Positions 1 through 64,000 of a DNA stretch of 64,000 nucleotides are shown here, piece after piece. The translations under genes and the position numbers were made by a program. Under the pieces are notes generated by a model. That model was not told where the DNA came from, searched no databases, and was given only the letters and a program-made list of their open reading frames with translations. Position 1 is the first letter of the stretch; each line of letters starts with the position of its first letter. The stretch covers positions 1,240,001-1,304,000 of the forward strand of contig OX639992.1 of NCBI GenBank assembly GCA_951828515.1, given 5' to 3'. Source of the stretch: an uncultured Poribacteria bacterium. Lineage in GTDB: Bacteria > Poribacteria > WGA-4E > WGA-3G.

Positions 1-211
1 ATTCCACCCCTTTAGTGGCGGAAAGTAGAGACACAGTTTTTGATAGAGAAAAACAACCAAAGATGCTATACTTTCAGCAAGCACCACTTCAAAAGATAAA
101 CAGTATCTTCATAAATCTTTATCATACAGAGAAAAATAGTTTCGCGCAAGAAAAATCGCACAACATACGTTGGTATTACCTGTCATTGGCTAAAGACTTG
201 AGAACGTTCGA

Positions 212-1114
212 ATGATCAACTCCGAAAATCATCCTATTATTGTGCTCGGTGTTGAGCGCAGTGGAACATCTGTCGTCGCTGAGATGGTGCACAGATGGGG
301 TGCTTACGCGGGTCCTTCCGAAAAGTTACATCAGGCTGATGCACATGCCCCCAAAGGCTATTGGGAGTTTCTGCCCCTATGGGATCTGCTTGCTGAATTA
401 GGGGATTTTGATACGGGAGCGACTTGGTGGGATAGCGACTTCCAACACCGAATTGCAAAAAAAGCCGCTGACCCTACGTCCAGAAAGAAAGCCATTGAAC
501 TGATGGCTGAAATGCACAAAGAGGGTCCTTGGTTTTGGAAAGATCCGGCACTGAGCCATTTTTTGCCGTTTTGGAAACAGATATGGGGCGATGCGATTTA
601 CATAATCACGGTTCGCAATCCTCTCGACATAGCAGTATCGTGGCAGAAGTTTATTATGCCATCCAATTTAAAAGCCTGTATCTCCTTTGTCGCGATGAAT
701 TTGCTCCGTTGGCAGCATATAATGATGCAAATCCTGCAGCACACAGAAGATGCACAACACCGACTTTTTTTCGGCTATGAGGACATTATGCACAACCGAC
801 GTGCACAAGCCGAGAGGTTGGCTTGCTTTCTGAATTCAAAACTTGGAAAGCGAGTTTCACCGATTCAGGAGATGGTTGATGCGGTTGAACCTCAGTTGTG
901 GCGAAACAATTGTGGAATCCCGTTTGAACAGGTCCCTGAAGCAACATCGGAACAGAAAGCACTTTATGCCTTTGCAAAGCGGAAGATTGACAATCCGCTT
1001 GAGCTGTTTGATATTGCAAAATATCCACTACCCCCCGGATACCTTGAGTTCCTAAATGTTCAAGAGGCATTGCTAAAAGCCTGTCACGAACTTGAAGCAT
1101 CAGCAAATATCTAA
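212..1114 (+). CDS. sulfotransferase family protein
   Basis: A 300-residue protein that resembles PAPS-dependent sulfotransferases, which move a sulfuryl group from 3'-phosphoadenylyl sulfate to a hydroxyl or amine. Near the N-terminus a beta strand runs into GVERSGTS (about residues 8-15), the 5'-phosphosulfate-binding loop of the family. The stretch IITVRNPLDIAVSW (about 130-143) matches the second, 3'-phosphate-binding region with its RxPxD pattern. There is no signal peptide or membrane helix, so it is probably cytosolic. The acceptor cannot be read from the sequence. It is the first gene of a plus-strand series, and the next gene (a GNAT) starts 53 bases downstream. Fold assignment is fairly secure; substrate is unknown. 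Confidence 0.8.
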   Translation: MINSENHPIIVLGVERSGTSVVAEMVHRWGAYAGPSEKLHQADAHAPKGYWEFLPLWDLLAELGDFDTGATWWDSDFQHRIAKKAADPTSRKKAIELMAEMHKEGPWFWKDPALSHFLPFWKQIWGDAIYIITVRNPLDIAVSWQKFIMPSNLKACISFVAMNLLRWQHIMMQILQHTEDAQHRLFFGYEDIMHNRRAQAERLACFLNSKLGKRVSPIQEMVDAVEPQLWRNNCGIPFEQVPEATSEQKALYAFAKRKIDNPLELFDIAKYPLPPGYLEFLNVQEALLKACHELEASANI

Positions 1115-1167
1115 TAGAGGTCTGCAGTTATCCTCCGCTTATAAGATGTACTAAAAGATACAAAACC

Positions 1168-1578
1168 GTGTATATTGACATTGTTCACGCACAAAATCAT
1201 ATGCCTGACCATTACGACGATTACCTGCAAGGCTATCGCGCTGTCCGTTTGCTGGCAGAAGACGGCACCATCCTTGGTGAACTCGTTTGGCGTGTCGCAT
1301 CAGGACATAATATTGAGATTACGGAATTCGGTATATTTGAGGCAGACAGTAAACGAAAGGGTTGGGGTACTCGGTTGTTAGAAGCCGCATTTGAAGATAT
1401 GCGTCAGTACTTTGCGAAAATTAACCACCCTTTATTGAAGATATATCTTTTCTGTGAAGAAGACAACGAGGAAGGTCGAGGTTTCTACGAATCACGCGGA
1501 TTTCGATTAGAAGTTGTTTTGAAAGATTTTTGGGCAGATGGCAACGCAGTCATGTATAGTCAAGTTCTAAAATTTTGA
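1168..1578 (+). CDS. GNAT family N-acetyltransferase
   Basis: A 136-residue single-domain protein of the GNAT acetyltransferase fold. The acetyl-CoA pyrophosphate-binding motif A appears as RKGWGTRLLEAA at about residues 63-74. It is followed by the typical C-terminal pattern in which a glycine- and tyrosine-rich FYESRGFR segment closes the fold (about 111-118). The start used is GTG at 1168, which places the first strand correctly; there is no strong ribosome-binding site. It lies between the sulfotransferase and a NUDIX gene and ends 19 bases before that gene. The acceptor substrate cannot be predicted. It is one of eight GNAT proteins in this window. Confidence 0.8.
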   Translation: MYIDIVHAQNHMPDHYDDYLQGYRAVRLLAEDGTILGELVWRVASGHNIEITEFGIFEADSKRKGWGTRLLEAAFEDMRQYFAKINHPLLKIYLFCEEDNEEGRGFYESRGFRLEVVLKDFWADGNAVMYSQVLKF

Positions 1579-1597
1579 TCCAATTAAGGAGTTGTGA

Positions 1598-2005
1598 ATG
1601 TCGCGTGCGCAGTGTCTCGTTCACAGGCAGAAAAGAATCCTAATGGTCAAACACCGTCATGAAGGAGAAGAATGGTGGTGCCTTCCGGGTGGACGTTTGG
1701 AAGCAGGCGAAACGCCGGAACAAGCCGCGCTGAGAGAACTTCGGGAAGAGTGCCGTGTTGAAGGCACTATAATCCGCCCAACATCTGTTGTTACTTTTGC
1801 ACCTAATGATCAATACTACACCTATTTAATAGAAATAGGCACGCAGACAGTGTCCTTAGGGAGCGATCCTGAACTAAAAGAGAATCAGGTTCTTGTGGAC
1901 GTTGCATGGATATGTCTAAACGAACTCACAGAACGAGATAGAGCATTTTTATGGACTGCTGGCTTGTTGACAATTCCTGAATTTTCTGGGGAGATTTGTT
2001 GCTAA
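1598..2005 (+). CDS. NUDIX hydrolase
   Basis: A 135-residue NUDIX hydrolase, an enzyme that cleaves nucleoside diphosphates linked to another group. The full Nudix box is visible at about residues 37-59: GRLEAGETPEQAALRELREE, then a cysteine where the motif more often has threonine or glycine. The RELREE part carries the metal-binding glutamates. The ATG at 1598 follows a good AAGGAG site by six bases, which fixes the start. The protein is about the minimum size of the family, with no added domain, so its substrate (nucleotide clean-up or signalling nucleotide) is open. Confidence 0.88.
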   Translation: MSRAQCLVHRQKRILMVKHRHEGEEWWCLPGGRLEAGETPEQAALRELREECRVEGTIIRPTSVVTFAPNDQYYTYLIEIGTQTVSLGSDPELKENQVLVDVAWICLNELTERDRAFLWTAGLLTIPEFSGEICC

Positions 2006-2071
2006 CTGAAAAGGCATTGTAACCAGGGACCTAAAGGTTACTTATTCGTAGTGTAATGGAAGTTATTGTAA

Positions 2072-2314
2072 ATGGTAGAATATAGGTTTACAGAATATTT
2101 TGAACAGCAAGTCCTCCGCAAACGTCCTTATTTGAAGAAAGAGTGGTGTATCTATGCAATTGAGAACGCTGTTCGTTCAGAACCACAGGAACACAACAGA
2201 TTTCGTTTTTGGGCTGCAATTCCGGAAATTGGTGGTCGCTATTTAAGGGTTATTACCCTTTCAGATAAAATTACAATTCATAACGCTTTTCCAGATCGAG
2301 GGTTTAAGCCATGA
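2072..2314 (+). CDS. DUF4258-like small protein, possible toxin
   Basis: An 80-residue basic protein. It has the look of the DUF4258/RelE-like small-protein group: an N-terminal FTEYFEQQVLRKRPYL helix, a central arginine- and phenylalanine-rich FRFWAAI strand, and a final RYLRVITLSDKITIHNAFPDR sheet that ends in an aspartate-arginine pair. The next gene starts inside its stop codon (ATGA overlap), so the two are translationally coupled. That partner is a DUF2283-like protein, and DUF4258/DUF2283 pairs occur as toxin-antitoxin-like modules. The toxin role is inferred from size and pairing, not from a catalytic motif. Confidence 0.55.
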   Translation: MVEYRFTEYFEQQVLRKRPYLKKEWCIYAIENAVRSEPQEHNRFRFWAAIPEIGGRYLRVITLSDKITIHNAFPDRGFKP

Positions 2315-2529
2315 AACTCAATTATTATCCAGAAACTGACTCACTGTACATTGACTTGTCCGAAATTCCGAGCGTAGAAAGTCGAGAAATCTCGGAAGGT
2401 GTTGTTCTTGACTATGATGCTGATGGTAAACTGGTTGGTATTGACATTGATAATGCCAGCCACAAAGTGGAAATGGAAAAACTGATTCTCAGTAAACTCC
2501 CAGCCAAGGTTGAAACGGTTCGTGTTTAA
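2311..2529 (+). CDS. DUF2283-family protein
   Basis: A 72-residue acidic protein that closely fits the DUF2283 pattern: YYPETDSLYIDLSE at the start (residues 5-18), then EGVVLDYDADGKLVGIDI (about 30-47) and a hydrophobic final helix. Proteins of this family are commonly paired with small DUF4258/RelE-like proteins. Here the ATG overlaps the TGA of the preceding 80-residue gene, which supports co-translation in equal amounts. A likely role is antitoxin or neutralising partner, but this is inference from pairing; no DNA-binding motif is visible. Confidence 0.75.
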   Translation: MKLNYYPETDSLYIDLSEIPSVESREISEGVVLDYDADGKLVGIDIDNASHKVEMEKLILSKLPAKVETVRV

Positions 2530-2564
2530 CTTGTATCGGCATTTACTTGATAAGAGGAAACCTT

Positions 2565-3488
2565 ATGGAGCGAGCAAGTCGCGTGCTGGAACGTCTGAAA
2601 GGTCCCGTCGTGCCGGTGAATATCTGCTTTGGTGACGATGACTCACTGGATATCGGCACCATGCGGAAATACGTCAATTGGTTGTGTGAACAGAACATTC
2701 CAGTGATTCTCCTCACGTATGGTAGTAGCGAATTCTGTAGCCTAACAGACGAAGAAATATGGCGGTTGACTGCGGAACTGGCAGAGGAAATATCAGATCG
2801 CTCGCTGTTCATCGCTTCAACGGGTTGGTGGCACCCCGGACAGTGCCGAGAGTTTTTAAAACACTGTGATGGCGTCGGTGTGGACGCTGTCAAGGTCCAG
2901 ATTCATCCCGGTTTAGGGGTAAAGCGCGAGGTCATTGTTGGCTACTTTGATAGCGTTCAGGATGCCGCGCCGATGCCTTTGTTGGTTTGGGGAGCATGGC
3001 AAGACCCATATCCTGTAGACATCGTTACTGAGTTAGCAAAACGCCCTGAAGTGGTCGGCATCAAAAACGACGGTCATCCGTTCTACGCCTACTATGACAT
3101 GATTCGCGCGACTGCCGACGAGAATTTTGCGGTGGTGAGCGGTGGACAGATGCGCAATTTCATGTTCGGCTACCCGATCGGTTCAACGGCGTATCTCTGC
3201 ACGATCGCTCCCTTCCGACCGGACATTGCGTTGGAATTCTATAAGGCTCTGACCACAGGACACAACGACGACGCCAAGGAGATTGTGTTCCGTTATGAGG
3301 AACCTTGGCTCAAGACTGCAACGAAGTTGGAGTGGCTACCGAGCATCAAATCGGCACTCCATCTTCACGGTCTCTATCCGAACCATCGACTCCGAACGCC
3401 TGCTATTTCACATACGGACGAAAAACATCAGGAAGTGCGAAGAGTGTTAGAGCGAATCTTTGGGAACATCAAGTCTGCTGAACTCTAA
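2565..3488 (+). CDS. dihydrodipicolinate synthase/N-acetylneuraminate lyase family protein
   Basis: A 307-residue TIM-barrel protein of the class I pyruvate-dependent aldolase family (DapA/NanA-like). The segment EVVGIKNDG (about residues 161-169) contains the lysine that would form the Schiff base, in the position of VVGIKE in DapA. The early TYGSSEFCSLTDEEI corresponds to the GTTGE...LT substrate loop but lacks its exact GTTGE wording, so substrate use may differ. The ATG at 2565 was chosen because AAGAGG lies seven bases upstream; an in-frame TTG at 2547 is less likely. The usual DapA length is about 290-300 residues. A catabolic role on a sugar-acid or keto-acid is as likely as lysine synthesis, and no lysine-pathway genes are nearby. 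Confidence 0.8.
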   Translation: MERASRVLERLKGPVVPVNICFGDDDSLDIGTMRKYVNWLCEQNIPVILLTYGSSEFCSLTDEEIWRLTAELAEEISDRSLFIASTGWWHPGQCREFLKHCDGVGVDAVKVQIHPGLGVKREVIVGYFDSVQDAAPMPLLVWGAWQDPYPVDIVTELAKRPEVVGIKNDGHPFYAYYDMIRATADENFAVVSGGQMRNFMFGYPIGSTAYLCTIAPFRPDIALEFYKALTTGHNDDAKEIVFRYEEPWLKTATKLEWLPSIKSALHLHGLYPNHRLRTPAISHTDEKHQEVRRVLERIFGNIKSAEL

Positions 3489-3514
3489 TTGATAGACGGA
3501 AATGGTTAAACTTC

Positions 3515-3778
3515 ATGAATCAAACAACTGAGATTACAGCAGAAAATGTGTGTGATTTTCTTAAAAAATTCGCTACAGATATATCTATTGAAGATCTAAA
3601 ACCTATTTGGCGAAATCCGTCTCTCACGAATTTCTCCGTTGCCGTTTCTCTGAAGATGGTGTATATTAAACTTGAACATTTTAGGGTTATGGCCGTTTGG
3701 GTTCATCAAACCACCATAATCAGTAGAGTTGCTGTATCTGCAACTTCATTCAGTATAGAAAGGGGATTCTGTCAATAA
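3515..3778 (+). CDS. hypothetical protein, possibly truncated by the adjacent insertion element
   Basis: An open reading frame of 87 residues that I do not recognise. It begins with an acidic, helix-like segment (TTEITAENVCDFLKKFATDI) and becomes basic and hydrophobic. Its stop codon (TAA at 3776-3778) lies immediately before the left-end hairpin of an IS200/IS605-type element. The C-terminus may therefore have been cut off by that insertion. No good ribosome-binding site is present. It could be a genuine small gene, a decayed remnant, or chance. Confidence 0.3.
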   Translation: MNQTTEITAENVCDFLKKFATDISIEDLKPIWRNPSLTNFSVAVSLKMVYIKLEHFRVMAVWVHQTTIISRVAVSATSFSIERGFCQ

Positions 3779-3979
3779 CCCCAAGCTAAAGCATGGGGAC
3801 CTGTGCGAAGCGTATACCAAACGTTCACTCCACAAGTTAAACTATTTTCTACAGTAAAATATCGCAGTATCTTGGGCGTGGTAGCCTACCCTATGTATCG
3901 GATACTCCCCTCGTCTGATACCGCTTGGATATGCGATCTGGAAGGGGCAACACAGAACCCGAAAGGGAGGCTACAAACT
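3779..3979 (+). ncRNA. candidate omega-RNA region upstream of the IsrB-like gene
   Basis: IscB and IsrB proteins use a guide RNA encoded just upstream of their gene inside the transposon. The 200 bases between the left-end hairpin and the IsrB-like ATG fit this place. The stretch is not convincingly coding and has several short inverted repeats, for example GGTAG-C-CTACC near 3880-3890 and GTATC-G-GATAC near 3894-3904. The guide would come from DNA just left of the element (before 3779). This call rests on position and family knowledge; I did not fold the RNA. Published IsrB guide RNAs are longer (about 300 bases), so the 5' end may lie further left. Confidence 0.45.
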
Positions 3980-5008
3980 ATGTTTGTTCCAGTAAAGAGT
4001 AAGTCTGGCAAAAAACTTATGCCGACAAACCCAACCAAAGCAGGTGTGCTTATCAAAAAAGGATTGGCAACACCTTACTGGTCTAACGGTATCTTTTGTA
4101 TTCGGCTAAACTATGATACAAAGCAACACACACAAGAGATTGCCGTAGGTGTAGACCCCGGTAGTAAGAAAGAGGGCTTTACCGTCAAAAGTCAGTCACA
4201 TACCTACTTGAATGTGCAAGCAGACGCACATAATAAAGTCGGTAAGAAAGTTGAAAAGCGTCGTGAGTTACGTAGAGGTCGTCGGTCCCGCAAGTGTCCG
4301 AACCGTAATAACAGAACCAACCGCATGGGAACCAACAAAGCAAGCATACCTGCTGGCACGCGTGCGAGGTGGGATTGGAAGTTAAGAGTTGTTGATTGGC
4401 TTTCTAAACTCTATCCAATCAGTCATGTCTGCGTTGAAGATATTAGAGCACGAACGATAGAGCGTGCGAAGAAGTAGAATGAGTCCTTTAGTCCTTTGGA
4501 AGTCGGTAAACAGTGGTTCTATAGCGAAATCCAAAAGCGTTGGGAACTCCTCACACTTCAAGGGTGGGAAACCAAAGAGATACGCGACAGACTTGGACTC
4601 AAAAAGTCGTCAAAGAAACTATCAGAAACCTTTGAGGCACATTGCGTAGATAGCTGGTGTCTCGCCTATCATACCGTAGGCGGTTTGGGTATACCCGATA
4701 ACACGACTCTTATGTGTATCTCACCGATACCGATAAAACGGAGAGAGTTGCATAGGCAACAGGAAGCGAAAGGCGGTAAACGCACACGGGTGGGTGGAAC
4801 TATATTAGGCAAAGGATTGGTCAAAAACACACTCATTCGGCATGTCAAATACGGATTAGCCCGACTTGCTGGCGTTAACGCAAAAGGTTTGTTTTCAATA
4901 TACAGCATGGAAAACAAACGATTCACAACAGGTGCAAAGCGTTCTGACTTCAGAGTACTAACACGCCTTAACTTTTACTATAGGAGCGGGCATTCCTCCC
5001 CTACATAA
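3980..5008 (+). pseudogene. isrB: IsrB-like RNA-guided nickase with an in-frame amber codon
   Basis: A 342-codon reading frame with every landmark of IsrB, the HNH-less relative of IscB and Cas9. It has a PLMP-type N-terminus (VPVKSKSGKKLMPTNPTKA), RuvC-I (AVGVDPGS, Asp59), an arginine-rich bridge helix of RRXRR type (RRELRRGRRSRK), RuvC-II (VCVEDI, Glu153) and RuvC-III (HCVDSW, His221 and Asp224). Only 68 residues separate RuvC-II from RuvC-III, leaving no room for an HNH domain. Codon 166 (4475-4477) is TAG, and the same frame continues on both sides. The codon follows RAKK and precedes NESFSPLEVG, where relatives have tryptophan (TGG), so one base change explains it. The ATG at 3980 follows GGGAGG; an in-frame start at 3803 would lie inside the RNA region. 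Confidence 0.85.
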
Positions 5009-5035
5009 ATGCAGGGGTCTCCTGCCCAAAGATTG

Positions 5036-6202
5036 ATGAAAATTAAAGAAATCCGCGTCGTAGAAATCGAGCTAAACCCGAAACCGACGACAACGCCGCG
5101 CACACCGAGCCGATCCGGAACCTATCAATTGAACCGACCCATTACGCGTTATCCGTCATTTAACAGGAAAGAGGGACATGTTTCCTATTCAGAATGGAAA
5201 CGCCCTGCCTGCATTATAACGGCAGAAGATGGGACATGGGGTTTCGGTATCTCGCTTTACGGCGGTCCCGTGACCCGAATCATTTCAGATCACTTTGCCC
5301 CATATCTGGTCGGCGAAAATTGCATGGCAACTGAGAAAGTGTGGGATATGATGGTGCGATTGTCAGCCGCCTTCGGCGCAACCGGCTTGACGAGCTACGC
5401 CATCAGTGCCGTTGATTGTGCGTTGTGGGACCTCAAAGGCAAAATTTTGGGACGACCGGTCTACGAACTCCTCGGCGGACCGCAAAAAGAAAAGATTTTC
5501 TGCTACGCCTCTGGGTTCGATCAGGAATGGTACATGGAACTCGGATTCAAAGCCACAAAACTCTTCACACCGTGGGGACCAGATCAAGGAAAAGAAGGCT
5601 TAGTCAAACTGGAAGAATTGGTAGCAACGACGCGGGAATCGATTGGCGATAACGTCGACTTGATGTTGGATGCTTGGACGGGTTTTGACATAGAACATAC
5701 CGTGCGCGTCTGTGAAACGATGAAGCCTTACGGGTTAAAATGGATGGAGGACTACATCTCTCCCGATGATTTTGTCGGCTACGAGACGGTACGTCAACGC
5801 CTCCCTTGGCAAACGCTCGCGACGGGAGAACACTGGTATCTACCTACTGTCTTCGCGGAGGCAGCAGGGCGGCGGTTGGTTGACATCTTCCAGCCAGACG
5901 TTTTGTGGTGTGGCGGGATTACCGCGGCGGCAAAAATTTGTCACATTGCAGAGGCGAATGGGATTAACGTAATTACGCACGGCGGCATGAACTATCCCTA
6001 CGGTCAACATCTCGCATTTGCAATGCCTGCTATCACGTGGGGTGAACGCTCCGAAGGCATCTCTGCTCCGGGTGTTCCTCTGGAGGAAATGGTTAAGCTA
6101 CCCGGCACTTCTGTCATCAAAGATGGCTACGTTGCTCCGTCGGACGCCCCCGGTTTCGGTCTCGAAATTGATGAGGCATGGATAGAGAGTGTAATGGTTT
6201 AA
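5036..6202 (+). CDS. mandelate racemase/muconate lactonizing enzyme family protein (sugar-acid dehydratase-like)
   Basis: A 388-residue enolase-superfamily protein. The MR-subgroup pattern is visible: FKATKL (a KxxK/KxK-type lysine pair, about residue 177), metal ligands in MLDAWTGFD (Asp), WMEDYI (Glu) and TGEHWY (Glu), and the ITHGGMNYPYGQH loop with the catalytic histidine (about 314-326). That loop resembles L-rhamnonate and related acid-sugar dehydratases, which remove water from a sugar acid to give a 2-keto-3-deoxy acid. The ATG at 5036 gives the standard MKIKEIRV start; an ATG at 5009 sits inside the transposon hairpin. The gene begins 18 bases after the right-end hairpin of the IS200/IS605 element, so its native promoter may have been displaced. 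Confidence 0.85.
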   Translation: MKIKEIRVVEIELNPKPTTTPRTPSRSGTYQLNRPITRYPSFNRKEGHVSYSEWKRPACIITAEDGTWGFGISLYGGPVTRIISDHFAPYLVGENCMATEKVWDMMVRLSAAFGATGLTSYAISAVDCALWDLKGKILGRPVYELLGGPQKEKIFCYASGFDQEWYMELGFKATKLFTPWGPDQGKEGLVKLEELVATTRESIGDNVDLMLDAWTGFDIEHTVRVCETMKPYGLKWMEDYISPDDFVGYETVRQRLPWQTLATGEHWYLPTVFAEAAGRRLVDIFQPDVLWCGGITAAAKICHIAEANGINVITHGGMNYPYGQHLAFAMPAITWGERSEGISAPGVPLEEMVKLPGTSVIKDGYVAPSDAPGFGLEIDEAWIESVMV

Positions 6203-6249
6203 GTCGCGCCTGCGGATTGAGTCGTATTTTTTTATGTAGGAATGTCGCT

Positions 6250-6681
6250 ATGACTCCAACCTTAAAAGTTTCAGAGATTCTTGAAGTCGCTCTATATGTA
6301 ACAGATCTGTCTGCTGCTGAACACTTTTATACAAAAATCTTGGGGCTTCCTTTGTATTCAAAAGTAACAGGGCGTCACATTTTTCTCCGGTGTGGGGATC
6401 GAATGGTGCTTCTTTTTAATCCAGAAGCGACGATGAATTCTGGAGACGGTCCACTTGACGCGCCTGAACATGGGATGCAAGGGGCAGGACACGTAGCCTT
6501 TGCTGTACGAGATCATGAAATTGATCTATGGAAGGAACATCTCACAGCGCACGGGATAAACATCGAGAAAGAGATCTGTTGGGAAGGGGGCAGGTCTATC
6601 TATTTCCGTGATCCATCGGAGAACAGCATAGAAATCGCCTCTCCAACTATCTGGGGTATCAAGGAAGATACATTCTTTTGA
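6250..6681 (+). CDS. VOC (glyoxalase/bleomycin resistance) superfamily protein
   Basis: A 143-residue vicinal-oxygen-chelate protein made of two beta-alpha-beta-beta-beta units. The first unit begins EVALYVTDLSAAEHFYTKILGL and the second begins HVAFAVRDHEIDLWKEHLTAHGI. The closing YFRDPSENSIEIA is the classic end of the family, with the metal-ligand glutamate. The ATG at 6250 was chosen because AGGA lies just upstream and the strand begins correctly; an upstream in-frame start overlaps the enolase gene. Substrate cannot be inferred: dioxygenases, lyases and resistance proteins share this fold. Confidence 0.82.
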   Translation: MTPTLKVSEILEVALYVTDLSAAEHFYTKILGLPLYSKVTGRHIFLRCGDRMVLLFNPEATMNSGDGPLDAPEHGMQGAGHVAFAVRDHEIDLWKEHLTAHGINIEKEICWEGGRSIYFRDPSENSIEIASPTIWGIKEDTFF

Positions 6682-6762
6682 CTGCGGTCATATTAGGTTC
6701 ACATAATTGCTGTTACAGATTCCCCAGACTTGCCTGGCTTTGCAACAAAAAAGGTTGGAAAC

Positions 6763-7383
6763 GTGGGTTTTAAGTCACTCGCAAACATTGTAAATTGTTT
6801 GAAGGCACTCCAACGTCAAAGAGATTGTCTACTTGTGGCTATCGATGGACTTGGCGGTGCTGGAAAAAGTACTTTGGCGCAATTACTCGGACAACAACTA
6901 AAGACTTTAGGATGGAGCGTGGCGGTTGTCAAGCATGATGACTTCTTTCTCCCTTATAGTCAACGTGAAAATCAGAGAAAGAAAACGATTGGTAGCGACT
7001 TTGATTGGAAGCGTCTACGCGATCAGGTGCTCACTCCTATTAAAGCAGGGCGTTCAACACATTACCAGCGGTACGATTGGGAGACAGACGTTCTTGCGGA
7101 ATGGCATACAATTTCTGCTTCCGATGTGGTACTTGTTGAGGGAGTCTATACGATGCGGTGTGAGTTAACAAATTTCTACGATTTGAAAATATGGGTGGAA
7201 TGTCCGAGAGCCATCCGTCTTGCCCGTGGCATCGCGCGAGACGGTGAAAAGGCACGCACTATTTGGGAACAGGATTGGATGCCGAAAGAAGATTACTATA
7301 TCAAAACGCATCTCCCACGTGAAAGAGCCGATTTGTTTGTGAATGGAGCAACGCCATATTTACCGATGGGTGATTCCAAATGA
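6763..7383 (+). CDS. P-loop kinase, uridine kinase-like
   Basis: A 206-residue protein of the uridine kinase/phosphoribulokinase-like P-loop group. VAIDGLGGAGKSTLAQLL (about residues 27-44) is a Walker A motif, and VVKHDDFFLPYSQR carries the DDFF substrate-binding segment of uridine kinases. VVLVEGVYTM fits the Walker B strand. GTG at 6763 has AAGG eight bases upstream; TTG at 6730 is an alternative. The stop overlaps the ATG of the following methyltransferase (ATGA), so the two are likely co-translated. The phosphate acceptor may be a nucleoside or another small alcohol. Confidence 0.72.
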   Translation: MGFKSLANIVNCLKALQRQRDCLLVAIDGLGGAGKSTLAQLLGQQLKTLGWSVAVVKHDDFFLPYSQRENQRKKTIGSDFDWKRLRDQVLTPIKAGRSTHYQRYDWETDVLAEWHTISASDVVLVEGVYTMRCELTNFYDLKIWVECPRAIRLARGIARDGEKARTIWEQDWMPKEDYYIKTHLPRERADLFVNGATPYLPMGDSK

Positions 7384-8153
7384 ATGATGAAATTACGATT
7401 GCCAATCGAGCGCGTTGGGAAGCCGCAGTCTTGAGAAAGAACGGCTTTACTGTGCCGTGGCTCGACCTTGATAGAGATGATATTTTAACGTACGCTGAGG
7501 ATCGGCTTGATACGGTTCCGTATCATCTCTACCAAATCTATCCTGCGTATCTGCTCAAGGATGTTGCACACAAGGACGTGTTGTGTCTCGCAGCAGGTGG
7601 AGGACAGCAGTCGGCGGTGTTCGGTCTGCTTGATGCCCGTGTGACTGTGATCGATTTTACACAGGGTCAGCTTGACGGGGATATTACTGCCGCGAGGTAT
7701 TACGGCTATCCGGTTGAGACAATTTGCGCCAATATCCGTAATCTGTCCACAATTGAAGATGCTTCGTATGACCTTATCTACCAAGGCCCCTCCATGAGTT
7801 GGGTGCCGTCCGTTCATGAAATCTATAGAGGTGTATCAAGGATTATCCGTCCCGGGGGTCAGTATCGCGTAGATTTTGGCAATCCTGCCAACCATTCCTT
7901 GGAGTGGGATGGTGAATTCTATCGCGTCACCGAACCGTATTCTGAACGTATTTATAGGTATCCAGACGGCGCGTTCGACTTTCGACATTACCTCGGCGAT
8001 ATATTCAATGGACTCGTGGACAATGGTTTCCGGATTGAGCGGGTTGAGGAACGTTCTTGGACCCTGCCAGATATTGATGCCACACCGGGAAGTTGGACAC
8101 ACGAGATGGCTTACAATGTGAGTTTTGCCATTGTCGCGAAGAAAGACGGATAG
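7380..8153 (+). CDS. class I SAM-dependent methyltransferase
   Basis: A 257-residue methyltransferase with the Rossmann-like SAM-binding fold. Motif I is DVLCLAAGGGQQS (about 65-77), where AGGGQ replaces the usual GxGxG, followed by the acidic end of strand 2 in VTVIDFT. Motif post-II appears as YDLIYQGPSMSWV. Its start overlaps the stop of the upstream P-loop kinase. A GNAT gene follows 22 bases later, so kinase, methyltransferase and acetyltransferase form a tight small-molecule-modifying set. Substrate unknown. Confidence 0.78.
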   Translation: MNDEITIANRARWEAAVLRKNGFTVPWLDLDRDDILTYAEDRLDTVPYHLYQIYPAYLLKDVAHKDVLCLAAGGGQQSAVFGLLDARVTVIDFTQGQLDGDITAARYYGYPVETICANIRNLSTIEDASYDLIYQGPSMSWVPSVHEIYRGVSRIIRPGGQYRVDFGNPANHSLEWDGEFYRVTEPYSERIYRYPDGAFDFRHYLGDIFNGLVDNGFRIERVEERSWTLPDIDATPGSWTHEMAYNVSFAIVAKKDG

Positions 8154-8175
8154 ATCTGAAAGACAGAGGTTTACT

Positions 8176-8619
8176 GTGGAGAAACTCAGTTTTCGCAAGG
8201 CACAGGCAAACGATAGCGAATTCGTTTTTGCCGTAAAGAAAGAAGCATTCCGAGAATATGTAGAACAAGTCTGGGGCTGGGATGATAGTTACCAAAGAAA
8301 ACTCCACAAGAGACGGTTTACTGTACAAGACGCTTGCATTATCCAGTTTCGCGGGATAGATGTCGGTTTTTTGGCAACATCCAGCACTCCCGACATACTC
8401 AAGGTTAATCAAATTTATATCCTTCCTGAGTACCAAGGAAGAGGCATCGGTTCCGCGGTCATGACACGTATTATTGATGATGCCAGTCTTGAACAGAAGT
8501 CTGTAACGCTTCAGGTCCTAAAGGTCAACACCCTCGGGGTCGCCTTCTACGATAGGCTGGGATTCATAATCGTCGGTGAGAGTTCTACACACTTCCAGAT
8601 GGAAAAACCGTCTGAATAG
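8176..8619 (+). CDS. GNAT family N-acetyltransferase
   Basis: A 147-residue GNAT protein. The acetyl-CoA motif A is visible as LPEYQGRGIGSAVMTRII (about 84-101), after the strand LKVNQIYIL. The C-terminal NTLGVAFYDRLGFIIVGE is the usual closing segment. GTG at 8176 was chosen: AGAGG lies upstream and it does not overlap the preceding methyltransferase, whereas an earlier in-frame codon at 8125 does. Together with the upstream kinase and methyltransferase it looks like part of one transcript. Confidence 0.8.
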   Translation: MEKLSFRKAQANDSEFVFAVKKEAFREYVEQVWGWDDSYQRKLHKRRFTVQDACIIQFRGIDVGFLATSSTPDILKVNQIYILPEYQGRGIGSAVMTRIIDDASLEQKSVTLQVLKVNTLGVAFYDRLGFIIVGESSTHFQMEKPSE

Positions 8620-8653
8620 AGCAGGGACTTAGAAATAAGAGAAAAAGGTAGCA

Positions 8654-8670
8654 GGCACACGCCGTGTGCC
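8654..8670. repeat. perfect short hairpin upstream of the deaminase-like gene
   Basis: GGCACAC and GTGTGCC form a perfect seven-base stem around a GCC loop, within GGTAGCAGGCACACGCCGTG. It sits 24 bases before the ATG of the adenosine-deaminase-like gene. It has no following run of T, so it is not a clear terminator. It may be a REP-like palindrome or a transcript-stabilising hairpin. Confidence 0.5.
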
Positions 8671-8694
8671 GTGGCTGGCGTATGTAGATTTATA

Positions 8695-9633
8695 ATGTCT
8701 ATTGATTTCGTTGAAGCACTCTCTACAGATAATTTGGACGCTATAAAGGCAGCCGCCAAAACTGATGTTCACGCCCATATTTTCTTAAGTACACGGCGAG
8801 AAAATATGGAACGTTGGCTGGGACATCCTCTCACCAAACCGCCTTTGAAAATGAAAGGACTTGAGGGGATGCATGAGTACATAGACGAAGTTTTAGCACC
8901 TCACTTAGACCACCGTGAAGGTTTTGAGTTCATCGCGGCATCGGCGATAGATGATGCCGTCCAAGATGGCGTTGTTCTGCTTGAGATGAGTTTCGACATC
9001 CGGTTGCTTAAGTTTTACTCGGGAGGGTTGACCGAACTTCGCGCATTTATTGAAGCGTTAGTTGAGCGGTATCGGGAGCAGATTGATTTGCGTCCAGAAC
9101 TCGGTTTTGCGCGGGAGTGTGCTGATGACCCAAGACTGATGAAATTGGCACACCAAGCAATAGAGTTAGACATATTTCAGTCGATTGATCTGTATAGCCA
9201 TCAAGAAGCGTGTAACCCCGAAACCGTGAAGCCTTTATACAGAAAGGCACGCGAAGCGGGGATGAAACGCAAAGCACACGTTGGCGAGTTCGGTGGGGCG
9301 GAAGAGGTCAGGCGGACGGTTGAAGTTCTTGATTTGGACGAGGTTCAGCACGGTATCGGTGCCGCAGAATCTGTTGACGTTATGCGATGGTTATCTAAAA
9401 ATCAGACCCAGTTGAATATATGTCCAACAAGTAACGTAATGTTAGACGCTGTGCCAGATCTTGCCTCACACCCCATTCGTATCTTATTTGACAACGGCAT
9501 CCCGGTAACGATCAACACGGACGATCTGATGATATTCGGTCAGAGCGTCTCCGAAGAGTATCGGAATCTCTACAGGTCAGGTGTTTTCAGTGCTCAGGAA
9601 TTAGAAGATATTCGGTGTGCATCTCTCGTGTAA
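8695..9633 (+). CDS. adenosine deaminase-like amidohydrolase
   Basis: A 312-residue TIM-barrel metal-dependent hydrolase of the adenosine deaminase group. The metal motif HxH is in TDVHAHIF (about residues 24-31). HVGEFGGAEEV (about 199-209) holds a conserved histidine and glutamate of the active site. VQHGIGA is the next metal-ligand region, and TINTDDLMIF (about 275-284) has the double aspartate. A close paralogue lies at 23016-23963, with roughly three quarters of residues identical by eye. This copy ends at ...ASLV, four to five residues earlier than the paralogue's ...ASLEAHD. Whether adenosine, adenine or another amine is the substrate is open. Confidence 0.78.
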   Translation: MSIDFVEALSTDNLDAIKAAAKTDVHAHIFLSTRRENMERWLGHPLTKPPLKMKGLEGMHEYIDEVLAPHLDHREGFEFIAASAIDDAVQDGVVLLEMSFDIRLLKFYSGGLTELRAFIEALVERYREQIDLRPELGFARECADDPRLMKLAHQAIELDIFQSIDLYSHQEACNPETVKPLYRKAREAGMKRKAHVGEFGGAEEVRRTVEVLDLDEVQHGIGAAESVDVMRWLSKNQTQLNICPTSNVMLDAVPDLASHPIRILFDNGIPVTINTDDLMIFGQSVSEEYRNLYRSGVFSAQELEDIRCASLV

Positions 9634-9647
9634 AGGAGGAATGAACT

Positions 9648-10145
9648 GTGTCTAACACACAGAACTGGCAAATTCGACAAGCTTTACCGAGTGAAGTTGA
9701 ACATTTGAGTGGACTCGCATTCCGTTCCAAATCATATTGGGGTTATTCCGACCAATTTATGCAGACATGCCTTGAAGAACTCACGGTTGACGCGTGCTAC
9801 ATTGAGAAAAACCCTACTTTTGTAATTGAAGATGGGAGAGACACTATAGGGTTCTATTCGTTAGAACACATCTCTGCTGTCGAAGTAGAACTGGGTTTTC
9901 TATTTGTGGATCCCGCTTTTATTGGAAAAGGCTACGGTCGAGAGTTAATGATGCACGCCCAAGAAGAAGCACGGCATCTCGGATATAGTAAAATGATTAT
10001 TGAAGGAGACCCGAACGCTGAACGATTTTATCGCTCTGCGGGAGGTTCGGTAGTTGGCACAAGAAAATCTGCCAGTATTCCCAATCGTGAACTTCCTATA
10101 TTCTGCATCAATCTGGATGCATCGGAAAAACCTTGTCCCTCGTAA
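9648..10145 (+). CDS. GNAT family N-acetyltransferase
   Basis: A 165-residue GNAT protein. LGFLFVDPAFIGKGYGRELMMHA (about 83-105) contains the beta-4 strand and acetyl-CoA motif A (IGKGYGREL). EGDPNAERFYRSAGG is the standard closing segment. GTG at 9648 has a strong AAAGGAGG site about ten bases upstream, so the start is secure. It lies 14 bases after the adenosine deaminase-like gene and probably shares its transcript. Confidence 0.82.
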   Translation: MSNTQNWQIRQALPSEVEHLSGLAFRSKSYWGYSDQFMQTCLEELTVDACYIEKNPTFVIEDGRDTIGFYSLEHISAVEVELGFLFVDPAFIGKGYGRELMMHAQEEARHLGYSKMIIEGDPNAERFYRSAGGSVVGTRKSASIPNRELPIFCINLDASEKPCPS

Positions 10146-10218
10146 TACAACCTAAGTTGCCAGTTGTAACGCTATAGAATTCGCAGTTGGAGGTTTGGAC
10201 TACAAGGAAATAAAAAAT

Positions 10219-10247
10219 TTGACAATACCAAATCAATACGGTATCCT
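10219..10247 (+). promoter_or_regulatory. sigma70-type promoter
   Basis: A perfect -35 hexamer TTGACA (10219-10224), a 17-base spacer and a -10-like TATCCT (10242-10247) that matches TATAAT at four of six positions. Transcription would begin near 10254 and run plus-strand into non-coding DNA. Confidence 0.5.
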
Positions 10248-10253
10248 TAATAT

Positions 10254-10546
10254 TAGTATCTCAAATCTAACGCGAACAAATCCAAATATTTAGCGGTTAT
10301 CAACCGTTGTTGAAAAACGAGAAAAATGATCTTTTTACGTTCACACTCCAGCTCGCATAGCAGATTTAAAACATTTAAACCGTGTCCTCGTAATTGGTTC
10401 AACCCTTGCGGTTGGTCCACGTACTTGCAGGGAGTGTGCGCGCAAAGGGGGAAGCGAAATATAGATTGAAGATTATCGTTTTTCATTTTTAAATCCCGTT
10501 GAAGCCTTATGCACACCGATCCTGGCAGCATAAGGTGTTTTTTTTT
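10254..10546 (+). ncRNA. candidate small RNA, about 290 bases
   Basis: This stretch begins just after a promoter-like sequence and ends at a strong intrinsic terminator. It carries no plus-strand reading frame of note. It has internal inverted repeats, such as CAACC-CTTGC-GGTTG around 10400-10416. I do not recognise it as 6S RNA, tmRNA, RNase P RNA or a known riboswitch. It might instead be a long untranslated remnant of a lost gene. Confidence 0.35.
10505..10546 (+). terminator. Rho-independent terminator
   Basis: CCTTATGC (10505-10512) pairs perfectly with GCATAAGG (10528-10535) across a 15-base loop, followed after TG by nine T (10538-10546). This is the clearest intrinsic terminator in the window. 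It points in the plus direction, away from any nearby plus-strand gene end, which supports a separate transcript upstream. Confidence 0.7.
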
Positions 10547-10817
10547 GCACAGTTCACGAATTTCCAAAATTGACGACTGTGTTGCAAAAAGCAATCCCAA
10601 CGTGCCGTTTTGCTTTTCCGAAACGTAAGCAATCGGCAATTTATTGTGTCTCGGGAACTTATCTCACGGGACAATTCCAAAAAAACCCAGATTTTTTTCC
10701 AAGATGCACGTTTTCTATTCCAAAATTTTGTCTTTAATAATTAAGTGCACAGTGATACAAATGTGTTGGATTTTTGAATTTCAGAAAACTGACATTTAAG
10801 GAAAGGAGTAGTAAAAA

Positions 10818-12587
10818 ATGTCAACAGAGAATCCAAAGGCTGTCGGAAAACGATTTTTAAAAGGTGTTTTCCCATACTGGCCCCAGATTGTTAAGACCAT
10901 GTTGTGCATGACTGTAATGGTGGGTTTCTCGCTGCTGATCCCTCTTTTTACTAAATTGGTAATAGACAGAGCCATTACGCAGCAAGATCGAAAATTGCTC
11001 TGGATCGTCTGCCTTGGCGGTGTTGGTTCCATCTGCGTGTATGTTCTACTTTCTCTCATACGTGACCGATTCTACATCTATACAACGAGGCGGATCCTGC
11101 TCGATTTTCGGAATCGTTTTTTTCAACACCTTTTACGGCTTCCGATGCCGAGTTTCACCAAAAGGCAAACAGGGGAGTATGGTTCCATGGTCATTAACGA
11201 TGTAGACGCGATTCTGACGAGTGCAACGTATAATGTCCTTCATTTCTTTACAGACACGCTGTCAGCGACCGCCATTATCACTATAATGTTTTACTTCAAT
11301 TGGCGGTTGGCATTGATTGCACTGATTGTTGTTCCGCTTAATGGGCTCACTTACGTCTACTTTCGACCACATTTTCATAAAGCGACTCTGAAGAGACAAG
11401 AAGCGACAGCGTCAACTTTTTCGTATGTGCAACAGACCTTGTCAGCGATTCGACTGGTAAAGTCCTTTTCAGCAGAGAAACACCATAACCGCTCCTTCTT
11501 TCGAGAATCCAAATTGTTGCTTTTTGCCCAAGCGAAGGTCTCAGTTCTGGAATCGATTGCGGGTAATATTAGTCAGCTCGTGGTGCGCACTCAACCCATC
11601 GTGATTATCTGCTTTGGGGGTCTGGAAGTCTTAGAGAACCGATTGACAATCGGTGAGTTGGTTGCTTTCTCGGCATATCTTGAATATCTGTCTGCTCCCG
11701 TATATCGTATCCTCCACTTCCACCTCGGACTCGCCGCGACCAAAGCGGTGCTCCAGCGTCTTTTTCAAGTTCTCGATTTAACGGATGAACATAGTGGTAA
11801 CGCAGATCTGGAAAAGAAAAAACTTGACGATGTCATCGGGCAGATTCAGTTTCAGTCTGTGCGTTTTGCATATCAAGAGGTAGAAGTCCTTAAAGACATC
11901 AATTTGGATGTCCGTCCAGGTAGCATTGTAGCACTTGTTGGGCCGTCCGGATCCGGCAAAACCACACTGACGAATCTAATTCCTCGTTTGTATGAACCGA
12001 ATGCCGGTCGTCTTCTGCTTGATGGACATGATTTACAAACTTTAGACTTGAAATTCCTAAGACAGCAGATCGGAATTGTGCCACAAGAACCGGTCCTATT
12101 TGATGTGAGTATCAAAGATAATATCCGGTATGGGTGCCCCTCCGCAGCAGACGAAGAGGTCTACGCTGCAGCTCGAGCTGCGAATATACATGAGTTCATT
12201 GTGTCTCTGCCGGAGGGGTACGAGACGCAGATCGGTGAACGCGGGTTCAAGTTGTCTGGTGGTCAAAAACAGCGCGTCGCTATTGCTATGGCAATCTTGA
12301 AGAATCCAAAAATTTTAATCTTGGATGAGGCAACGAGCGCGCTGGACTCACAATCCGAGGCACTTATCCAAGAGGCACTCCAAAATGTCATGAAACAGCG
12401 AACGACTTTTGTCATCGCTCACCGCCTCTCTACAATCAGGAATGCAGACCAGATTGTCGTTATGGATCAGGGAGAGATCGTCGAAGTTGGAAGCCATTCT
12501 GACTTGTTAGCGTCCGGCAAACTCTATAGCCAATTATATCGTGAGCAGTTCAAATCTCTCTTGGATTCACCGGAAACGGAAATATAG
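10818..12587 (+). CDS. ABC transporter, fused permease/ATPase (MsbA-like exporter)
   Basis: A 589-residue half-transporter of the type IV (ABCB/MsbA-like) exporter class. Residues 1 to about 320 form six predicted membrane helices, including the segment starting GFSLLIPLFTKLVIDRA. The ATPase domain follows, with Walker A GPSGSGKTT (about 375-383), Q-loop VPQEPVLF, signature LSGGQKQR (about 475), Walker B ILILDEATSALD and the switch histidine in VIAHRLST. A strong GGAAAGGAG site precedes ATG 10818. It likely works as a homodimer, exporting lipid, peptide or drug. A DUF5916-type outer-membrane protein follows 103 bases downstream. Confidence 0.92.
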   Translation: MSTENPKAVGKRFLKGVFPYWPQIVKTMLCMTVMVGFSLLIPLFTKLVIDRAITQQDRKLLWIVCLGGVGSICVYVLLSLIRDRFYIYTTRRILLDFRNRFFQHLLRLPMPSFTKRQTGEYGSMVINDVDAILTSATYNVLHFFTDTLSATAIITIMFYFNWRLALIALIVVPLNGLTYVYFRPHFHKATLKRQEATASTFSYVQQTLSAIRLVKSFSAEKHHNRSFFRESKLLLFAQAKVSVLESIAGNISQLVVRTQPIVIICFGGLEVLENRLTIGELVAFSAYLEYLSAPVYRILHFHLGLAATKAVLQRLFQVLDLTDEHSGNADLEKKKLDDVIGQIQFQSVRFAYQEVEVLKDINLDVRPGSIVALVGPSGSGKTTLTNLIPRLYEPNAGRLLLDGHDLQTLDLKFLRQQIGIVPQEPVLFDVSIKDNIRYGCPSAADEEVYAAARAANIHEFIVSLPEGYETQIGERGFKLSGGQKQRVAIAMAILKNPKILILDEATSALDSQSEALIQEALQNVMKQRTTFVIAHRLSTIRNADQIVVMDQGEIVEVGSHSDLLASGKLYSQLYREQFKSLLDSPETEI

Positions 12588-12690
12588 CAAAAAACTTATA
12601 ATATATCAACTATCGTAAGGACCCCTTACAGAAATTAAAAAACGGATAAGTCTATTCCGTCCAAAACACTTGTAAAAGGAGCAAATCTTC

Positions 12691-14688
12691 ATGCGTTTTG
12701 ATGTAAGTGTTGTCACTCGATATTGGAAAATTTTACTGAGTACTATGGCTCTTTTCATGGCGGCGAATCTCGTTGCCGATTCTCAGACCATAGAAGCCGT
12801 TAAATTCCAAACACCTCCCACGGTCGATGGTAAACTTGATGATGATTGTTGGCAACACGTGACGCGGGTCGACGAATTCAAAATTGCGGAGTTGGAGACC
12901 ACAGTGCCGGACAAAACTGAAGTATATATAGGATTCGATGATGAAGCACTCTACATCGGTTTTCGTTGTTTCCAAGAAGAACCCTCCATGATTGCAAATC
13001 AGACGCGAAGGGATGGAAGTTTTCAGTATGAAGACCATATTGCCGTATATCTTGATACACATCATGACCGACGTCGTTCCTACTGCTTTGCTGTGAACCC
13101 ACTTGGCATACAACGGGACGAGAAACAGGGTGACTTGGGGTGGGATGGCGAATGGTTCGCCGCTGCAATCATAGAATCGTCTGTGTGGACAGTTGAGATG
13201 AAAATTCCATTTGAGATGCTTGATTTGCCTCAGTCTGAAAAACAGATATGGGGACTTAACCTTGTGCGCCGCCATCAAAGTCTCGATCGGACCAGTATTT
13301 GGGCGGATACGGGTGTTAACGTTTCTGACGCGAATCAATTCGGGACATTGACCCATCTTGAATTCAATCCGAAGGATACTGGAAAGAAGTTTCAGATCGG
13401 CGGGTACTTCTCCGGTAAAGCTGAGGATTTCTCAACAATAGAAAACCTATCAACGCGATTAACAGCGGCCATAGGTGGGGACATCGCTTATAAACTGACA
13501 ACCAGCACCTCTGTCATTGGCACCATAAATCCCGACTTCAGTCATATTGAATCAGAGGTGCAAGGGATCGTTTTATCTGATCTGGAGCAACGATTAACCG
13601 ACCGGCGTCCCTTCTTTCAAGAAGACGGACGAATTTTCAGAGCACCTATTGCCCTTTTTTATAGCCGTCGCATTGGCGAGATGTCATACGGGGGAAAACT
13701 GATCGGAAAAACAGGTAGAGCCACATACGGCTTGATGAATGTCAACGAGAAATCCGATGATAGTCACAATATGTTACTACGCGGACTGTGGGACGCAGGC
13801 AACGCATCTTCGCTTGGGCTCTTTTTTGCCTCGAAAGAGATACCGGGGACCTATAACAGATCCGTCGCTTTTGATGGCTCTGTCCGCTTACCAAAGGCTC
13901 TCAGATTTGTTACAAGTTATGCGGGCAATTGGGAGTCCGAAAAAGACAATGCACGCGCCTTTATCTCGGAAATATCCCGCAAAGGAAACCCTATTATTAG
14001 TCTTGCCTATCGCGACTTTACAGCAGGCTTTAATCCCGTCAATGGATACGTTCGACTCACGGACATCCGGCAACCCAGTTTTTGGGGTGTATACCGTTGG
14101 CCCGTCGAGAAAGGCTTTTTGCGGAGCGTTAACTTTGAATCTGTCCAATCTGTGACGTGGAATCAAGACGGCGAAAAAACACGAGGCAATCATTTTCAAC
14201 TGATCGGTTTCGATTTGGGAAAAAAGATAGAGACAGGATTTTTCTACAGAAACTGGTCTTATGATGTTCACTCAAACTGGATAGTGGCAGCACAGACAAC
14301 ATATAACCGTCAGAAACCTGACCGTATTTTTGTTGTCTACCAACATGGCGAGTTTGAGGGTGCCACGGCAACATTTGTCACGACAGCGATGAACTTAATC
14401 CCGTTCCGCTTTTTGTCGGTAGGTATTGAAGGTGAAAACCTCTGGCAGACTTTTCCAGACGGACACAAGACTCGCGAGTTTTCTCTTCGGGCAAGTATGA
14501 ACCTTGAAATCGGAACTGAAAGGTGGGTGACGATTCGACTGCGTTCAGCGCGTGAGCATAAGCCAAATTTCAATGCGGTCTTTAAATATACTTTTATTCA
14601 AAATCTTGTGTTATACATTGTCTACGGAGATCAACACGCCAAAGAGACAGTCAACCAACTGTTCACAAAAATTGCCTTTAATTGGTAG
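12691..14688 (+). CDS. DUF5916-type protein with N-terminal CBM9-like domain, predicted outer-membrane barrel
   Basis: A 665-residue secreted protein. It has an N-terminal signal segment (about 15-30, ILLSTMALFMAANLVADS). Next comes a CBM9-like beta-sandwich of about 190 residues, recognised by VDGKLDDDCWQ, TEVYIGFDDEALYIGFRC, DHIAVYLDTHHDRRRSYCFAVNPLG and MKIPFEMLDLP. The rest is a long beta-rich DUF5916 region with NPDFSHIESEVQ and FFQEDGRIF. It ends FTKIAFNW, an aromatic end as in outer-membrane barrels. ATG 12691 follows AAGGAGC. Paralogues lie at 17572-19782 and 36983-39214, and a broken copy at 45056-45944. It is the shortest intact copy. Carbohydrate binding is inferred from the domain; transport or anchoring role is unknown. 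Confidence 0.8.
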   Translation: MRFDVSVVTRYWKILLSTMALFMAANLVADSQTIEAVKFQTPPTVDGKLDDDCWQHVTRVDEFKIAELETTVPDKTEVYIGFDDEALYIGFRCFQEEPSMIANQTRRDGSFQYEDHIAVYLDTHHDRRRSYCFAVNPLGIQRDEKQGDLGWDGEWFAAAIIESSVWTVEMKIPFEMLDLPQSEKQIWGLNLVRRHQSLDRTSIWADTGVNVSDANQFGTLTHLEFNPKDTGKKFQIGGYFSGKAEDFSTIENLSTRLTAAIGGDIAYKLTTSTSVIGTINPDFSHIESEVQGIVLSDLEQRLTDRRPFFQEDGRIFRAPIALFYSRRIGEMSYGGKLIGKTGRATYGLMNVNEKSDDSHNMLLRGLWDAGNASSLGLFFASKEIPGTYNRSVAFDGSVRLPKALRFVTSYAGNWESEKDNARAFISEISRKGNPIISLAYRDFTAGFNPVNGYVRLTDIRQPSFWGVYRWPVEKGFLRSVNFESVQSVTWNQDGEKTRGNHFQLIGFDLGKKIETGFFYRNWSYDVHSNWIVAAQTTYNRQKPDRIFVVYQHGEFEGATATFVTTAMNLIPFRFLSVGIEGENLWQTFPDGHKTREFSLRASMNLEIGTERWVTIRLRSAREHKPNFNAVFKYTFIQNLVLYIVYGDQHAKETVNQLFTKIAFNW

Positions 14689-14689
14689 T

Positions 14690-14899
14690 TCACTTTATAT
14701 TCTTGCTCAGCACAATCCTTTGATTTATTCACAAGGCTTTTCCCTACTCGGGACGGTTACAAAACCTACCCTCGATAAGGAGGAGTATGACCTAGACCTT
14801 GTCAGTGAGTTATATATCCTGAAAAGCTCAATCAGTCAAGCAGATCTAAAGAAGATAGTTGGGCACAAAATTAAGTTTTTGGAAAAGGAAAATGAATAA
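14690..14899 (+). pseudogene. fragment of a CD-NTase (CBASS-type cyclic-nucleotide synthase)
   Basis: About 70 codons squeezed between a DUF5916 stop and the ATG of an ABC ATPase, sharing one base with it. The translation resembles the nucleotidyltransferase core of SMODS/CD-NTase proteins. HNPLIYSQG aligns with the HNPDIYPQGS lead, LLGTVTKP with the LGTVIKP strand, EEYDLDLV with the metal-binding D-x-D strand, and SSISQADLKKIVG with the following helix. The catalytic GS is changed to GF, and both ends of the normal protein are missing. A reading frame extends upstream to 14552 but only as an overlap with the DUF5916 gene. It is a relic, not a working enzyme. Family assignment is from remembered pattern. 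Confidence 0.6.
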
Positions 14900-15897
14900 T
14901 GCAAGTTATAAAAATAGATGACTTATACAAAACCTTTAAAACTTATAAACGTAAAAAAGGTTTCATCGGTTCAATTCAGACCCTTTTCACAAAGGAATAT
15001 ATCACCGTAAATGCTGTGGATGGTGTGTCCTTTGGTATCAATCAAGGAGAAATCGTAGGGTACGTTGGACCGAATGGTGCGGGAAAGTCCACGACGATAA
15101 AAATGCTTACAGGCATTCTATACCCAACAAGCGGGGTAATTGAAGTAGGTGGTCTTGTTCCGACAAAGGATAGGAAGCAGAACTTAATGCATATCGGCGT
15201 GGTCTTCGGACAGAGAACACAACTCTGGTGGGATCTTCCACTTATAGAGTCCTTTGAACTTCTAAGGCACATATACAGAGTGCCAGAAAAAATATACAGG
15301 GACAATATTGCACTTTTCGCAGAACTTCTTGATATAGACGAGTTTATTAATACTCCCGTCAGACTGTTATCCTTAGGTCAGCGAATGCGGGGAGATATTG
15401 CAGCGTCACTCCTTCATAACCCCGACATACTCTACTTGGATGAGCCCACAATTGGGCTTGATGTCGTTGTCAAGGAAAGAATTAGGCAATTCATCAAAGA
15501 AATAAACATTGAAAGAAAAACGACAGTCATTCTCACAACTCACGATTTGTTGGACATAGAGGCACTTTGCAACCGGATAATGATAATCGACCATGGCAAA
15601 GTCATCTACGATGGTTCCATAGATGAAATCAGAAGAAGATTTGGTACAGAAAGCACACTCCTAATTGACTTTAAGGAACCACCGGATGGATTGGAAGTCG
15701 ATGGGGCACTGGAAATCCAATTAGAAGGGATCAGGGCATCTATAAAGTTTGATAGAAAAAGATTTGCTGCTAGCGATCTGATATCTGAAATCGCTGGAAA
15801 GTATCCGGTATTGGACCTCACAATAGAGGATATTTCTCTCAATGGGATCATCCGGGATGTATATGAGGAAGGAAAATTATATGAGAGCGTATCTTGA
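14899..15897 (+). CDS. ABC-2 type transporter ATP-binding protein
   Basis: A 332-residue ATPase of the NatA/DrrA-like ABC-2 class. It shows Walker A GPNGAGKSTT (about 56-65), Q-loop VFGQRTQLWWD, signature LSLGQRMRGD (about 155-164), Walker B ILYLDEPTIGLD and switch histidine TTHDLLD. The N-terminal FKTYKRKKGFIGSIQTLFTKEY insertion and C-terminal 90-residue extension are shared with the paralogue at 40895-41896. Two ABC2_membrane_6-like permeases follow directly; the first begins inside this gene (17-base overlap). The trio probably forms one exporter. Confidence 0.92.
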   Translation: MQVIKIDDLYKTFKTYKRKKGFIGSIQTLFTKEYITVNAVDGVSFGINQGEIVGYVGPNGAGKSTTIKMLTGILYPTSGVIEVGGLVPTKDRKQNLMHIGVVFGQRTQLWWDLPLIESFELLRHIYRVPEKIYRDNIALFAELLDIDEFINTPVRLLSLGQRMRGDIAASLLHNPDILYLDEPTIGLDVVVKERIRQFIKEINIERKTTVILTTHDLLDIEALCNRIMIIDHGKVIYDGSIDEIRRRFGTESTLLIDFKEPPDGLEVDGALEIQLEGIRASIKFDRKRFAASDLISEIAGKYPVLDLTIEDISLNGIIRDVYEEGKLYESVS

Positions 15898-16687
15898 AAT
15901 TTGTAAGAAGTCCTTTCAGGAACGGATGGCTTACAGAGGCGAACTCTTGATAAGATTCGTGGGAATATTTATGAGTTTTTATCTCCTTTACATGTTTTGG
16001 AAGGCACTCTATGCCAACTCAACTGATGTACAAGGTATTTCGTTCCACTCAATGATTACATATACCATAATGAGCGCCATCATGGGAGGCATCATAAATA
16101 TCTTCGGCATCCTCAACGTATACTTGGCCTATTGGATGTCAAGTCGGGTGAGAACGGGTGAAATCGTAATGGACATGATGAAACCAACGGATTTCCAACT
16201 TTATCTGTTCTCGCATTCATTCGGACGACTTCTCTTTAACGTGATTGTTTCAGTACCTATTTTCATATTAGCCATTTTCATCTTTAAAATTTATCTCCCC
16301 GATAGTTTAGCGGTGCTCGCGCTTTTTGCAGTTAGCTTAAGTATGAGTTATCTTCTTACTTTTCTCATAGATTTTATGGTATCCTTAGTTTCCTTCTGGA
16401 CGACTCAAAATCAAGGTGTAGGTGGATTCACACGGCTCATTATAGCTCTTCTTTCAGGGGCGTTTATACCACTTTGGTTCTTTCCAGAGTGGGCAAGAAA
16501 TATTCTCTCTTATTTTCCCTTCGCGTCCATATACCATGTCCCCCTTTCTATATATATAGGAAAAATAAAAAGTATTGAGGGTTTTCGCGCAATTTCTCTA
16601 CAGCTCATCTGGATAGGTGCCTTGTATGCGGGGAGCCGCCTTCTATGGTTGAAATCAAGACGCAAGCTTATGACACATGGAGGTTAA
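15881..16687 (+). CDS. ABC-2 type permease (ABC2_membrane_6-like), first of pair
   Basis: A 268-residue membrane protein with about six predicted helices, for example FVGIFMSFYLLYMFW, IPIFILAIFIF and LLTFLIDFMVSLVSFW. It opens with LEICKKSFQERMAYRGELL, a typical amphipathic start of this permease family. The ATG at 15881 has GAGGAAGGA just upstream and overlaps the ATPase by 17 bases; earlier in-frame ATGs lie deeper inside that gene. The second permease starts four bases after this stop. It corresponds in order and look to the protein at 39239-40060. Confidence 0.85.
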   Translation: MRAYLEICKKSFQERMAYRGELLIRFVGIFMSFYLLYMFWKALYANSTDVQGISFHSMITYTIMSAIMGGIINIFGILNVYLAYWMSSRVRTGEIVMDMMKPTDFQLYLFSHSFGRLLFNVIVSVPIFILAIFIFKIYLPDSLAVLALFAVSLSMSYLLTFLIDFMVSLVSFWTTQNQGVGGFTRLIIALLSGAFIPLWFFPEWARNILSYFPFASIYHVPLSIYIGKIKSIEGFRAISLQLIWIGALYAGSRLLWLKSRRKLMTHGG

Positions 16688-16690
16688 AGG

Positions 16691-17497
16691 ATGATATTTT
16701 ATATAAAACTTTTCTTTACTTTCTTTAAACTTAACCTGAAAGCCCAAATGGAATACAGAATCAATTTTATAATGAGTATATTCCACATTTTGATTCTTCA
16801 GCTGGGAAATCTTGGGTTGATATGGGTAGTCTTGGATAGCTTCCAAGCACTCAGAGACTGGACATTTGGAGAGATTGCCTTTCTCGTAGGGTTAAGACTC
16901 CTTTCCCATGGTCTCTTCACCCTATTCCTGCCGGAGATTTATTGGGGACTCAGTAATTACATCGTCCGAGGTGAATTTGATAGATTTCTACTCAAACCTG
17001 TAAACCCGCTGTTTCTCCTCATTACCAACGGCATCATCCTGAGTGGGATCACGGATTTTTCAAGTGGGATTGTAATCTTATGGATCGCTACTAAATCTCT
17101 GGAGTTAAATTGGACTTTCATCAACCTGCTGATACTCCTCGTCGTTGTCTTTAGCGGGCTCCTGATAGAGATTTCCGCCTACTTAGCAACTTCATCCGTT
17201 GCATTCTGGGTGACCAATCTACAGACATTAAATTTCATAACGTTTCAATTCCATGAACAGTATATCCTTTATCCTGTCAGCATATACGGTAAACCTATAC
17301 AGTACTTCCTTACCTTCATAATCCCATTTGCCTTTATCAACTTTTATCCGTCGGCTTATTTTCTTGATAAGCCATCAAGTTTGCTATTCCATTCATACTT
17401 CGTATATCTTACACCGATTGTCGCCCTCATATCCTTTGGCGTGGCTTATTTTATCTGGAAACGGGGAATTTTGGCTTACCAGAGCACAGGATCATAA
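16691..17497 (+). CDS. ABC-2 type permease (ABC2_membrane_6-like), second of pair
   Basis: A 268-residue membrane protein with about six hydrophobic helices. LKAQMEYRINFIMSIFHILILQLGNLGLIWVVL begins the membrane part, and the GEFDRFLLKPVNPLFLLI cytoplasmic loop is a strong signature of the family. The C-terminus ends ..RGILAYQSTGS; the paralogue at 40066-40875 ends ..RRYESSGS, so the last residues are conserved. It would form a heterodimer with the upstream permease, driven by the ATPase at 14899-15897. A DUF5916-type protein begins 75 bases later. Confidence 0.85.
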   Translation: MIFYIKLFFTFFKLNLKAQMEYRINFIMSIFHILILQLGNLGLIWVVLDSFQALRDWTFGEIAFLVGLRLLSHGLFTLFLPEIYWGLSNYIVRGEFDRFLLKPVNPLFLLITNGIILSGITDFSSGIVILWIATKSLELNWTFINLLILLVVVFSGLLIEISAYLATSSVAFWVTNLQTLNFITFQFHEQYILYPVSIYGKPIQYFLTFIIPFAFINFYPSAYFLDKPSSLLFHSYFVYLTPIVALISFGVAYFIWKRGILAYQSTGS

Positions 17498-17571
17498 CGA
17501 CGGCCTCCACCGCTCTACACTTCCCTATGCGAACCAACAAACTTCCACCTCAATCAGTAGAGGAACTCTTT

Positions 17572-19782
17572 ATGACTAATTATTGCAATCTTTGGCGAAG
17601 AATACGGATATACTGTTTTTTTCAGTTTAGCTGCTGGCTATTATTTTCAAATTTTCTCTCGGCGGACACTGAATCGATAGAATATCGGATCAAGGCACAT
17701 CGAACTTTCGCGGACATTAAAATCGACGGTGAACTCACCGAACCAGATTGGCAAGAAGCACAACGCATCGATCACTTTGTTCAATATGAACCGGACGAAG
17801 GGGCACCAATGACGCAACCAACAGAGGTTAAAGTGCTTTATGATGATAAATACCTCTACTTCGGCTTTATCTGTTACGACAACGATTTGTCTAAAATGGC
17901 CGCCGATAAAATGCGCCGTGACGCTTCCCTGTTTGACAATGACAACGTATTTGTCCTCCTTGACACCTACAACGATCAACGAAGTGGATTTTTCTTCCGC
18001 ATCAACCCGTTAGGTACCATGGAAGATATTGCCGTGATGGATAACGGAGACAGCCGAAACGAGAATTGGGATGCTGTCTGGGAATGTCACACTAAAATCA
18101 ATGAAAGCGATTGGAGCGCGGAGATCGCTATTCCTTTCAGCCAACTCCGCTTTAAAAAGAGCAACAATATAGTTTGGGGGGTAAATTTTGGACGGAGCAT
18201 CCAACGTAATTACGAAGAAGGAACTTGGGCACCGGTGCCAAGGGCATACAGATGGCGAGCCATCTATCGCACAGCCAATCTGGGGCGTTTGATCGGCTTA
18301 GAAAATATTGTACCACGAACACATCTGGAACTACTGCCTTATGTCTTACCAGGGGTGAGTGAAAGAAAAGCGGACAATGACACAAATATTTTGCTCGATA
18401 CCGGATTGGATATCAAGTACAGTTTGACCTCAAATCTGACAGCAGATACCACCTTCAACACCGATTTTGTCCAAGTTGAAGCCGATCAGGAACAAGTAAA
18501 CTTAACCCGTTTCAGTCTCTTCTTTCCCGAAAAGCGACCCTTCTTCTTAGAAAGCGCAGCCTTGTTTGATTTCGGTATTCCGCGCACCGGTTTTCGTCAG
18601 CCGCCACCCTTGTTGCTTTTTTACAGTCGTCGCATCGGGATTCAAGATGGGCATGCTATCCCGATTCTTACCGGGGGCAAGATCACAGGAAAAATTGGGT
18701 CTTATGGGGTAGGTCTGCTAAACGTATTTACCGATAAATTTCACGCGGAAGGAACTGACGTACCACGCACAAACTACTCCGTGTTCCGTATGACGCGAGA
18801 TATTTTTAAAGGCTCAACTGTTGGTATGATTGCTATCAACAAACAGGATTCCGATACTTACAACCGGGCAGGCGGATTTGATTTCGTGTATCGCCCCATC
18901 GATAGTCTAAGTCTTCGCGGGCTCTGGGCTCGCACGTTTGAAGAAGATGTGTCGGGAGAACAAGATGCTTTGTACTTCGGAGGCACGTCGGAAACCAATA
19001 ATTTCCGTGTTATCGGATCATATACAGACATAGGTAAGAACTTTAACCCAGAAGCCGGATTCGTCTGGCGAAGAGGGAGTCGTCGTATTCGTAGCGAATT
19101 CCTTTATACACCCCTACTCGGTAAATTCGGGATTCGTCGAATCTGGACAGGACCAGAGTCCAGCTTCATTCTCAATCGAAACAATGAATTAGAAACCAGA
19201 GACTTCAGATTCGTTCTCGGAGGTGAATTTGAAAGCGGAATGGTGTTTCAGCGGTTTAATTGCCAAGTTCAGCGAACCTTTGATCGTCTCTATGAGGACT
19301 TTGAGATCCGAGAGGGGATTATTATTCCGACCGGAGAGTATAATTTCACTTCCTTCAAGGCTCTTATGTCTACTGATGACAGCAAAATGATTTCCGGTTT
19401 GTTTGTTGTGAATTTTGGTAAATTTTTTAGCGGCGAGAGACGCGGTTTTGAGATCGTCGCGGACTTCAGACCGAGTGGGCGTTTCCGTTTTCAACCGCAG
19501 TATGAATTTAACCGCGTCATACTCGAAAATAAAACATTTGATGTCAACGTCTTTGGAGCGCATGTCGCCTATTCCTTCTCCACCGCTTTTTTTGCCAGAC
19601 TTTTCGCCCAATGGAACAGTGATCAAGACCTTATAGCTACGAACTTTTTGTTGAACTATATCTATCGTCCCGGTAGTAACTTCTATCTCGTCTTTAACCA
19701 AATATACGATACCCAAGGAGAAAGGACAGATTTTGTAGATTCTACACTTGTCGCTAAAATGACTTATTGGTGGAATCCATAA
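17572..19782 (+). CDS. DUF5916-type protein with N-terminal CBM9-like domain, predicted outer-membrane barrel
   Basis: A 736-residue secreted protein. The signal segment is CFFQFSCWLLFSNFLSAD (about 14-31). The CBM9-like domain follows: IDGELTEPDWQEAQRID, KVLYDDKYLYFGFICYDND and FVLLDTYNDQRSGFFFRINPLG. The barrel region carries NTDFVQVEADQEQVNLTRF and FFPEKRPFFLESA, hallmark DUF5916 segments, then LLFYSRRIG. It ends VAKMTYWWNP, like the 36983-39214 copy (VAKVSYLWNL). ATG 17572 has AGAGGAACT upstream; an earlier ATG at 17527 lacks a signal-like N-terminus. It follows an ABC-2 trio and precedes a transmembrane sigma factor. Carbohydrate or surface-polymer binding is an inference. Confidence 0.82.
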   Translation: MTNYCNLWRRIRIYCFFQFSCWLLFSNFLSADTESIEYRIKAHRTFADIKIDGELTEPDWQEAQRIDHFVQYEPDEGAPMTQPTEVKVLYDDKYLYFGFICYDNDLSKMAADKMRRDASLFDNDNVFVLLDTYNDQRSGFFFRINPLGTMEDIAVMDNGDSRNENWDAVWECHTKINESDWSAEIAIPFSQLRFKKSNNIVWGVNFGRSIQRNYEEGTWAPVPRAYRWRAIYRTANLGRLIGLENIVPRTHLELLPYVLPGVSERKADNDTNILLDTGLDIKYSLTSNLTADTTFNTDFVQVEADQEQVNLTRFSLFFPEKRPFFLESAALFDFGIPRTGFRQPPPLLLFYSRRIGIQDGHAIPILTGGKITGKIGSYGVGLLNVFTDKFHAEGTDVPRTNYSVFRMTRDIFKGSTVGMIAINKQDSDTYNRAGGFDFVYRPIDSLSLRGLWARTFEEDVSGEQDALYFGGTSETNNFRVIGSYTDIGKNFNPEAGFVWRRGSRRIRSEFLYTPLLGKFGIRRIWTGPESSFILNRNNELETRDFRFVLGGEFESGMVFQRFNCQVQRTFDRLYEDFEIREGIIIPTGEYNFTSFKALMSTDDSKMISGLFVVNFGKFFSGERRGFEIVADFRPSGRFRFQPQYEFNRVILENKTFDVNVFGAHVAYSFSTAFFARLFAQWNSDQDLIATNFLLNYIYRPGSNFYLVFNQIYDTQGERTDFVDSTLVAKMTYWWNP

Positions 19783-19831
19783 ATTGGTCTGAATAAAATG
19801 ATGTTCGCATAATCTGTGAGAAATGGATATA

Positions 19832-19872
19832 TCCGCTGCTACAGAACATTTGATATTTCCAAGCGGAGTTTT
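19832..19872 (+). terminator. weak terminator-like hairpin
   Basis: TCCGCT (19832-19837) pairs with AGCGGA (19862-19867), followed by GTTTTT, after the DUF5916 gene. The loop is long (24 bases) and the stem short, so termination is uncertain. Confidence 0.3.
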
Positions 19873-19999
19873 TGAGTAGGATCTGTTTTTTTATATAAAT
19901 AGGTTGGTAGTTCACTATATAATGAGATTATATAAACCGTTCTGATTAAACCTATTGCCGAGTGCGGACATTCAAATCTACAGTTTAGGAGGGTTTCCG

Positions 20000-22984
20000 G
20001 TGGAAAAAGGAAATGATGCGCAGCTCATTCAGGATACGTTGGCAGGCGATGATGAAGCCTTTAATGCTTTGGTGCGAAAGTACCAAAAGAGCGTTCACGC
20101 CCTTGCGTGGCGAAAAATAGGTGATTTTCAGGACGCTGAGGAGGTAACCCAAGACACTTTCCTGCAAGCATACAAAAAACTTTCGACGCTCAGGAACCCT
20201 CATCAATTCGCTGGATGGCTGTATGTTATCGCAAACCGGCTTTGTCTCAATTGGATTCAAAAACAGAAATCTGCCATACAATCCTTAGAGGACACGCCTA
20301 TGAAAGAAATCGAGAATGCGTCGTATACACATTATGAATCCGCGCGACGTGAGACGGCAGCCGGCGAGTATCGCCTTGAACGCGCCAAAAAACTGCTCGC
20401 AAAACTGCCGGAAAGTGAGCGCACTGTCGTCACCCTCTACTATCTCGGTGAGATGAGCACCAAGGAGATTAGCAGATTCTTGGGAGTGTCCGTAAACACC
20501 ATTACCAGTCGGCTCCAGCGCGGACGAAAGCGTTTACAAGACGACCAAGAACATCTCATCAAAGAAGTCCTCGGCGGCACGCAGATACCGGCGCGTTTGA
20601 GCGAGAGCATCAAGCGGCAAATCGCCGATATGAAACCTACACCGTCGTCACCTGGAAAACCGTTGCTACCGTGGAGTGCCTTCGGCGCAGCTGTGGTCAT
20701 GATTATATTGACGCTCGGGGTCAGCAACCGATATCTTGCCCGTTTTCAGAGACCTTACAACTTTGAGGCACAATCTGAACCTACCATTGAAATCATTGAG
20801 GCACCTGTCGTTTTTGATGTTGAATCGAAACCTGATGTGCGAAATCAAATTGGACGAGTTACGTCCTCAGACAATAACATAGGGAGGAGTTCGCAGACTT
20901 TTGAGCACGTTTCAACATCTAATGCACAAGAAAATTCCGCTAAGTTTTCCAGAGCACAGTGGATACAAGGGAATGCACCACCGGGCGGGCATGTCCTTAA
21001 TATCTTTGCTGAACCTGAAGGTACCCTGTATGCTGCTTCACCAACAGGGATGTACAGACTTGCAGCAGGCGCGACTACATGGACACACATCAACGCAAAT
21101 ATCCCGATTGATAAATCTTTCAGGTTTCCGATGGCAGCGCATAAAGGAACCCTTTATATCGTCTCTGCTGATGAGATATTTACTTCAGAAGATACGGGTG
21201 AGACGTGGAATTCGATGGGTTCTCGACCGAAGGGATACCCTATTGGACTCATCATCACGAATGCGCCACAGGCACCTATTACGATGTATCTTGCGCTTCA
21301 ACATAAACAGATTTTTCGTTCTACGGATGGTGGCATAACATGGAACCTCTTCAATGACGGACTAAAAAACGAAAGGATTTCTGCTATAGCGACCGTTGGA
21401 AAAATAGTGTTCGTTGGCACGAATCGTGGACTCTATCGTCTCGATTCAGATATTTGGAAAAAGGTGCCGGTAGGCACATCACAAACCGTCTATTCCTTGG
21501 CAGTATTTAATAATAATGTTTATGTTGCAATGGGGCCTGATCTGCCGCATCACGATTCAGATATTTGGAAAAAGGTGCCGGTAGGTGCATCACAAACTGT
21601 CTATTCCTTGGCAGTGTTTAATAACAATCTGCATGCTGAAACAGGTCCCTACCGACTCGGATTCACGCCAATAGAGGTAGGGAAACCAGCGGTGCCGAAA
21701 AGCGAGTCACATCCAGTTAGGATCTTCCACTCGGCTGACTTGGGAGCGTCATGGACCGAAATAATGCATATAGATAAACCTGACTCGAAGGCGGGTGCAT
21801 CGGGTATAACGGTTTTAGCTGCCGGTGAAACGATCTTAGCCTTGGGAGCGACACAATCTCGTTCAACAGATGGTGGGCATACGTGGACAGAGTTCGGAGT
21901 TGACACGGATATGCCCATGATCAGCAACCTTCCAGCCGTAGCGATGAACAAGACAACATTCTACAAAGCCGGTGCATCTGGTATTCATCGCACAACCGAT
22001 AGCGGTAAATCGTGGCATCTATTTATGGATGGAATCGTAGGAACAAGGACAAACAACCTGGTTGTCTTCAACAACAGATTATACGCGCATACCGGCTATG
22101 AAGTTTATCAATCAACAGATGAAGGTCGGACTTGGAAAAAACTTTCGATTGCCGGGGAGTTTGCTACGGCGGCGACTCCGTCTGACCCCTTAAAACAGGA
22201 CAAGTTAGGTGTTTATACCTCTTTCGATTCAAAGTTGATGCTTGACGGTAACATACTTTATTTCGTTTCGCCTGAAAAGCAGGTTTTGCGAATTTACCGT
22301 TTATCTGCAGACGGCAATACGCTAATTCCTGTTCAAGACTTTTCCACTCACGACCCAGATTCACTATCTCCTCTGCCTGAAAAAGAGGCGAAAATCAAAG
22401 CGATTGTTGTCAGTAATAATGTGTTCTACGCAGAACACAGACAAAGACTTTTCAAGTGGAAACTCGGGGATCCCAAATGGATAGATACCGGATTGATAAA
22501 CACTGATAAACAACCTAATGCGGATATGAAAAATGGTTTCACGGTAGCAGTTTTAGAAGAAACCGTCTACGTCGGTAAGCGAGATGGTCAACTATTTCAA
22601 TCGCTGGATAGTGGAAAAAACTGGAAAGATATTACGCTAAGCCTGCCCCTTCGCTTTACGCATTTCAACGAGATCCTCTTTGTAGGCTCAACGGTTTATG
22701 TCGCAACAGACGCAGGTGTCTTGGCTTCACAAACCGGCGAACACTGGCACGTGATAACTGATAACCTTGGAGAGCGTCCCAGCATAAACAGATTTGCTAT
22801 AGATGGTACAACAGTTTATGGCACTGACGATGCGGGTGTCTACCGTTTGGACACCCTTGGCAAGTGGAAGCAGATTGCTTCAGAAGTTTTAGGGGACGTT
22901 AATTCTCTCGCCGTCCTTAACAATCAACTCTATACTGCTATTAATGAGCGAGGGATTTTTCATATCTCACTTGGCGAAGAATAG
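20000..22984 (+). CDS. transmembrane ECF-type sigma factor with Asp-box (BNR/sialidase-like) propeller ectodomain
   Basis: A 994-residue fusion. Residues 1 to about 185 are a sigma70 region 2 and 4 protein: DEAFNALVRKYQKSVHALAW, AEEVTQDTFLQAYKKL, GWLYVIANRLCLNWI, then SERTVVTLYYLGEMSTKEIS and SRLQRGRKRL. A single hydrophobic helix follows (about 223-245, WSAFGAAVVMIILTLGVSN), then a conserved PYNFEAQSEPTIEI juxtamembrane segment. The remaining 700 residues are beta-rich, with seven Asp-boxes such as STDGGITW, SADLGASW, TTDSGKSW and SLDSGKNW. GTG 20000 follows TTAGGAGG. No anti-sigma gene is adjacent. I infer an outside sensor directly tethering a sigma factor, with release likely by proteolysis. 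Paralogue on the minus strand at 55174-58047. Confidence 0.85.
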   Translation: MEKGNDAQLIQDTLAGDDEAFNALVRKYQKSVHALAWRKIGDFQDAEEVTQDTFLQAYKKLSTLRNPHQFAGWLYVIANRLCLNWIQKQKSAIQSLEDTPMKEIENASYTHYESARRETAAGEYRLERAKKLLAKLPESERTVVTLYYLGEMSTKEISRFLGVSVNTITSRLQRGRKRLQDDQEHLIKEVLGGTQIPARLSESIKRQIADMKPTPSSPGKPLLPWSAFGAAVVMIILTLGVSNRYLARFQRPYNFEAQSEPTIEIIEAPVVFDVESKPDVRNQIGRVTSSDNNIGRSSQTFEHVSTSNAQENSAKFSRAQWIQGNAPPGGHVLNIFAEPEGTLYAASPTGMYRLAAGATTWTHINANIPIDKSFRFPMAAHKGTLYIVSADEIFTSEDTGETWNSMGSRPKGYPIGLIITNAPQAPITMYLALQHKQIFRSTDGGITWNLFNDGLKNERISAIATVGKIVFVGTNRGLYRLDSDIWKKVPVGTSQTVYSLAVFNNNVYVAMGPDLPHHDSDIWKKVPVGASQTVYSLAVFNNNLHAETGPYRLGFTPIEVGKPAVPKSESHPVRIFHSADLGASWTEIMHIDKPDSKAGASGITVLAAGETILALGATQSRSTDGGHTWTEFGVDTDMPMISNLPAVAMNKTTFYKAGASGIHRTTDSGKSWHLFMDGIVGTRTNNLVVFNNRLYAHTGYEVYQSTDEGRTWKKLSIAGEFATAATPSDPLKQDKLGVYTSFDSKLMLDGNILYFVSPEKQVLRIYRLSADGNTLIPVQDFSTHDPDSLSPLPEKEAKIKAIVVSNNVFYAEHRQRLFKWKLGDPKWIDTGLINTDKQPNADMKNGFTVAVLEETVYVGKRDGQLFQSLDSGKNWKDITLSLPLRFTHFNEILFVGSTVYVATDAGVLASQTGEHWHVITDNLGERPSINRFAIDGTTVYGTDDAGVYRLDTLGKWKQIASEVLGDVNSLAVLNNQLYTAINERGIFHISLGEE
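21443..21664 (+). repeat. in-frame tandem duplication (111 bases) inside the propeller
   Basis: Two adjacent 111-base units, 21443-21553 and 21554-21664, both begin with GATTCAGATATTTGGAAAAA and encode DSDIWKKVPVG-T/A-SQTVYSLAVFNNN. The 37-residue duplication keeps frame and differs by a modest number of bases, mostly toward the end, so it is fairly recent. The paralogue at 55174-58047 has a single copy here. Confidence 0.85.
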
Positions 22985-23015
22985 ATGAAACAAACACCCG
23001 CACTTAATTTGTATT

Positions 23016-23963
23016 ATGAATATGGATTTCGTTGAAGCACTCTCCACAGATAATTTGACTGCTATAAGGGCAACCCCCAAAACTGACGTTCACTGTCATG
23101 CATTTTTCAGTACGCGATTAGAGAACATAGAACGTTGGATAGGGCATTCTTTAACAAAACCGCCTCCCAAGATGAATGGACTTGAAGAGATGATGGCGTA
23201 TGCGGACGCGGTCTTAGCATCTCCCATAAAACACCGTGAAGGTTTCGAGTTCGTAGGCGTGTCGGCGATGAATGACGCAATTCAGGATGGCGTTGTTATG
23301 CTTGAGATGAGCTTCGACATCCGTCTGGCAGAATTCTATCCTGACGGGGTGGCTGGACTTTGTGCGTTTATTGAAACGTTGGTTGAGCGATTTCGGGGAC
23401 AGGCAGATTTACGTCCAGAACTCGGCTTTTCTCGTGGAAATGCTGACGATCCGAAACTAACGAGTTTAGCATACGAGGCAGTAGAGTCCGGGACATTTCA
23501 ATCAATAGATCTCTATAGTCGTCAAGAGGTGTGTCCACCTGAGGTTATGAAACCGTTATTTACAAAGGCACGCGAAGCCGGAATGAAACTCAAAGCACAC
23601 GTTGGCGAGTTCGGTGGGGCGGAAGAGGTCCGAAGAACCGTCGAAGTCTTGGATTTGGACGAGGTTCAGCACGGTATCGGTGCCGCAGAGTCGGTTGAAA
23701 TCATGCGGTGGCTTTCGGAAAACCAGATTCAATTGAACGTGTGTCCAACGAGTAATGTGATGTTGGGTGGCGTGTCCGACCTCGCCTCACATCCGATCCG
23801 AATCTTATTTGATAACGGTATATCGGTGACGATTAATACGGACGATCTAATGATATTCGGTCAGAGTGTCTCCGAAGAGTATCGAAATCTCTACCGAGCG
23901 GGTGTCTTCAGTGCTGAAGAATTAGACGATATTCGACACGCGTCCCTTGAAGCACATGATTGA
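23016..23963 (+). CDS. adenosine deaminase-like amidohydrolase
   Basis: A 315-residue paralogue of the protein at 8695-9633. It shares the HxH in TDVHCHAF, the run HVGEFGGAEEVRRTVEVLDL, VQHGIGAAES and TINTDDLMIFGQSVSEEYRN. The long block from about residue 195 to 300 is almost identical between the two, while the first third differs more. It lies 31 bases downstream of the transmembrane sigma factor and points the same way. The substrate is unknown; adenosine deaminase group membership is from the metal-binding pattern. The protein continues a few residues past the other copy. Confidence 0.78.
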   Translation: MNMDFVEALSTDNLTAIRATPKTDVHCHAFFSTRLENIERWIGHSLTKPPPKMNGLEEMMAYADAVLASPIKHREGFEFVGVSAMNDAIQDGVVMLEMSFDIRLAEFYPDGVAGLCAFIETLVERFRGQADLRPELGFSRGNADDPKLTSLAYEAVESGTFQSIDLYSRQEVCPPEVMKPLFTKAREAGMKLKAHVGEFGGAEEVRRTVEVLDLDEVQHGIGAAESVEIMRWLSENQIQLNVCPTSNVMLGGVSDLASHPIRILFDNGISVTINTDDLMIFGQSVSEEYRNLYRAGVFSAEELDDIRHASLEAHD

Positions 23964-23980
23964 CACCCAGCTTGCTATGG

Positions 23981-25060
23981 TTACTCGGTCCTGGGTTGTC
24001 TGGCAGTTGGATTTCTTTGTAAACGGATTTTTGAGTCTTTCAAGGGCAGTTCAATACGGGCACCGTTGTGTAGATGCGATTCAATGATGCCAAAAATCAG
24101 TTCAGTGCTGGCATACGCGCACCGGACCCCGCCTCGAGTCGGTTGCCCAGTATCTAAGGCGTGAACAAGGTCTTTAACCAAGTTTGCCGTGCTACTGGTG
24201 CGTTCAAATGCGGGAAAGGTTTCAGGAACCTGACATGCCCTCCATCCGGGTATATCTTGCTGTTTACGGAGATGCCACTGCCAACCGTTGTTCCAGCAGG
24301 TAACGGTTCCGCCATCACAAATCGCTTCCCATTCACTACTCCGTGGCGTTAGCAAGGCATGTGCCGTCACACCATTTTCAAATTGGATTGTTCCACCGCC
24401 AGACGGATCAGCTCGCAGTTCATTCCCATCAAAAACCGAATCGCCTTGTGGCAGATACCCAGTGATCCAACTTGCAGGTGCATCGCTATTCAAACGTAAA
24501 ATCAGGTCGAAGTGATGGCTGGCTGAGTTGAAAAGTGTACCGTTTGAATAGATAATCAAGGTGCGTAGGTTACCAATTTCACCACTGTCAATGATCTCTT
24601 TCATCTTGTCGAAACCTGTATGCCACCGACGATTTGTGCCAAGGTTAAAGGCGACATTGTTTTCTTCGACCGCCGATACCATTGCTGCGGCTTCATCCAT
24701 AGAAGCCGCCATCGCCTTTTCGGCATAGATGGCTTTCACACCGTGCTTCGCTGCGTAAATAACAATTTCTGCGCGATGCTCTGGCTGTGTGGCAACACTG
24801 ACAATATCAGGTTGTTCTTTTTCAAGCATGTCCCGATAATCCGTGTATTGATTCGCTTTTGGGACATTATATCGGTTTCCAAAATGCTCCATTACGTCTG
24901 GACGCAGATCCGCACATGCGACAAGATCGGTTCGTTCTTCGGCAAAATAGCCTGCGGCATGGGAATAAGGCAACTGAATCGCTTCGTAATCGGGGACTTC
25001 GTTATCAATAAATGCACCCATTCGGCTACAACCGATAACAGCGGCACGATACGTTTTCAT
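23981..25060 (-). CDS. Gfo/Idh/MocA family NAD(P)-dependent oxidoreductase
   Basis: A 359-residue oxidoreductase acting on sugars or cyclitols. The N-terminal Rossmann strand is YRAAVIGCSRMGAFIDNE, where the usual GxGxxG reads GCSRMG. The AEKAMA segment (about 108-113) stands where the family has EKP, so proline is replaced. The C-terminal half is the expected alpha/beta dimerisation and substrate domain, with the SASHHFDLILRL segment where the family often has a catalytic histidine. The start has AAGGAG nine bases upstream on the minus strand. It is convergent with the deaminase-like gene and stands alone. Confidence 0.82.
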   Translation of the reverse strand: MKTYRAAVIGCSRMGAFIDNEVPDYEAIQLPYSHAAGYFAEERTDLVACADLRPDVMEHFGNRYNVPKANQYTDYRDMLEKEQPDIVSVATQPEHRAEIVIYAAKHGVKAIYAEKAMAASMDEAAAMVSAVEENNVAFNLGTNRRWHTGFDKMKEIIDSGEIGNLRTLIIYSNGTLFNSASHHFDLILRLNSDAPASWITGYLPQGDSVFDGNELRADPSGGGTIQFENGVTAHALLTPRSSEWEAICDGGTVTCWNNGWQWHLRKQQDIPGWRACQVPETFPAFERTSSTANLVKDLVHALDTGQPTRGGVRCAYASTELIFGIIESHLHNGARIELPLKDSKIRLQRNPTARQPRTE

Positions 25061-25331
25061 TGGTATTCTCCTTGTCCTGAATCAAATGATTCGATCGGTT
25101 CTTCTACTGCATTCGATCAATTCTTCACTGATAAAAAGAATAACCAATTTCGTGAAACACGTCAAGAAAAATCAGCACATCATTCACGTGATGTCTTCTA
25201 AAGTGCATCCAAAATTGTATGTAGGTGAAAGATTATCACGTCTTATCATAGTCTTAACCAACGTCCCTTTGGATCATTCTCAAAAATTTGAAGCGATTCG
25301 GGGTAGACGACACAAAGGTAATTGAAACATA

Positions 25332-26534
25332 ATGGCAATGTCCGTTTACGCAGGTACAACTTTAAGAGAAGCGGGAAAGATTATCGCAGGCGATTACTCG
25401 GCTTTTGACTGGCGGGCGCGTGTCACCTATAGCGGGGTGTATCTTGGTATGAATCCAGCGATTCGGGATGCCGAGAATGCCCTTGACACTGACGAAGACA
25501 AACCCGTCGTTGTGGCATTGCTGCTCAAATCGGAGAAGATGCTTGTCAAGGACCGGGTCAGGCGTCTCAGTGCGATCAAAGGCGCACGCATTATACCGGA
25601 CGAGGAACTCCTCAAACGGACGGGCTATCTCTTCGATAACGAAAAATTGATCGGACTGCCCGAGGGTATCGTGATGCGTGCGAGCAACGGTGTTTACATT
25701 GTGCAGTGCGATGCAAATCAGTATCAATGTTCGTTACGCGGAAAGCGAGATGCTTTTAGCACAAATCAGCAGATATTCGTTGGGGACCGCGTGAAAATTC
25801 AGGTGATCGATGAAACGCATGGCACGATTGCAGCCGTTATGCGACGCAAGAGCGAATATAAACGGAGCGGAACACAATCAAAACAGGCTATTCTTATTCC
25901 GAATCTCGATGGACTCATCATCGTTTCTTCTGTAAAAGAACCCCCCATCTGGCAGCGAATGCTGGACAGGTTCCTCGTTATCGCCGAGGCATCAGGAATT
26001 GAACCGCTTATCTGTTTCAATAAAATTGATATGCTCGAAAACCGATCAGAAGTGGATTCGATAGCCGCGATTTATCAGCAAATCGGTTATCGGACAACCC
26101 TCACGAGTGCAACGACTGGCGAGGGAATCGAGGATTTGAAAGCGTGGATGAAAGGAAAGATTTCGGCACTCACTGGGTTATCCGGGGTCGGAAAATCTTC
26201 GCTCTTGAACGCCATCCAGCCCAATCTGAAATTGAAAACGAACGCAGTGAATCCGAGACGGGGTGGAAGACACACGACCGTTGCAACCCAACTTTACAAC
26301 TTGGATTTCGGCGGTTTTATCGCCGATACACCGGGGCTTCGAGAATTAAATTTTTGGGACATCGAGACTCGCCTGATCGACCGCTATTTTCCAGAGATGA
26401 ACTCACTCCGAGAGCGTTGTATGAAAAATCATTGTACGCATATTGATCAGGAAGGTTGTCGTGTAGATGCAGCCTTGAGAAATGGGGACATTTCACAGTC
26501 TCGGTATGAGAGTTACTGTGAATTTCAAAAATAG
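25332..26534 (+). CDS. rsgA: ribosome small-subunit GTPase RsgA with an extra N-terminal domain
   Basis: A 400-residue circularly permuted GTPase that matures the 30S subunit. The OB-fold runs from about residue 115 (GIVMRASNGVYIVQC, LRGKRDAF, GDRVKIQV). The permuted GTPase motifs follow: CFNKID (G4), SATTGEG (G5), TGLSGVGKSSLL (G1, about 278-289), GGRHTT (G2) and DTPGLREL (G3). The C-terminal zinc-binding CMKNHCTHIDQEGC (about 362-375) completes the family. RsgA is usually 300-350 residues; here about 110 residues precede the OB-fold. That extension resembles a YbaK/aaRS-editing-like domain only faintly (LLKRTGYLF). Confidence 0.92.
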   Translation: MAMSVYAGTTLREAGKIIAGDYSAFDWRARVTYSGVYLGMNPAIRDAENALDTDEDKPVVVALLLKSEKMLVKDRVRRLSAIKGARIIPDEELLKRTGYLFDNEKLIGLPEGIVMRASNGVYIVQCDANQYQCSLRGKRDAFSTNQQIFVGDRVKIQVIDETHGTIAAVMRRKSEYKRSGTQSKQAILIPNLDGLIIVSSVKEPPIWQRMLDRFLVIAEASGIEPLICFNKIDMLENRSEVDSIAAIYQQIGYRTTLTSATTGEGIEDLKAWMKGKISALTGLSGVGKSSLLNAIQPNLKLKTNAVNPRRGGRHTTVATQLYNLDFGGFIADTPGLRELNFWDIETRLIDRYFPEMNSLRERCMKNHCTHIDQEGCRVDAALRNGDISQSRYESYCEFQK

Positions 26535-26652
26535 AGCAATTAATTAACTAAAATCGCGATGCTATTGGCGAACTCTGGAATCAAGGTCCCCTCTAATGTC
26601 CTAACGCAGTTTCAATTACAAGCATCCATCATTTAATTATGGAGTGAAATTT

Positions 26653-27360
26653 GTGAGTGCAAAACTATGTATCATGACGGCTTACGCCGACGAAACCCGT
26701 ATACTTCTGGATGTTTTGGGTCAGGAGGCAGGTGATTCAGTTGATTGGAACAGTAGGCTACAGTTTGAGTGGTCGGATGGAAACAAAAAATGGGTCGTCA
26801 TGCAATCGGGTATGGGAAAAGTGCGTGCGGCATCAATGTGCCAAATGATAATAGACACATATCAGATAGACACCTTCTTTGAGTTCGGATTTGCGGGTGG
26901 TTTAGTCGACACCTTAAATATCGGAGACATTGTCGTGGTCACGGGTGTCTCTGAACACGACGCGCCAAATCGATCAGAGATCCAGCGTGAGCAAGAGACT
27001 TGGCGAGATCGTCTCTTTGATGCTTCTTCATCCTCAATAAACAGGTTCACAACCGCTCTATCAGCGGACCCCAATGTTACACTTACAAAAGCCCCTGTAA
27101 TCTGCGGAGATATGGACGTATACAATCGTGAAGTTAGAGACAAGATCGCCATGGAAAGTGGAGCCGTCGCAGTGAATTGGGAATCATCGGCGATTGCGGA
27201 TGTCTGTGCGATTAATAACGTCAAGTATGTCGGCATCCGCGTCATCTCCGATCTGTGTGTTGAAGAGGATAGTGGACCTATTCCCAAGGAACGGATTGAA
27301 CGCTTACGCCGATCCACAACCGCGTACGTAAATGCCTTAGTGGACTTCAATAAACGTTAG
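26653..27360 (+). CDS. 5'-methylthioadenosine/S-adenosylhomocysteine nucleosidase-like protein
   Basis: A 235-residue protein of the nucleoside phosphorylase/MTAN fold, which removes adenine from methylthioadenosine or adenosylhomocysteine. Family features are MQSGMGKVRAASM (about 55-67), ELFEFGFAGGL-like FFEFGFAGGLVDTLNIGDIVV, VNWESSAIADVC (the VDMEGAAIA motif with Glu retained) and VGIRVISDLC (about 199-208), where the final SD carries the catalytic aspartate. GTG 26653 has GGAG nine bases upstream; GTG 26644 is possible. In a window with many SAM-dependent methyltransferases, recycling of their by-product is a sensible role. Confidence 0.8.
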   Translation: MSAKLCIMTAYADETRILLDVLGQEAGDSVDWNSRLQFEWSDGNKKWVVMQSGMGKVRAASMCQMIIDTYQIDTFFEFGFAGGLVDTLNIGDIVVVTGVSEHDAPNRSEIQREQETWRDRLFDASSSSINRFTTALSADPNVTLTKAPVICGDMDVYNREVRDKIAMESGAVAVNWESSAIADVCAINNVKYVGIRVISDLCVEEDSGPIPKERIERLRRSTTAYVNALVDFNKR

Positions 27361-27402
27361 TAGGCATAGGAAAACAGTTTAAGGGAAGCCTTATACTGGA
27401 GA

Positions 27403-28128
27403 ATGACTTGGGCCATGGAAGAACATGTATCTGACGCAGAACTGATGAAAATACAGGTTGAGGTGCTATTTACACAGGATGAGAATGGACACTTGCAGCA
27501 TATCAACGAACCTACCGGTGCTGCAGAACCAGCCCCTCGTTTCTTTTTTGGATACACCAATGAAGGTTCAATATGTCGATTCCGGCACGACCTCCCCGAC
27601 AATGTGGTTGCACAACTGAAGGAAGTCGCTGCTGCTGAACCAATACCTATGAGTTCCAAGAAAATCCCAAAGAGCCATAGTCAATTCGAGGATATTCTTC
27701 AAAGTCATGCACCAATTGAACGGGTCTGGGTCGGTCCCGCTTATCGCTTTCCTGAACACATTACACCCCCAACAAATGTTGTCCGATTATCAGGTGAAAA
27801 TGCAGAATTTCTAAAAAAAGATTTCGCCGAAATGGTGTTGGAACTCAATAGTTGGCAACCCTACTTAGCAATCATAGAGAATTCACAGGCGGTGTCAATT
27901 TGCCGAAGTGTCCGCTTATCATCACGGGCACATGAAGCAGGCGTCGATACGTTGATTGATTATCGTCGACGTGGGTATGCAACGTCGGTTGTCGCTGCTT
28001 GGGCACTTGCTGTCCGTGCTCTGAACCGCATTCCTCTCTACAGCACATCGTGGGACAATGTTGCTTCTCAAGGTGTGGCACGACAATTAGGTTTAGTGCA
28101 GTATGGGGTGGACTATCATGTAACCTGA
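27403..28128 (+). CDS. GNAT-like acetyltransferase with N-terminal extension
   Basis: A 241-residue protein with a GNAT domain in its C-terminal half. The acetyl-CoA loop is TLIDYRRRGYATSVVAAWA (about 185-203), followed by PLYSTSWDNVASQGVARQLGL, the usual closing helix of GNAT proteins that act on small molecules. The first 110 residues are not recognised but include a hydrophobic RFFFGYTNEGSICRFRHDLP strand. It follows the nucleosidase by 42 bases and precedes another GNAT gene. Start at ATG 27403 has GGAG upstream. Confidence 0.7.
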   Translation: MTWAMEEHVSDAELMKIQVEVLFTQDENGHLQHINEPTGAAEPAPRFFFGYTNEGSICRFRHDLPDNVVAQLKEVAAAEPIPMSSKKIPKSHSQFEDILQSHAPIERVWVGPAYRFPEHITPPTNVVRLSGENAEFLKKDFAEMVLELNSWQPYLAIIENSQAVSICRSVRLSSRAHEAGVDTLIDYRRRGYATSVVAAWALAVRALNRIPLYSTSWDNVASQGVARQLGLVQYGVDYHVT

Positions 28129-28182
28129 TATGTGCCAGAAAGTATGTCCATTACTACACATAAGGAAGGAGCAAATCAAACG

Positions 28183-28770
28183 ATGAACACCAATGAGAAC
28201 ATCGAATTGCGCATCCTTGAACAGACACCTGATGATCTTGAGGCATACGGTTCCATTCCAATCGCCTTTGAAGTACGGAGCATCCTGAGAGTCAATTGCG
28301 TGGGCATCAACGGTCTGGGCGGTCTCAGTCTAAGGGAAGAAGAAGTTGCCTCTCCTTGGGTTAAAGACTACGACTGCGATGAGGGACCCGTTCGCTGGCG
28401 GAGATGGGACATCTCACATTGGGGGATTCTGTCTGCATTCATCGAAAATAAAAGGGTTGGTGGTGCAGTTGTAGCTCTCAACACACCTAACATGAATTTC
28501 TTAGAAGACAGAAACGATCACGCGGCACTCTGGGATCTTCGCGTCGTCCCAGAACTTCGGGGGCATGGAATAGGAAAAAAACTTCTACAATCCTCATTAA
28601 ACTGGGCGCGACAGAGGTCGTGTGTATTGATGAAGATTGAGACACAAAATATCAACGTCCCCGCCTGCAGATTCTACGCGAGTCAGGGTTGTCAACTCGG
28701 AACTGTTCGTCGGTTCGCATACACCGACTATCCAGATGAAGTCCAATTGATTTGGTACAAGTCACTTTAG
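28183..28770 (+). CDS. GNAT acetyltransferase, streptothricin acetyltransferase-like
   Basis: A 195-residue GNAT protein. Motif A is VVPELRGHGIGKKLLQSSLNWA (about 124-145). The following IETQNINVPACRFYASQG and the DYPDEVQLIWYKSL end closely resemble streptothricin acetyltransferases (ETQDIN..ACHFY and EIAIFWY), more than a generic GNAT. ATG 28183 has AAGGAGC upstream. A resistance role is possible but not shown; the acceptor might be another beta-amino compound. A promoter for the next gene follows at 28796. Confidence 0.75.
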   Translation: MNTNENIELRILEQTPDDLEAYGSIPIAFEVRSILRVNCVGINGLGGLSLREEEVASPWVKDYDCDEGPVRWRRWDISHWGILSAFIENKRVGGAVVALNTPNMNFLEDRNDHAALWDLRVVPELRGHGIGKKLLQSSLNWARQRSCVLMKIETQNINVPACRFYASQGCQLGTVRRFAYTDYPDEVQLIWYKSL

Positions 28771-28795
28771 GGTTTCGATTCAGGCAACTGTGAAC

Positions 28796-28824
28796 TTGAC
28801 ATCCGTCCCGTATTATGATAGACT
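28796..28824 (+). promoter_or_regulatory. sigma70-type promoter before the metallohydrolase gene
   Basis: TTGACA (28796-28801), a 17-base spacer and TAGACT (28819-28824). The spacer TCCGTCCCGTATTATGA is strikingly like that of a second promoter at 49802-49830 (TCCCTCCCAAATTGTGA), suggesting a shared regulator or common origin. The gene starts 47 bases downstream of the -10. Confidence 0.6.
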
Positions 28825-28870
28825 ACGGCATTAGTAATAGAAACCAACCAGCGATTAGGAGGAATGCCAC

Positions 28871-31207
28871 ATGCGATGGACGACGAATGGATACAACACT
28901 CTTCTAAAAAAAGGAACCTGTAGACTGTTCTACTTGACCCTTATCAGTTGGATGTTACTCCTCACTTTCACTTCGGTGGGGTTCACCGATGAATTGAGCC
29001 ACATCACTGAAGTGGAGTTTCAACCGTTCGCGTCAGCGACCCAACGACTCATTGAGGCGTTGGACTATCTCGGTTCACCCCTATCTGAAGACGATCTTTC
29101 AGCAATTGAGAACGCCTTGGTTTCCGATGACCACACACAGGCGATTGTTGACATCCAAAAAACTCTTGACGCATACTGTTTAGTTGGTGTCAATATCAAC
29201 CCTGAGAGCCGCGTGAAGGTTAAGGAGGGTCCAGCAAATAAGGAACTGATGCAACAAGGGTGGCGTACCTTTTTAGTAAAGGTCCACAACGAGGCTGGCG
29301 TGACAGCACCCTTAGTTGCCGAGAGCGAAAATGCTGCGCCACTGTATAAGCGGTCCAGCGGAAGCCCCGACCCAGAAATGGCTGTGCCAAAAAGCGACAT
29401 TCCGCACCGGTTTCTCGATATTGAGGTTTATTCCAACCCACCCTTGAAGGCGAGTCTTTCGGGGTTGGAACTGGAGTATCGTATCGTTCAATTCTATAGC
29501 CGCGATGCAGGCAAACGAGAAGCGATGGTCGGCTTCAACGTCGGTCAGGGAACACAGGACATCGGCTTCCGCAGCGAAGTTCCTATCCTGTTCCACTGTG
29601 TGCCAGCGGTAAACGTCACTCTGGAAGTGTTAGACTTCGACGGAAAACCGACAACCGCGGCTTTTATCATTCGTGACGAGTTGAACCGTGTGTATCCATC
29701 ACGCGGGCGACGCTTGGCACCCGATTTCTTCTTTCATAACCAAATCTATCGGCACAGCGGTGAATCGGTGCTTCTGCCACCCGGCACATATACTGTCGAA
29801 TACACACGGGGACCGGAATACCGAGTAAAGACCCAAACCATCACCGTTCCGAATACCGAAACACATCAAGAGACCTTTCATCTGGAAAGATGGATCCATA
29901 TCGCCGCAGAAGGTTGGCGTTCCGGGGATCATCATGTCCACGCAGCGGGTTGTGCGCACTATGAAAGCCCGACTGAGGGTGTCACACCAGAAGATATGAT
30001 GCGACACATTCTCGGAGAAGACCTCAACGTGGGCTGCGTTCTCTCGTGGGGACCCTGTTGGTATTTCCAGAAGGAGTTTTTCGAGGGCAAGGTTCACGAA
30101 CTTTCGACTGATGATTATATAATGCGCTACGACGTAGAAGTTTCGGGTTTCCCTTCCTCACACGCCGGACACCTCTCATTGCTTGCTTTGACTGAAGACG
30201 ATTACAGCGGCACCCAGCGCATTGAAGAATGGCCGAGCTGGGATCTCCCGGTCCTTCAGTGGGCAAAAGAACAGGGCGCGGTAACGGGCTTCAGTCATAG
30301 TGGTTGGGGTCTGAAAGTAGATGGAGACGAACTTCCGAATTACAACATGCCCCCTTTTGACGGCATCGGTGCTAACGAGTATATTGTGGACGTCGTTCAT
30401 GACGCTGTTGATTTCATATCCACGGTGGACACACCCGCGGTTTGGGAACTGAATATCTGGTATCATACCCTGAACTGTGGTTTCCGCACGCGAATCAGTG
30501 GCGAGACGGATTTCCCTTGCATTTACGGTGAGCGTGTCGGATTAGGTCGTATCTATGTGAAAATGCCTGCCGGTGCTCTCGACTTCGATACATGGGTCGC
30601 AGGATTGCGCGATGGTCGTTCCTACGTTGGGGATGGTAAAAGTCACCTCTTGGACTTCACCGTGGGTGGCGTACCCGTTGGTGAGGAGACGGCAACTGGG
30701 GAGATTAGCCAATTGGATTTGGAAGCACCCAGCACAGTAACCATCACGGCTCGCGTCGCTGCGCGACTTAATGAGGAACCCAATCCTGATCTCCAGAATC
30801 GCCCCTTAGATCAGCAACCGTATTGGGACATTGAACGTGCGCGGATTGCAGAAGAACGGAAGGTCCCTGTTGAACTCATCGTCAACGGTCAAGCGGTTGA
30901 GACACAAGAAATTACCGCTAACGGTGAAGTCGTCCCTGTTCAATTTGAGACACCTATTGACAGATCCAGTTGGGTTGCATTACGAATCTTCCCGTCGTCT
31001 CATACGAATCCGGTTTTCGTTATTGTAGACGGTAAACCGATCCGGGCAAGTCGCAGAAGTGCGCAATGGTGCTTAGAGGCTGTTGAAGTCTGCTGGAACG
31101 AAAAAGTTGGTCGCATTCGAGAAGAGGAACGCGATGCCGCTCGCGAGGCGTATGGCATAGCATCACAGACATATCAAAAGATCCTCGAAGAATCTGATGT
31201 AGATTGA
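28871..31207 (+). CDS. secreted CehA/McbA family metallohydrolase
   Basis: A 778-residue protein. Its signal segment is LFYLTLISWMLLLTFTSVGFTD (about 19-40). The central region has GWRSGDHHVHAAG (about 350-362), the DxHxH-type start of a PHP-like metal centre found in CehA/McbA proteins. Further histidines and acidic residues follow: FSHSGWG (about 480) and the FDGIGANEYIV and WELNIWYHTLN segments. An N-terminal 300-residue beta-rich region, VEVLDFDGKPTTAAFIIRD, looks like a carboxypeptidase-regulatory or Ig-like fold. ATG 28871 follows AGGAGGAATGCCAC. Probably acts in the periplasm on a phosphoester, carbamate or glycan-linked substrate; exact reaction unknown. Confidence 0.78.
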   Translation: MRWTTNGYNTLLKKGTCRLFYLTLISWMLLLTFTSVGFTDELSHITEVEFQPFASATQRLIEALDYLGSPLSEDDLSAIENALVSDDHTQAIVDIQKTLDAYCLVGVNINPESRVKVKEGPANKELMQQGWRTFLVKVHNEAGVTAPLVAESENAAPLYKRSSGSPDPEMAVPKSDIPHRFLDIEVYSNPPLKASLSGLELEYRIVQFYSRDAGKREAMVGFNVGQGTQDIGFRSEVPILFHCVPAVNVTLEVLDFDGKPTTAAFIIRDELNRVYPSRGRRLAPDFFFHNQIYRHSGESVLLPPGTYTVEYTRGPEYRVKTQTITVPNTETHQETFHLERWIHIAAEGWRSGDHHVHAAGCAHYESPTEGVTPEDMMRHILGEDLNVGCVLSWGPCWYFQKEFFEGKVHELSTDDYIMRYDVEVSGFPSSHAGHLSLLALTEDDYSGTQRIEEWPSWDLPVLQWAKEQGAVTGFSHSGWGLKVDGDELPNYNMPPFDGIGANEYIVDVVHDAVDFISTVDTPAVWELNIWYHTLNCGFRTRISGETDFPCIYGERVGLGRIYVKMPAGALDFDTWVAGLRDGRSYVGDGKSHLLDFTVGGVPVGEETATGEISQLDLEAPSTVTITARVAARLNEEPNPDLQNRPLDQQPYWDIERARIAEERKVPVELIVNGQAVETQEITANGEVVPVQFETPIDRSSWVALRIFPSSHTNPVFVIVDGKPIRASRRSAQWCLEAVEVCWNEKVGRIREEERDAAREAYGIASQTYQKILEESDVD

Positions 31208-31230
31208 ATAAACTTTTAAGGAGCAATGTT

Positions 31231-32001
31231 ATGAAACTTATGCCGCAAGAGGTCGAACAATTCAAACGTAAAGGCTATCTCAACATCAACAGACGGGTCA
31301 TTGATGACGAACATCTTACCGTGTTACGCGAACATTACGACGCACTGTTTGCGCAGAAACGCGACACAATCGGTGAAGGTTTGCGCAACCTCGCAGTCGT
31401 CGGGGACACGGAAAGTGATGAGGACGCCAATCGCGCTGAAGAAATGTTGCAGATCATGGAGATGTGGCGACTCGATGAAGAATATCGGAAGTTGCTCTAC
31501 CACGATCCCCTGTTAGACATCGCCGAGAGTTTAATCGGAGCCGATATCCAGTTATTCCATGATCAGGCGCTCTACAAACCCGCCTATCACGGCGGTGAGG
31601 TGTATTGGCATCAGGACAATGCATATTGGCAGTGCGACCCACCTAATCTTGTGAGCATCTGGATAGCACTCGATGACGCCGACGAGGAAAACGGTTGTAT
31701 GAACGTTATCCCCGGCAGTTATTTAGAAGGACTGGCGGCGCACGGACGTGCTGAGTCAGAGAAGGGTAAATTGCCAGCGTTGTTAGAGGTGGATGCTGAT
31801 GCGGATCGTGCTGTCCCCGTGCCAGTTGGTGCCGGATGCGGGATGGTTCATCATTGCATGACACTCCACCAAACGGATCCGAACCGCTCATCCCGAGACC
31901 GTCGGGCGATGGTCCTCCATTACATGCCATCGGGTACGCGGAATCGCGACGGCGAGGTGATGAAAGACCACCCGCTGCTACGCGGAAACCAGTTGGCGTA
32001 G
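31231..32001 (+). CDS. phytanoyl-CoA dioxygenase family protein (PhyH)
   Basis: A 256-residue Fe(II)/2-oxoglutarate-dependent oxygenase. The iron-binding HxD is in VYWHQDNAYW (about 129-138). The distal histidine is in MVHHCMTLHQTDPN (about 206-219), and the 2-oxoglutarate-binding arginine is in DRRAMVLHYMP (about 224-234). ATG 31231 has AAGGAGC upstream; a TTG at 31204 is in frame but less likely. It sits 23 bases after the metallohydrolase and 55 before a second PhyH gene, probably one operon. The hydroxylated substrate is unknown; many Poribacteria-like genomes carry expanded PhyH families. Confidence 0.88.
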   Translation: MKLMPQEVEQFKRKGYLNINRRVIDDEHLTVLREHYDALFAQKRDTIGEGLRNLAVVGDTESDEDANRAEEMLQIMEMWRLDEEYRKLLYHDPLLDIAESLIGADIQLFHDQALYKPAYHGGEVYWHQDNAYWQCDPPNLVSIWIALDDADEENGCMNVIPGSYLEGLAAHGRAESEKGKLPALLEVDADADRAVPVPVGAGCGMVHHCMTLHQTDPNRSSRDRRAMVLHYMPSGTRNRDGEVMKDHPLLRGNQLA

Positions 32002-32024
32002 AGCAAGTCGCGACTGCTCCTTTT
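32001..32024 (+). terminator. hairpin with short T-run between two PhyH genes
   Basis: GAGCA (32001-32005) and TGCTC (32015-32019) pair, enclosing the self-complementary GTCGCGAC, followed by C and TTTT. It is a modest attenuator or terminator candidate. It could equally be a REP-like palindrome, since the GC-rich core resembles dispersed repeats. Confidence 0.35.
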
Positions 32025-32056
32025 GGAGTTCTCATTGCTTTTTCGGGAGCAAGACA

Positions 32057-32812
32057 ATGCGGATCGAGTTGACTGATGCAGAACAATCAGACGGAAAAAT
32101 GTGTGCCGCGCATCTTGATTTAGCGAACCGGCTACTGCGAGAAGTAGGTGCCGTGATCCTTGAAAATGCTGTGCCACTTGAGATCGTCAAGGAGGCGCGA
32201 ACCGCTTATTTCGATGCAATCCAGCGTGGCATGGTCCGTAAAATCCGTCATGCACTGGAAATGCCGTTCCTCCATCACCAATTTATCACGAACCCGTTCT
32301 CGCTCCAAGTCATTGAAGCTGCGATGGGCAAGAAAGTGGCACTGTTCCGCTGTGGGATTCATAATGTGCCACCCGATATAGATGGAAACCAAGTCGAAAA
32401 GTCCCCTCACCGCGACGGCAACCATCTATTTCCTGAACTCGCCTGTGTACTCCCCGTCTCAGGTATCTATGTTAATATTCCATTCGTCGATTTCTTAGAA
32501 GAAAATGGAGCCACAAAGATATGGTCCGGTTCGCATCTGATTATGGATTCCCCACCCTCAGATGTTCGATATCTCGGAGAGCGAAGTAAGCACCTACCCG
32601 CGCTACAAGCGGTAATGCCTATGGGTTCTCTGATTCTTCGCGATATGCGACTGTGGCACGTTGGAATGCCGAACAGAACTGACACCCACCGCCCAATGCT
32701 TGATATCGGTTATACGCGTATATTCCCGCATGCAAGCGAGCGACTTCGCGTCCCTCAAGAAATCAAGCAGGACTGGTCTGAGGCAGCCAAAAAACTTCTC
32801 AGGACAGGCTAA
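32057..32812 (+). CDS. phytanoyl-CoA dioxygenase family protein (PhyH)
   Basis: A 251-residue Fe(II)/2-oxoglutarate oxygenase. The iron motif reads SPHRDGNHLF (about 115-124; His-x-Asp), and the later LWHVGMPNRTDTHRPMLDIGY (about 198-218) has the distal histidine and the arginine. ATG 32057 follows GGGAGC. It is only distantly similar to the PhyH protein just upstream, so the two are not a recent tandem duplication. A shared transcript and different hydroxylation targets are likely. Substrate unknown. Confidence 0.85.
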   Translation: MRIELTDAEQSDGKMCAAHLDLANRLLREVGAVILENAVPLEIVKEARTAYFDAIQRGMVRKIRHALEMPFLHHQFITNPFSLQVIEAAMGKKVALFRCGIHNVPPDIDGNQVEKSPHRDGNHLFPELACVLPVSGIYVNIPFVDFLEENGATKIWSGSHLIMDSPPSDVRYLGERSKHLPALQAVMPMGSLILRDMRLWHVGMPNRTDTHRPMLDIGYTRIFPHASERLRVPQEIKQDWSEAAKKLLRTG

Positions 32813-32893
32813 TTTTTTAATCGTATGCCGCCGCGCTATTTTCAATAAAACCCATGCAATAACGGAATCTATCTTTGGGAGATACAACTAAAA

Positions 32894-33670
32894 ATGATCA
32901 TTAACGGGATCTTTTTTGACTTATATGGGACCCTCTTGGTATACGGAAATATGGATGCTGCATGGTCAGATTGGTTAAATGCACTTTATGCGCAGCTCAA
33001 GTTGCGCGGATTGACCCTTTCAATTGAATCACTTGCCAAAACTTGCGATCAGTTTTATAGCAAAAGTGAGCCAACGCCGCGCCAACACAATTTGACGGTG
33101 TTTGAACAACGCATCCAAAATCTGTGTTTCGATTTAAAACTGAATCTCGCCTCTGAAGAGATAAAAGTGATAGCAAACAAAGTCGCCAATGCTTGGCAAA
33201 AACATATATCACTTGACCCTGAAGTGCATTCTGTACTGCATACATTACACCGCTCCAAAAAACTTGCCCTCGTGTCTAATTTCGACCATCCACCACACGT
33301 CCATTCAGTTCTCAGTAAACTCAGCCTTACACCCTATTTTGATTCGGTTGTTATTTCCGCTGAAGTAGGGGTCAAGAAACCAAATCCGCGGATATTTGAC
33401 AGAGCACTTGAGCAGACTGCAATGAAGCCCGAAGAAGTCATTTATGTCGGAGACACAGAAGACGACACCAAAGCCGCCCGCGCTGCGGGTATTGTTCCAA
33501 TCCTCATACAAAGAGATAACGAAGGCAATGCATTTGACTTCAGCGTCAATACACACAATTTACAGCAAGAAAAATTCACACTTGATGTGAGGACAATAAC
33601 CAAGCTCTCTGAACTTCTGACATCGTTTGAATCCTCTGCTACCAAATTCCAGACAGTGGGAAAATCATGA
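32894..33670 (+). CDS. HAD-superfamily hydrolase
   Basis: A 258-residue haloacid-dehalogenase-type phosphatase. Motif I is FFDLYGTLL (about 7-15) with the nucleophilic aspartate; the second acid position is tyrosine (DLYGT), as in dehalogenase- and epoxide-like HADs. Motif II is LALVSNFD (about 120), motif III the GVKKPNPRIF lysine, and motif IV YVGDTEDDTKAARAAG (about 186-201). The helical cap between motif I and II is of type C1. The stop overlaps the ATG of the following methyltransferase, so both are probably translated together. Confidence 0.87.
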   Translation: MIINGIFFDLYGTLLVYGNMDAAWSDWLNALYAQLKLRGLTLSIESLAKTCDQFYSKSEPTPRQHNLTVFEQRIQNLCFDLKLNLASEEIKVIANKVANAWQKHISLDPEVHSVLHTLHRSKKLALVSNFDHPPHVHSVLSKLSLTPYFDSVVISAEVGVKKPNPRIFDRALEQTAMKPEEVIYVGDTEDDTKAARAAGIVPILIQRDNEGNAFDFSVNTHNLQQEKFTLDVRTITKLSELLTSFESSATKFQTVGKS

Positions 33671-34491
33671 AACAAAAATACTTTTACCACGAACATCTGG
33701 CAGATTATACCGAGTTGAAGGCAAAAGGACTGACGTCGCGAGGAGAACTTTACGGGAATCCCAACGATTTCAATGATTTTTCCTCCAAACCCTTCTTCAT
33801 AGAGACCTTGCCACGTTTAGACCTTAAACCAGATGCCCGAATTCTTGAACTCGGATGCGGGACAGGCCCAGTAGCATGTTTTTTAGCGAAATTAGGCTAC
33901 CAAGTGCATGGGATCGATGTTATTCCCGATGCCATTGATAAAGCCAAAGCGATCGCTGCCGAGCAGTGTTTAGCCATCCAGTATGAGGTGTTAGATGTCT
34001 GTCAACTTCCACGTGGAGGCAAGCGATACCAACTCATTATTGACAGTTTCTGCTCACAAGGCATCGTTACCGATCCAGATCGGGATGCGATGTTTTCAGG
34101 CATCAAGGCTCGACTCGCCAAGAACGGCTACTTTTTGATGAGCTGCTGCGTGTTTGAACCCGATCGAGAAGATCCTGAAACACAAATAGTCGATAACGCA
34201 ACAGGGAAAGTTTACACCCGCTTTGACCAAGACGCGCTTTGGGATAACGGGACGGAAACATGCTATAGTCGATTTCATCCGGACCCTTTCAGACCCAGTA
34301 TCGGACCCGAAGATTATGAAGGGACAATTTGCGTGAATGGTGGGTGGTACATCCATCAACGACGTTACCGATTCCCTGAGAATCTACGTTTAGAACTTGA
34401 GCGTCATGGGTTCACGGTTCTTGAGCAGAGCGGCGAGGTAACCGAGAACGCTATCTGCGTCCATCAAGGGACCGGCTTTGCCAATTTCTAA
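33667..34491 (+). CDS. class I SAM-dependent methyltransferase
   Basis: A 274-residue methyltransferase. Motif I is ILELGCGTGPVACFL (about 58-72), then VHGIDVIPDAIDKAK (end of strand 2), and YQLIIDSFCSQGIV (motif IV region). The C-terminal NGGWYIHQRRYRFPENLRLELERHGFTVLEQ is a normal core ending. The start overlaps the HAD hydrolase stop (ATGA). Its substrate is not predictable. After it lies a 290-base gap before a transmembrane sigma factor. Confidence 0.85.
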   Translation: MKQKYFYHEHLADYTELKAKGLTSRGELYGNPNDFNDFSSKPFFIETLPRLDLKPDARILELGCGTGPVACFLAKLGYQVHGIDVIPDAIDKAKAIAAEQCLAIQYEVLDVCQLPRGGKRYQLIIDSFCSQGIVTDPDRDAMFSGIKARLAKNGYFLMSCCVFEPDREDPETQIVDNATGKVYTRFDQDALWDNGTETCYSRFHPDPFRPSIGPEDYEGTICVNGGWYIHQRRYRFPENLRLELERHGFTVLEQSGEVTENAICVHQGTGFANF

Positions 34492-34781
34492 TTCAGTCCT
34501 CAAGCCTAAAAGTCACTAAACAGTAAAAGTATTGACGATTTTTTTCTATCTTCCCACAATCCTCTCTTTTTTTGCAGAATTATGCAACCATTTTCCCTTA
34601 ACGCGCGCCACTATATATTAACTTGAAGAATTTTATGCCGACTTCTTGAATCCCACTGGAGAAAAAACGCTGGGGTCGTGGGAGAGATTGACGGAATCCC
34701 CTCTCGATGTCTTCAACAAGACGATACTCGTGTATAAAACGGTCCTGCTGTGCCAATTTGAAAGCCTGCTCTTGGAGGTGC
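34492..34781. other. intergenic region before the sigma factor gene
   Basis: About 290 bases. It is AT-rich with long T-runs near 34539-34546 and 34568-34575. TTGACG at about 34533 followed 17 bases later by CACAAT could be a weak sigma70 promoter. TTGGAGG just before 34782 is the ribosome-binding site of the next gene. No other structure recognised. Confidence 0.4.
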
Positions 34782-36935
34782 ATGATGAGGAACAATGATG
34801 CCGAATTAATTCGCCGCACGCTTGCAGGCGACGAAACCGCTTTCACCATGCTCGTGAAAAAATACCGTAAACATGTGCACACGCTTGCATGGCACAAAAT
34901 CGGCGATTTCCACATCGCTGAAGATATTACGCAGGAAACCTTCCTGCAAGTCTATAGAGATCTGGCAACCCTGAAAGAGCTGGATCGGTTCCCGGGGTGG
35001 TTGTATGTGGTTACAAACCATCGCTGTATTGCGTGGTTCCGTAAGAATCGACTGCATGTCCGATTAGTAGAGGGCATTAACATGGCGATGAAGGGAGAAG
35101 CAGCATATTCCCGATATGTAGCAGATGAACAAGCAAAAACCGCGACTGAGGCACAGCAAAAAGTCGTTAAACAGTTGCTTGCCAAGTTACAGGAGAGCGA
35201 ACGCACTGTGATGACCCTGTATTACTTTGGAGAGATGACGTGTGAAGAAATTAGTAAGTTTTTGGGGGTATCTGTAAATACAATTAAAAGTCGACTCAGT
35301 CGAGCGCGCCAACGTTTGAAGAAGGAAGAACCTATAATTCGAGAAGCGTTGGATAGCTTCCAACTGTCTGCAAATCTAACCGAAAATATCGTGCGAGAGA
35401 TCGCACATATCAAACCCGTTACGCCGTCCAAGGGCAAGCCGTTGATACCGTGGGCAATTGCGGCTTCAACTGTAACGGTGATATTACTAATGATAGGTGT
35501 AGGCAACCAATATCTTCTGCATTTTCAACACCCATATAGTTTTGAAGCGGAATCGGAACATACTATTGAAATCGTTGACGCACCTATCGTCCCTAACATG
35601 GATTCAAAACCGGATGTCCGGAGTCAGGCAGGGCGAACTCTGTCCAACGGTAAAAACGACAATACGGGTTCGCAGACTTCTGAAACGCTTTTGACCTCTA
35701 CTACCGGAGAGGATTCCGTGGTGGATCAGACAAACATAGAACTTTGCACGCAAAATTTAATTGCTATTGGCAAGGCGATTGAAACTCATCAGAAAGCACA
35801 CGATGATTTTCCTGAGTGGCTCTCAGATCTGTATCCCAAATATCTGGTAGATTCAAATGTTCTGACCTGTCCTGCGGATAAACACGGTGGGAAGGCAGGT
35901 CGTCCTTGGAACATAGATCCGAAAATGTCGGTGAGTTATGACTATCAGTTCTATCCCGAATATCGAGGGAAGAAAAGGGAACAACGTATGGTGTATGGCG
36001 ATGTCATGCCGCTTGTCCGCTGTCGGCATCACGCGAATGAAGATTTACATGTTTTGAACTTGAGCTTCTCTTATATGGTTTATAGGTCATCAGTGAATTG
36101 GGAGTATACGCCGGAAGATATGTATGGTAGCCATGAAGTAGCTATCACTGCTTTTGAAGAAACACTTCAACGACACCCTGATGATATGCGTTTCTTTTCG
36201 CTCTATCCGGGACTCGCCCGTCTCTACGTCAAAGTCGGAGACAAACCATCGGCGGATGTGTTTATTGAGCGGTTAAAGTCAGCCATGAAACTCGAAATTC
36301 CGAGTTATCGTACCCTATGGAACTTGTGGAACATACTTGTGATGATGGAACGATATGAGGATCTGCTTGAGATTTTTACGGCAGCCGAGCAGCAGGCCCC
36401 GAATGAGAGATTCATCCTTGAGAGACTTTCCTTCATTCATGAGAGGTTAGGCAATACCGAACTCGCCGAAGCGTATGGTCGCAAGTTTGATCCGAGATAC
36501 GAATTGCTTGGAATGCCTGTCCCTGACTTTTCCGCGACCGACCTTGATGGGAATCCGATTTCGCTTCGGGACTATCGTGGAAAAGTTGTTTTGCTCGACT
36601 TTTGGGTATTCTGGGATCCGCCCTGTGCTGTGAAAATGCCGGAGGTCAGGAAGATTTATGATATCTATAAAGATGACGGATTTGACATTATCGGTGTTAA
36701 TCTTGATGATGAGGAAGTGATCCTACAAAACTACGTTAAGGAAAACGACGTCCCTTGGCGACAGATTTTCGATCAGGGGGCTGGCGAGGATTCACTTGTG
36801 CAACACTATGGCATCGGCGATATTCCCGAAATGTGGCTCATTGATAGGAAAGGCAGATTAATTACACATAAAGCGAGAGGGGCGGATTTAGAGAGATTCG
36901 TCGCAGCGGCAGTGAAGGCGCAATCTGGAGACTAA
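34782..36935 (+). CDS. transmembrane ECF-type sigma factor with pseudopilin-like, helical-repeat and thioredoxin-like ectodomain
   Basis: A 717-residue fusion. Sigma regions 2 and 4 fill residues 1 to about 185: AEDITQETFLQVYRDL, GWLYVVTNHRCIAWF, SERTVMTLYYFGEMTCEEISK, SRLSRARQRL. One helix follows (about 222-244, PWAIAASTVTVILLMIGVGN), then PYSFEAESEHTIEIVD as in the paralogues. The ectodomain has a GspG/DUF1559-like segment (CTQNLIAIGKAIETHQKAH, VLTCPADKHGG), a helical TPR-like region and a TlpA-type thioredoxin (FSATDLDGNPISLRDYRGKV). The active site reads WDPPC (Asp612, Cys615), so the first cysteine of CxxC is missing. ATG 34782 follows TTGGAGG. A DUF5916 gene follows 47 bases later. Confidence 0.85.
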   Translation: MMRNNDAELIRRTLAGDETAFTMLVKKYRKHVHTLAWHKIGDFHIAEDITQETFLQVYRDLATLKELDRFPGWLYVVTNHRCIAWFRKNRLHVRLVEGINMAMKGEAAYSRYVADEQAKTATEAQQKVVKQLLAKLQESERTVMTLYYFGEMTCEEISKFLGVSVNTIKSRLSRARQRLKKEEPIIREALDSFQLSANLTENIVREIAHIKPVTPSKGKPLIPWAIAASTVTVILLMIGVGNQYLLHFQHPYSFEAESEHTIEIVDAPIVPNMDSKPDVRSQAGRTLSNGKNDNTGSQTSETLLTSTTGEDSVVDQTNIELCTQNLIAIGKAIETHQKAHDDFPEWLSDLYPKYLVDSNVLTCPADKHGGKAGRPWNIDPKMSVSYDYQFYPEYRGKKREQRMVYGDVMPLVRCRHHANEDLHVLNLSFSYMVYRSSVNWEYTPEDMYGSHEVAITAFEETLQRHPDDMRFFSLYPGLARLYVKVGDKPSADVFIERLKSAMKLEIPSYRTLWNLWNILVMMERYEDLLEIFTAAEQQAPNERFILERLSFIHERLGNTELAEAYGRKFDPRYELLGMPVPDFSATDLDGNPISLRDYRGKVVLLDFWVFWDPPCAVKMPEVRKIYDIYKDDGFDIIGVNLDDEEVILQNYVKENDVPWRQIFDQGAGEDSLVQHYGIGDIPEMWLIDRKGRLITHKARGADLERFVAAAVKAQSGD

Positions 36936-36982
36936 CCCAGAGTTGCTTCGCGTGATTTTTGGGTACTTTGGAAAATTGGAAA

Positions 36983-39214
36983 ATGACTTTATTATTCACG
37001 ATTGTTTTTATACTCTTTTCACTTGCTTCTTCGCTTTATGCCCATGAAAGGGACTTAGGACATCATGTGGCGAGAGCACATCCATTAGGGGAGACTCCTG
37101 CTCCCAACATTGATGGGATTTTAACTGACGCAGCGTGGCAAAAAGCCTTACCTGTTAGCGGCTTTGTTTGGAAGGATACTCCGGATAAACCGGCTTCTGA
37201 AGAAACGGTCGTTTATATTGTTTACGATCGACATCATTTGTACGTTGGATTCAGGTGTTACGATTCCGAGCCCCATAAAATTGTAAACCGTATCACCCGG
37301 CGCGGGGGTGATGTCTTCTATTCTGACGTTATATCTTTCTTTATCGACCCCTATCACGACCATCGGACCGGATATAAGTTTGTCAGCACGCCTGGCGGCG
37401 TGAAAGATGACAATTACCGCTACAATGATTCCGAAGTGGATTTCACATGGGAGGGAGTTTGGTGGGTTGAAGCACATATAGATAGCGAAGGCTGGACCGC
37501 TGAGTTTAAAATTCCGTTCAGCAACTTCCGCTTCTCTGATGCCAAAAAGCAGGTATGGGGCATCAACTTTGAACGACTTATCCGACGGAAAAGGGAAACG
37601 GACACTTGGAAGCCGCCTGGGGATCACGGCGGATTTTGGACGAGAATGTCCGCATTGGGACATTTGGTAGGGATAGAGGATATCCAATCGGCAAAGCAGG
37701 TGGAGATTTATCCGCACATCATAGGTGGAGGCACGGAAAGTGAGGGAACAGGCATAAGCAGTCAGTCAGATATAGGGCTTGACTTTCAATACAGACTCAC
37801 GAATAAACTTAGGATAAGTGGAACCGTCAATCCGGACTTTGCCCAAGTGGAGGCAGACCAATTGGAAATCAACTTAACTCGATTTCCCATCCGGTTTCCA
37901 GAAAAACGTCCATTTTTCATTCAGGGCAATAGCGTTTTCGCAACGCCTTTGGAACTTTACTACAGTCGGCGGATTGGTAGCAAGGGGGATATCCTGTGGG
38001 GCACTAATGCCACCGGCAAGATAGGAGATTACACCTTAGGGATCATTTCAAGTAGGACCGGAAACTGGGACTATTTTGGTCTCCAAAAGGGAACTGCATC
38101 GAGAGAAACCGCAGGATTCACCGTTCTCCGGGCAAAGCGGGATATTTTTGAAAAATCCAACGTTGGCATTTTATATGCAGGGAAGGAGATAGCTGAAGAA
38201 AACAGCCGTGTCATTGGCTTGGATACCAGTATTGCGAGAGGAGAAAACCTTATCTTGACTGGACAAATCGCCCAAAGTTGGGACCCTGAAAATAAGGAGT
38301 TACCTCGAGCATATTTCCTGACCATCACCAGAGGAACAGACATCTTTAACGCGGAAATCTCTATGGAGCGGATTGAGGCGGAGTTTTCGGTAAATCAAAC
38401 GGGTTACATCCAAAAGGAAGCTCATCGTGGCTGGCAGAGTGTCGGGACGCAACTGGAATACACCCCGCGTCTCGCTGTGTTAGGGCATGAAAAGTTCGTT
38501 ATAGGCACCGGAAGCCATCTATCCCAAGGACTCTACACCGACCCGTACTTCTCGAACTGGAAGCGTCAACATCCAAGCCTCCAAATGAATCCACAGTTTG
38601 ATTCAGATCTTTTACTTTGGTCGAACAGTGTTTGGTCGCGGGTGAAATTTCGGGAGTTATTTCTGGAGCGGGTTGACTTTATCTTCAATTATGCGAGAGA
38701 AGCGGAGTTGACAGAGGTTTTCTGGGCAAAAGAAGCAAAAATGATGTTTCGGACGGATACCGCCAAGCGATTTTTCACGACTTTGCAGATGGGTATAGGT
38801 AATTTCTATAATTTCTCCCAAAAGTATGTTGGAAAGCAGAGAAGCCTTGACATTCAAAGCACCTTGCGCCCGAAAAATAATCTGACTCTTGAATTAATGC
38901 TTGCAGTTGCCCAAACTTCAACCCCAGTCGGTGAAATAGATGGAGAATTTATTTCCAATTCCGTCCGAGTCACTTATCTTTTGACCAGGGACTTCTTTTT
39001 TCGGTTATCTACACAAGCCTTTTGGGGGCAAACACATTATAGCAAAAAAGAAACGGATCTTAGATATCTTATCAGTGGACTTATTGGCTGGGAATACAGT
39101 CCCAAAAGCCATTTCTTTCTGGCTTACAATGAAACTCGAGGGGGTTTGACAAGAAGGCTTCGGTTAGAAAATCGGGTCATCGTTGCCAAAGTTTCTTATC
39201 TGTGGAATCTCTAA
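36983..39214 (+). CDS. DUF5916-type protein with N-terminal CBM9-like domain, predicted outer-membrane barrel
   Basis: A 743-residue secreted protein. The signal peptide is MTLLFTIVFILFSLASSLYA with a good cleavage site (YA-HE). The CBM9-like domain is seen in IDGILTDAAWQKALPV, VVYIVYDRHHLYVGFRCYD and ISFFIDPYHDHRTGYKFV. The barrel region has NPDFAQVEADQLEINLTRF and FPEKRPFFIQGNSVF, like the copy at 17572-19782, and LYYSRRIGS. It ends IVAKVSYLWNL. ATG 36983 gives a proper signal peptide; an upstream TTG does not. It directly follows a transmembrane sigma factor and precedes an ABC-2 trio, an arrangement that resembles the 14.9-23 kb region. Confidence 0.82.
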   Translation: MTLLFTIVFILFSLASSLYAHERDLGHHVARAHPLGETPAPNIDGILTDAAWQKALPVSGFVWKDTPDKPASEETVVYIVYDRHHLYVGFRCYDSEPHKIVNRITRRGGDVFYSDVISFFIDPYHDHRTGYKFVSTPGGVKDDNYRYNDSEVDFTWEGVWWVEAHIDSEGWTAEFKIPFSNFRFSDAKKQVWGINFERLIRRKRETDTWKPPGDHGGFWTRMSALGHLVGIEDIQSAKQVEIYPHIIGGGTESEGTGISSQSDIGLDFQYRLTNKLRISGTVNPDFAQVEADQLEINLTRFPIRFPEKRPFFIQGNSVFATPLELYYSRRIGSKGDILWGTNATGKIGDYTLGIISSRTGNWDYFGLQKGTASRETAGFTVLRAKRDIFEKSNVGILYAGKEIAEENSRVIGLDTSIARGENLILTGQIAQSWDPENKELPRAYFLTITRGTDIFNAEISMERIEAEFSVNQTGYIQKEAHRGWQSVGTQLEYTPRLAVLGHEKFVIGTGSHLSQGLYTDPYFSNWKRQHPSLQMNPQFDSDLLLWSNSVWSRVKFRELFLERVDFIFNYAREAELTEVFWAKEAKMMFRTDTAKRFFTTLQMGIGNFYNFSQKYVGKQRSLDIQSTLRPKNNLTLELMLAVAQTSTPVGEIDGEFISNSVRVTYLLTRDFFFRLSTQAFWGQTHYSKKETDLRYLISGLIGWEYSPKSHFFLAYNETRGGLTRRLRLENRVIVAKVSYLWNL

Positions 39215-39238
39215 CATTTTATATTGGAACAGATCGCA

Positions 39239-40060
39239 ATGGCACACTTCAGAAAATTTTGGATACGCTTCAGAATTTACACGCGGTTTAGCAAAATCCG
39301 TTTTATTGATCGATTAAGCTACCGTGCCCATTTTTTCTTAGTCTTAACGGAATATCTTCTGATAATAATTGTCAATTATTTTCTCTGGAAGGCAATCTTG
39401 GCGGATGGTAGAACAATTCGTGGGTATACCTTAGAGGACATGGTCACATACGTAGCGATTGCCGGTGTATTTCGGTTTATTATCAATGAACTTTCCGGGG
39501 GGATTTCTCGTGAGATGAGCGGTCAGTATCATAGTGGAGAACTCATTATGAATCTCTTAAAGCCTGTGAGTTATCAGCTATACATATATTTTCGGGCTTT
39601 TGGAGGTATTCTCTTTCAACTTCTTTTTAGAGGTGCTACCGTCTTAACGATCTGGGCGTTATGGGTTGGATTGACACCCCCCGATAGCCCAGTGCCATTC
39701 ATTATGAGTCTGATATTCGGAGTTTTGATTTACGCTGGAATTGCTTTTTTGGTCGGTCTCACGACTTTCCATATAGAAAATAATGCGGGCGTTCTCTTTG
39801 CTACAACCGCGAGCATTGAACTGCTATCAGGGACCTTGATACCGTTGGTAATGTTTCCGAGCTGGATGGTTTCAATATTAGATTACCTGCCATTCAAAAT
39901 GATTTTCTATATACCGATGCAGATCTATTTGGGTCGATTAGGTGTCGAAGAAACAGTTAGTGCGTTGACTGTCCAAGTCATTTGGGCATCTACCTTATCC
40001 ATAGCCGGATTCTTTTTGTTCAAGACCTCGGTGCGAAAACTGACCATACAAGGGGGTTAA
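39239..40060 (+). CDS. ABC-2 type permease (ABC2_membrane_6-like), first of pair
   Basis: A 273-residue membrane protein with about six helices, for example FFLVLTEYLLIIIVNYFLW, FIMSLIFGVLIYAGIAFLVG and FATTASIELLSGTLIPLVMF. The HSGELIMNLLKPVSYQLYIYF loop is a family signature, matching RTGEIVMDMMKPTDFQLYLF in the protein at 15881-16687. The ATG at 39239 is used; a TTG at 39224 is possible. It lies 24 bases downstream of a DUF5916 gene. The second permease follows after five bases. Confidence 0.85.
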   Translation: MAHFRKFWIRFRIYTRFSKIRFIDRLSYRAHFFLVLTEYLLIIIVNYFLWKAILADGRTIRGYTLEDMVTYVAIAGVFRFIINELSGGISREMSGQYHSGELIMNLLKPVSYQLYIYFRAFGGILFQLLFRGATVLTIWALWVGLTPPDSPVPFIMSLIFGVLIYAGIAFLVGLTTFHIENNAGVLFATTASIELLSGTLIPLVMFPSWMVSILDYLPFKMIFYIPMQIYLGRLGVEETVSALTVQVIWASTLSIAGFFLFKTSVRKLTIQGG

Positions 40061-40065
40061 ATTTT

Positions 40066-40875
40066 ATGTCGATGCCTCGATTCTTCTTTTATGGGAAAAT
40101 TTATCTTCGTTACTTTGGACAGTATTTCAAAGGTAGACTCGCCTATCGAGCAGATATTCTGATTCAGATGGTGTTTGCCCTCTCGACTCAGATCACTTCT
40201 CTGATTTTTATTTTAATAATCTTCAACCATATTCCGGATATCAATGGCTGGCGTTATGGGGAGATTCTTTTTATTTATGGGTTTGCCCAAACCTCAATTG
40301 CGTTGTTTTCGATGTTCTTTTCAAATCTAATCCAGTTGGGACGCTTTTACATTCTTGATGGAAATTTTGATCGCGTGTTGCTTCGCCCATTGCCGCCTCT
40401 GTTCCAGATTATCATTGAGCGATTGGACATCGGCTCGTTTTCTACCTTGGCGATGGGAGTCGGTGCTCTATTGTACGCTGCTGCGAAGTTAAATATGTCA
40501 TTATCTGTCTTTGAGTGCCTCATCTTTTTCGGGCTGGTACTCTCAGCGACCCTCATTTTTACAGGGTTGGTGCTTATTTTGGTGAGTTTAACTTTCTGGA
40601 TAAAGGACCCAACAGGGGCACTCGCCTGGCCCTTAATGACTGTCCGTGAATTCGCGAAATATCCGATTACCATTTACAGCCCGGCGTTACAAGTGTTCCT
40701 GAGTTGGATATTGCCTTTGGCATTTACTTCCTTTTATCCCGCAACGCTCTTTTTAGACAGACAGGATTACGTCCTTTACGCCTACCTAACCCCTGTCATC
40801 GCTCTGCTGGTCTCGGGAATAGGGACTCTGATATGGAATCTGGGATTGCGAAGGTACGAAAGTTCGGGTTCTTAA
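40066..40875 (+). CDS. ABC-2 type permease (ABC2_membrane_6-like), second of pair
   Basis: A 269-residue membrane protein with about six hydrophobic helices. It contains GNFDRVLLRPLPPLFQIII (family loop; compare GEFDRFLLKPVNPLFLLI at 16691-17497) and ends RRYESSGS. ATG 40066 follows AAGGGGG by nine bases. It pairs with the permease just upstream and the ATPase 19 bases downstream. In this trio the ATPase comes last, whereas in the 14.9-17.5 kb trio it comes first. Confidence 0.85.
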   Translation: MSMPRFFFYGKIYLRYFGQYFKGRLAYRADILIQMVFALSTQITSLIFILIIFNHIPDINGWRYGEILFIYGFAQTSIALFSMFFSNLIQLGRFYILDGNFDRVLLRPLPPLFQIIIERLDIGSFSTLAMGVGALLYAAAKLNMSLSVFECLIFFGLVLSATLIFTGLVLILVSLTFWIKDPTGALAWPLMTVREFAKYPITIYSPALQVFLSWILPLAFTSFYPATLFLDRQDYVLYAYLTPVIALLVSGIGTLIWNLGLRRYESSGS

Positions 40876-40894
40876 TGATTGGGAGGAGTTTCTG

Positions 40895-41896
40895 ATGGCT
40901 TTAATAGAGGTCCAAAACCTAACCAAAAGTTATAAAACATTCAAGCGAAAGGAAGGATTAAAAGGGGCTTTCATCAACCTTTTTAGAAGGGAATACGAAT
41001 TCGTTCAGGCGGTAGATAACATTAACTTCCATGTTGAGCAGGGAGAAATCCTCGGTTACATCGGACCCAACGGTGCTGGCAAATCAACGACGATTAAAAT
41101 CCTAACAGGAATCCTCACCCCAACGGACGGAAAAGTGACGGTGAATGGGCTTGTGCCTTATAAACAGAGACAACAACATGTGAAAAATATTGGTGTTGTT
41201 TTTGGACAACGCACCCAACTATGGTGGGATATAGCTGTTATTGAAGCGTTTACTCTGCTCAGAGACATCTATGAAGTCAGCAAAACGGATTTCCAAGAGC
41301 AGCTAAAAAAGTTTGACGAGGTATTAGGTATCGGTCCCTTACTTCACATCCCTGTCCGAAAATTAAGCCTGGGACAGAGAGTTCGGTGTGACATCGCTGC
41401 TTCTTTATTACATAATCCACCCGTTGTTTTTTTGGATGAACCCACGATTGGACTCGATGTTGCAGTGAAATCGAATATTCGGGAATTCATTAAAGAGATG
41501 AATGCGAGTCTCGGAACAACTATGATCTTAACGACACACGACCTCAGTGACATCGAGTACCTCTGCCAAAGAAGTCTCATCATTGATCAAGGGAAGATTA
41601 TCTTTGATGGAGACCTACAAAAGGCAAAAGATGAATTAGCCAGAGAACGAAAAATTCAGGTCGATCTTTATGAGCGCGTTGATATAGACGGCATTCGTGA
41701 GCAACTCAAGATTGCTAAGCTTGAATTCACAAGGCGAAACGATTACTCTTTAACCATTTCTTTTGATAAAGATGAGATCTCAGCAATCGATATCATTCAA
41801 AAAATCTTGGATCATCTCCATCCGCGTGACATAAAGATTGAAGAACCAACGATCGAAACTGTTGTAAAAGAAATATACCAAAAGAAATCCTTCTGA
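40895..41896 (+). CDS. ABC-2 type transporter ATP-binding protein
   Basis: A 333-residue ATPase. Walker A is GPNGAGKSTT (about 56-65), followed by VFGQRTQLWWD, signature LSLGQRVRCD (about 155-164), Walker B VVFLDEPTIGLD and switch TTHDLSD. It shares the FKRKEGLKGAFINLFRREYE insertion and the long C-terminal extension with the ATPase at 14899-15897, so the two trios are true paralogues. ATG 40895 follows GGGAGGAG. A 266-base gap with an IS insertion follows. Confidence 0.92.
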   Translation: MALIEVQNLTKSYKTFKRKEGLKGAFINLFRREYEFVQAVDNINFHVEQGEILGYIGPNGAGKSTTIKILTGILTPTDGKVTVNGLVPYKQRQQHVKNIGVVFGQRTQLWWDIAVIEAFTLLRDIYEVSKTDFQEQLKKFDEVLGIGPLLHIPVRKLSLGQRVRCDIAASLLHNPPVVFLDEPTIGLDVAVKSNIREFIKEMNASLGTTMILTTHDLSDIEYLCQRSLIIDQGKIIFDGDLQKAKDELARERKIQVDLYERVDIDGIREQLKIAKLEFTRRNDYSLTISFDKDEISAIDIIQKILDHLHPRDIKIEEPTIETVVKEIYQKKSF

Positions 41897-42162
41897 GCAC
41901 AAGTCGTTGAAATGTAGGATTAATTTTGGGGCGAATGACAGCTGACATACTCCTCACAGCGCAAGCGACTCAAGCGGTCTTGCTCCGTCAAACGCGAAAT
42001 TCGAGCCATTCTGTGCACTTTTTGCCGCGAATTTCCAGAGTTGATAGCCAAATTTTCTGATGCATTTTTCCCCGTGTAGGTTATACTTTCTATTCCGTCA
42101 TGTTTCACACAGGAAATCGAAAAAATTAGTATTTTTTCTAAAGGTGCAACTTTTCGACCCCC
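41897..42162. other. intergenic region flanking the insertion sequence
   Basis: About 266 bases between the ABC ATPase and the IS4-type element. It holds GGTGCAACTTTTCGACCCCC at 42143-42162, which is repeated immediately beyond the other end of the element. Otherwise no gene or clear signal was seen. Confidence 0.5.
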
Positions 42163-43630
42163 CATAGGTGTCAATTTAGGGATTTTCCGTAGCCTCTTGG
42201 AGTTTCCGCCATGTTGTATTTTTTCCAGTGCTTCTCTGGAAAGTGCCTCCATTTTCAAAGGCACGCTTTATGTCTTTCAAGGTTTCAAGGAGTGCTGTTT
42301 TTGCGTGATGAAAACTCAAAGCGATCAGCCTCGCATAGCCTGCGATATACGTTGCGGTTTTGATGAAACTGTGTTGTATGTGTCGGTATCCTGTGCCTAA
42401 CATGACGGCATTTTGGATGAGTATGGCAATGAGTTTGGCATAGATTTCAGAGAGGATGCGATAGGGTTTCTGACTCCGGGAGACCTGAAGTTTTGAGATG
42501 CTTTTGAAACCCTTAAACATGAGTTCAATCTGCCATCGGATCCCGACTATGATGCCTATCTGTTTGGGTGTGAGTTGATCCGCCTCGATATTGGTAATAT
42601 AGAGGTTGTATCCAGCGAGGCGTAAGAGTGTTTTTGAGGGGGTTTGTGCCTTGCGTTTGGCACGGTATCGGATGGAGCGTCGGCGTTTATCGGTTTCTGC
42701 TTCGGAGAGGCGTTCAGCGATGAGAGATGCCGGAAGTCGCTTTGTTTTCCCGATACGGATGGACTTGCGGATGTGGGTGTTTTCTTCGCCTCTGAGCATG
42801 TTTTGTAAATCGAGGGGTTCCCCGGTGTCATCAGACAGATACGAGTTGGCTTTCAACCGAGAGATCCAATAGATGCCGTTTTGCGTGAGTTTCTCAAGTT
42901 CATCAAGCGAAAAGTAAGCGAGGTCTGCGAGGCGTAAACTTCCCTGGGGCAGGGGCGGTGCTGCTTTTGCGGCGGTACTATCAGCCGTCATACCGTCGGT
43001 AAGGTGAAACTGCTGAAAGCCCCCGGTAAGCACATCAAAGCAGAGATGCAGTTTCAAAGCGGCTTTATGCGGATGATTCTTCTTCGGGGGTCCTTTCCAC
43101 GTCTCATGGAGTTCATCGGGCAGGGAGATCCACGTCGAATCTTGAACGTAAACACCCGTAAACGCCTCAAGTAAAGGCAGGGCCTCGGGGGGACTCGCAA
43201 CTTCAAGCATCTGTGGAATGGCTGCCTCAAGGGTGCGTTTGAACATTTCAGCCGTTTCGGGGGTCAGCCGTTGCGCAAGGGAAACCTGCCGGCTGACCTG
43301 TATACCGAGCGTCGCAGCCGTTTCGGTAAGGTGCTGATAACTCGCTTCAGGGTGTTCCAACCACCCGAAGACCAGCGTTTGGGCTAACGCACTGCCTGTG
43401 AGTTTGCGTTTTCTTTTCACGCACCCGGTCTGCGGTGCGACTTCAGCGGGAACGGTTTGAAGAATCATTTGCATTTTTTCGGGAACCTGTTGTAAAATGG
43501 ACATTGGAAATACCTCTTTTTTTGTAGAATAAACACCTAAAATCTTTTCTACATTATACAAGAGGTATTTCTGTTTTACAGCATTTTTTCACATCAAAAG
43601 CATACTTATTTCTACTAAATTGACACCTAT
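42163..43630 (-). mobile_element. IS4-type insertion sequence with 16-base terminal inverted repeats
   Basis: The element has perfect terminal inverted repeats: ATAGGTGTCAATTTAG at 42164-42179 and its complement CTAAATTGACACCTAT at 43615-43630. Between them lies one DDE transposase on the minus strand. Both sides are flanked by the same 20 bases (42143-42162 and 43631-43650), an unusually long direct repeat for a target duplication. A single extra C at 42163 makes the left boundary uncertain by one base. Length is about 1.47 kb. Confidence 0.85.
42176..43504 (-). CDS. IS4-family DDE transposase
   Basis: A 442-residue transposase that cuts and joins the element's ends. The DDE residues are visible: VYVQDSTWISLP (first Asp), LRLADLAYFS (second Asp) and IRWQIELMFKGFKS, the Y-(2)-R-(3)-E-(6)-K-like end with the Glu. 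The start ATG at 43504 has AAGAGG upstream on the minus strand; an ORF extension to 43561 lies outside the expected protein. The frame is intact, so the element may still be active. It lies inside its inverted repeats, about 200 bases upstream of a shortened sigma factor gene. Confidence 0.88.
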   Translation of the reverse strand: MSILQQVPEKMQMILQTVPAEVAPQTGCVKRKRKLTGSALAQTLVFGWLEHPEASYQHLTETAATLGIQVSRQVSLAQRLTPETAEMFKRTLEAAIPQMLEVASPPEALPLLEAFTGVYVQDSTWISLPDELHETWKGPPKKNHPHKAALKLHLCFDVLTGGFQQFHLTDGMTADSTAAKAAPPLPQGSLRLADLAYFSLDELEKLTQNGIYWISRLKANSYLSDDTGEPLDLQNMLRGEENTHIRKSIRIGKTKRLPASLIAERLSEAETDKRRRSIRYRAKRKAQTPSKTLLRLAGYNLYITNIEADQLTPKQIGIIVGIRWQIELMFKGFKSISKLQVSRSQKPYRILSEIYAKLIAILIQNAVMLGTGYRHIQHSFIKTATYIAGYARLIALSFHHAKTALLETLKDIKRAFENGGTFQRSTGKNTTWRKLQEATENP

Positions 43631-43698
43631 GGTGCAACTTTTCGACCCCCAATTTTCGTCTTTAATCACGAAAGAAAGTTTTTTTATGGAGGTACGGC

Positions 43699-44397
43699 AT
43701 GCAACATAACGATGATAAGTTAGTTCAACTCACTTTGGAAGGCGATCATCATGCTTTTGCCGCTTTGGTAGAGAAATATCAATCGCAGATTCACGCGCTT
43801 GTCTGGAGAAGAATCGGCGATTTTCACATCGCAGAAGACATTACGCAGGAGGTTTTTCTCACGGCGTATCAAAAACTCGCTACGCTGACACACCCAGACC
43901 GATTTGCAAAATGGCTCTATGTTATCGCCAACAACCTCTGCGTCACGTGGCTCCGAAAACAAGCCACTCAACCGCAACTGCAGTCACTAACATCAACCGA
44001 TCCGGAAGAACTCGCAGAATTGTGTTATGCCGAGTATACAGGACAACAGCAGAAGGAAAGGGGAAGGGAATCGGATCGCGCCTTGATTCAAAAACTCCTT
44101 GATAAACTCCGAGAGGCTGACCGGACAGTGATCCGTCTTTACTATCTCGCTGAAATGACCTGCGAGGAGATTAGCAAGTTTTTGGGCGTATCTCAGAACA
44201 CAATTAAGAGCCGCCTGAGCCGTGCGCGGAAGCGATTAAAAAAGCAGGCTGAATCGATTGAACAAACGCTCTGTAGTTTCCGATTGTCTTTTAATTTCAT
44301 GGAAACATTCTTCGTGAATTTGGTATTCCCAAGTTTCGGAATGCAGCTAAATCCAGTCAAATCTTGCAGTTTCTATTCATCCGAATACTACCTATAA
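43699..44397 (+). CDS. ECF-type sigma factor, shortened (no membrane helix)
   Basis: A 232-residue protein whose first 185 residues match the sigma parts of the three transmembrane sigma factors here: HAFAALVEKYQSQIHALVW, AEDITQEVFLTAYQKL, KWLYVIANNLCVTWL, DRTVIRLYYLAEMTCEEIS and SRLSRARKRL. After SFRLSFN it no longer follows them. Where the others have ...PLIPWAI.. and a helix, it ends within 40 unrelated residues (SSEYYL). I infer an old truncation of a transmembrane sigma factor; it may act as a free cytoplasmic sigma or be decaying. An IS4-type element lies 68 bases upstream, and a broken DUF5916 gene lies downstream. Confidence 0.78.
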   Translation: MQHNDDKLVQLTLEGDHHAFAALVEKYQSQIHALVWRRIGDFHIAEDITQEVFLTAYQKLATLTHPDRFAKWLYVIANNLCVTWLRKQATQPQLQSLTSTDPEELAELCYAEYTGQQQKERGRESDRALIQKLLDKLREADRTVIRLYYLAEMTCEEISKFLGVSQNTIKSRLSRARKRLKKQAESIEQTLCSFRLSFNFMETFFVNLVFPSFGMQLNPVKSCSFYSSEYYL

Positions 44398-44425
44398 CAG
44401 ATTTTAGTACTTAGAGAGGAGAAAG

Positions 44426-44899
44426 ATGGTTCAAAAGATCGAGGAACAAGATGGCTACATGTTACTCTATTTCGGAGAACCGCCGGCAGATGTAGGAGAG
44501 ATTGAGTTTGTCAATTGTCTCGCACATCAACAGAACCAGATACTGTTCTGCAAATGGCGTGATAACAATATTTGGACGCTACCGGGTGGGCGCGCCGAAC
44601 CGGGGGAAACGGCTGAGGAAACGGCACACCGAGAACTTCTGGAAGAGACGGGTGCAACGCTGAAAAATCTTGAAGTGCTGTGTTACATCCACTGTTTTAT
44701 GTTCAATCTCGAATACTGGGGAATCGCTTATTTGGGAGAAATAGAGGGGTTAGGTAGCCCACTCGACCTTGAGGAAGTCAGTGAAGCGAGTCTGTTCTCA
44801 CATTTTCCAGAAAACCCGAACAATCCGGGCCCGTTCGGGAATCAAAGCAAAGCATTATATCTCGCCGCACTGCGTAAACTCTCAGACACAAAAGATTAG
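44426..44899 (+). CDS. NUDIX hydrolase
   Basis: A 157-residue NUDIX protein. The Nudix box is GGRAEPGETAEETAHRELLE followed by ETG (about 53-75), with all expected positions kept. It precedes ...LEVLCYIHCFMFN. The start ATG has AGAGGAG upstream. It differs from the NUDIX gene at 1598-2005 and sits between the shortened sigma factor and a broken DUF5916 gene. Substrate unknown. Confidence 0.87.
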   Translation: MVQKIEEQDGYMLLYFGEPPADVGEIEFVNCLAHQQNQILFCKWRDNNIWTLPGGRAEPGETAEETAHRELLEETGATLKNLEVLCYIHCFMFNLEYWGIAYLGEIEGLGSPLDLEEVSEASLFSHFPENPNNPGPFGNQSKALYLAALRKLSDTKD

Positions 44900-45055
44900 G
44901 TCGCAGGACGCACCGAAGGTGCCAGGGGATAGGGACTTACAAATTTCTGATGAATTTTCGTCAGTGTGGGTTAAACTTTTACGAAGGAGATTTGATGTAA
45001 CTCGCAAAATTGCTAAACACATTATAGACACACACCGAAAAAGAAAGAAACAATA

Positions 45056-45944
45056 ATGGAAAAAGTCGGACGAGGGCACTGGGCACGCGCACTCATTTGG
45101 ATGCCGATGCTCCTCTTGGTGCCTATATCACTTTTCGCAAATACACAAAATACAAGACGCACGCTTCGTGCGGTATGGACGGAGACCCCACCCGTTATTG
45201 ACGGAAATTTAACAGAATCCGTATGGCAACACGCCGATATTGCAACCAATTTCTTCCGAGCAAAGGAGGGAGAGACACATCCTGCCGAATTAGACACCGA
45301 AGTTCGAGTGCTGTTATGAGTTTCCAGAAGCGCATTTCGTGGAGTCTTTTTGGGTGGATACACGCCATTTCTATCAAACCAATGCACAAAGGTTGCTACG
45401 GGAACGACTGAGCGAGTCCCGTTTCTACATTGACGTTGGGCGGTTTAACTTTTTCACTTCCGGTGGATTCGGTCAACTTCGCGAGGTCGGTCAGCTTTTT
45501 GATACCAAGTTCATCCGATCAAAGATTGATTATCAGGCACCGTGGGGGCAATTGGGGGTTATCAATCGTTTCGGCACCCGTCGAGATGAATTCAATCGAT
45601 TCACCAGTTTCTCCGGGGGCGTCAACCTTTTCGGCAAGTTCACGATCGATCTGGATCTCGATAATTTCTTTTGGCGCGCACACCGAAATACCCTTATTTT
45701 GCGGCTTCGCAGCAATTACCAATTTACCCAAAAAATCGGTTGGCGAATTTTCGTGGAACGTGTAGATGAACGGCTGCGAGATGAGATCACCTACAACTTC
45801 AATTCGATCTTCGACTACGAATTTACGCCAGAAAGCCATTTCTTCTTTGTGGTTGTCGATAGCCTGCCGGGGGATCGGGCTGTGTTTGCAAAGTTGGCTT
45901 ACCTTTTTGAACCCAATCTTCCAGAGTTCGCCCAGTTTAATTGA
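45056..45944 (+). pseudogene. DUF5916-type gene with a large internal deletion
   Basis: The start (45056-45319) encodes a signal peptide (ALIWMPMLLLVPISLFAN) and the beginning of a CBM9-like domain: VIDGNLTESVWQHADI and DTEVRVLL. It stops at TGA where intact copies read VLYDDKYLYFGF. A second frame (from 45318 to 45944) resumes with the C-terminal barrel: FWVDTRHF, LDLDNFFWRAH, FDYEFTPESHFFFVV and VFAKLAYLFEP. About 450 residues are missing, and the frame is shifted at the junction (near 45315). Compared with the intact paralogues it is a fossil. Confidence 0.75.
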
Positions 45945-45995
45945 CTGTTGTGAATAAATCCGAATTAGGCTATCTCTATCTCACGTTCTGTTGAT

Positions 45996-46679
45996 TTATA
46001 TCTGATCTCGTAGCGTGTGCATATTAAGTTCACTCATGAGTTGTCGGGCAACAGCGTCGCTGGCTTTCATACTGGAGTCTGCCATTTCTGTTGGTGGCTT
46101 GAAAGGAATCTCCATTGGTATGAGATTCAACGGGTCTTGCGCAAAGCGACTAAGAGCCGTGCGTTTTATCTGTAAGTTATCCGCAACCCGATTAAGATCA
46201 TCTTTTTCTGCCATTGCTGGATCGCCATAGACAATTCCAACATTAGATAGAACGAATAGTGTCGCGGTTTCCCAATCTGTGCCACTATCGCCTCTGGTGT
46301 TGATGAGAATAACACTCCCACCTCTTGTAAAAGAACTTTTTAGAGAAAACATACGACCGCTGGGAAGTATCAAATCCCCACCTTGTGCTTCTGATCCACA
46401 ACCTTCAATTTCTATCCCAGTAGAACGCATCAACGCTAAGGTAAAAACCTCAACGACACCGCCCACGGTAAACCTGTTTTCATAGATTGCCGTGTTATAT
46501 CTTTCAATAAGGTGCTTGATTCCTGTCTCATACTCCACTTTTGCTTCATTACTCAGATTTTCCTGCAAGTGCTTGAAGCAATTCCTCTCTATGTCGAAGT
46601 TCGTCGTTTCTTCCTCCGTTTTTTGGTAGTCTTCGGTCTCTGTCTCTCGGAACAAAGACATTTGTCGGTTTTGTGCCAC
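45996..46679 (-). CDS. restriction endonuclease, PD-(D/E)xK type
   Basis: A 227-residue protein just downstream of a DNA methyltransferase on the same strand. The core motif is GGDLILPSGRMFSLKSSFTRG (about 104-124): Asp in GGDL, and FSLK at the E/S-x-K position. This fits the restriction endonuclease fold, although the usual Glu-x-Lys reads Ser-Leu-Lys. GTG 46679 has AAGGGG upstream. The partner methyltransferase lies 17 bases before. Together they look like a type II restriction-modification system; the recognition site cannot be read off. Confidence 0.65.
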   Translation of the reverse strand: MAQNRQMSLFRETETEDYQKTEEETTNFDIERNCFKHLQENLSNEAKVEYETGIKHLIERYNTAIYENRFTVGGVVEVFTLALMRSTGIEIEGCGSEAQGGDLILPSGRMFSLKSSFTRGGSVILINTRGDSGTDWETATLFVLSNVGIVYGDPAMAEKDDLNRVADNLQIKRTALSRFAQDPLNLIPMEIPFKPPTEMADSSMKASDAVARQLMSELNMHTLRDQI

Positions 46680-46696
46680 TGTTCTGCCCCTTGTAT

Positions 46697-47587
46697 TTAC
46701 GAATCGAACATCGTTAGCTGATCTTCAGGTAGCACTTCTTGTTTTTCTACCTTTGGTAGGAGGTGATATTTCCGTCTCGGTTCTTCATACAGACGTTGAC
46801 ACGTTAGGTCAATATATTTGGATTCTATCTCGTATCCGACACATTTGCGTTTGAATCTCAAGGCTCCCCGAGCGGTTTGCCCGCTTCCTAAAAAAGGGTC
46901 AAGTATTTCATCATCTTCTTCAGAATAAAGTAGCACCAAGCGTCGGACGAGTTCATCAGGGAATGGACACGGATGGTCAATCGTTTTAGGTGGCACGGGT
47001 GCGATATGCCAAATCGAGTTGGCTATATCACGTTTGAATACGTCGTCTATTGGGAGCGTAGGCTGTGAACCGTATCTCGGTTTATCGCCTTTACGGAATA
47101 TGAGTATGTATTCGGTCATTATGTTGGGGTAGTAGTATCCAGATTTTTGGTGTTGGATAAACGAACCAGCACGCCTCACACCGCCGGTGACTTTATTCCA
47201 TATTATATCTTGGTGGAAATTCCAGTCGGTATCGCTTAATTGGCTTGTTAAGTCGAAAGGTGCTGGATAGTGCTTGCCTTTGTGGAGGATTGTCCCGATA
47301 ACAATAGCACAGAACCCACCCTCAATTGTCACCCGATAGACTTCAAGAAACACCTTTTTAAGTGTTGCGAGCCAGTCCTTGTATGTTTTTCCAAGTCCGT
47401 CATAGTTCCGCTCCCGATACCACGCTTCATCATCGCTAGTGTGGGTATCGTAGTCAATAGCGTTCCAGTAAGGGGGCGAGGTAATTGTCAGGGCGATAGA
47501 ATTATCCTCGCATTCCGACATATCAAGACAGGAGGTATGATAAAAACGATAATTTTCGCCCGTGATTGGGGTGTGATTTTCAGGCAT
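46697..47587 (-). CDS. DNA methyltransferase, beta-class (N4-cytosine or N6-adenine)
   Basis: A 296-residue DNA methyltransferase. Motif IV is ITSPPYWNAIDY (about 31-42), and the SAM-binding motif I is ILDPFLGSGQTARGAL in the C-terminal part (about 240-255). That order, IV before I, marks the beta class. FKRKCVGYEIESKYIDL is the motif following I. ATG 47587 has GAGGAG upstream on the minus strand. It protects host DNA from the neighbouring endonuclease, 17 bases downstream. SPPY suggests N4-cytosine, but TSPPY also occurs in N6-adenine enzymes, so the modified base is not certain. Confidence 0.85.
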   Translation of the reverse strand: MPENHTPITGENYRFYHTSCLDMSECEDNSIALTITSPPYWNAIDYDTHTSDDEAWYRERNYDGLGKTYKDWLATLKKVFLEVYRVTIEGGFCAIVIGTILHKGKHYPAPFDLTSQLSDTDWNFHQDIIWNKVTGGVRRAGSFIQHQKSGYYYPNIMTEYILIFRKGDKPRYGSQPTLPIDDVFKRDIANSIWHIAPVPPKTIDHPCPFPDELVRRLVLLYSEEDDEILDPFLGSGQTARGALRFKRKCVGYEIESKYIDLTCQRLYEEPRRKYHLLPKVEKQEVLPEDQLTMFDS

Positions 47588-47952
47588 AGAGACTCCTCAT
47601 CTTAGAAAGATATGGAATTCGTCAAGGTTGAAGATTCTATCTCTGCATCCGGACTTACTTTCTGTTGTATTGATTTCTCGAAAAAATAAGGCTTACCAGT
47701 CATTAGATTATTCAGTCCCAGTTCTTTATCCCCCAGCTACGGTGGAAGGGTGGCAGAAACGGCTGGCACCGCTCGTAGCTGTGCAACCCATAACTGGTTT
47801 AAAGAGTATACCATATCAGTGGAAAAAATAAAAATGGAAAACTAAACGCCCCTGAATTTTTCAAAAGTGGGTAGTGTTATATAACCGTAACTATGGTAAA
47901 ATATACAATTACTTATACACCAGAAGATAGGCGAGGCGTTAAGGAACATTCG
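47588..47952. other. intergenic region with a long inverted repeat
   Basis: About 365 bases between the methyltransferase start and the next plus-strand gene. CAGCTACG (47734-47741) is perfectly complementary to CGTAGCTG (47774-47781), and inner GGTG/CACC extend the pairing. A 67-codon frame here is not convincing. Function unknown. Confidence 0.4.
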
Positions 47953-48708
47953 ATGTCGAACACTCAACTCAAGACCATGTTTAATACTGCTGCGACACTC
48001 TATGAAGAGGTCCGACCCGAATACCCTGAGAAGTTAATCCAAGATGTCGTAGACCTCTCTGGGCTCAACGACCACAGCAGAATCCTTGAGATTGGATGTG
48101 GTACAGGAAAAGCGACCCGATCCTTCGCGGAACGTGGATACGAATTGGTTTGTCTGGACATCGGTGCCGATTTAATCGCCGTTGCGAAGGAGAAATTGAA
48201 GACGTTTCCAAACCTTTCGTTTGTGGAACAGGCATTTGAGGAATGGGAATCAAACGGAAAGTTTGACCTGATTATCTCTGCTACCGCTTTTCATTGGGTA
48301 GATCCAAAAGTGAGGTATCTGAAGGCATCCGAGATGCTGAAATCAAAGGGTTTCCTTGCCGTTTTTTCAAATCAGCATGTCAGAAAAGACGAAGGATTCT
48401 TTGCAGAAGTTCAGGATTTATACGATAGATATTACCCTCTACCGACAGAGAATCGCCCTACACACGCGACACACTTCCCCGGCGTGGAAGCCTTTCAGGA
48501 TCCAATTAAACGTGTATACCCATGGACGCAAACATATTCATCTGAGCAGTACATCAAACTCCTAAACACCTATTCGGATCACATCGCGTTGCCGGATGAG
48601 AATAAACGTCTACTGTTTGAGGGGATTGTCAATCTGAGTGAGACGAAGTATGACGGTCAGATCACCAAACACTATGCAGCCGTTCTTGATTTACGGAAAA
48701 AGAAATGA
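47953..48708 (+). CDS. class I SAM-dependent methyltransferase
   Basis: A 251-residue methyltransferase. FNTAATLYEEVRPEYPEKLI leads into motif I ILEIGCGTGKATRSFAERG (about 43-61), then LVCLDIGADLIAVAKEKL and FDLIISATAFHWVDP (motif IV, typical of UbiE-like methyltransferases). ATG 47953 follows AAGGAAC; an earlier ATG at 47893 is not needed. The stop overlaps the next gene by four bases, so the enolase-like protein is co-translated. Substrate unknown. Confidence 0.85.
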   Translation: MSNTQLKTMFNTAATLYEEVRPEYPEKLIQDVVDLSGLNDHSRILEIGCGTGKATRSFAERGYELVCLDIGADLIAVAKEKLKTFPNLSFVEQAFEEWESNGKFDLIISATAFHWVDPKVRYLKASEMLKSKGFLAVFSNQHVRKDEGFFAEVQDLYDRYYPLPTENRPTHATHFPGVEAFQDPIKRVYPWTQTYSSEQYIKLLNTYSDHIALPDENKRLLFEGIVNLSETKYDGQITKHYAAVLDLRKKK

Positions 48709-49781
48709 AAATCACAAAAGTTGAGACACTCCAGATTGAGACGCCGCGTTATTACGGTCACGTATCAGGTCATGTTATCGTCAAAATCCATGTAGACGAT
48801 GGTCCCGTAGGGTTGGGAGAAGCCTCGGATAGCAGAGCTGACGATTTAGGTGCAGTAACCAAACGCTACAACAATTTACTCGTCGGACGTGATGCGACCC
48901 GTATTACAGAAATCAACGAGTTCCTACGGACACAGAGTTTCGGTAGCACGGTTAGTAATTTACACCTCGCTTCCGCTATCGATCTCGCACTTTATGATTT
49001 GAATGGCAAGGTCCAGGGCGTTCCAGTTTACCAAATGCTCGGCGGTAAGACGCGAGACAGCGTCTACTGTTGCTATCCAATCTTCGGATGGCAGGTAACG
49101 GAGGATTTTGAGAAGACCGCGGGCTACCTGCAACGGTTGGTAGCTCTCGGACACCATCTCTTCCGCTACTACGTGTCGGGCGACAGCGCGTTGGATGACC
49201 GATTCTTGACCGAAATGAAGTCGAGATTTGGCGAGCAAATCAAGCTCAAACAAATCGATTTCTCGGGTCGTTTCAACGACTGGGAGACCGCCCTGCGCTA
49301 TGCCGATGTCCTTCGGCACTACACCCCCTATCACTTTGAGCAGCCCTCACGGAATCTGCGAGTATGTGCGGAGTTCACCAAACGCATGGATCTGCCGGTG
49401 AGTCTGCACATCAGTAGTTTAGAATACGGGTATGAGGCAGCCGAACGCGGTGCTTGCACAGTCTTCAATGTAGCGTGTGTCGCAGGAGGTCCGACCCATA
49501 TTCGTCGCTTGTTTGCATTGGCAGAGGCAGCGGGACTGAGGTGCCTGATTGGTACAGATCAGGAATCGACACTTGGGACAGCGGCACAAATCCATGTCGG
49601 TGTTTCAATGCCCAACCTAAGTCTGCCTTGTGATCCGATGGGACCGGTGCTTTATACAGCATCACCAGCGCAGGAACGCATCCGAGCGGCAGCCAGCCAT
49701 CTCTATCCACCAGAGGGACCCGGACTCGGTGTCGAGTTAGACGAGGATAAACTCAAGGTTTTAACAGTTTCATCCGCATAA
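48705..49781 (+). CDS. atypical mandelate racemase/muconate lactonizing enzyme family protein
   Basis: A 358-residue enolase-superfamily protein starting ITKVETLQIETPR. The general barrel is clear: LASAIDLALYDLNGKVQGVPVYQMLGG, then HFEQPSRN and ..GGPTHIRRLFALAEAAGL. But the KxK segment reads FRYYV, and the third metal-ligand DE motif reads SLHISS. Asp in QIDFSG and Glu in HFEQP are kept. It therefore lacks several catalytic residues and may do a different reaction or none. The start overlaps the upstream methyltransferase stop. Confidence 0.75.
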   Translation: MKITKVETLQIETPRYYGHVSGHVIVKIHVDDGPVGLGEASDSRADDLGAVTKRYNNLLVGRDATRITEINEFLRTQSFGSTVSNLHLASAIDLALYDLNGKVQGVPVYQMLGGKTRDSVYCCYPIFGWQVTEDFEKTAGYLQRLVALGHHLFRYYVSGDSALDDRFLTEMKSRFGEQIKLKQIDFSGRFNDWETALRYADVLRHYTPYHFEQPSRNLRVCAEFTKRMDLPVSLHISSLEYGYEAAERGACTVFNVACVAGGPTHIRRLFALAEAAGLRCLIGTDQESTLGTAAQIHVGVSMPNLSLPCDPMGPVLYTASPAQERIRAAASHLYPPEGPGLGVELDEDKLKVLTVSSA

Positions 49782-49801
49782 CGTTTCAACCTTGAACTTG
49801 A

Positions 49802-49830
49802 TTGACATCCCTCCCAAATTGTGATAGGTT
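49802..49830 (+). promoter_or_regulatory. sigma70-type promoter before the monooxygenase-fold gene
   Basis: TTGACA (49802-49807), a 17-base spacer and TAGGTT (49825-49830). The spacer (TCCCTCCCAAATTGTGA) resembles that at 28802-28818. The gene starts 75 bases downstream, leaving room for an untranslated leader. Confidence 0.5.
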
Positions 49831-49904
49831 AATGAGAATTCGGCATCAGCATGCCGATACGAGAAATAAATTTTGATTTGTAAATTACGCATAGGAGGAA
49901 AACT

Positions 49905-50225
49905 ATGTTTGTTATTATCGCACCCATTCAGATTAAAGAAGGTCATAGAGATGCGTTCATCGAATCGATGATAGATGACGCGAAAGGCTCTGTTGCGAAT
50001 GAACCCGGTTGCCTGAGATTTGATGTGATTCAGGACGGTGCTGATCCGAATCGGATATGGCTCTACGAGGTTTACGTGGACGAGGCAGCATTCCAAGAAC
50101 ATCTGAAAGCCCCACACTTCATCAAATGGCGGGATACCGTCAAGGATTGGTTCGCTGAGAGCGAATTTAAAGGCGCAGGCGGCGGAAGTTCCATGATTTA
50201 TCCACCAGATGACGACTGGCAGTAG
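49905..50225 (+). CDS. antibiotic biosynthesis monooxygenase (ABM) domain protein
   Basis: A 106-residue protein of the ABM/YgiN-like ferredoxin-fold group: MFVIIAPIQIKEGHRDAFIESM, NEPGCLRFDVIQDGADPNRIWLYEVYVDEAAFQEHLKAPHF. These small oxygenases act without cofactor or with a quinone, heme or polyketide. A strong TAGGAGG lies eight bases upstream of ATG 49905. It ends about 45 bases before a methyltransferase gene. The function is not predictable beyond the fold. Confidence 0.87.
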   Translation: MFVIIAPIQIKEGHRDAFIESMIDDAKGSVANEPGCLRFDVIQDGADPNRIWLYEVYVDEAAFQEHLKAPHFIKWRDTVKDWFAESEFKGAGGGSSMIYPPDDDWQ

Positions 50226-50269
50226 GTCAATTTTGATATTGGAGTCCGATAGAAGAATTGACTGACATA

Positions 50270-50884
50270 ATGAAATTCACTGACGGACTGGTTAACTCAT
50301 ACGAAAAGTATGCCCATGAAAGGGCATCTCACTCTCCTGATGGCTTCAAGATCCAAGAACGGTCAGAGTTTCTCAAATTCTTGAAGACTGAGGCACGAGA
50401 GACCCTCCTTGAAATTGGATGTGGTCCCGGTTGGGATGCCCAATTCTTTCAAAGTCAAGGACTTCGGGTTTTTGCAGTGGACAATACACCAACGATGGTG
50501 AAGCTCACTGCAGAAAAAGGTATCGCTGCTCAGGTCTTGGATTGCTACGATCTCGAGCAAATTAACGAGCGTTTTGATGCAGTATATACCATGAATTGTC
50601 TCCTACACATACCGAAGCGGGACTTTGATCGGATTTTGCGTCTAATTTCAAGGCGACTCAACGAAAACGGTTTAATGTATATCGGCATTTGGGGAGACAA
50701 AGACTTTGAGGGTATCTGGGAACAAGATATATATGAACCGAAGCGGTTTTTCTCTTTTTGGAAAACAGAGGCACTTCTCGAAATCCTACAACGCTCATTT
50801 AGATTGGAGTACTACCGGCGATTAGAGCCTCACGAAGGTAGGATCTTCAATTCTCTTATTGTTCGTAAACGGATGGAGGTATGA
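50270..50884 (+). CDS. class I SAM-dependent methyltransferase
   Basis: A 204-residue methyltransferase: TLLEIGCGPGWDAQFF (motif I, about 42-57), LRVFAVDNTPTMVKLTAEKGI, and FDAVYTMNCLLHIPKRDFDRIL (motif IV, LLHIP). The start could be TTG 50258 or ATG 50270; neither has a strong ribosome-binding site. It ends one base before a secreted LamG protein gene. Substrate unknown. Confidence 0.8.
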   Translation: MKFTDGLVNSYEKYAHERASHSPDGFKIQERSEFLKFLKTEARETLLEIGCGPGWDAQFFQSQGLRVFAVDNTPTMVKLTAEKGIAAQVLDCYDLEQINERFDAVYTMNCLLHIPKRDFDRILRLISRRLNENGLMYIGIWGDKDFEGIWEQDIYEPKRFFSFWKTEALLEILQRSFRLEYYRRLEPHEGRIFNSLIVRKRMEV

Positions 50885-50885
50885 A

Positions 50886-51650
50886 ATGAGATGGATAGTT
50901 TTCTATATTCTGAGTGCGGCATTCATTTGCACATTTCCCTTTGTGAGCGAGGCGATTGAGGACGACGCAATGGTTCTTTACTACTCGTTCGATGAAGGAA
51001 AGGGAAAAGATATTGAAGACCTGAGCGGCAAGGGAAACCACGGCACACTCGAAGGCGATGCCAAATGGGAGAAAAACGGAAAGATCAACTCGGGAGTGTT
51101 TTTTAATGAACAGATTCAGAAAGGGGTCGTTGCTGCCGAAGCATCTGACAGTCTGGCAATTACCAAGAACTTGACGATGGAGGTATGGGTATATCCGGAG
51201 AGTGTCGGTGATTATCGCAATGTGCGTGGGCAGGCAGGACCTCATACGTATTATCTGAGTATCCATCAGGGGAAACCATCCGTATGGATGGGATGCCCCG
51301 GTGCTGGCGGACGCACATGGAACAGCGCAAAGAACGAGATTCCGAACGATAAATGGTCGCACGTTGCCGCCGTTTACGAGTTTGATAAGGAACTTCGGCT
51401 TTATATCAACGGCAAACTTGATAATACCTATAAAGTGCAAGGCGAAATCCCGGTTTCCGCATCAGATCACTGGTTCGGCAACCGCCTTGATGGTCCGTGG
51501 CCCTACGGGGGCAGGCTTGATGAATTCGTCATCTATAACCGTGTCCTAACTGAAGATGAGATTCAGCAAGACATGGAGCAGGTTTTGAGTGTGTCGCCGT
51601 TGGACAAAGCGGCGACAACTTGGGGACTGCTGAAAAAAGTCGCGAGATAA
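50886..51650 (+). CDS. secreted LamG/concanavalin-like domain protein
   Basis: A 254-residue protein. The signal segment is IVFYILSAAFICTFPFVSEA (about 3-22). A LamG-like domain follows: VLYYSFDEGKGKDIEDLSG (the typical yY.FDe..G....D.sg start), GNHGTLEGDAKW, NLTMEVWVYPE, WSHVAAVYEFDKELRLYINGKLDN and LDEFVIYNRVLTEDEIQ. These often bind carbohydrate or protein at the cell surface. GGAGG lies nine bases upstream of ATG 50886. It follows the methyltransferase by one base. Confidence 0.85.
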   Translation: MRWIVFYILSAAFICTFPFVSEAIEDDAMVLYYSFDEGKGKDIEDLSGKGNHGTLEGDAKWEKNGKINSGVFFNEQIQKGVVAAEASDSLAITKNLTMEVWVYPESVGDYRNVRGQAGPHTYYLSIHQGKPSVWMGCPGAGGRTWNSAKNEIPNDKWSHVAAVYEFDKELRLYINGKLDNTYKVQGEIPVSASDHWFGNRLDGPWPYGGRLDEFVIYNRVLTEDEIQQDMEQVLSVSPLDKAATTWGLLKKVAR

Positions 51651-51664
51651 GTACAGAAAAAATA

Positions 51665-52360
51665 ATGTCGGACATTAGATTCGCGAACCCAGACGATGCG
51701 CAAGCAATCCACCGAATATTACAGGAGACATGGGGAGAATCGCTTCTTTTTGACGTGTTCACCGATCACGTTTCGTCGCCTGCGCATCAAGTTTTCGTTG
51801 CAGTGGATAGCGGCGAAATCGTAGGTTTTCTTTCCGCATTTCTGGTGTCCAACCCAACACCTCGATGGGAAATAGATCTTATTATTCTTCGATCCACGAG
51901 TCAAGGAAAAGGCATAGGCACCTCTCTCATTGCGGAAGCGTTAGCCTACGGTTCTAATCTCGGAGTGCATTGCGCGGCGGCATCCATCCGCATTGACAAT
52001 TATCCAAGCCGAGAAGCATTTTCCAAGGCGGGATTTACAACGGATGCTCAAGTGGGTAGTCTTTTTCTTTGGGATCCCTTGGCTTGCCAACCTACCAATG
52101 TGCCAGAGACCGTTCATTTTATACCGGTCAATACATTACTCTATCGCGGGTTGTGGATTGAAGGATTTATTGCGTCTCAACTACCTATGAAGGAACAGCA
52201 CAATGTGATTCGTGCGGCTCGAAATCGCATTTTGCGTGAGAACCGCATGAATACCGGTCTATTTATTCCAGACAACCTTAAACACACTGTTGCGTCTGAT
52301 CTATTAACCACCGCCACCAACCATGGCCAATACCACCGATGGCAATACACATTCAAGTAG
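51665..52360 (+). CDS. GNAT family N-acetyltransferase
   Basis: A 231-residue GNAT protein. The acetyl-CoA motif is STSQGKGIGTSLIAEALAYG (about 78-97), followed by ASIRIDNYPSREAFSKAGF. The C-terminal 90 residues are a second, weaker domain. ATG 51665 is used although the ribosome-binding site is poor. An earlier in-frame codon at 51620 overlaps the LamG gene. Acceptor unknown. Confidence 0.75.
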   Translation: MSDIRFANPDDAQAIHRILQETWGESLLFDVFTDHVSSPAHQVFVAVDSGEIVGFLSAFLVSNPTPRWEIDLIILRSTSQGKGIGTSLIAEALAYGSNLGVHCAAASIRIDNYPSREAFSKAGFTTDAQVGSLFLWDPLACQPTNVPETVHFIPVNTLLYRGLWIEGFIASQLPMKEQHNVIRAARNRILRENRMNTGLFIPDNLKHTVASDLLTTATNHGQYHRWQYTFK

Positions 52361-52430
52361 GAACTCAATTTATATTTTTCGTTGTAACAAAGCAAGGATC
52401 AAACTATAACCAATAGAAATAAAAATTGTT

Positions 52431-53129
52431 ATGACACAATCGTCGCTTCCAGTTGGAAATATCGTTCAATCTGTTGCTTCTGTTGATTTACCTCAGAGGA
52501 CCGACTACGTGGGTAAGTTTGTTACCCTGTCTCCAGTCGATCCACAAGCCGATGTTGCGGAACTTTATGAGTGCTCCCACGGGTCGGATATAAAGGAGCA
52601 AATCTGGACCTATATGAGCTACGGTCCCTTTGATAGCACACACAGCATGCAAGAATGGCTTGCGGAAGGGACTCGATCAAGCGATCCACTCTTTTTTGCC
52701 GTTCACCATCTCGAATCGAAGCAACGGATTGGAATGGTGAGTTTTCTGAATATCGTCTCTGATATGCGACGACTGGAACTCGGGCATATTTGGTATTCAC
52801 TGGACTTTCAGAGATCAAACGTGAACACGGAAGCCATATACCTAATGCTTTGCGAGGCTTTCGATAGGCTGAAATACCGACGCGTCGAATGGAAATGTGA
52901 TTCTCTGAATGAACGTTCTCGAGCAGCGGCACTGCGTCTCGGTTTTCGATTTGAAGGTATCTTCAGACAGCATATAATCGTAAAAGGTCGGAACAGGGAT
53001 ACTGCTTGGTTTTCAATGTTGGACAGCGAATGGCCTGCTATTAAGGAGAACATGGAAATGTGGTTGTATCAGAACCCCGACCGAAAGTTGTCCTTAACAG
53101 CACTTAATAGTAGTAAACTTTGTTGTTAA
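52431..53129 (+). CDS. GNAT acetyltransferase, RimJ/RimL-like
   Basis: A 232-residue GNAT protein with the look of ribosomal-protein acetyltransferase homologues: VTLSPVDPQADVAELYE, LELGHIWYSLDFQRSNVNTEA, LCEAFDRLKYRRVEWKCDSLNERSRAAALRLGFRFEGIFRQH. That end is typical of RimJ/RimL/YjcK-like proteins. ATG 52431 was taken. It is probably not an actual RimJ, as such domains are common in small-molecule acetylation. It lies 70 bases after another GNAT and ten before a HigB-like toxin gene. Confidence 0.8.
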   Translation: MTQSSLPVGNIVQSVASVDLPQRTDYVGKFVTLSPVDPQADVAELYECSHGSDIKEQIWTYMSYGPFDSTHSMQEWLAEGTRSSDPLFFAVHHLESKQRIGMVSFLNIVSDMRRLELGHIWYSLDFQRSNVNTEAIYLMLCEAFDRLKYRRVEWKCDSLNERSRAAALRLGFRFEGIFRQHIIVKGRNRDTAWFSMLDSEWPAIKENMEMWLYQNPDRKLSLTALNSSKLCC

Positions 53130-53139
53130 CTTGCCAAAT

Positions 53140-53493
53140 ATGAGAGAAATCAATTTTTATCGTACGACATCAGGGCATTCTCCAGTTGAGCAATTTTTAG
53201 ATTCCCTTACTGCAAGGCAAGGCGCTAAAGTTACTTGGGTATTCCGATTGATTGAAGAATTGGAATTCATTCCGAAACAATACTTTAAAAAGTTGGTTGA
53301 TACAGATGATATATGGGAGGTGCGCGTCAGAGTTGGTAGAGACACTTTTAGACTTTTATCCTTTTTTGACGGTCCAAAGGTGGTCGTTCTTAATCATGTT
53401 TTTGCCAAGCAAACACAAAAGATTCCGAGGTCTGACATTCGCCTAGCGGAACGGAGAAAACGAGATTATTTTAGGAGAAAAAACGATGAGTGA
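53140..53493 (+). CDS. higB: HigB/RelE-like toxin (phage Gp49-type)
   Basis: A 117-residue basic protein of the RelE/HigB-like Gp49 group: [45 protein letters not shown] and [30 protein letters not shown]. These are mRNA-cleaving ribosome-dependent toxins. An HTH partner begins eight bases before its stop, a standard toxin-first (HigBA) order. ATG 53140 is used; TTG 53131 is possible. Function rests on family and gene order. Confidence 0.8.
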
Positions 53494-53761
53494 CTTAAAG
53501 CAATACGTCGAAAAACGTAAAGCCAGAGACCCTGAATTTGCCGAGAATTACGAGACTGGTTATTTGGAGTTCAAGATCGGAGTTCTCCTTCGGCAAGCCC
53601 GCGAGGAGGCTGGCTTAACCCAAGAAGAGGTCGCACAAAAATTGAATACTAAGAAATCTGCTATCTCAAGAATAGAAAACCATGCGGAAGATGTTAGGTT
53701 GTCAACTTTAGGAAAGTATGCAAGAGTACTCGGAAAGAAATTGTATTTATCAGTTGGATAA
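53486..53761 (+). CDS. higA: HigA-like antitoxin (XRE-family helix-turn-helix)
   Basis: A 91-residue protein with an N-terminal 30-residue helix and an XRE-type helix-turn-helix: [50 protein letters not shown] (about 33-82). It overlaps the toxin stop by eight bases. As antitoxin it would bind HigB and repress the pair's promoter. ATG 53486 has TTAGGAG upstream. Confidence 0.85.
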
Positions 53762-53777
53762 ATAAGGAGCAATATTC

Positions 53778-54575
53778 ATGGGAAAATTTAGACTTGCCTG
53801 TCACCTCATCCAGTTTGGTGGTGAACAGCAGGAAAATCCAGAAAAAGTGTTGCGCGAAGTCGCCGATGCCGGTTGGGACGGGGTCGAAAGTGTTCCTATG
53901 GAGGACGCAGAAGGACTCGTTGAAATGGCGACGCTTGCCCGGAGTCTCGGACTCCATATCGTCAACGCAGGTGGTGCAGGACTTGACAAGATAAAGTTCA
54001 ACATCACCCTCGGCAACAATGCCGCTGAAGTCCCATCATTACGTCGGAGTGAATGGGGCGGTGCCGATCCAAGCGATGCGGATTTTGAGAACGCTGCACG
54101 AACCTTAGACGACATCCTCGCGTTCTGCGACGCACACCACATCAAAGGCTTCCATCACGCCCATCTCGGTACAATGCTTGAGACGGTCGAGGATGCGGAA
54201 CGCCTCTTGGCAGCCGCACCGAGTCTCTGGCTGCTGTTTGATACAGGGCACATGCTCGCTGCGGGGAGCGATCCGATGCAGGTTTTTGAGAGCGAAAATT
54301 TGCGTAACCGGATTGGACATGTGCATCTTAAGGACTGCCACGCCGACGATCCTGCAACATGGGATTACAGAACACAACGTTTTGGCGAGCAGGCGCGTTT
54401 TGCTGAGCTTGGTGCGGGAAATCTGGGGCTTGATGTCAAAGCGGCACTCGAAGGACTCGAATCCGTCGGTTATGACGGATGGGTCTCTGTCGAACTTGAT
54501 CGTCCATATCCGCCACGTCCGCCCGCCGAAGCCGCTGTGGTTAATCGAGAATACCTGCGGAGTCTGGGATATTGA
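53778..54575 (+). CDS. sugar phosphate isomerase/epimerase (xylose isomerase-like TIM barrel)
   Basis: A 265-residue TIM-barrel protein of the AP endonuclease 2/xylose-isomerase-like group. FRLACHLIQFGG begins strand 1, GWDGVESVPM strand 2. Metal-site strands are LWLLFDTGHMLAAGSDP, IGHVHLKDCHADDPATWDYR and GWVSVELDRPYPPRPP. Typical members isomerise or epimerise sugars or inositols. ATG 53778 follows AAGGAGC, 17 bases after the HigA gene. Substrate unknown; metal-ligand residues E, D, H and E are all visible. Confidence 0.85.
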   Translation: MGKFRLACHLIQFGGEQQENPEKVLREVADAGWDGVESVPMEDAEGLVEMATLARSLGLHIVNAGGAGLDKIKFNITLGNNAAEVPSLRRSEWGGADPSDADFENAARTLDDILAFCDAHHIKGFHHAHLGTMLETVEDAERLLAAAPSLWLLFDTGHMLAAGSDPMQVFESENLRNRIGHVHLKDCHADDPATWDYRTQRFGEQARFAELGAGNLGLDVKAALEGLESVGYDGWVSVELDRPYPPRPPAEAAVVNREYLRSLGY

Positions 54576-54600
54576 ACAAAGGGATCGGGAAGTTTGGATG

Positions 54601-54873
54601 TTATTCTGGTTGTAGGTCGCTATTTAATATAAAAACGACAAAGGCTTCTGGGTCTTGGCGGCAGTTTTCAAAAAAACCACTCATGTATTGATAGACTATC
54701 CGTGTAAGTCTCCGCTGTGCTAAGTCCCCTTTTTTAGGATTGTCCAGTAAACCTTCCATTACCTTGATTTCGTTCAACAGTCTCTGTTCAGAACCTGGAT
54801 CAAGTTTAAGGAGTTGGGTTACTCTGCCTTGCTTGAGAAATTCTTTACTAATCAGTTTCATGTTTGTAGCCAT
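54601..54873 (-). CDS. hypothetical small protein
   Basis: A 90-residue protein I do not recognise: MATNMKLISKEFLKQGRVTQ, LLNEIKVMEGLLDNPKKGDLAQRRLTRIVYQYMSGFF, then a C-terminal FVVFILNSDLQPE. It is helical and moderately charged. The start at 54873 is secure: CGAAGGAG lies six bases upstream on the minus strand. It is convergent with the TIM-barrel gene. No function assigned. Confidence 0.7.
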   Translation of the reverse strand: MATNMKLISKEFLKQGRVTQLLKLDPGSEQRLLNEIKVMEGLLDNPKKGDLAQRRLTRIVYQYMSGFFENCRQDPEAFVVFILNSDLQPE

Positions 54874-55173
54874 AAGAAACTCCTTCGTTAGGTTTATCAA
54901 TATCCTAACATTTTTAGGGAAGAAAGGATATAGAAAAATTCAGAAAGAGTCGAAAATCGGAGGGTCTTGTTTGGGCGTTTCTCTCCTCCTACAGGGGAAT
55001 TGTCAGTTATACGTAAACTACCAGTTTGCGGTACAAATAGGCTTCAGTGGTCGGCAGTTGGTGATTGTCTGAATCGCGATTTATGGGATTTAGAAATTTA
55101 CAGGATTGGAAATAGAGGAAATACCCAAGCAAAGACACCCCACCAGCGGTGCGGGAACTGGGGTCGGGAAATT
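54874..55173. other. intergenic region with dispersed-repeat sequence
   Basis: About 300 bases between two minus-strand genes. CAGTGGTCGGCAGTTGGTGA (55045-55064) resembles CAGCGGTCGGCAAGTTGTCA at 60892-60911, and GTCTGAATCGCGATTTATGG (from 55067) is a motif common in dispersed repeats. No gene seen. Confidence 0.4.
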
Positions 55174-58047
55174 TTAAAACGAGTCAGCTATATCCATTTG
55201 TTCATCAAGCGAGATGTGGAACATGCCGTGGTCGCGGGTTCCGACGTACAGTCGGTCGTTACTGATAACGAGAGACATAATAAGACTATTGGGGACATCT
55301 GCGGAAAGCAGTTCCCATTTGCCGTGAGTATCTAAGCGGTAGGCACCGGTATCGCCGACACCGTAGATTGTCGTACCGTCTGCGGCGAATTTGTCTATGA
55401 CGATACGTATCCGGTTTTTATCGGTGATGACCCGCCAGTGTTCTCCAGTTCGGGAGGTCAAGACCCCTTTGTCGGTTGCGACACAAACGGTTGAACCTGC
55501 GAAGGTAATCTCCCTGAAATACGCGAAATGGATCGGCAGCGTTGGCGTGATGTCTTTCCAACTATCTCCGCCGTCAAGGGATTGCAACAATTTTCCGTCC
55601 CCATTACCGACATAGACAGTTTTCCCAGAAACAGCTACTACAGAGTGGAAATTGACGCGGACTAACCCTGTGTCTGTCCATTCGGGACTGCCGAGTTTCC
55701 ATTTGAAAAGATGGTTCTTGTATTCAACGTAAAATGTTCCACGACCGACGGCGAAGGCACTGATCCACGTGCGTTTCTTTCTCAGTAGCCGCAACATATA
55801 AGTTGCGGCATCCGCTTTGTCTGGTGCTGGCTCGGTTTCAAAGGTGGGAACACCGTGGATGGGGATGAATTTCTCGCCCGCAGGGGATATGCGGAAGATA
55901 CTCGGTTTATTCTCCTTAATTGAAATGGCGTAGAGGGCGTTATCAGCGATTGTTAGTTTTAGGTTTGCATAAAAATCGGTATCCAATTTGGGTGTGTGCT
56001 CGTGGATATCAAAGCGAATACTGCGCCAAGTTTCACCCCCATCAGTTGACTGAACAATGTCCCCACCGATACGCATATATAGTTTGTGATTTAGGGCAAT
56101 CAAGTCGTACATTGCAGGTCCTGTCATTCCGTCAACATAAGGGTGCCATGACTGACCGGCATCGGTTGTGCGACTGATCCCGAATGCATCGGCTTTGTAA
56201 AATGTACTCTCATCAATAGCCACTGCTGGAAATCTCGGTGTCAGAATTGAACTAATGTTAGATCTGAGGGAGGTCCAGGTTTTCCCACCATCAATGGATC
56301 GAAACTCGGTTACGCCAAGGACGAAGAGCGTCTTCCGTACAGCCAAAACCTGTATAGCAGAGTCAAAGTGCATGATTTGAGATTCATCGGTAGGTGTTAT
56401 TTCAGTCCATGAATCTCCAAAATCTTCGGAGTGGAAGATTCTTTTGGGTACGTAGTCACTGACATTTTTTGATGTACGATTTTCCAATAAAATAATGTCA
56501 CGCGCTATTCCGACATAGAGGTTGTTTTCGTCGACGGTTAAGACGTAAACAGCCCCAGGTATATCGGTGAGGACTTGTCGCCAGTTGCTTGAATCAAGGC
56601 GATAAAGTCCTTGGTTTGTGCCAGCGAATAGGGTGTTTCCGATTGCAACGACTGTATAAATCCGTCTCTCTGTCAATCCGTTGTTTAGAGGGGTCCAGTG
56701 CTGACCAGCATCGGTAGATCGGAAGATCCCTTTCTCTCTAAGTGCAAGATACAGGATTATACCAACTTGTGGACTGTGTTTTTGGATTGCCTCCGTGACG
56801 ATGAGACCACTGGCGACACCTTTGGGACGCTGTCCAAGGGGATTCCACGTTTCACCTACATTGTCTGAAGCGAACACCTTATCAGCGGAGACAGTATAAA
56901 GGATACCTTGGTGTTCTGTCATAGGCACTTGGTACTGTCCGCTGGGGATATCGGCGTTAATAAGTACCCATGTTGCGTCAGGTGTCAATTTATAGATTCC
57001 TGTTTTTGCGGCAGCGTAGATTGTTCCGTCAGCCGCTTCAAAGATGTTAGAAACGATACTGCCTTTCGGTCCGATTGACTGTGTCCACTGTGAATTGGAA
57101 AACTGATCTGCCTCGTCGTCTGATGTGTTCGTTGTGAGGGTAGTCTGTGAGGTTTGTATGCCGGCACCGCTGTTTTTACCGGGGATAATTGTTCTACCGA
57201 TCTGATTCCGTACTGCAGGTTTTGCGACAATCTCAAGGTAGATAGGTTCATCAACGAGTTCAATGGTAGGTTCAGATTGTGCGTCGAAACTGTATGGCTG
57301 CTGAAACCGGAGGAGGTATTGACCACCGATGCCTAAGAGTATCACTAAGACGACCGAGGCACCGAGAGCTGCCAAAGGGAGTAAGGGTTTCTTATCCGGT
57401 GGCGTTGACGTTGGTTTCAGGTCGGCAATCTGTCGCATGACGTTCTCAATGAGAGTGTCAGACAATTGCACACCGTTAAGGGTTTCTCGGACCAATGCTT
57501 CTTCTTTTTGTAGACGTTTGCGTGCCCGGTGGAGTCGGCTTTTAATTGTGTTCACCGACACGCCTAAAAATTTGCCGATCTCTTTGGTCGTCATTTCACC
57601 GAGGTAGTAGAGTGTCACGACGGTGCGTTCACTCTCTGGGAGTTTCTCCAGAAGCATCTTGACAAGATTCTGGCGACGATTGGCGGTTTCAGTTTCCGTA
57701 TGATGCAAGTGGGAAGCCTCTTGTATCTCTTTTGGAAGTGTATCCTCTAAGGATTGCATATTCAATCTGCCCATTTTAACTTTATTCCGCTTTATCCAAT
57801 TAGTGCAGAGCCGGTTGGCGATGACATAAAGCCATCCAGAAAATCGGTTTGGATCCTTTAATGTCCCAAGTTTTTTATAGACTTGGATAAAGGTGTCTTG
57901 GGTAATTTCTTCGGCAATTTGGAAATCCCCAATTTTCCGGCATATTAAGGCATGAACGCCCTTTTGGTGCTTCCGCATTAATGTACTGAATGCTTCATCG
58001 TCGCCCGACAAAATTCTGCAAATCAGTCGCACATCGTTATCTACCAT
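55174..58047 (-). CDS. transmembrane ECF-type sigma factor with Asp-box (BNR/sialidase-like) propeller ectodomain
   Basis: A 957-residue paralogue of the protein at 20000-22984. Sigma regions: DEAFSTLMRKHQKGVHALI, AEEITQDTFIQVYKKL, GWLYVIANRLCTNWI, SERTVVTLYYLGEMTTKEIG and SRLHRARKRL. One membrane helix (about 222-245, LAALGASVVLVILLGIGGQY) and the juxtamembrane PYSFDAQSEPTIELVD follow. The ectodomain has seven Asp-boxes: ASDNVGETW, STDAGQHW, SEDFGDSW, SIDGGKTW, TTDAGQSW, STDGGETW, SLDGGDSW. It lacks the 37-residue duplication of its paralogue. The start has GGAG upstream on the minus strand. Unlike the other two it is not next to a DUF5916 gene. Confidence 0.85.
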   Translation of the reverse strand: MVDNDVRLICRILSGDDEAFSTLMRKHQKGVHALICRKIGDFQIAEEITQDTFIQVYKKLGTLKDPNRFSGWLYVIANRLCTNWIKRNKVKMGRLNMQSLEDTLPKEIQEASHLHHTETETANRRQNLVKMLLEKLPESERTVVTLYYLGEMTTKEIGKFLGVSVNTIKSRLHRARKRLQKEEALVRETLNGVQLSDTLIENVMRQIADLKPTSTPPDKKPLLPLAALGASVVLVILLGIGGQYLLRFQQPYSFDAQSEPTIELVDEPIYLEIVAKPAVRNQIGRTIIPGKNSGAGIQTSQTTLTTNTSDDEADQFSNSQWTQSIGPKGSIVSNIFEAADGTIYAAAKTGIYKLTPDATWVLINADIPSGQYQVPMTEHQGILYTVSADKVFASDNVGETWNPLGQRPKGVASGLIVTEAIQKHSPQVGIILYLALREKGIFRSTDAGQHWTPLNNGLTERRIYTVVAIGNTLFAGTNQGLYRLDSSNWRQVLTDIPGAVYVLTVDENNLYVGIARDIILLENRTSKNVSDYVPKRIFHSEDFGDSWTEITPTDESQIMHFDSAIQVLAVRKTLFVLGVTEFRSIDGGKTWTSLRSNISSILTPRFPAVAIDESTFYKADAFGISRTTDAGQSWHPYVDGMTGPAMYDLIALNHKLYMRIGGDIVQSTDGGETWRSIRFDIHEHTPKLDTDFYANLKLTIADNALYAISIKENKPSIFRISPAGEKFIPIHGVPTFETEPAPDKADAATYMLRLLRKKRTWISAFAVGRGTFYVEYKNHLFKWKLGSPEWTDTGLVRVNFHSVVAVSGKTVYVGNGDGKLLQSLDGGDSWKDITPTLPIHFAYFREITFAGSTVCVATDKGVLTSRTGEHWRVITDKNRIRIVIDKFAADGTTIYGVGDTGAYRLDTHGKWELLSADVPNSLIMSLVISNDRLYVGTRDHGMFHISLDEQMDIADSF

Positions 58048-58532
58048 CAGAATTCTCCAAAGTCTTGGTTAATGTATCATTCCCTTGGTTAATTAACGAT
58101 CTTCGTTAAAAGTTTAATGGAATTACACTATCCATTTTAATTAAAAGACACAGTTTATTGTGGAAAGGGTGCATTTATACGAAAAATTTCTGAAAAATCG
58201 ATTTTTTTGTATTGGGGACTTACGCGAAATAAAAGAAAAAGAGTATATTTTGCTGAAAAGTCGTCATTTTGTTTCATTTAACCCGCCAAATCCCCTTATC
58301 AGGGACTTAACGGGAAATGTGTACGTCATAATTTTTTTACAGATTTGACGACTCGTTTAGGAAAAATATTTTACGGAGAACCCACGGTGTGTGCCTATTG
58401 CTTTTAATTGTAGCATAAAATGCATTTGTTATTTGAGGCTTTCTTGTTCATATAGTAAAGTCCACAATTAATTATATCTAAAGATTGGCGAGGATACAAT
58501 CCTTGCCAGTGATCCTAAAATCTACCATAGAT
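58048..58532. other. intergenic region with promoter-side repeats
   Basis: About 485 bases. CTTGGTTAAT occurs twice at 58064-58073 and 58083-58092, just upstream of the minus-strand sigma gene; the 19-base spacing suits an operator. Sequence around 58125-58165 (AATTAAAAGACACAG, GAAAGGGTGCAT) is repeated around 60837-60873. A short 62-codon frame at 58160 is not convincing. No gene seen. Confidence 0.4.
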
Positions 58533-60341
58533 TCACTCCCAAGTCGCATCCTGCATCAAACTGGCTTGAAGATTGAAGAGTTGTGCGTAAAGTCCGCCAG
58601 TTTTCATCAACTGCTCATGCTCACCTTGTTCTATGATCTTGCCATCGTCTAAAACAATAATCCAATCGGCGTTGATAGTTGCCGCTAATCGGTGCGTAAT
58701 GAAAAGCGTCGTCACGTCAGACATCATTTCCTTTAGTTTCATGAATAATTCATATTCTGCTCTCGGATCAAGCGCAGCCGAGGGTTCGTCGAGCATGAAG
58801 AAACTCCCCTGCTTTGCCAATGCCCTGGCGAGTCCAACTTTTTTCCATTGTCCGCCGGAAAGCTCGGTGCCACCGAACTCTTTCGATAAAATCTCAGAAA
58901 GCATATTCGCATCTATTTCCGCGGATGGCGCAAAACCTGCCTCGTCCAAAACTCGCACGACATCCCTATCAGATCCTTGACCGAGTAGCACATTCTCAGC
59001 AAGTGTCAAGGCGTACTGGCTCGAATCTTGAAATAAGACTTTCGTATGTCTGAACCATTCTGATGTGTTAGTAGAAGAAAGCGGAACCTCATTAACGAGA
59101 ATTTGCCCTTCCGTTGGTGGATATAATCCGATAGCCATCTTCGCGATTGTGCTTTTACCTGCAGCATTCTCACCAACAAGCGCCGTCATCTTGCCCGGCT
59201 GCAACTCCAGGTTGACATCTTTCACAGCGAACGCATCCGATCCGGGATACTTAAACGAAACCCCCTCAAAAGTAATCGTCGGTAGCTTTCCGTTCTTGAG
59301 CAGATTGGGCATTTGTGGGGCACTACTTTCGCTTTCTTCCGCCGGGACTTCCATCTTCAGCACCCTTCGGATGCTTAATACATACAACCCATGCTCGAAC
59401 AGCGAGGAAGCCCCCACAAAAACCTGATACGAAACGCCCTGTGTTCGGGTAACCGTCTGAATGTACATCGCTACCATACCGACGGTCACCGCGCCAGCCT
59501 CAATAGATCGCACGGTCATGAACAACACAAGCACAAAACCCGCTGCCATACACAACCCACCTACAATTTGATAAACCATTCGCTTAAGACTTTGGCGACG
59601 CTCCGCGGTGAACCAAGTCCTAAAAATTTGACTATATTTGTCAAAAAGCCAATGCATCGCATTCCAAATACGGAGTTCTCTACAGGTTGTTCTACCCGAC
59701 CAGATCCCTGATAAAAAACCCATCTTTCTCCGGAGGATTGACAATCTCTCGGTCAATTCCCAACTCTGTTTGATAATGCGTTGATCTAAAAGGATATATG
59801 GAAGTATAATCGTAACGACAGCTACCGCTAACCAAGGGCTTAACTGACTCAGTAGCCAGAACATCGACGCAAACATGACTAAATTGCTGCCTAAACGGAC
59901 AGTCGCCGTAAAGATCTGTGGAATCCGGTCTTTTGTGCCGTTAGCCATCTCCAAATTATTATAAATCTTCTCGGATTCAAGCGAAATATAGGGCAACTTT
60001 GAGGTTTTTTCCATCAGATCCATCGTAATATCATTCAGGAGATGGTTCGACAGAACACCGCCAAGCCAATCCCGCAGCGGCGTAATAATCCGATCCGCCG
60101 CGAAGATACCGCCTTGAAGCGCAAACACAAGACCTACTTCGCCAAGCGTCGCTGTTCCTTGAATATAGTCAAGCGATAGGTCAACAACTTTACTAAAAAT
60201 ATAAAGACTCGCAACCGGTTCAAGGCTTGAAATCAGAGCCATTAAGATCGTAGATACAGCCAAGAGAAAATGTCTGCGCAACACTATCCCTAATACCCAG
60301 AAAATCGCCATGAGTCGATGAAAGACATTGTTCCTTTCCAT
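58533..60341 (-). CDS. ABC transporter, fused permease/ATPase
   Basis: A 602-residue half-transporter with six predicted helices in the first 320 residues, then Walker A GENAAGKSTI (about 395-404), Q-loop LFQDSSQYALT, signature ELSGGQWKKVG (about 497-507), Walker B FFMLDEPSAALD and switch FITHRLAAT. The signature keeps LSGGQ. It lacks a peptidase domain, so it is a general exporter of the type IV class, akin to those near lantibiotic or peptide loci. The start at 60341 has AAGGAGA upstream; an earlier codon at 60383 has no such site. Partner or substrate unknown. Confidence 0.88.
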   Translation of the reverse strand: MERNNVFHRLMAIFWVLGIVLRRHFLLAVSTILMALISSLEPVASLYIFSKVVDLSLDYIQGTATLGEVGLVFALQGGIFAADRIITPLRDWLGGVLSNHLLNDITMDLMEKTSKLPYISLESEKIYNNLEMANGTKDRIPQIFTATVRLGSNLVMFASMFWLLSQLSPWLAVAVVTIILPYILLDQRIIKQSWELTERLSILRRKMGFLSGIWSGRTTCRELRIWNAMHWLFDKYSQIFRTWFTAERRQSLKRMVYQIVGGLCMAAGFVLVLFMTVRSIEAGAVTVGMVAMYIQTVTRTQGVSYQVFVGASSLFEHGLYVLSIRRVLKMEVPAEESESSAPQMPNLLKNGKLPTITFEGVSFKYPGSDAFAVKDVNLELQPGKMTALVGENAAGKSTIAKMAIGLYPPTEGQILVNEVPLSSTNTSEWFRHTKVLFQDSSQYALTLAENVLLGQGSDRDVVRVLDEAGFAPSAEIDANMLSEILSKEFGGTELSGGQWKKVGLARALAKQGSFFMLDEPSAALDPRAEYELFMKLKEMMSDVTTLFITHRLAATINADWIIVLDDGKIIEQGEHEQLMKTGGLYAQLFNLQASLMQDATWE

Positions 60342-60745
60342 GGATACGTTCTCCTTCTTTTTAGATAGATTGATACCTACCAAACGCCGTTGCTGTTTCC
60401 AAAAAATTGTGTTTTAAAAGCCAGAGGTTGTGCCAATTTACCTCCCGAGGCTTTTCATCTTGAACTCCATCAAGAACTTCATCAATACACAACGTCTCAT
60501 CTTCACGAAAAAAAGATTGCATTCGCAATCGATTTACTGCAAAACCAGCCTGATCCCATCGGAGGGTATCCTAATCGGTTTTCCAAGAAGAAGTGAGGTC
60601 TGAGATTAGCATGTGAGACACCTCGCCATATTTTTGCTTGTGGATATCAGAGTGAAAGGTTATAGTAGATAGGTAAGAAGATCCCTGCCACGAATGCATT
60701 ATCAGCATACCCCTAACCGAGGCATGAGAAAGTTAGGAAGGGGCG

Positions 60746-60778
60746 GGGAGGGTGCCGGGCGATTACGGAGCCTCCCCA
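60746..60778. repeat. GC-rich hairpin
   Basis: GGGGAGG (60746-60752) and CCTCCCC (60772-60778) pair perfectly; an inner CCG/CGG may extend the structure. No T-run follows, so it is not a clear terminator. Confidence 0.4.
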
Positions 60779-60915
60779 TAAGTCAATGTGTTTGTTGGTT
60801 CATAGCTGTTAAATATGGTATTGCGCGCCGTTTTTATAATTAAAGACACATTTTATATCCGAAAGGGTGCATAATGAAGAGAATGGGTTGTCAGCGGTCG
60901 GCAAGTTGTCAGTAA

Positions 60916-60945
60916 GATCGCGACCGGGAGGTCGCTCCTATATAG
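60916..60945. repeat. REP-like hairpin, copy 1 (GCGACC stem)
   Basis: GCGACC (60920-60925) pairs with GGTCGC (60930-60935) around GGGA. Read on the minus strand, TAGGAGCGACCTCCCGGTCG has loop TCCC and matches the pattern of the copies at 63101 and 63238. Confidence 0.5.
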
Positions 60946-61359
60946 AAGGGAGATGACGCGTCAGCGTATAACGCTACCTGGTCCCCGCGCGGGAATGAAC
61001 TCATTTACAGTAAGTGAGTCGATGATTTCAGACAATAATATTCAACATCGGATTAACGCGACGATGTGTCGTTTGATGATTATACCGGATCACAAGATAC
61101 ACACAGCCTTCGTCATTGGACCGAAACTGTCCTCTTTTTCCAAAATTGACAAAGTGCGCGTGCTGACAAACGAGCATCAGGTTGCTGCCAACCAATACGA
61201 TGTTTTCGCGGAGGTCCCCAACTGCGATCCCCGTGGGTTCTCGACCTGTCCTGCCTTCAAAGGTTTTCACAGGATTGCAACACCGATTTGGACATAGCAG
61301 CGAACAAAAAATCGAGTCGACGAACCCGGTGCCCGTTGTATCCCTTTAACAGTGCGTTA

Positions 61360-62982
61360 TCATTTTCCCGCTAACCCAGCCGCGTGCCTTCCGGCAGCTG
61401 GGTCTCCAGCAGCATAGAACGTTCCACTATCTTTGTCAATATGGAGCATGGAAGGCGCAGCAATAGCACCCCCCTGCGCCCTAAGTTGATGACCACGATC
61501 AGCAAGTGCCTGCCGAACGCTCTCACTCACACTATCGTTGATAGTCAACGAGCCTGCTTGTCCAAATGTTTGCGCACGGTTCGGATTCGGGTCAAACGAA
61601 TCTTCGTGATGTGCAGTGGCGAAACGCGGTGCTGTGACAGCGGCTTCTGGTAGCATATCGAACTCAATGAAATCAAGCAGTAAATTCATTGCCGCTTGAT
61701 CTTGCAGATCACCACCGGCAACACTGATCGCTAAAATCGGGGCACCGTCTTTGAGAACGAGTGTTGGGGTGAGCGTGATTCTTGGACGCTTTCCGGGCTG
61801 GATACAGTTCGGATGCCCTGGTGTTGTATTGAGACTGCGTAAACGGTTGCCGTAACTGACACCTGTGGGACCGACCATACCTCCCGCGTGATAGACGTTA
61901 GCACTCGGTGTCGCAGAGACGACATTCCCCCACCGGTCGGCGACGGTACAGGTCGTCGTTCCACCGACTCCGGGTCGAAATACACCATCCGCCTTTAGCG
62001 ACTTCATGGTATCTACATCACCGGGTCTCACTTCATGAGATGCTTTTTGCATATCAATTAGCGGTCGGCGGATCTCAGTGTAGGCATCCGAAAGCAATGC
62101 GGACATTGGGACATCTACAAATTCTGGGTCGCCGTAGTAGGCATCGCGGTCAGCCATCGCTAATTTGAGTGCTTCTGTGACGACATGCACGTAATCTGCC
62201 GAGCAGTTGCCCATCGCTTTGAGATCGAAGCCTTCCAGTAGGCGCAGTGCCTGACAGAGATAAGGACCTTGTGTCCACGGACCGCACTTGTATACTGTAT
62301 ACCCTCGATATTCCACCGATACGGGATTTTCAACAAGTGTAACATGGGCAGCGAGGTCTGCCTTACGGAGAAATCCGCCCTTGTCAATGTAAAAACCTTC
62401 TAACGCATCGGCAATGTCGCTTTTAGCACCGTTCCGTCCGTAGAAACGATCGCTTGCGGCTTGGATTTTTTCCTCACGGCTCCCGGACGTTTTCTGTTCC
62501 GACTCCATCATCCGACGCAAGGTAACCGCCAAATCAGGATGCCAATCTGCCTCGCCAGCATCCAGCAGTGCCAGTGTGGGTGATACGATCTCCTCAAACG
62601 TCTTCGTGCCATACAACTTGAGTGTGGTCGTGCAGAGATCCACAACCGACGGGACGGGTGCCATTTTAATGTCGCCGTTTGGGATCCCGTTTTCCATGTA
62701 CCAATCAATAGCATCTTGAGAAAGCGGCGCACGTCCCTGCCCGGAGAGCGATTTCACTTCCTGTTTTTCCGAGTCAAAGATAAGGAGCGGCACCTCACCG
62801 CCAATGGAACAGGCACCGTGGTCTGTAACATTAAGCGCAAGAATCGTTCCCGCCGCGGCATCTGCGGCATTTCCGCCTGCTTCCAGAATCTCGATTCCTG
62901 CTGCGACTGCTTTCGCGCCACCCGCAGCAACAACGCCAGTTTTACTAACGGCTTTCCAACTGATTTCTTGAGTGTTCGGCAT
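61360..62982 (-). CDS. ggt: gamma-glutamyltransferase family protein
   Basis: A 540-residue Ntn-hydrolase of the gamma-glutamyltranspeptidase family, which is made as a precursor and cuts itself before a catalytic threonine. The expected site is GGTTTCTVADRWGNVVSATPS (about 341-361), with the Thr in TTCTVAD as the likely nucleophile. Upstream GGNAADAAAGTILALNV and GACSIGGEVPLLIF are typical of the large subunit. No signal peptide is seen, unlike the periplasmic enzyme, so it may be cytosolic. Start ATG 62982 follows GGGAG on the minus strand. It may degrade glutathione or gamma-glutamyl compounds. Confidence 0.88.
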   Translation of the reverse strand: MPNTQEISWKAVSKTGVVAAGGAKAVAAGIEILEAGGNAADAAAGTILALNVTDHGACSIGGEVPLLIFDSEKQEVKSLSGQGRAPLSQDAIDWYMENGIPNGDIKMAPVPSVVDLCTTTLKLYGTKTFEEIVSPTLALLDAGEADWHPDLAVTLRRMMESEQKTSGSREEKIQAASDRFYGRNGAKSDIADALEGFYIDKGGFLRKADLAAHVTLVENPVSVEYRGYTVYKCGPWTQGPYLCQALRLLEGFDLKAMGNCSADYVHVVTEALKLAMADRDAYYGDPEFVDVPMSALLSDAYTEIRRPLIDMQKASHEVRPGDVDTMKSLKADGVFRPGVGGTTTCTVADRWGNVVSATPSANVYHAGGMVGPTGVSYGNRLRSLNTTPGHPNCIQPGKRPRITLTPTLVLKDGAPILAISVAGGDLQDQAAMNLLLDFIEFDMLPEAAVTAPRFATAHHEDSFDPNPNRAQTFGQAGSLTINDSVSESVRQALADRGHQLRAQGGAIAAPSMLHIDKDSGTFYAAGDPAAGRHAAGLAGK

Positions 62983-63100
62983 CGGTTTCTCCCTTGCTTA
63001 AGCGTCAGAGATAGTTCTAAATTTCCTGCTTTGCATGAGAGCATAGCATAAAAATTCATCTTGTGCAATGCCTAAAATCAAAGAACTGTTCAACTCTCCT

Positions 63101-63128
63101 GTAGAAGCGATCTCCTGATCGCGATACC
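63101..63128. repeat. REP-like hairpin, copy 2 (GCGATC stem)
   Basis: GCGATC (63107-63112) pairs with GATCGC (63117-63122) around loop TCCT. The left flank is GTAGAA and the right flank GATACC. Compare copies at 60916 and 63238: the stem bases change together while the TCC loop stays. Confidence 0.55.
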
Positions 63129-63237
63129 GAGTACTACACTTGAATAATGAGCAGAATTAGGGTAAAATACTCATATGGTAAATTGTGAAAATACATAGAC
63201 ATTTCGATGGGATACACTCGAAAATACCCATCTTTCG

Positions 63238-63266
63238 GTAGGTACGGTTTCCAAACCGCGATAGTG
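63238..63266. repeat. REP-like hairpin, copy 3 (CGGTT stem)
   Basis: CGGTT (63245-63249) pairs with AACCG (63254-63258) around loop TCCA. Left flank GTAGGTA and right flank CGATAG fit the copies at 60916 and 63101. Confidence 0.5.
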
Positions 63267-63332
63267 CAAAAGATCCAAGTCATTCTAAAATCAACCAGAG
63301 TCAGTAAAAAATGTTAGAGGGAATAGAAAACC

Positions 63333-64000
63333 GTGATAAAAATAATATCTCACAATCATGCCAGCGAGCTGATTTCACTTTCGGGTGCCTATCTGGAACA
63401 GAATGAGAGTGAAAACAACCTGCCTCTTGGTTTAGCCTATAGACTGGCTGAAGATCCATACTATTACGGATCCGAATTGCCGCTGCTATTGAGTATTTTG
63501 GAGCAGGGAAGAGTCGTCGGTGTTTCACTAATGACACCACCCAAGAGAATCATCTTAAGCAGAATTAACGCGAACATCCAAGCCACTATCTTTCACCTTG
63601 TGGATCACCTCCGTGAAATTGATATCCAGATACCGGGAGTCGTTGGACCAGAGGCAGAAGCCCAAGCCTTTTCTGAGTGTTGGGTTGAAGGCATGCTTGA
63701 TGTATCAGCCAGCATAGACAAGCGAATGCGTGTATTTGAAGCGAGAAGCGTCACAAATCTATCACATTCGCCGGGGAAGTTGCGTTTCGCTCGTCCCGAT
63801 GACCATCCACTCATGGCGCAATGGATTTCCGCCCTCTCGGAAGCAATAGGTGAACCTACCGGTTTTGACGGTGCTAAAAGTCGCGCAGAGAAACTCATCA
63901 CGGATCAGCAACTATACATTTGGGATAACAACGGCCCAGTGTCTATTACTGGCATATCCCGTCCAATGAAAAATGGTGCAACTATCGGTGTCGTGTACAC
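63333..64000 (+). CDS. GNAT-like acetyltransferase, cut off by the window edge
   Basis: A reading frame open to the right edge, 222 residues visible. GTG 63333 has GAGGG upstream. The visible part has VIKIISHNHASELISLSGAYL, PLLLSILEQGRVVGVSLMTPP and the second domain beginning LRFARPDDHPLMAQW; the last residues are NGATIGVVYT, the beta strand that leads into the acetyl-CoA loop. Two-domain FR47-like GNATs have this plan. The acetyl-CoA-binding motif itself would lie beyond the edge. Confidence 0.65.
   Translation, partial: MIKIISHNHASELISLSGAYLEQNESENNLPLGLAYRLAEDPYYYGSELPLLLSILEQGRVVGVSLMTPPKRIILSRINANIQATIFHLVDHLREIDIQIPGVVGPEAEAQAFSECWVEGMLDVSASIDKRMRVFEARSVTNLSHSPGKLRFARPDDHPLMAQWISALSEAIGEPTGFDGAKSRAEKLITDQQLYIWDNNGPVSITGISRPMKNGATIGVVY

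What the first reader, a model, noticed from the sequence alone, without database searches (positions are those of the whole stretch)
14899..45944. Recurrent neighbourhood: DUF5916 barrel protein, ABC-2 trio and membrane-anchored sigma factor
Seen: DUF5916-ABC trio-DUF5916-sigma (12.7-23 kb), sigma-DUF5916-ABC trio (34.8-41.9 kb) and shortened sigma plus broken DUF5916 (43.7-45.9 kb). Gene order differs, so the sets were not simply copied as one block. I infer a surface system: the barrel protein with a CBM9-like domain binds a glycan or polymer, the trio moves a compound, and the sigma factor controls expression. This may be the undescribed system of the window.
Basis: inference. Interest (0 to 1): 0.8.

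Follow-up and report, generated by a model that had tools for sequence, protein, structure and literature searches.

The report
Autoregulated sigma–barrel–transporter cassettes in Poribacteria
In Poribacteria, uncultured bacteria many of which live in sponges, two gene cassettes each join a surface-barrel protein and a membrane pump to a membrane-spanning sigma factor that probably senses the outside and switches on its own cassette.

Summary
Two five-gene cassettes exist: A (ATPase–permease–permease–DUF5916–sigma, 14899–22984) and B (sigma–DUF5916–permease–permease–ATPase, 34707–41896). Sigma factors and barrels of A and B come from different paralogue clades, so the set was assembled twice. 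The A trio was found in 5 and the B trio in 7 of 84 Poribacteria genomes; all five genes in 4 and 5. The general claim fails: in six other genomes 0 of 48 DUF5916 genes lie within 20 kb of any of 140 anchored sigmas (expected about 6). These sigmas form a family, 30 here, with one membrane helix and exchangeable outer domains. I found their promoter, TTATGCA-N18-21-GTCWYTA: 39 sites against 1 control here, tracking sigma number over 84 genomes (rho 0.85). Its -10 variant splits by sigma clade (12/12 against 8/8); each cassette's promoter has its own sigma's variant, though the A site is weak. Best reading: self-activating envelope-sensing operons. Cargo and proteolytic release are inferred. 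The 'shortened' sigma is a conserved short form.

The parts
10701..10736 (+). Probable promoter of cassette A, AAGATGCA-N18-TTTGTCTTTA (clade I type, TT after GTC); weak site
   Evidence: PWM 10.3, below the cut-offs used elsewhere; 3 of 3383 shuffled 200-nt windows reach 10.2; about 100-300 nt upstream of the ATPase in G007, G048 and G083
10818..12587 (+). ABC exporter (ABC_membrane + ABC_tran, MsbA-like), part of an insert in cassette A, not a core part
12691..14688 (+). DUF5916 'a' (665 aa), part of the same insert
14899..15897 (+). Cassette A: ABC ATPase (DrrA/GldA-like)
15842..16687 (+). Cassette A: ABC-2 permease 1 (PF06182)
16691..17497 (+). Cassette A: ABC-2 permease 2 (PF06182)
17527..19782 (+). 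Cassette A: DUF5916 'b', CBM9-like domain plus supposed outer-membrane barrel
19955..22984 (+). Cassette A: membrane-anchored ECF sigma, helix 238-256, VPS10/BNR propeller (probable true start GTG at 20000)
34579..34613 (+). Promoter of cassette B, ATTATGCA-N17-CGCGCCACTA (clade II type, AC)
   Evidence: PWM 15.8; 15.3 in G021, G018, G081; 13.0 in G007 and G039, there about 800 nt upstream of sigma with a 123-aa ORF between
34707..36935 (+). Cassette B: membrane-anchored ECF sigma, helix 247-265, thioredoxin-like C-terminal domain without CxxC (WDPPC)
36959..39214 (+). Cassette B: DUF5916 'c', CBM9 fold plus supposed barrel
39224..40060 (+). Cassette B: ABC-2 permease 1 (PF06182)
39982..40875 (+). 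Cassette B: ABC-2 permease 2 (PF06182)
40895..41896 (+). Cassette B: ABC ATPase; homology to G018 and G072 ends at about its stop codon
42176..43561 (-). Transposase (DDE_Tnp_1); the insertion is absent in G039 and G082
43629..43664 (+). Family-type promoter upstream of the short sigma
   Evidence: PWM 11.9; 10.1-10.8 at the same place in L118, L119, L138
43699..44397 (+). Short ECF sigma without a membrane helix, kept as such in 3 other genomes
45339..45944 (+). Decayed DUF5916 remnant (no Pfam hit itself; 94-96% identical to parts of larger DUF5916 ORFs in G082 and G039)
55174..58047 (-). Third anchored sigma of the window (propeller), no DUF5916 or trio beside it

Best explanation
Cassettes A and B are accessory operons of Poribacteria that have moved as units at least in part. 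Each encodes (i) a transmembrane ECF sigma factor whose outer domain (propeller in A, thioredoxin-like in B) is the probable sensor, (ii) a probable outer-membrane barrel with a CBM9-like domain, and (iii) an ABC-2 transporter of two unlike permeases and one ATPase. When the outer domain is triggered, the sigma domain is set free from the membrane, most likely by proteolysis near the conserved juxtamembrane stretch, and starts transcription at its cognate TTATGCA...GTC promoter in front of its own operon. That gives positive feedback and more barrel and transporter. Barrel and transporter then handle one envelope compound, most likely a surface glycan or glycolipid that is exported or remodelled. 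Shown by computation: gene set, order, relocation, selection, fold classes, promoter and its match to sigma clade. Inferred: topology, proteolytic release, direction and cargo of transport, contact between barrel and transporter.
For: Same five genes in the same order in 4 genomes for A and 5 for B, this one included. B has other surroundings on both sides in G018 and on the right in G072. In G081 trio A plus barrel b sits at the locus of B behind a B-type promoter and a B-type sigma N-terminus. Separate assembly: sigma A in a 19-row clade (98/98), sigma B in an 8-row clade (94/92); barrel A sister to d401448 (100/98), barrel B to d3819586 (100/99). A third trio, in G030, has an anchored sigma directly behind it. 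dN/dS is 0.05-0.24 for all ten cassette genes. Promoter: EM score 309.5 against 233-243.5 in 6 shuffles; 43 PWM sites in 684 kb against 2-5 shuffled, 41 outside my ORF calls; 39 genome-wide against 1 control; counts track sigma counts over 84 genomes, rho 0.85; -10 variant by clade 12/12 against 8/8, Fisher 8e-6; the sites of A and B carry the variant of their own sigma's clade.
Against: 0 of 48 DUF5916 genes in six other genomes lie near any anchored sigma, so the partnership is rare. G007 lacks the barrel in cassette B. G073 keeps a trio-B relative without DUF5916, and G059 a barrel with B-type permeases in a genome without any match to the anchored-sigma profile. The A site scores only 10.3; the window has 10 sites at 9.5 or more, some surely chance; no site scores directly before sigma A. 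Promoters may be inherited with duplicated genes; away from sigma genes the clade match is 9/12 and 6/7 (p 0.02, clustered sites). The sigma B thioredoxin domain lacks CxxC, so a redox sensor is unlikely. The DUF5916 barrel part was modelled with low confidence (mean pLDDT 50.8). I did not search for the release protease.
Confidence: 0.6

Rival explanations
1. The sigma factors are an abundant family that lands beside many genes; in A and B they are only passengers of accessory islands and regulate something else.
For: 30 full-length anchored sigmas in this genome, up to 58 (a scoring cap) elsewhere; no general DUF5916-sigma link in six other genomes.
Against: Two separate assemblies plus a third trio-sigma pair in G030, relocation together, and sites of the right clade variant in front of each unit.
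Confidence: 0.2
2. The cassettes are chance neighbours in a gene-dense variable region, conserved only because the genomes are close relatives.
For: Cassette orthologs are about 87-98% identical; A lies at the same place in this genome, G007 and G048; counted by DUF5916 cluster the own-genome enrichment is only 4 of 10 against 1.7 expected (p 0.07).
Against: B lies in other surroundings in G018 and G072, A's trio and barrel at the B locus in G081; A occurs in another genus (G048); DUF5916 stands beside the two B-type permeases at 51-62% identity in another family (G059).
Confidence: 0.1
3. The unit is an uptake or resistance module: the barrel takes up a glycan or lipid, or the trio expels a toxic compound (DrrAB-like), induced by envelope damage.
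For: ATPase closest to DrrA and GldA models, below their curated cut-offs, and to ABCA-type chains; CBM9 fold.
Against: No catabolic gene or binding protein within the two cassettes of this genome; direction cannot be read from sequence.
Confidence: 0.3

Closest known systems
ECF52 sigma factors such as SCO4117 of Streptomyces (passages of PMC5826349 and PMC8999054)
   Same: ECF sigma domain, then a membrane helix, then a large outer domain; proteolytic release proposed there
   Different: No zinc finger found in the 11 anchored sigmas scanned; Poribacteria, not Actinobacteria; outer domains are propellers, thioredoxin-like, kelch, lectin and others; a traceable promoter; tens of copies per genome
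IutY sigma/anti-sigma fusion of Pseudomonas putida (ECF243, passages of PMC8999054)
   Same: Sigma factor and membrane-spanning regulator in one protein, linked to a surface transport system, activated by intramembrane proteolysis
   Different: No anti-sigma domain found in the proteins scanned; the partner barrel is DUF5916, not a TonB-dependent receptor
DUF5916 (PF19313) with CBM9_1 (PF06452)
   Same: DUF5916 over cut-off; CBM9 fold by Foldseek (7nwn, TMt 0.70)
   Different: No paper found under this name in the held library
ABC2_membrane_6 (PF06182) transporters
   Same: Two PF06182 permeases plus one ATPase, with relatives in Clostridium and Geobacillus among others
   Different: No DUF5916 in the flanks of 74 loci outside Poribacteria; 4 of these have an ordinary short sigma gene somewhere in the flank

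Membership tests
ECF sigma factors | Sigma70 regions 2 and 4 (no region 3 hit) | tested here: met
   Sigma70_r2 and r4_2 over cut-off; TIGR02937 over cut-off for 34707
ECF52/ECF48/ECF53 membrane-bound sigma factors | Zinc-finger (anti-sigma-like) domain between sigma and helix | tested here: not met
   No zinc-finger or anti-sigma family among Pfam hits of 11 anchored sigmas scanned of 30 (E cut-offs 0.01 or 0.001)
ECF52/ECF48/ECF53 membrane-bound sigma factors | Membrane helix followed by an outer domain | tested here: met
   Hydrophobic helix starting at 220-261 in 29 proteins; 4 of them have a weak second peak further on; sidedness inferred
ECF52/ECF48/ECF53 membrane-bound sigma factors | Membership by ECF phylogenetic group | not tested
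   No ECF group models at hand
IutY-type cell-surface signalling | TonB-dependent receptor as partner | tested here: not met
   Partner barrels hit DUF5916 and CBM9_1 only
DUF5916 (PF19313) | Profile over cut-off | tested here: met
   71.2 and 67.5 bits against 22.6 for b and c
CBM9 | CBM9 fold | tested here: met
   36959 protein: 7nwn TMt 0.70; profile of A3 against 1i82 E 1.3e-4
CBM9 | Sugar binding | not testable with these tools
   Needs a binding assay; ligand residues not compared
Anti-phage defence | Match to a known defence system | tested here: not met
   9 proteins scanned; only ATPase-level matches of 14899-15897 in PADLOC-DB

The most novel reading that the evidence does not exclude
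Poribacteria carry a large repertoire of one-protein envelope sensors that I found described nowhere in the held library: transmembrane ECF sigma factors with a constant sigma-helix-juxtamembrane unit, interchangeable outer domains, and their own promoter class whose -10 element diverged with the sigma clade. Each sensor feeds back on itself and on nearby genes. Cassettes A and B are cases in which such a sensor was twice joined to a DUF5916 barrel and an ABC-2 transporter to make a movable sense-and-secrete operon.
Probability: 0.55. Interest if true: 0.78.

Novelty: new variant of a known kind. Interest (0 to 1): 0.62.

Why it matters
If true, these uncultured bacteria use tens of membrane-spanning sigma factors per genome to sense their surroundings. 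The promoter found here makes that a regulon that can be predicted and tested from sequence in the 55 of 84 genomes with 8 or more copies. It also gives DUF5916, for which I found no paper by name, a specific regulatory and transport setting.

Tried and rejected
General DUF5916-sigma association: tested and rejected (some contig lengths in that shuffle were approximate). Association outside the phylum: none in 74 loci, but most are Gram-positives without an outer membrane, the list was the best 80 of 130, and some flanks are short, so a weak control. DUF5916 'a' and the exporter at 10818 as core parts: rejected. The short sigma as a broken copy: rejected. A redox sensor in sigma B: unlikely, no CxxC behind the helix region in 7 proteins examined (2 of this genome, 5 orthologs). 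Defence system: no support. First motif searches (dyads; narrow two-block EM) failed; I saw the pattern by eye in the listing and the wider EM then recovered it. In one search the real set had 400 restarts and each shuffle 150, so the genome-wide control is the stronger test. In one search, 10 of 30 sigma rows in the three clades had no site reaching 10.5 and were not counted; 2 further rows outside the clades were split one to one. In one search, 5 of 24 sites were not counted. The DUF5916 model was poor outside the CBM9 part. A sequence search of permease 2 found no solved relative. The second structure job was not used.
Full report
WHERE. The window is bases 1240001-1304000 of a 5.85-Mb single-contig genome. 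The closest relatives of a cassette B permease lie on contigs titled Candidatus Poribacteria. The genome has 14 DUF5916 places (a later search listed 13), three pairs of PF06182 permeases and 63 Sigma70_r2 rows, 62 distinct.

OBSERVATION. Pfam confirms the families. Cassette A is ATPase-permease-permease-DUF5916-sigma (14899-22984). Cassette B is sigma-DUF5916-permease-permease-ATPase (34707-41896). Gaps within the trios and to DUF5916 are short or negative. In this genome 7 of 14 DUF5916 genes lie within 8 kb of a sigma gene of any kind against 2.0 expected (p 0.005); counting DUF5916 clusters once gives 4 of 10 against 1.7 (p 0.07).

CONSERVATION. A search of 84 phylum genomes with permease 2 of B found B-type copies at 91-100% identity in 7 genomes, this one included, and divergent ones in G073 (65%) and G059 (62%). 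A-type copies showed up in 5, a lower bound because the query was B. I read the loci of all of these. Cassette B has all five genes in this genome, G039, G021, G018 and G072 (sigma cut by the contig start in G072); G082 ends inside DUF5916; G007 lacks DUF5916. Cassette A has all five in this genome, G007, G048 (another genus) and G083. In G081 the A trio and barrel sit at the B locus behind a sigma that is B-like at its N-terminus and carries a Bmp/PnrA domain. G059, of another family, has a DUF5916 ORF (in frame with a glycosyltransferase part, possibly a chimera) beside B-type permeases. The right flank of B stops matching at about the ATPase stop codon in G018 and G072. On the left, G018 keeps the promoter region and one further piece of about 130 bases, while the genes beyond differ. 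Cassette A lies at the same place in this genome, G007 and G048, and on one side also in G083. dN/dS is 0.05-0.24 for the ten cassette genes and 0.16-0.26 for the short sigma.

SEPARATE ASSEMBLY. A tree of 32 sigma rows puts sigma A in a 19-row clade (98/98) and sigma B in an 8-row clade (94/92, just under the star limit). In the 14-row DUF5916 tree barrel b is sister to the gene at 401448 (100/98) and barrel c to that at 3819586 (100/99); joins of long branches elsewhere in that tree are unsure. Trio A is about as close to the genus-wide trio C (ATPase 53.6%) as to trio B (51.1%). So the three-part set was put together at least twice.

OTHER TRIOS IN THE PHYLUM. I read 13 further trio or permease loci (L058, L122, L125-L135). 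One has DUF5916, about 9 kb from a lone PF06182 permease (G014, L125). One, in G030 (another family of the order), has an anchored sigma of 930 aa directly behind the trio and a second sigma protein after it, without DUF5916. The trio-sigma link thus has a third case; the DUF5916 link rests on A, B and G059.

LIMIT OF THE CLAIM. In six other genomes of 1 to 4 contigs, with 140 anchored-sigma matches and 48 DUF5916 places, none of the 48 lies within 20 kb of such a sigma; about 6 were expected. Among 74 trio loci outside Poribacteria none has DUF5916 in the flank held, up to about 10 kb. One further case in this genome is a sigma (1471789-1474749) one gene away from DUF5916 (1467793-1470513) without a trio.

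THE SIGMA FAMILY. Twenty-nine sigma proteins of the fetched loci have a hydrophobic helix starting at residue 220-261, followed by a conserved stretch (consensus RFQKPYSFEAxSEPTIEIIDAPIVL). A search with this segment found 30 full places and 2 fragments in this genome and matches in 67 of 84 phylum genomes, up to 58 per genome, where 58 was also the cap of scored candidates. Other phyla were not searched with it. In the 11 anchored sigmas scanned with Pfam the outer part is a VPS10/BNR propeller (2), thioredoxin-like (1), kelch, PD40, C-type lectin or M16-like (1 each), or without a family (4). No zinc-finger or anti-sigma domain was reported. The thioredoxin-like domain has W[DS]PPC in 4 and no such motif in 3 of 7 proteins.

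THE PROMOTER. Upstream regions of 28 anchored sigmas share ATTATGCA-N17/18-nnCGTCwyTA. A weight-matrix scan of 684 kb (with overlaps) gave 43 sites at 11 or more, 41 of them outside my ORF calls, against 2-5 in shuffled sequence. The pattern TTATGCAN{18,21}GTCWYTA has 39 matches in the genome and 1 in the reversed control. Over 84 genomes the number of matches follows the number of anchored sigmas (Spearman 0.85); the 55 genomes with 8 or more sigmas average 16.6 matches, the other 29 average 0.41. The two bases after GTC are TT in 12 of 12 clade I promoters and AC/AT in 8 of 8 promoters of clades II and III (Fisher 8e-6); ten further sigma rows of these clades had no site at 10.5 or more. One clade I row counted (1520494) shows no helix by my measure. 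Inheritance with the duplicated gene can produce part of this pattern; sites not in front of sigma genes agree in 9 of 12 and 6 of 7 cases (p 0.02, several sites clustered, one inside an ORF).

THE CASSETTE PROMOTERS. B has a site at 34579 of the AC type, and its sigma is in clade II. A has a weak site (10.3) at 10701 of the TT type, and its sigma is in clade I. In G007 and G048 that site lies just upstream of the A ATPase; in the window a 4.1-kb insert with an ABC exporter and DUF5916 'a' lies between. Hence both cassettes look self-activating whatever the gene order, B on firmer ground than A.

PARTS OF THE OUTPUT. The N-terminal part of DUF5916 c has the CBM9 fold (7nwn, TMt 0.70; 1i82, E 1.3e-4). 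The rest was modelled with low confidence, with many strands and only weak hits, many of them outer-membrane barrels. The ATPases are nearest to the DrrA and GldA models, below their cut-offs, and the B ATPase to ABCA-type chains. Cargo and direction are unknown; export or remodelling of an envelope glycan or glycolipid is my guess.

COMPARISON. Membrane-bound ECF sigmas with outer domains are known: ECF48, ECF52, ECF53 and the IutY fusion (passages of PMC8999054; passages of PMC5826349). The present family lacks the zinc finger in the proteins scanned, is poribacterial, swaps its outer domains, and has a traceable promoter. Searches of the held library for DUF5916 (0 papers), Poribacteria with sigma factor (8 papers, 7 listed), ECF sigma with C-terminal extension and Planctomycetes terms (0 and 1 paper), propeller or sensor fusions (29 papers, 12 listed), ECF classification terms (26 papers, 12 listed) and membrane-anchored sigma terms (1 paper) did not show it described; I saw listings only, apart from passages of five papers. 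In the two Poribacteria papers among these the word 'sigma' was absent. The library misses most subscription journals.

Noticed in passing
L086:7966-12066 (genome 2919966-2924066): A 1366-aa open frame joins an ECF sigma factor, an FtsZ (tubulin and FtsZ_C) domain and a DNA polymerase III alpha subunit (PHP, NTPase, finger). A second protein, L053:14464-15684 (406 aa), joins sigma and an FtsZ GTPase domain and lies beside a DUF5916 gene. Not checked in other genomes.
   Followed up: partly
L131:9225-17997 (G030): A trio followed on the same strand by a 930-aa anchored sigma (helix 216-234, other juxtamembrane sequence) and a 569-aa sigma protein: a third trio-sigma neighbourhood, without DUF5916.
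   Followed up: partly
L076:7790-9838 and L076:2281-3531: A sigma factor whose outer domain holds a C-type lectin lies near a stand-alone C-type lectin gene; both have a family promoter upstream.
   Followed up: partly
L140:5879-7441 (G081): An ECF sigma N-terminus fused to a Bmp/PnrA nucleoside-binding domain, without the membrane helix, in front of the cassette A trio at the cassette B locus.
   Followed up: partly
[quoted passage not shown]
   Followed up: partly
window 60841-60875 (-): A strong family promoter (15.3) about 490 bases upstream of the ABC ATPase gene 58533-60383, near the anchored sigma at 55174-58047.
   Followed up: no
window 28871-31207: A 778-aa protein with no Pfam family (E up to 0.001), with orthologs at 88% identity or more in other genomes.
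   Followed up: no
L069 (genome 3615863-3621729): Three genes of 272-293 aa, each with a family promoter of the AT type upstream; the one scanned (279 aa) has no Pfam family.
   Followed up: no
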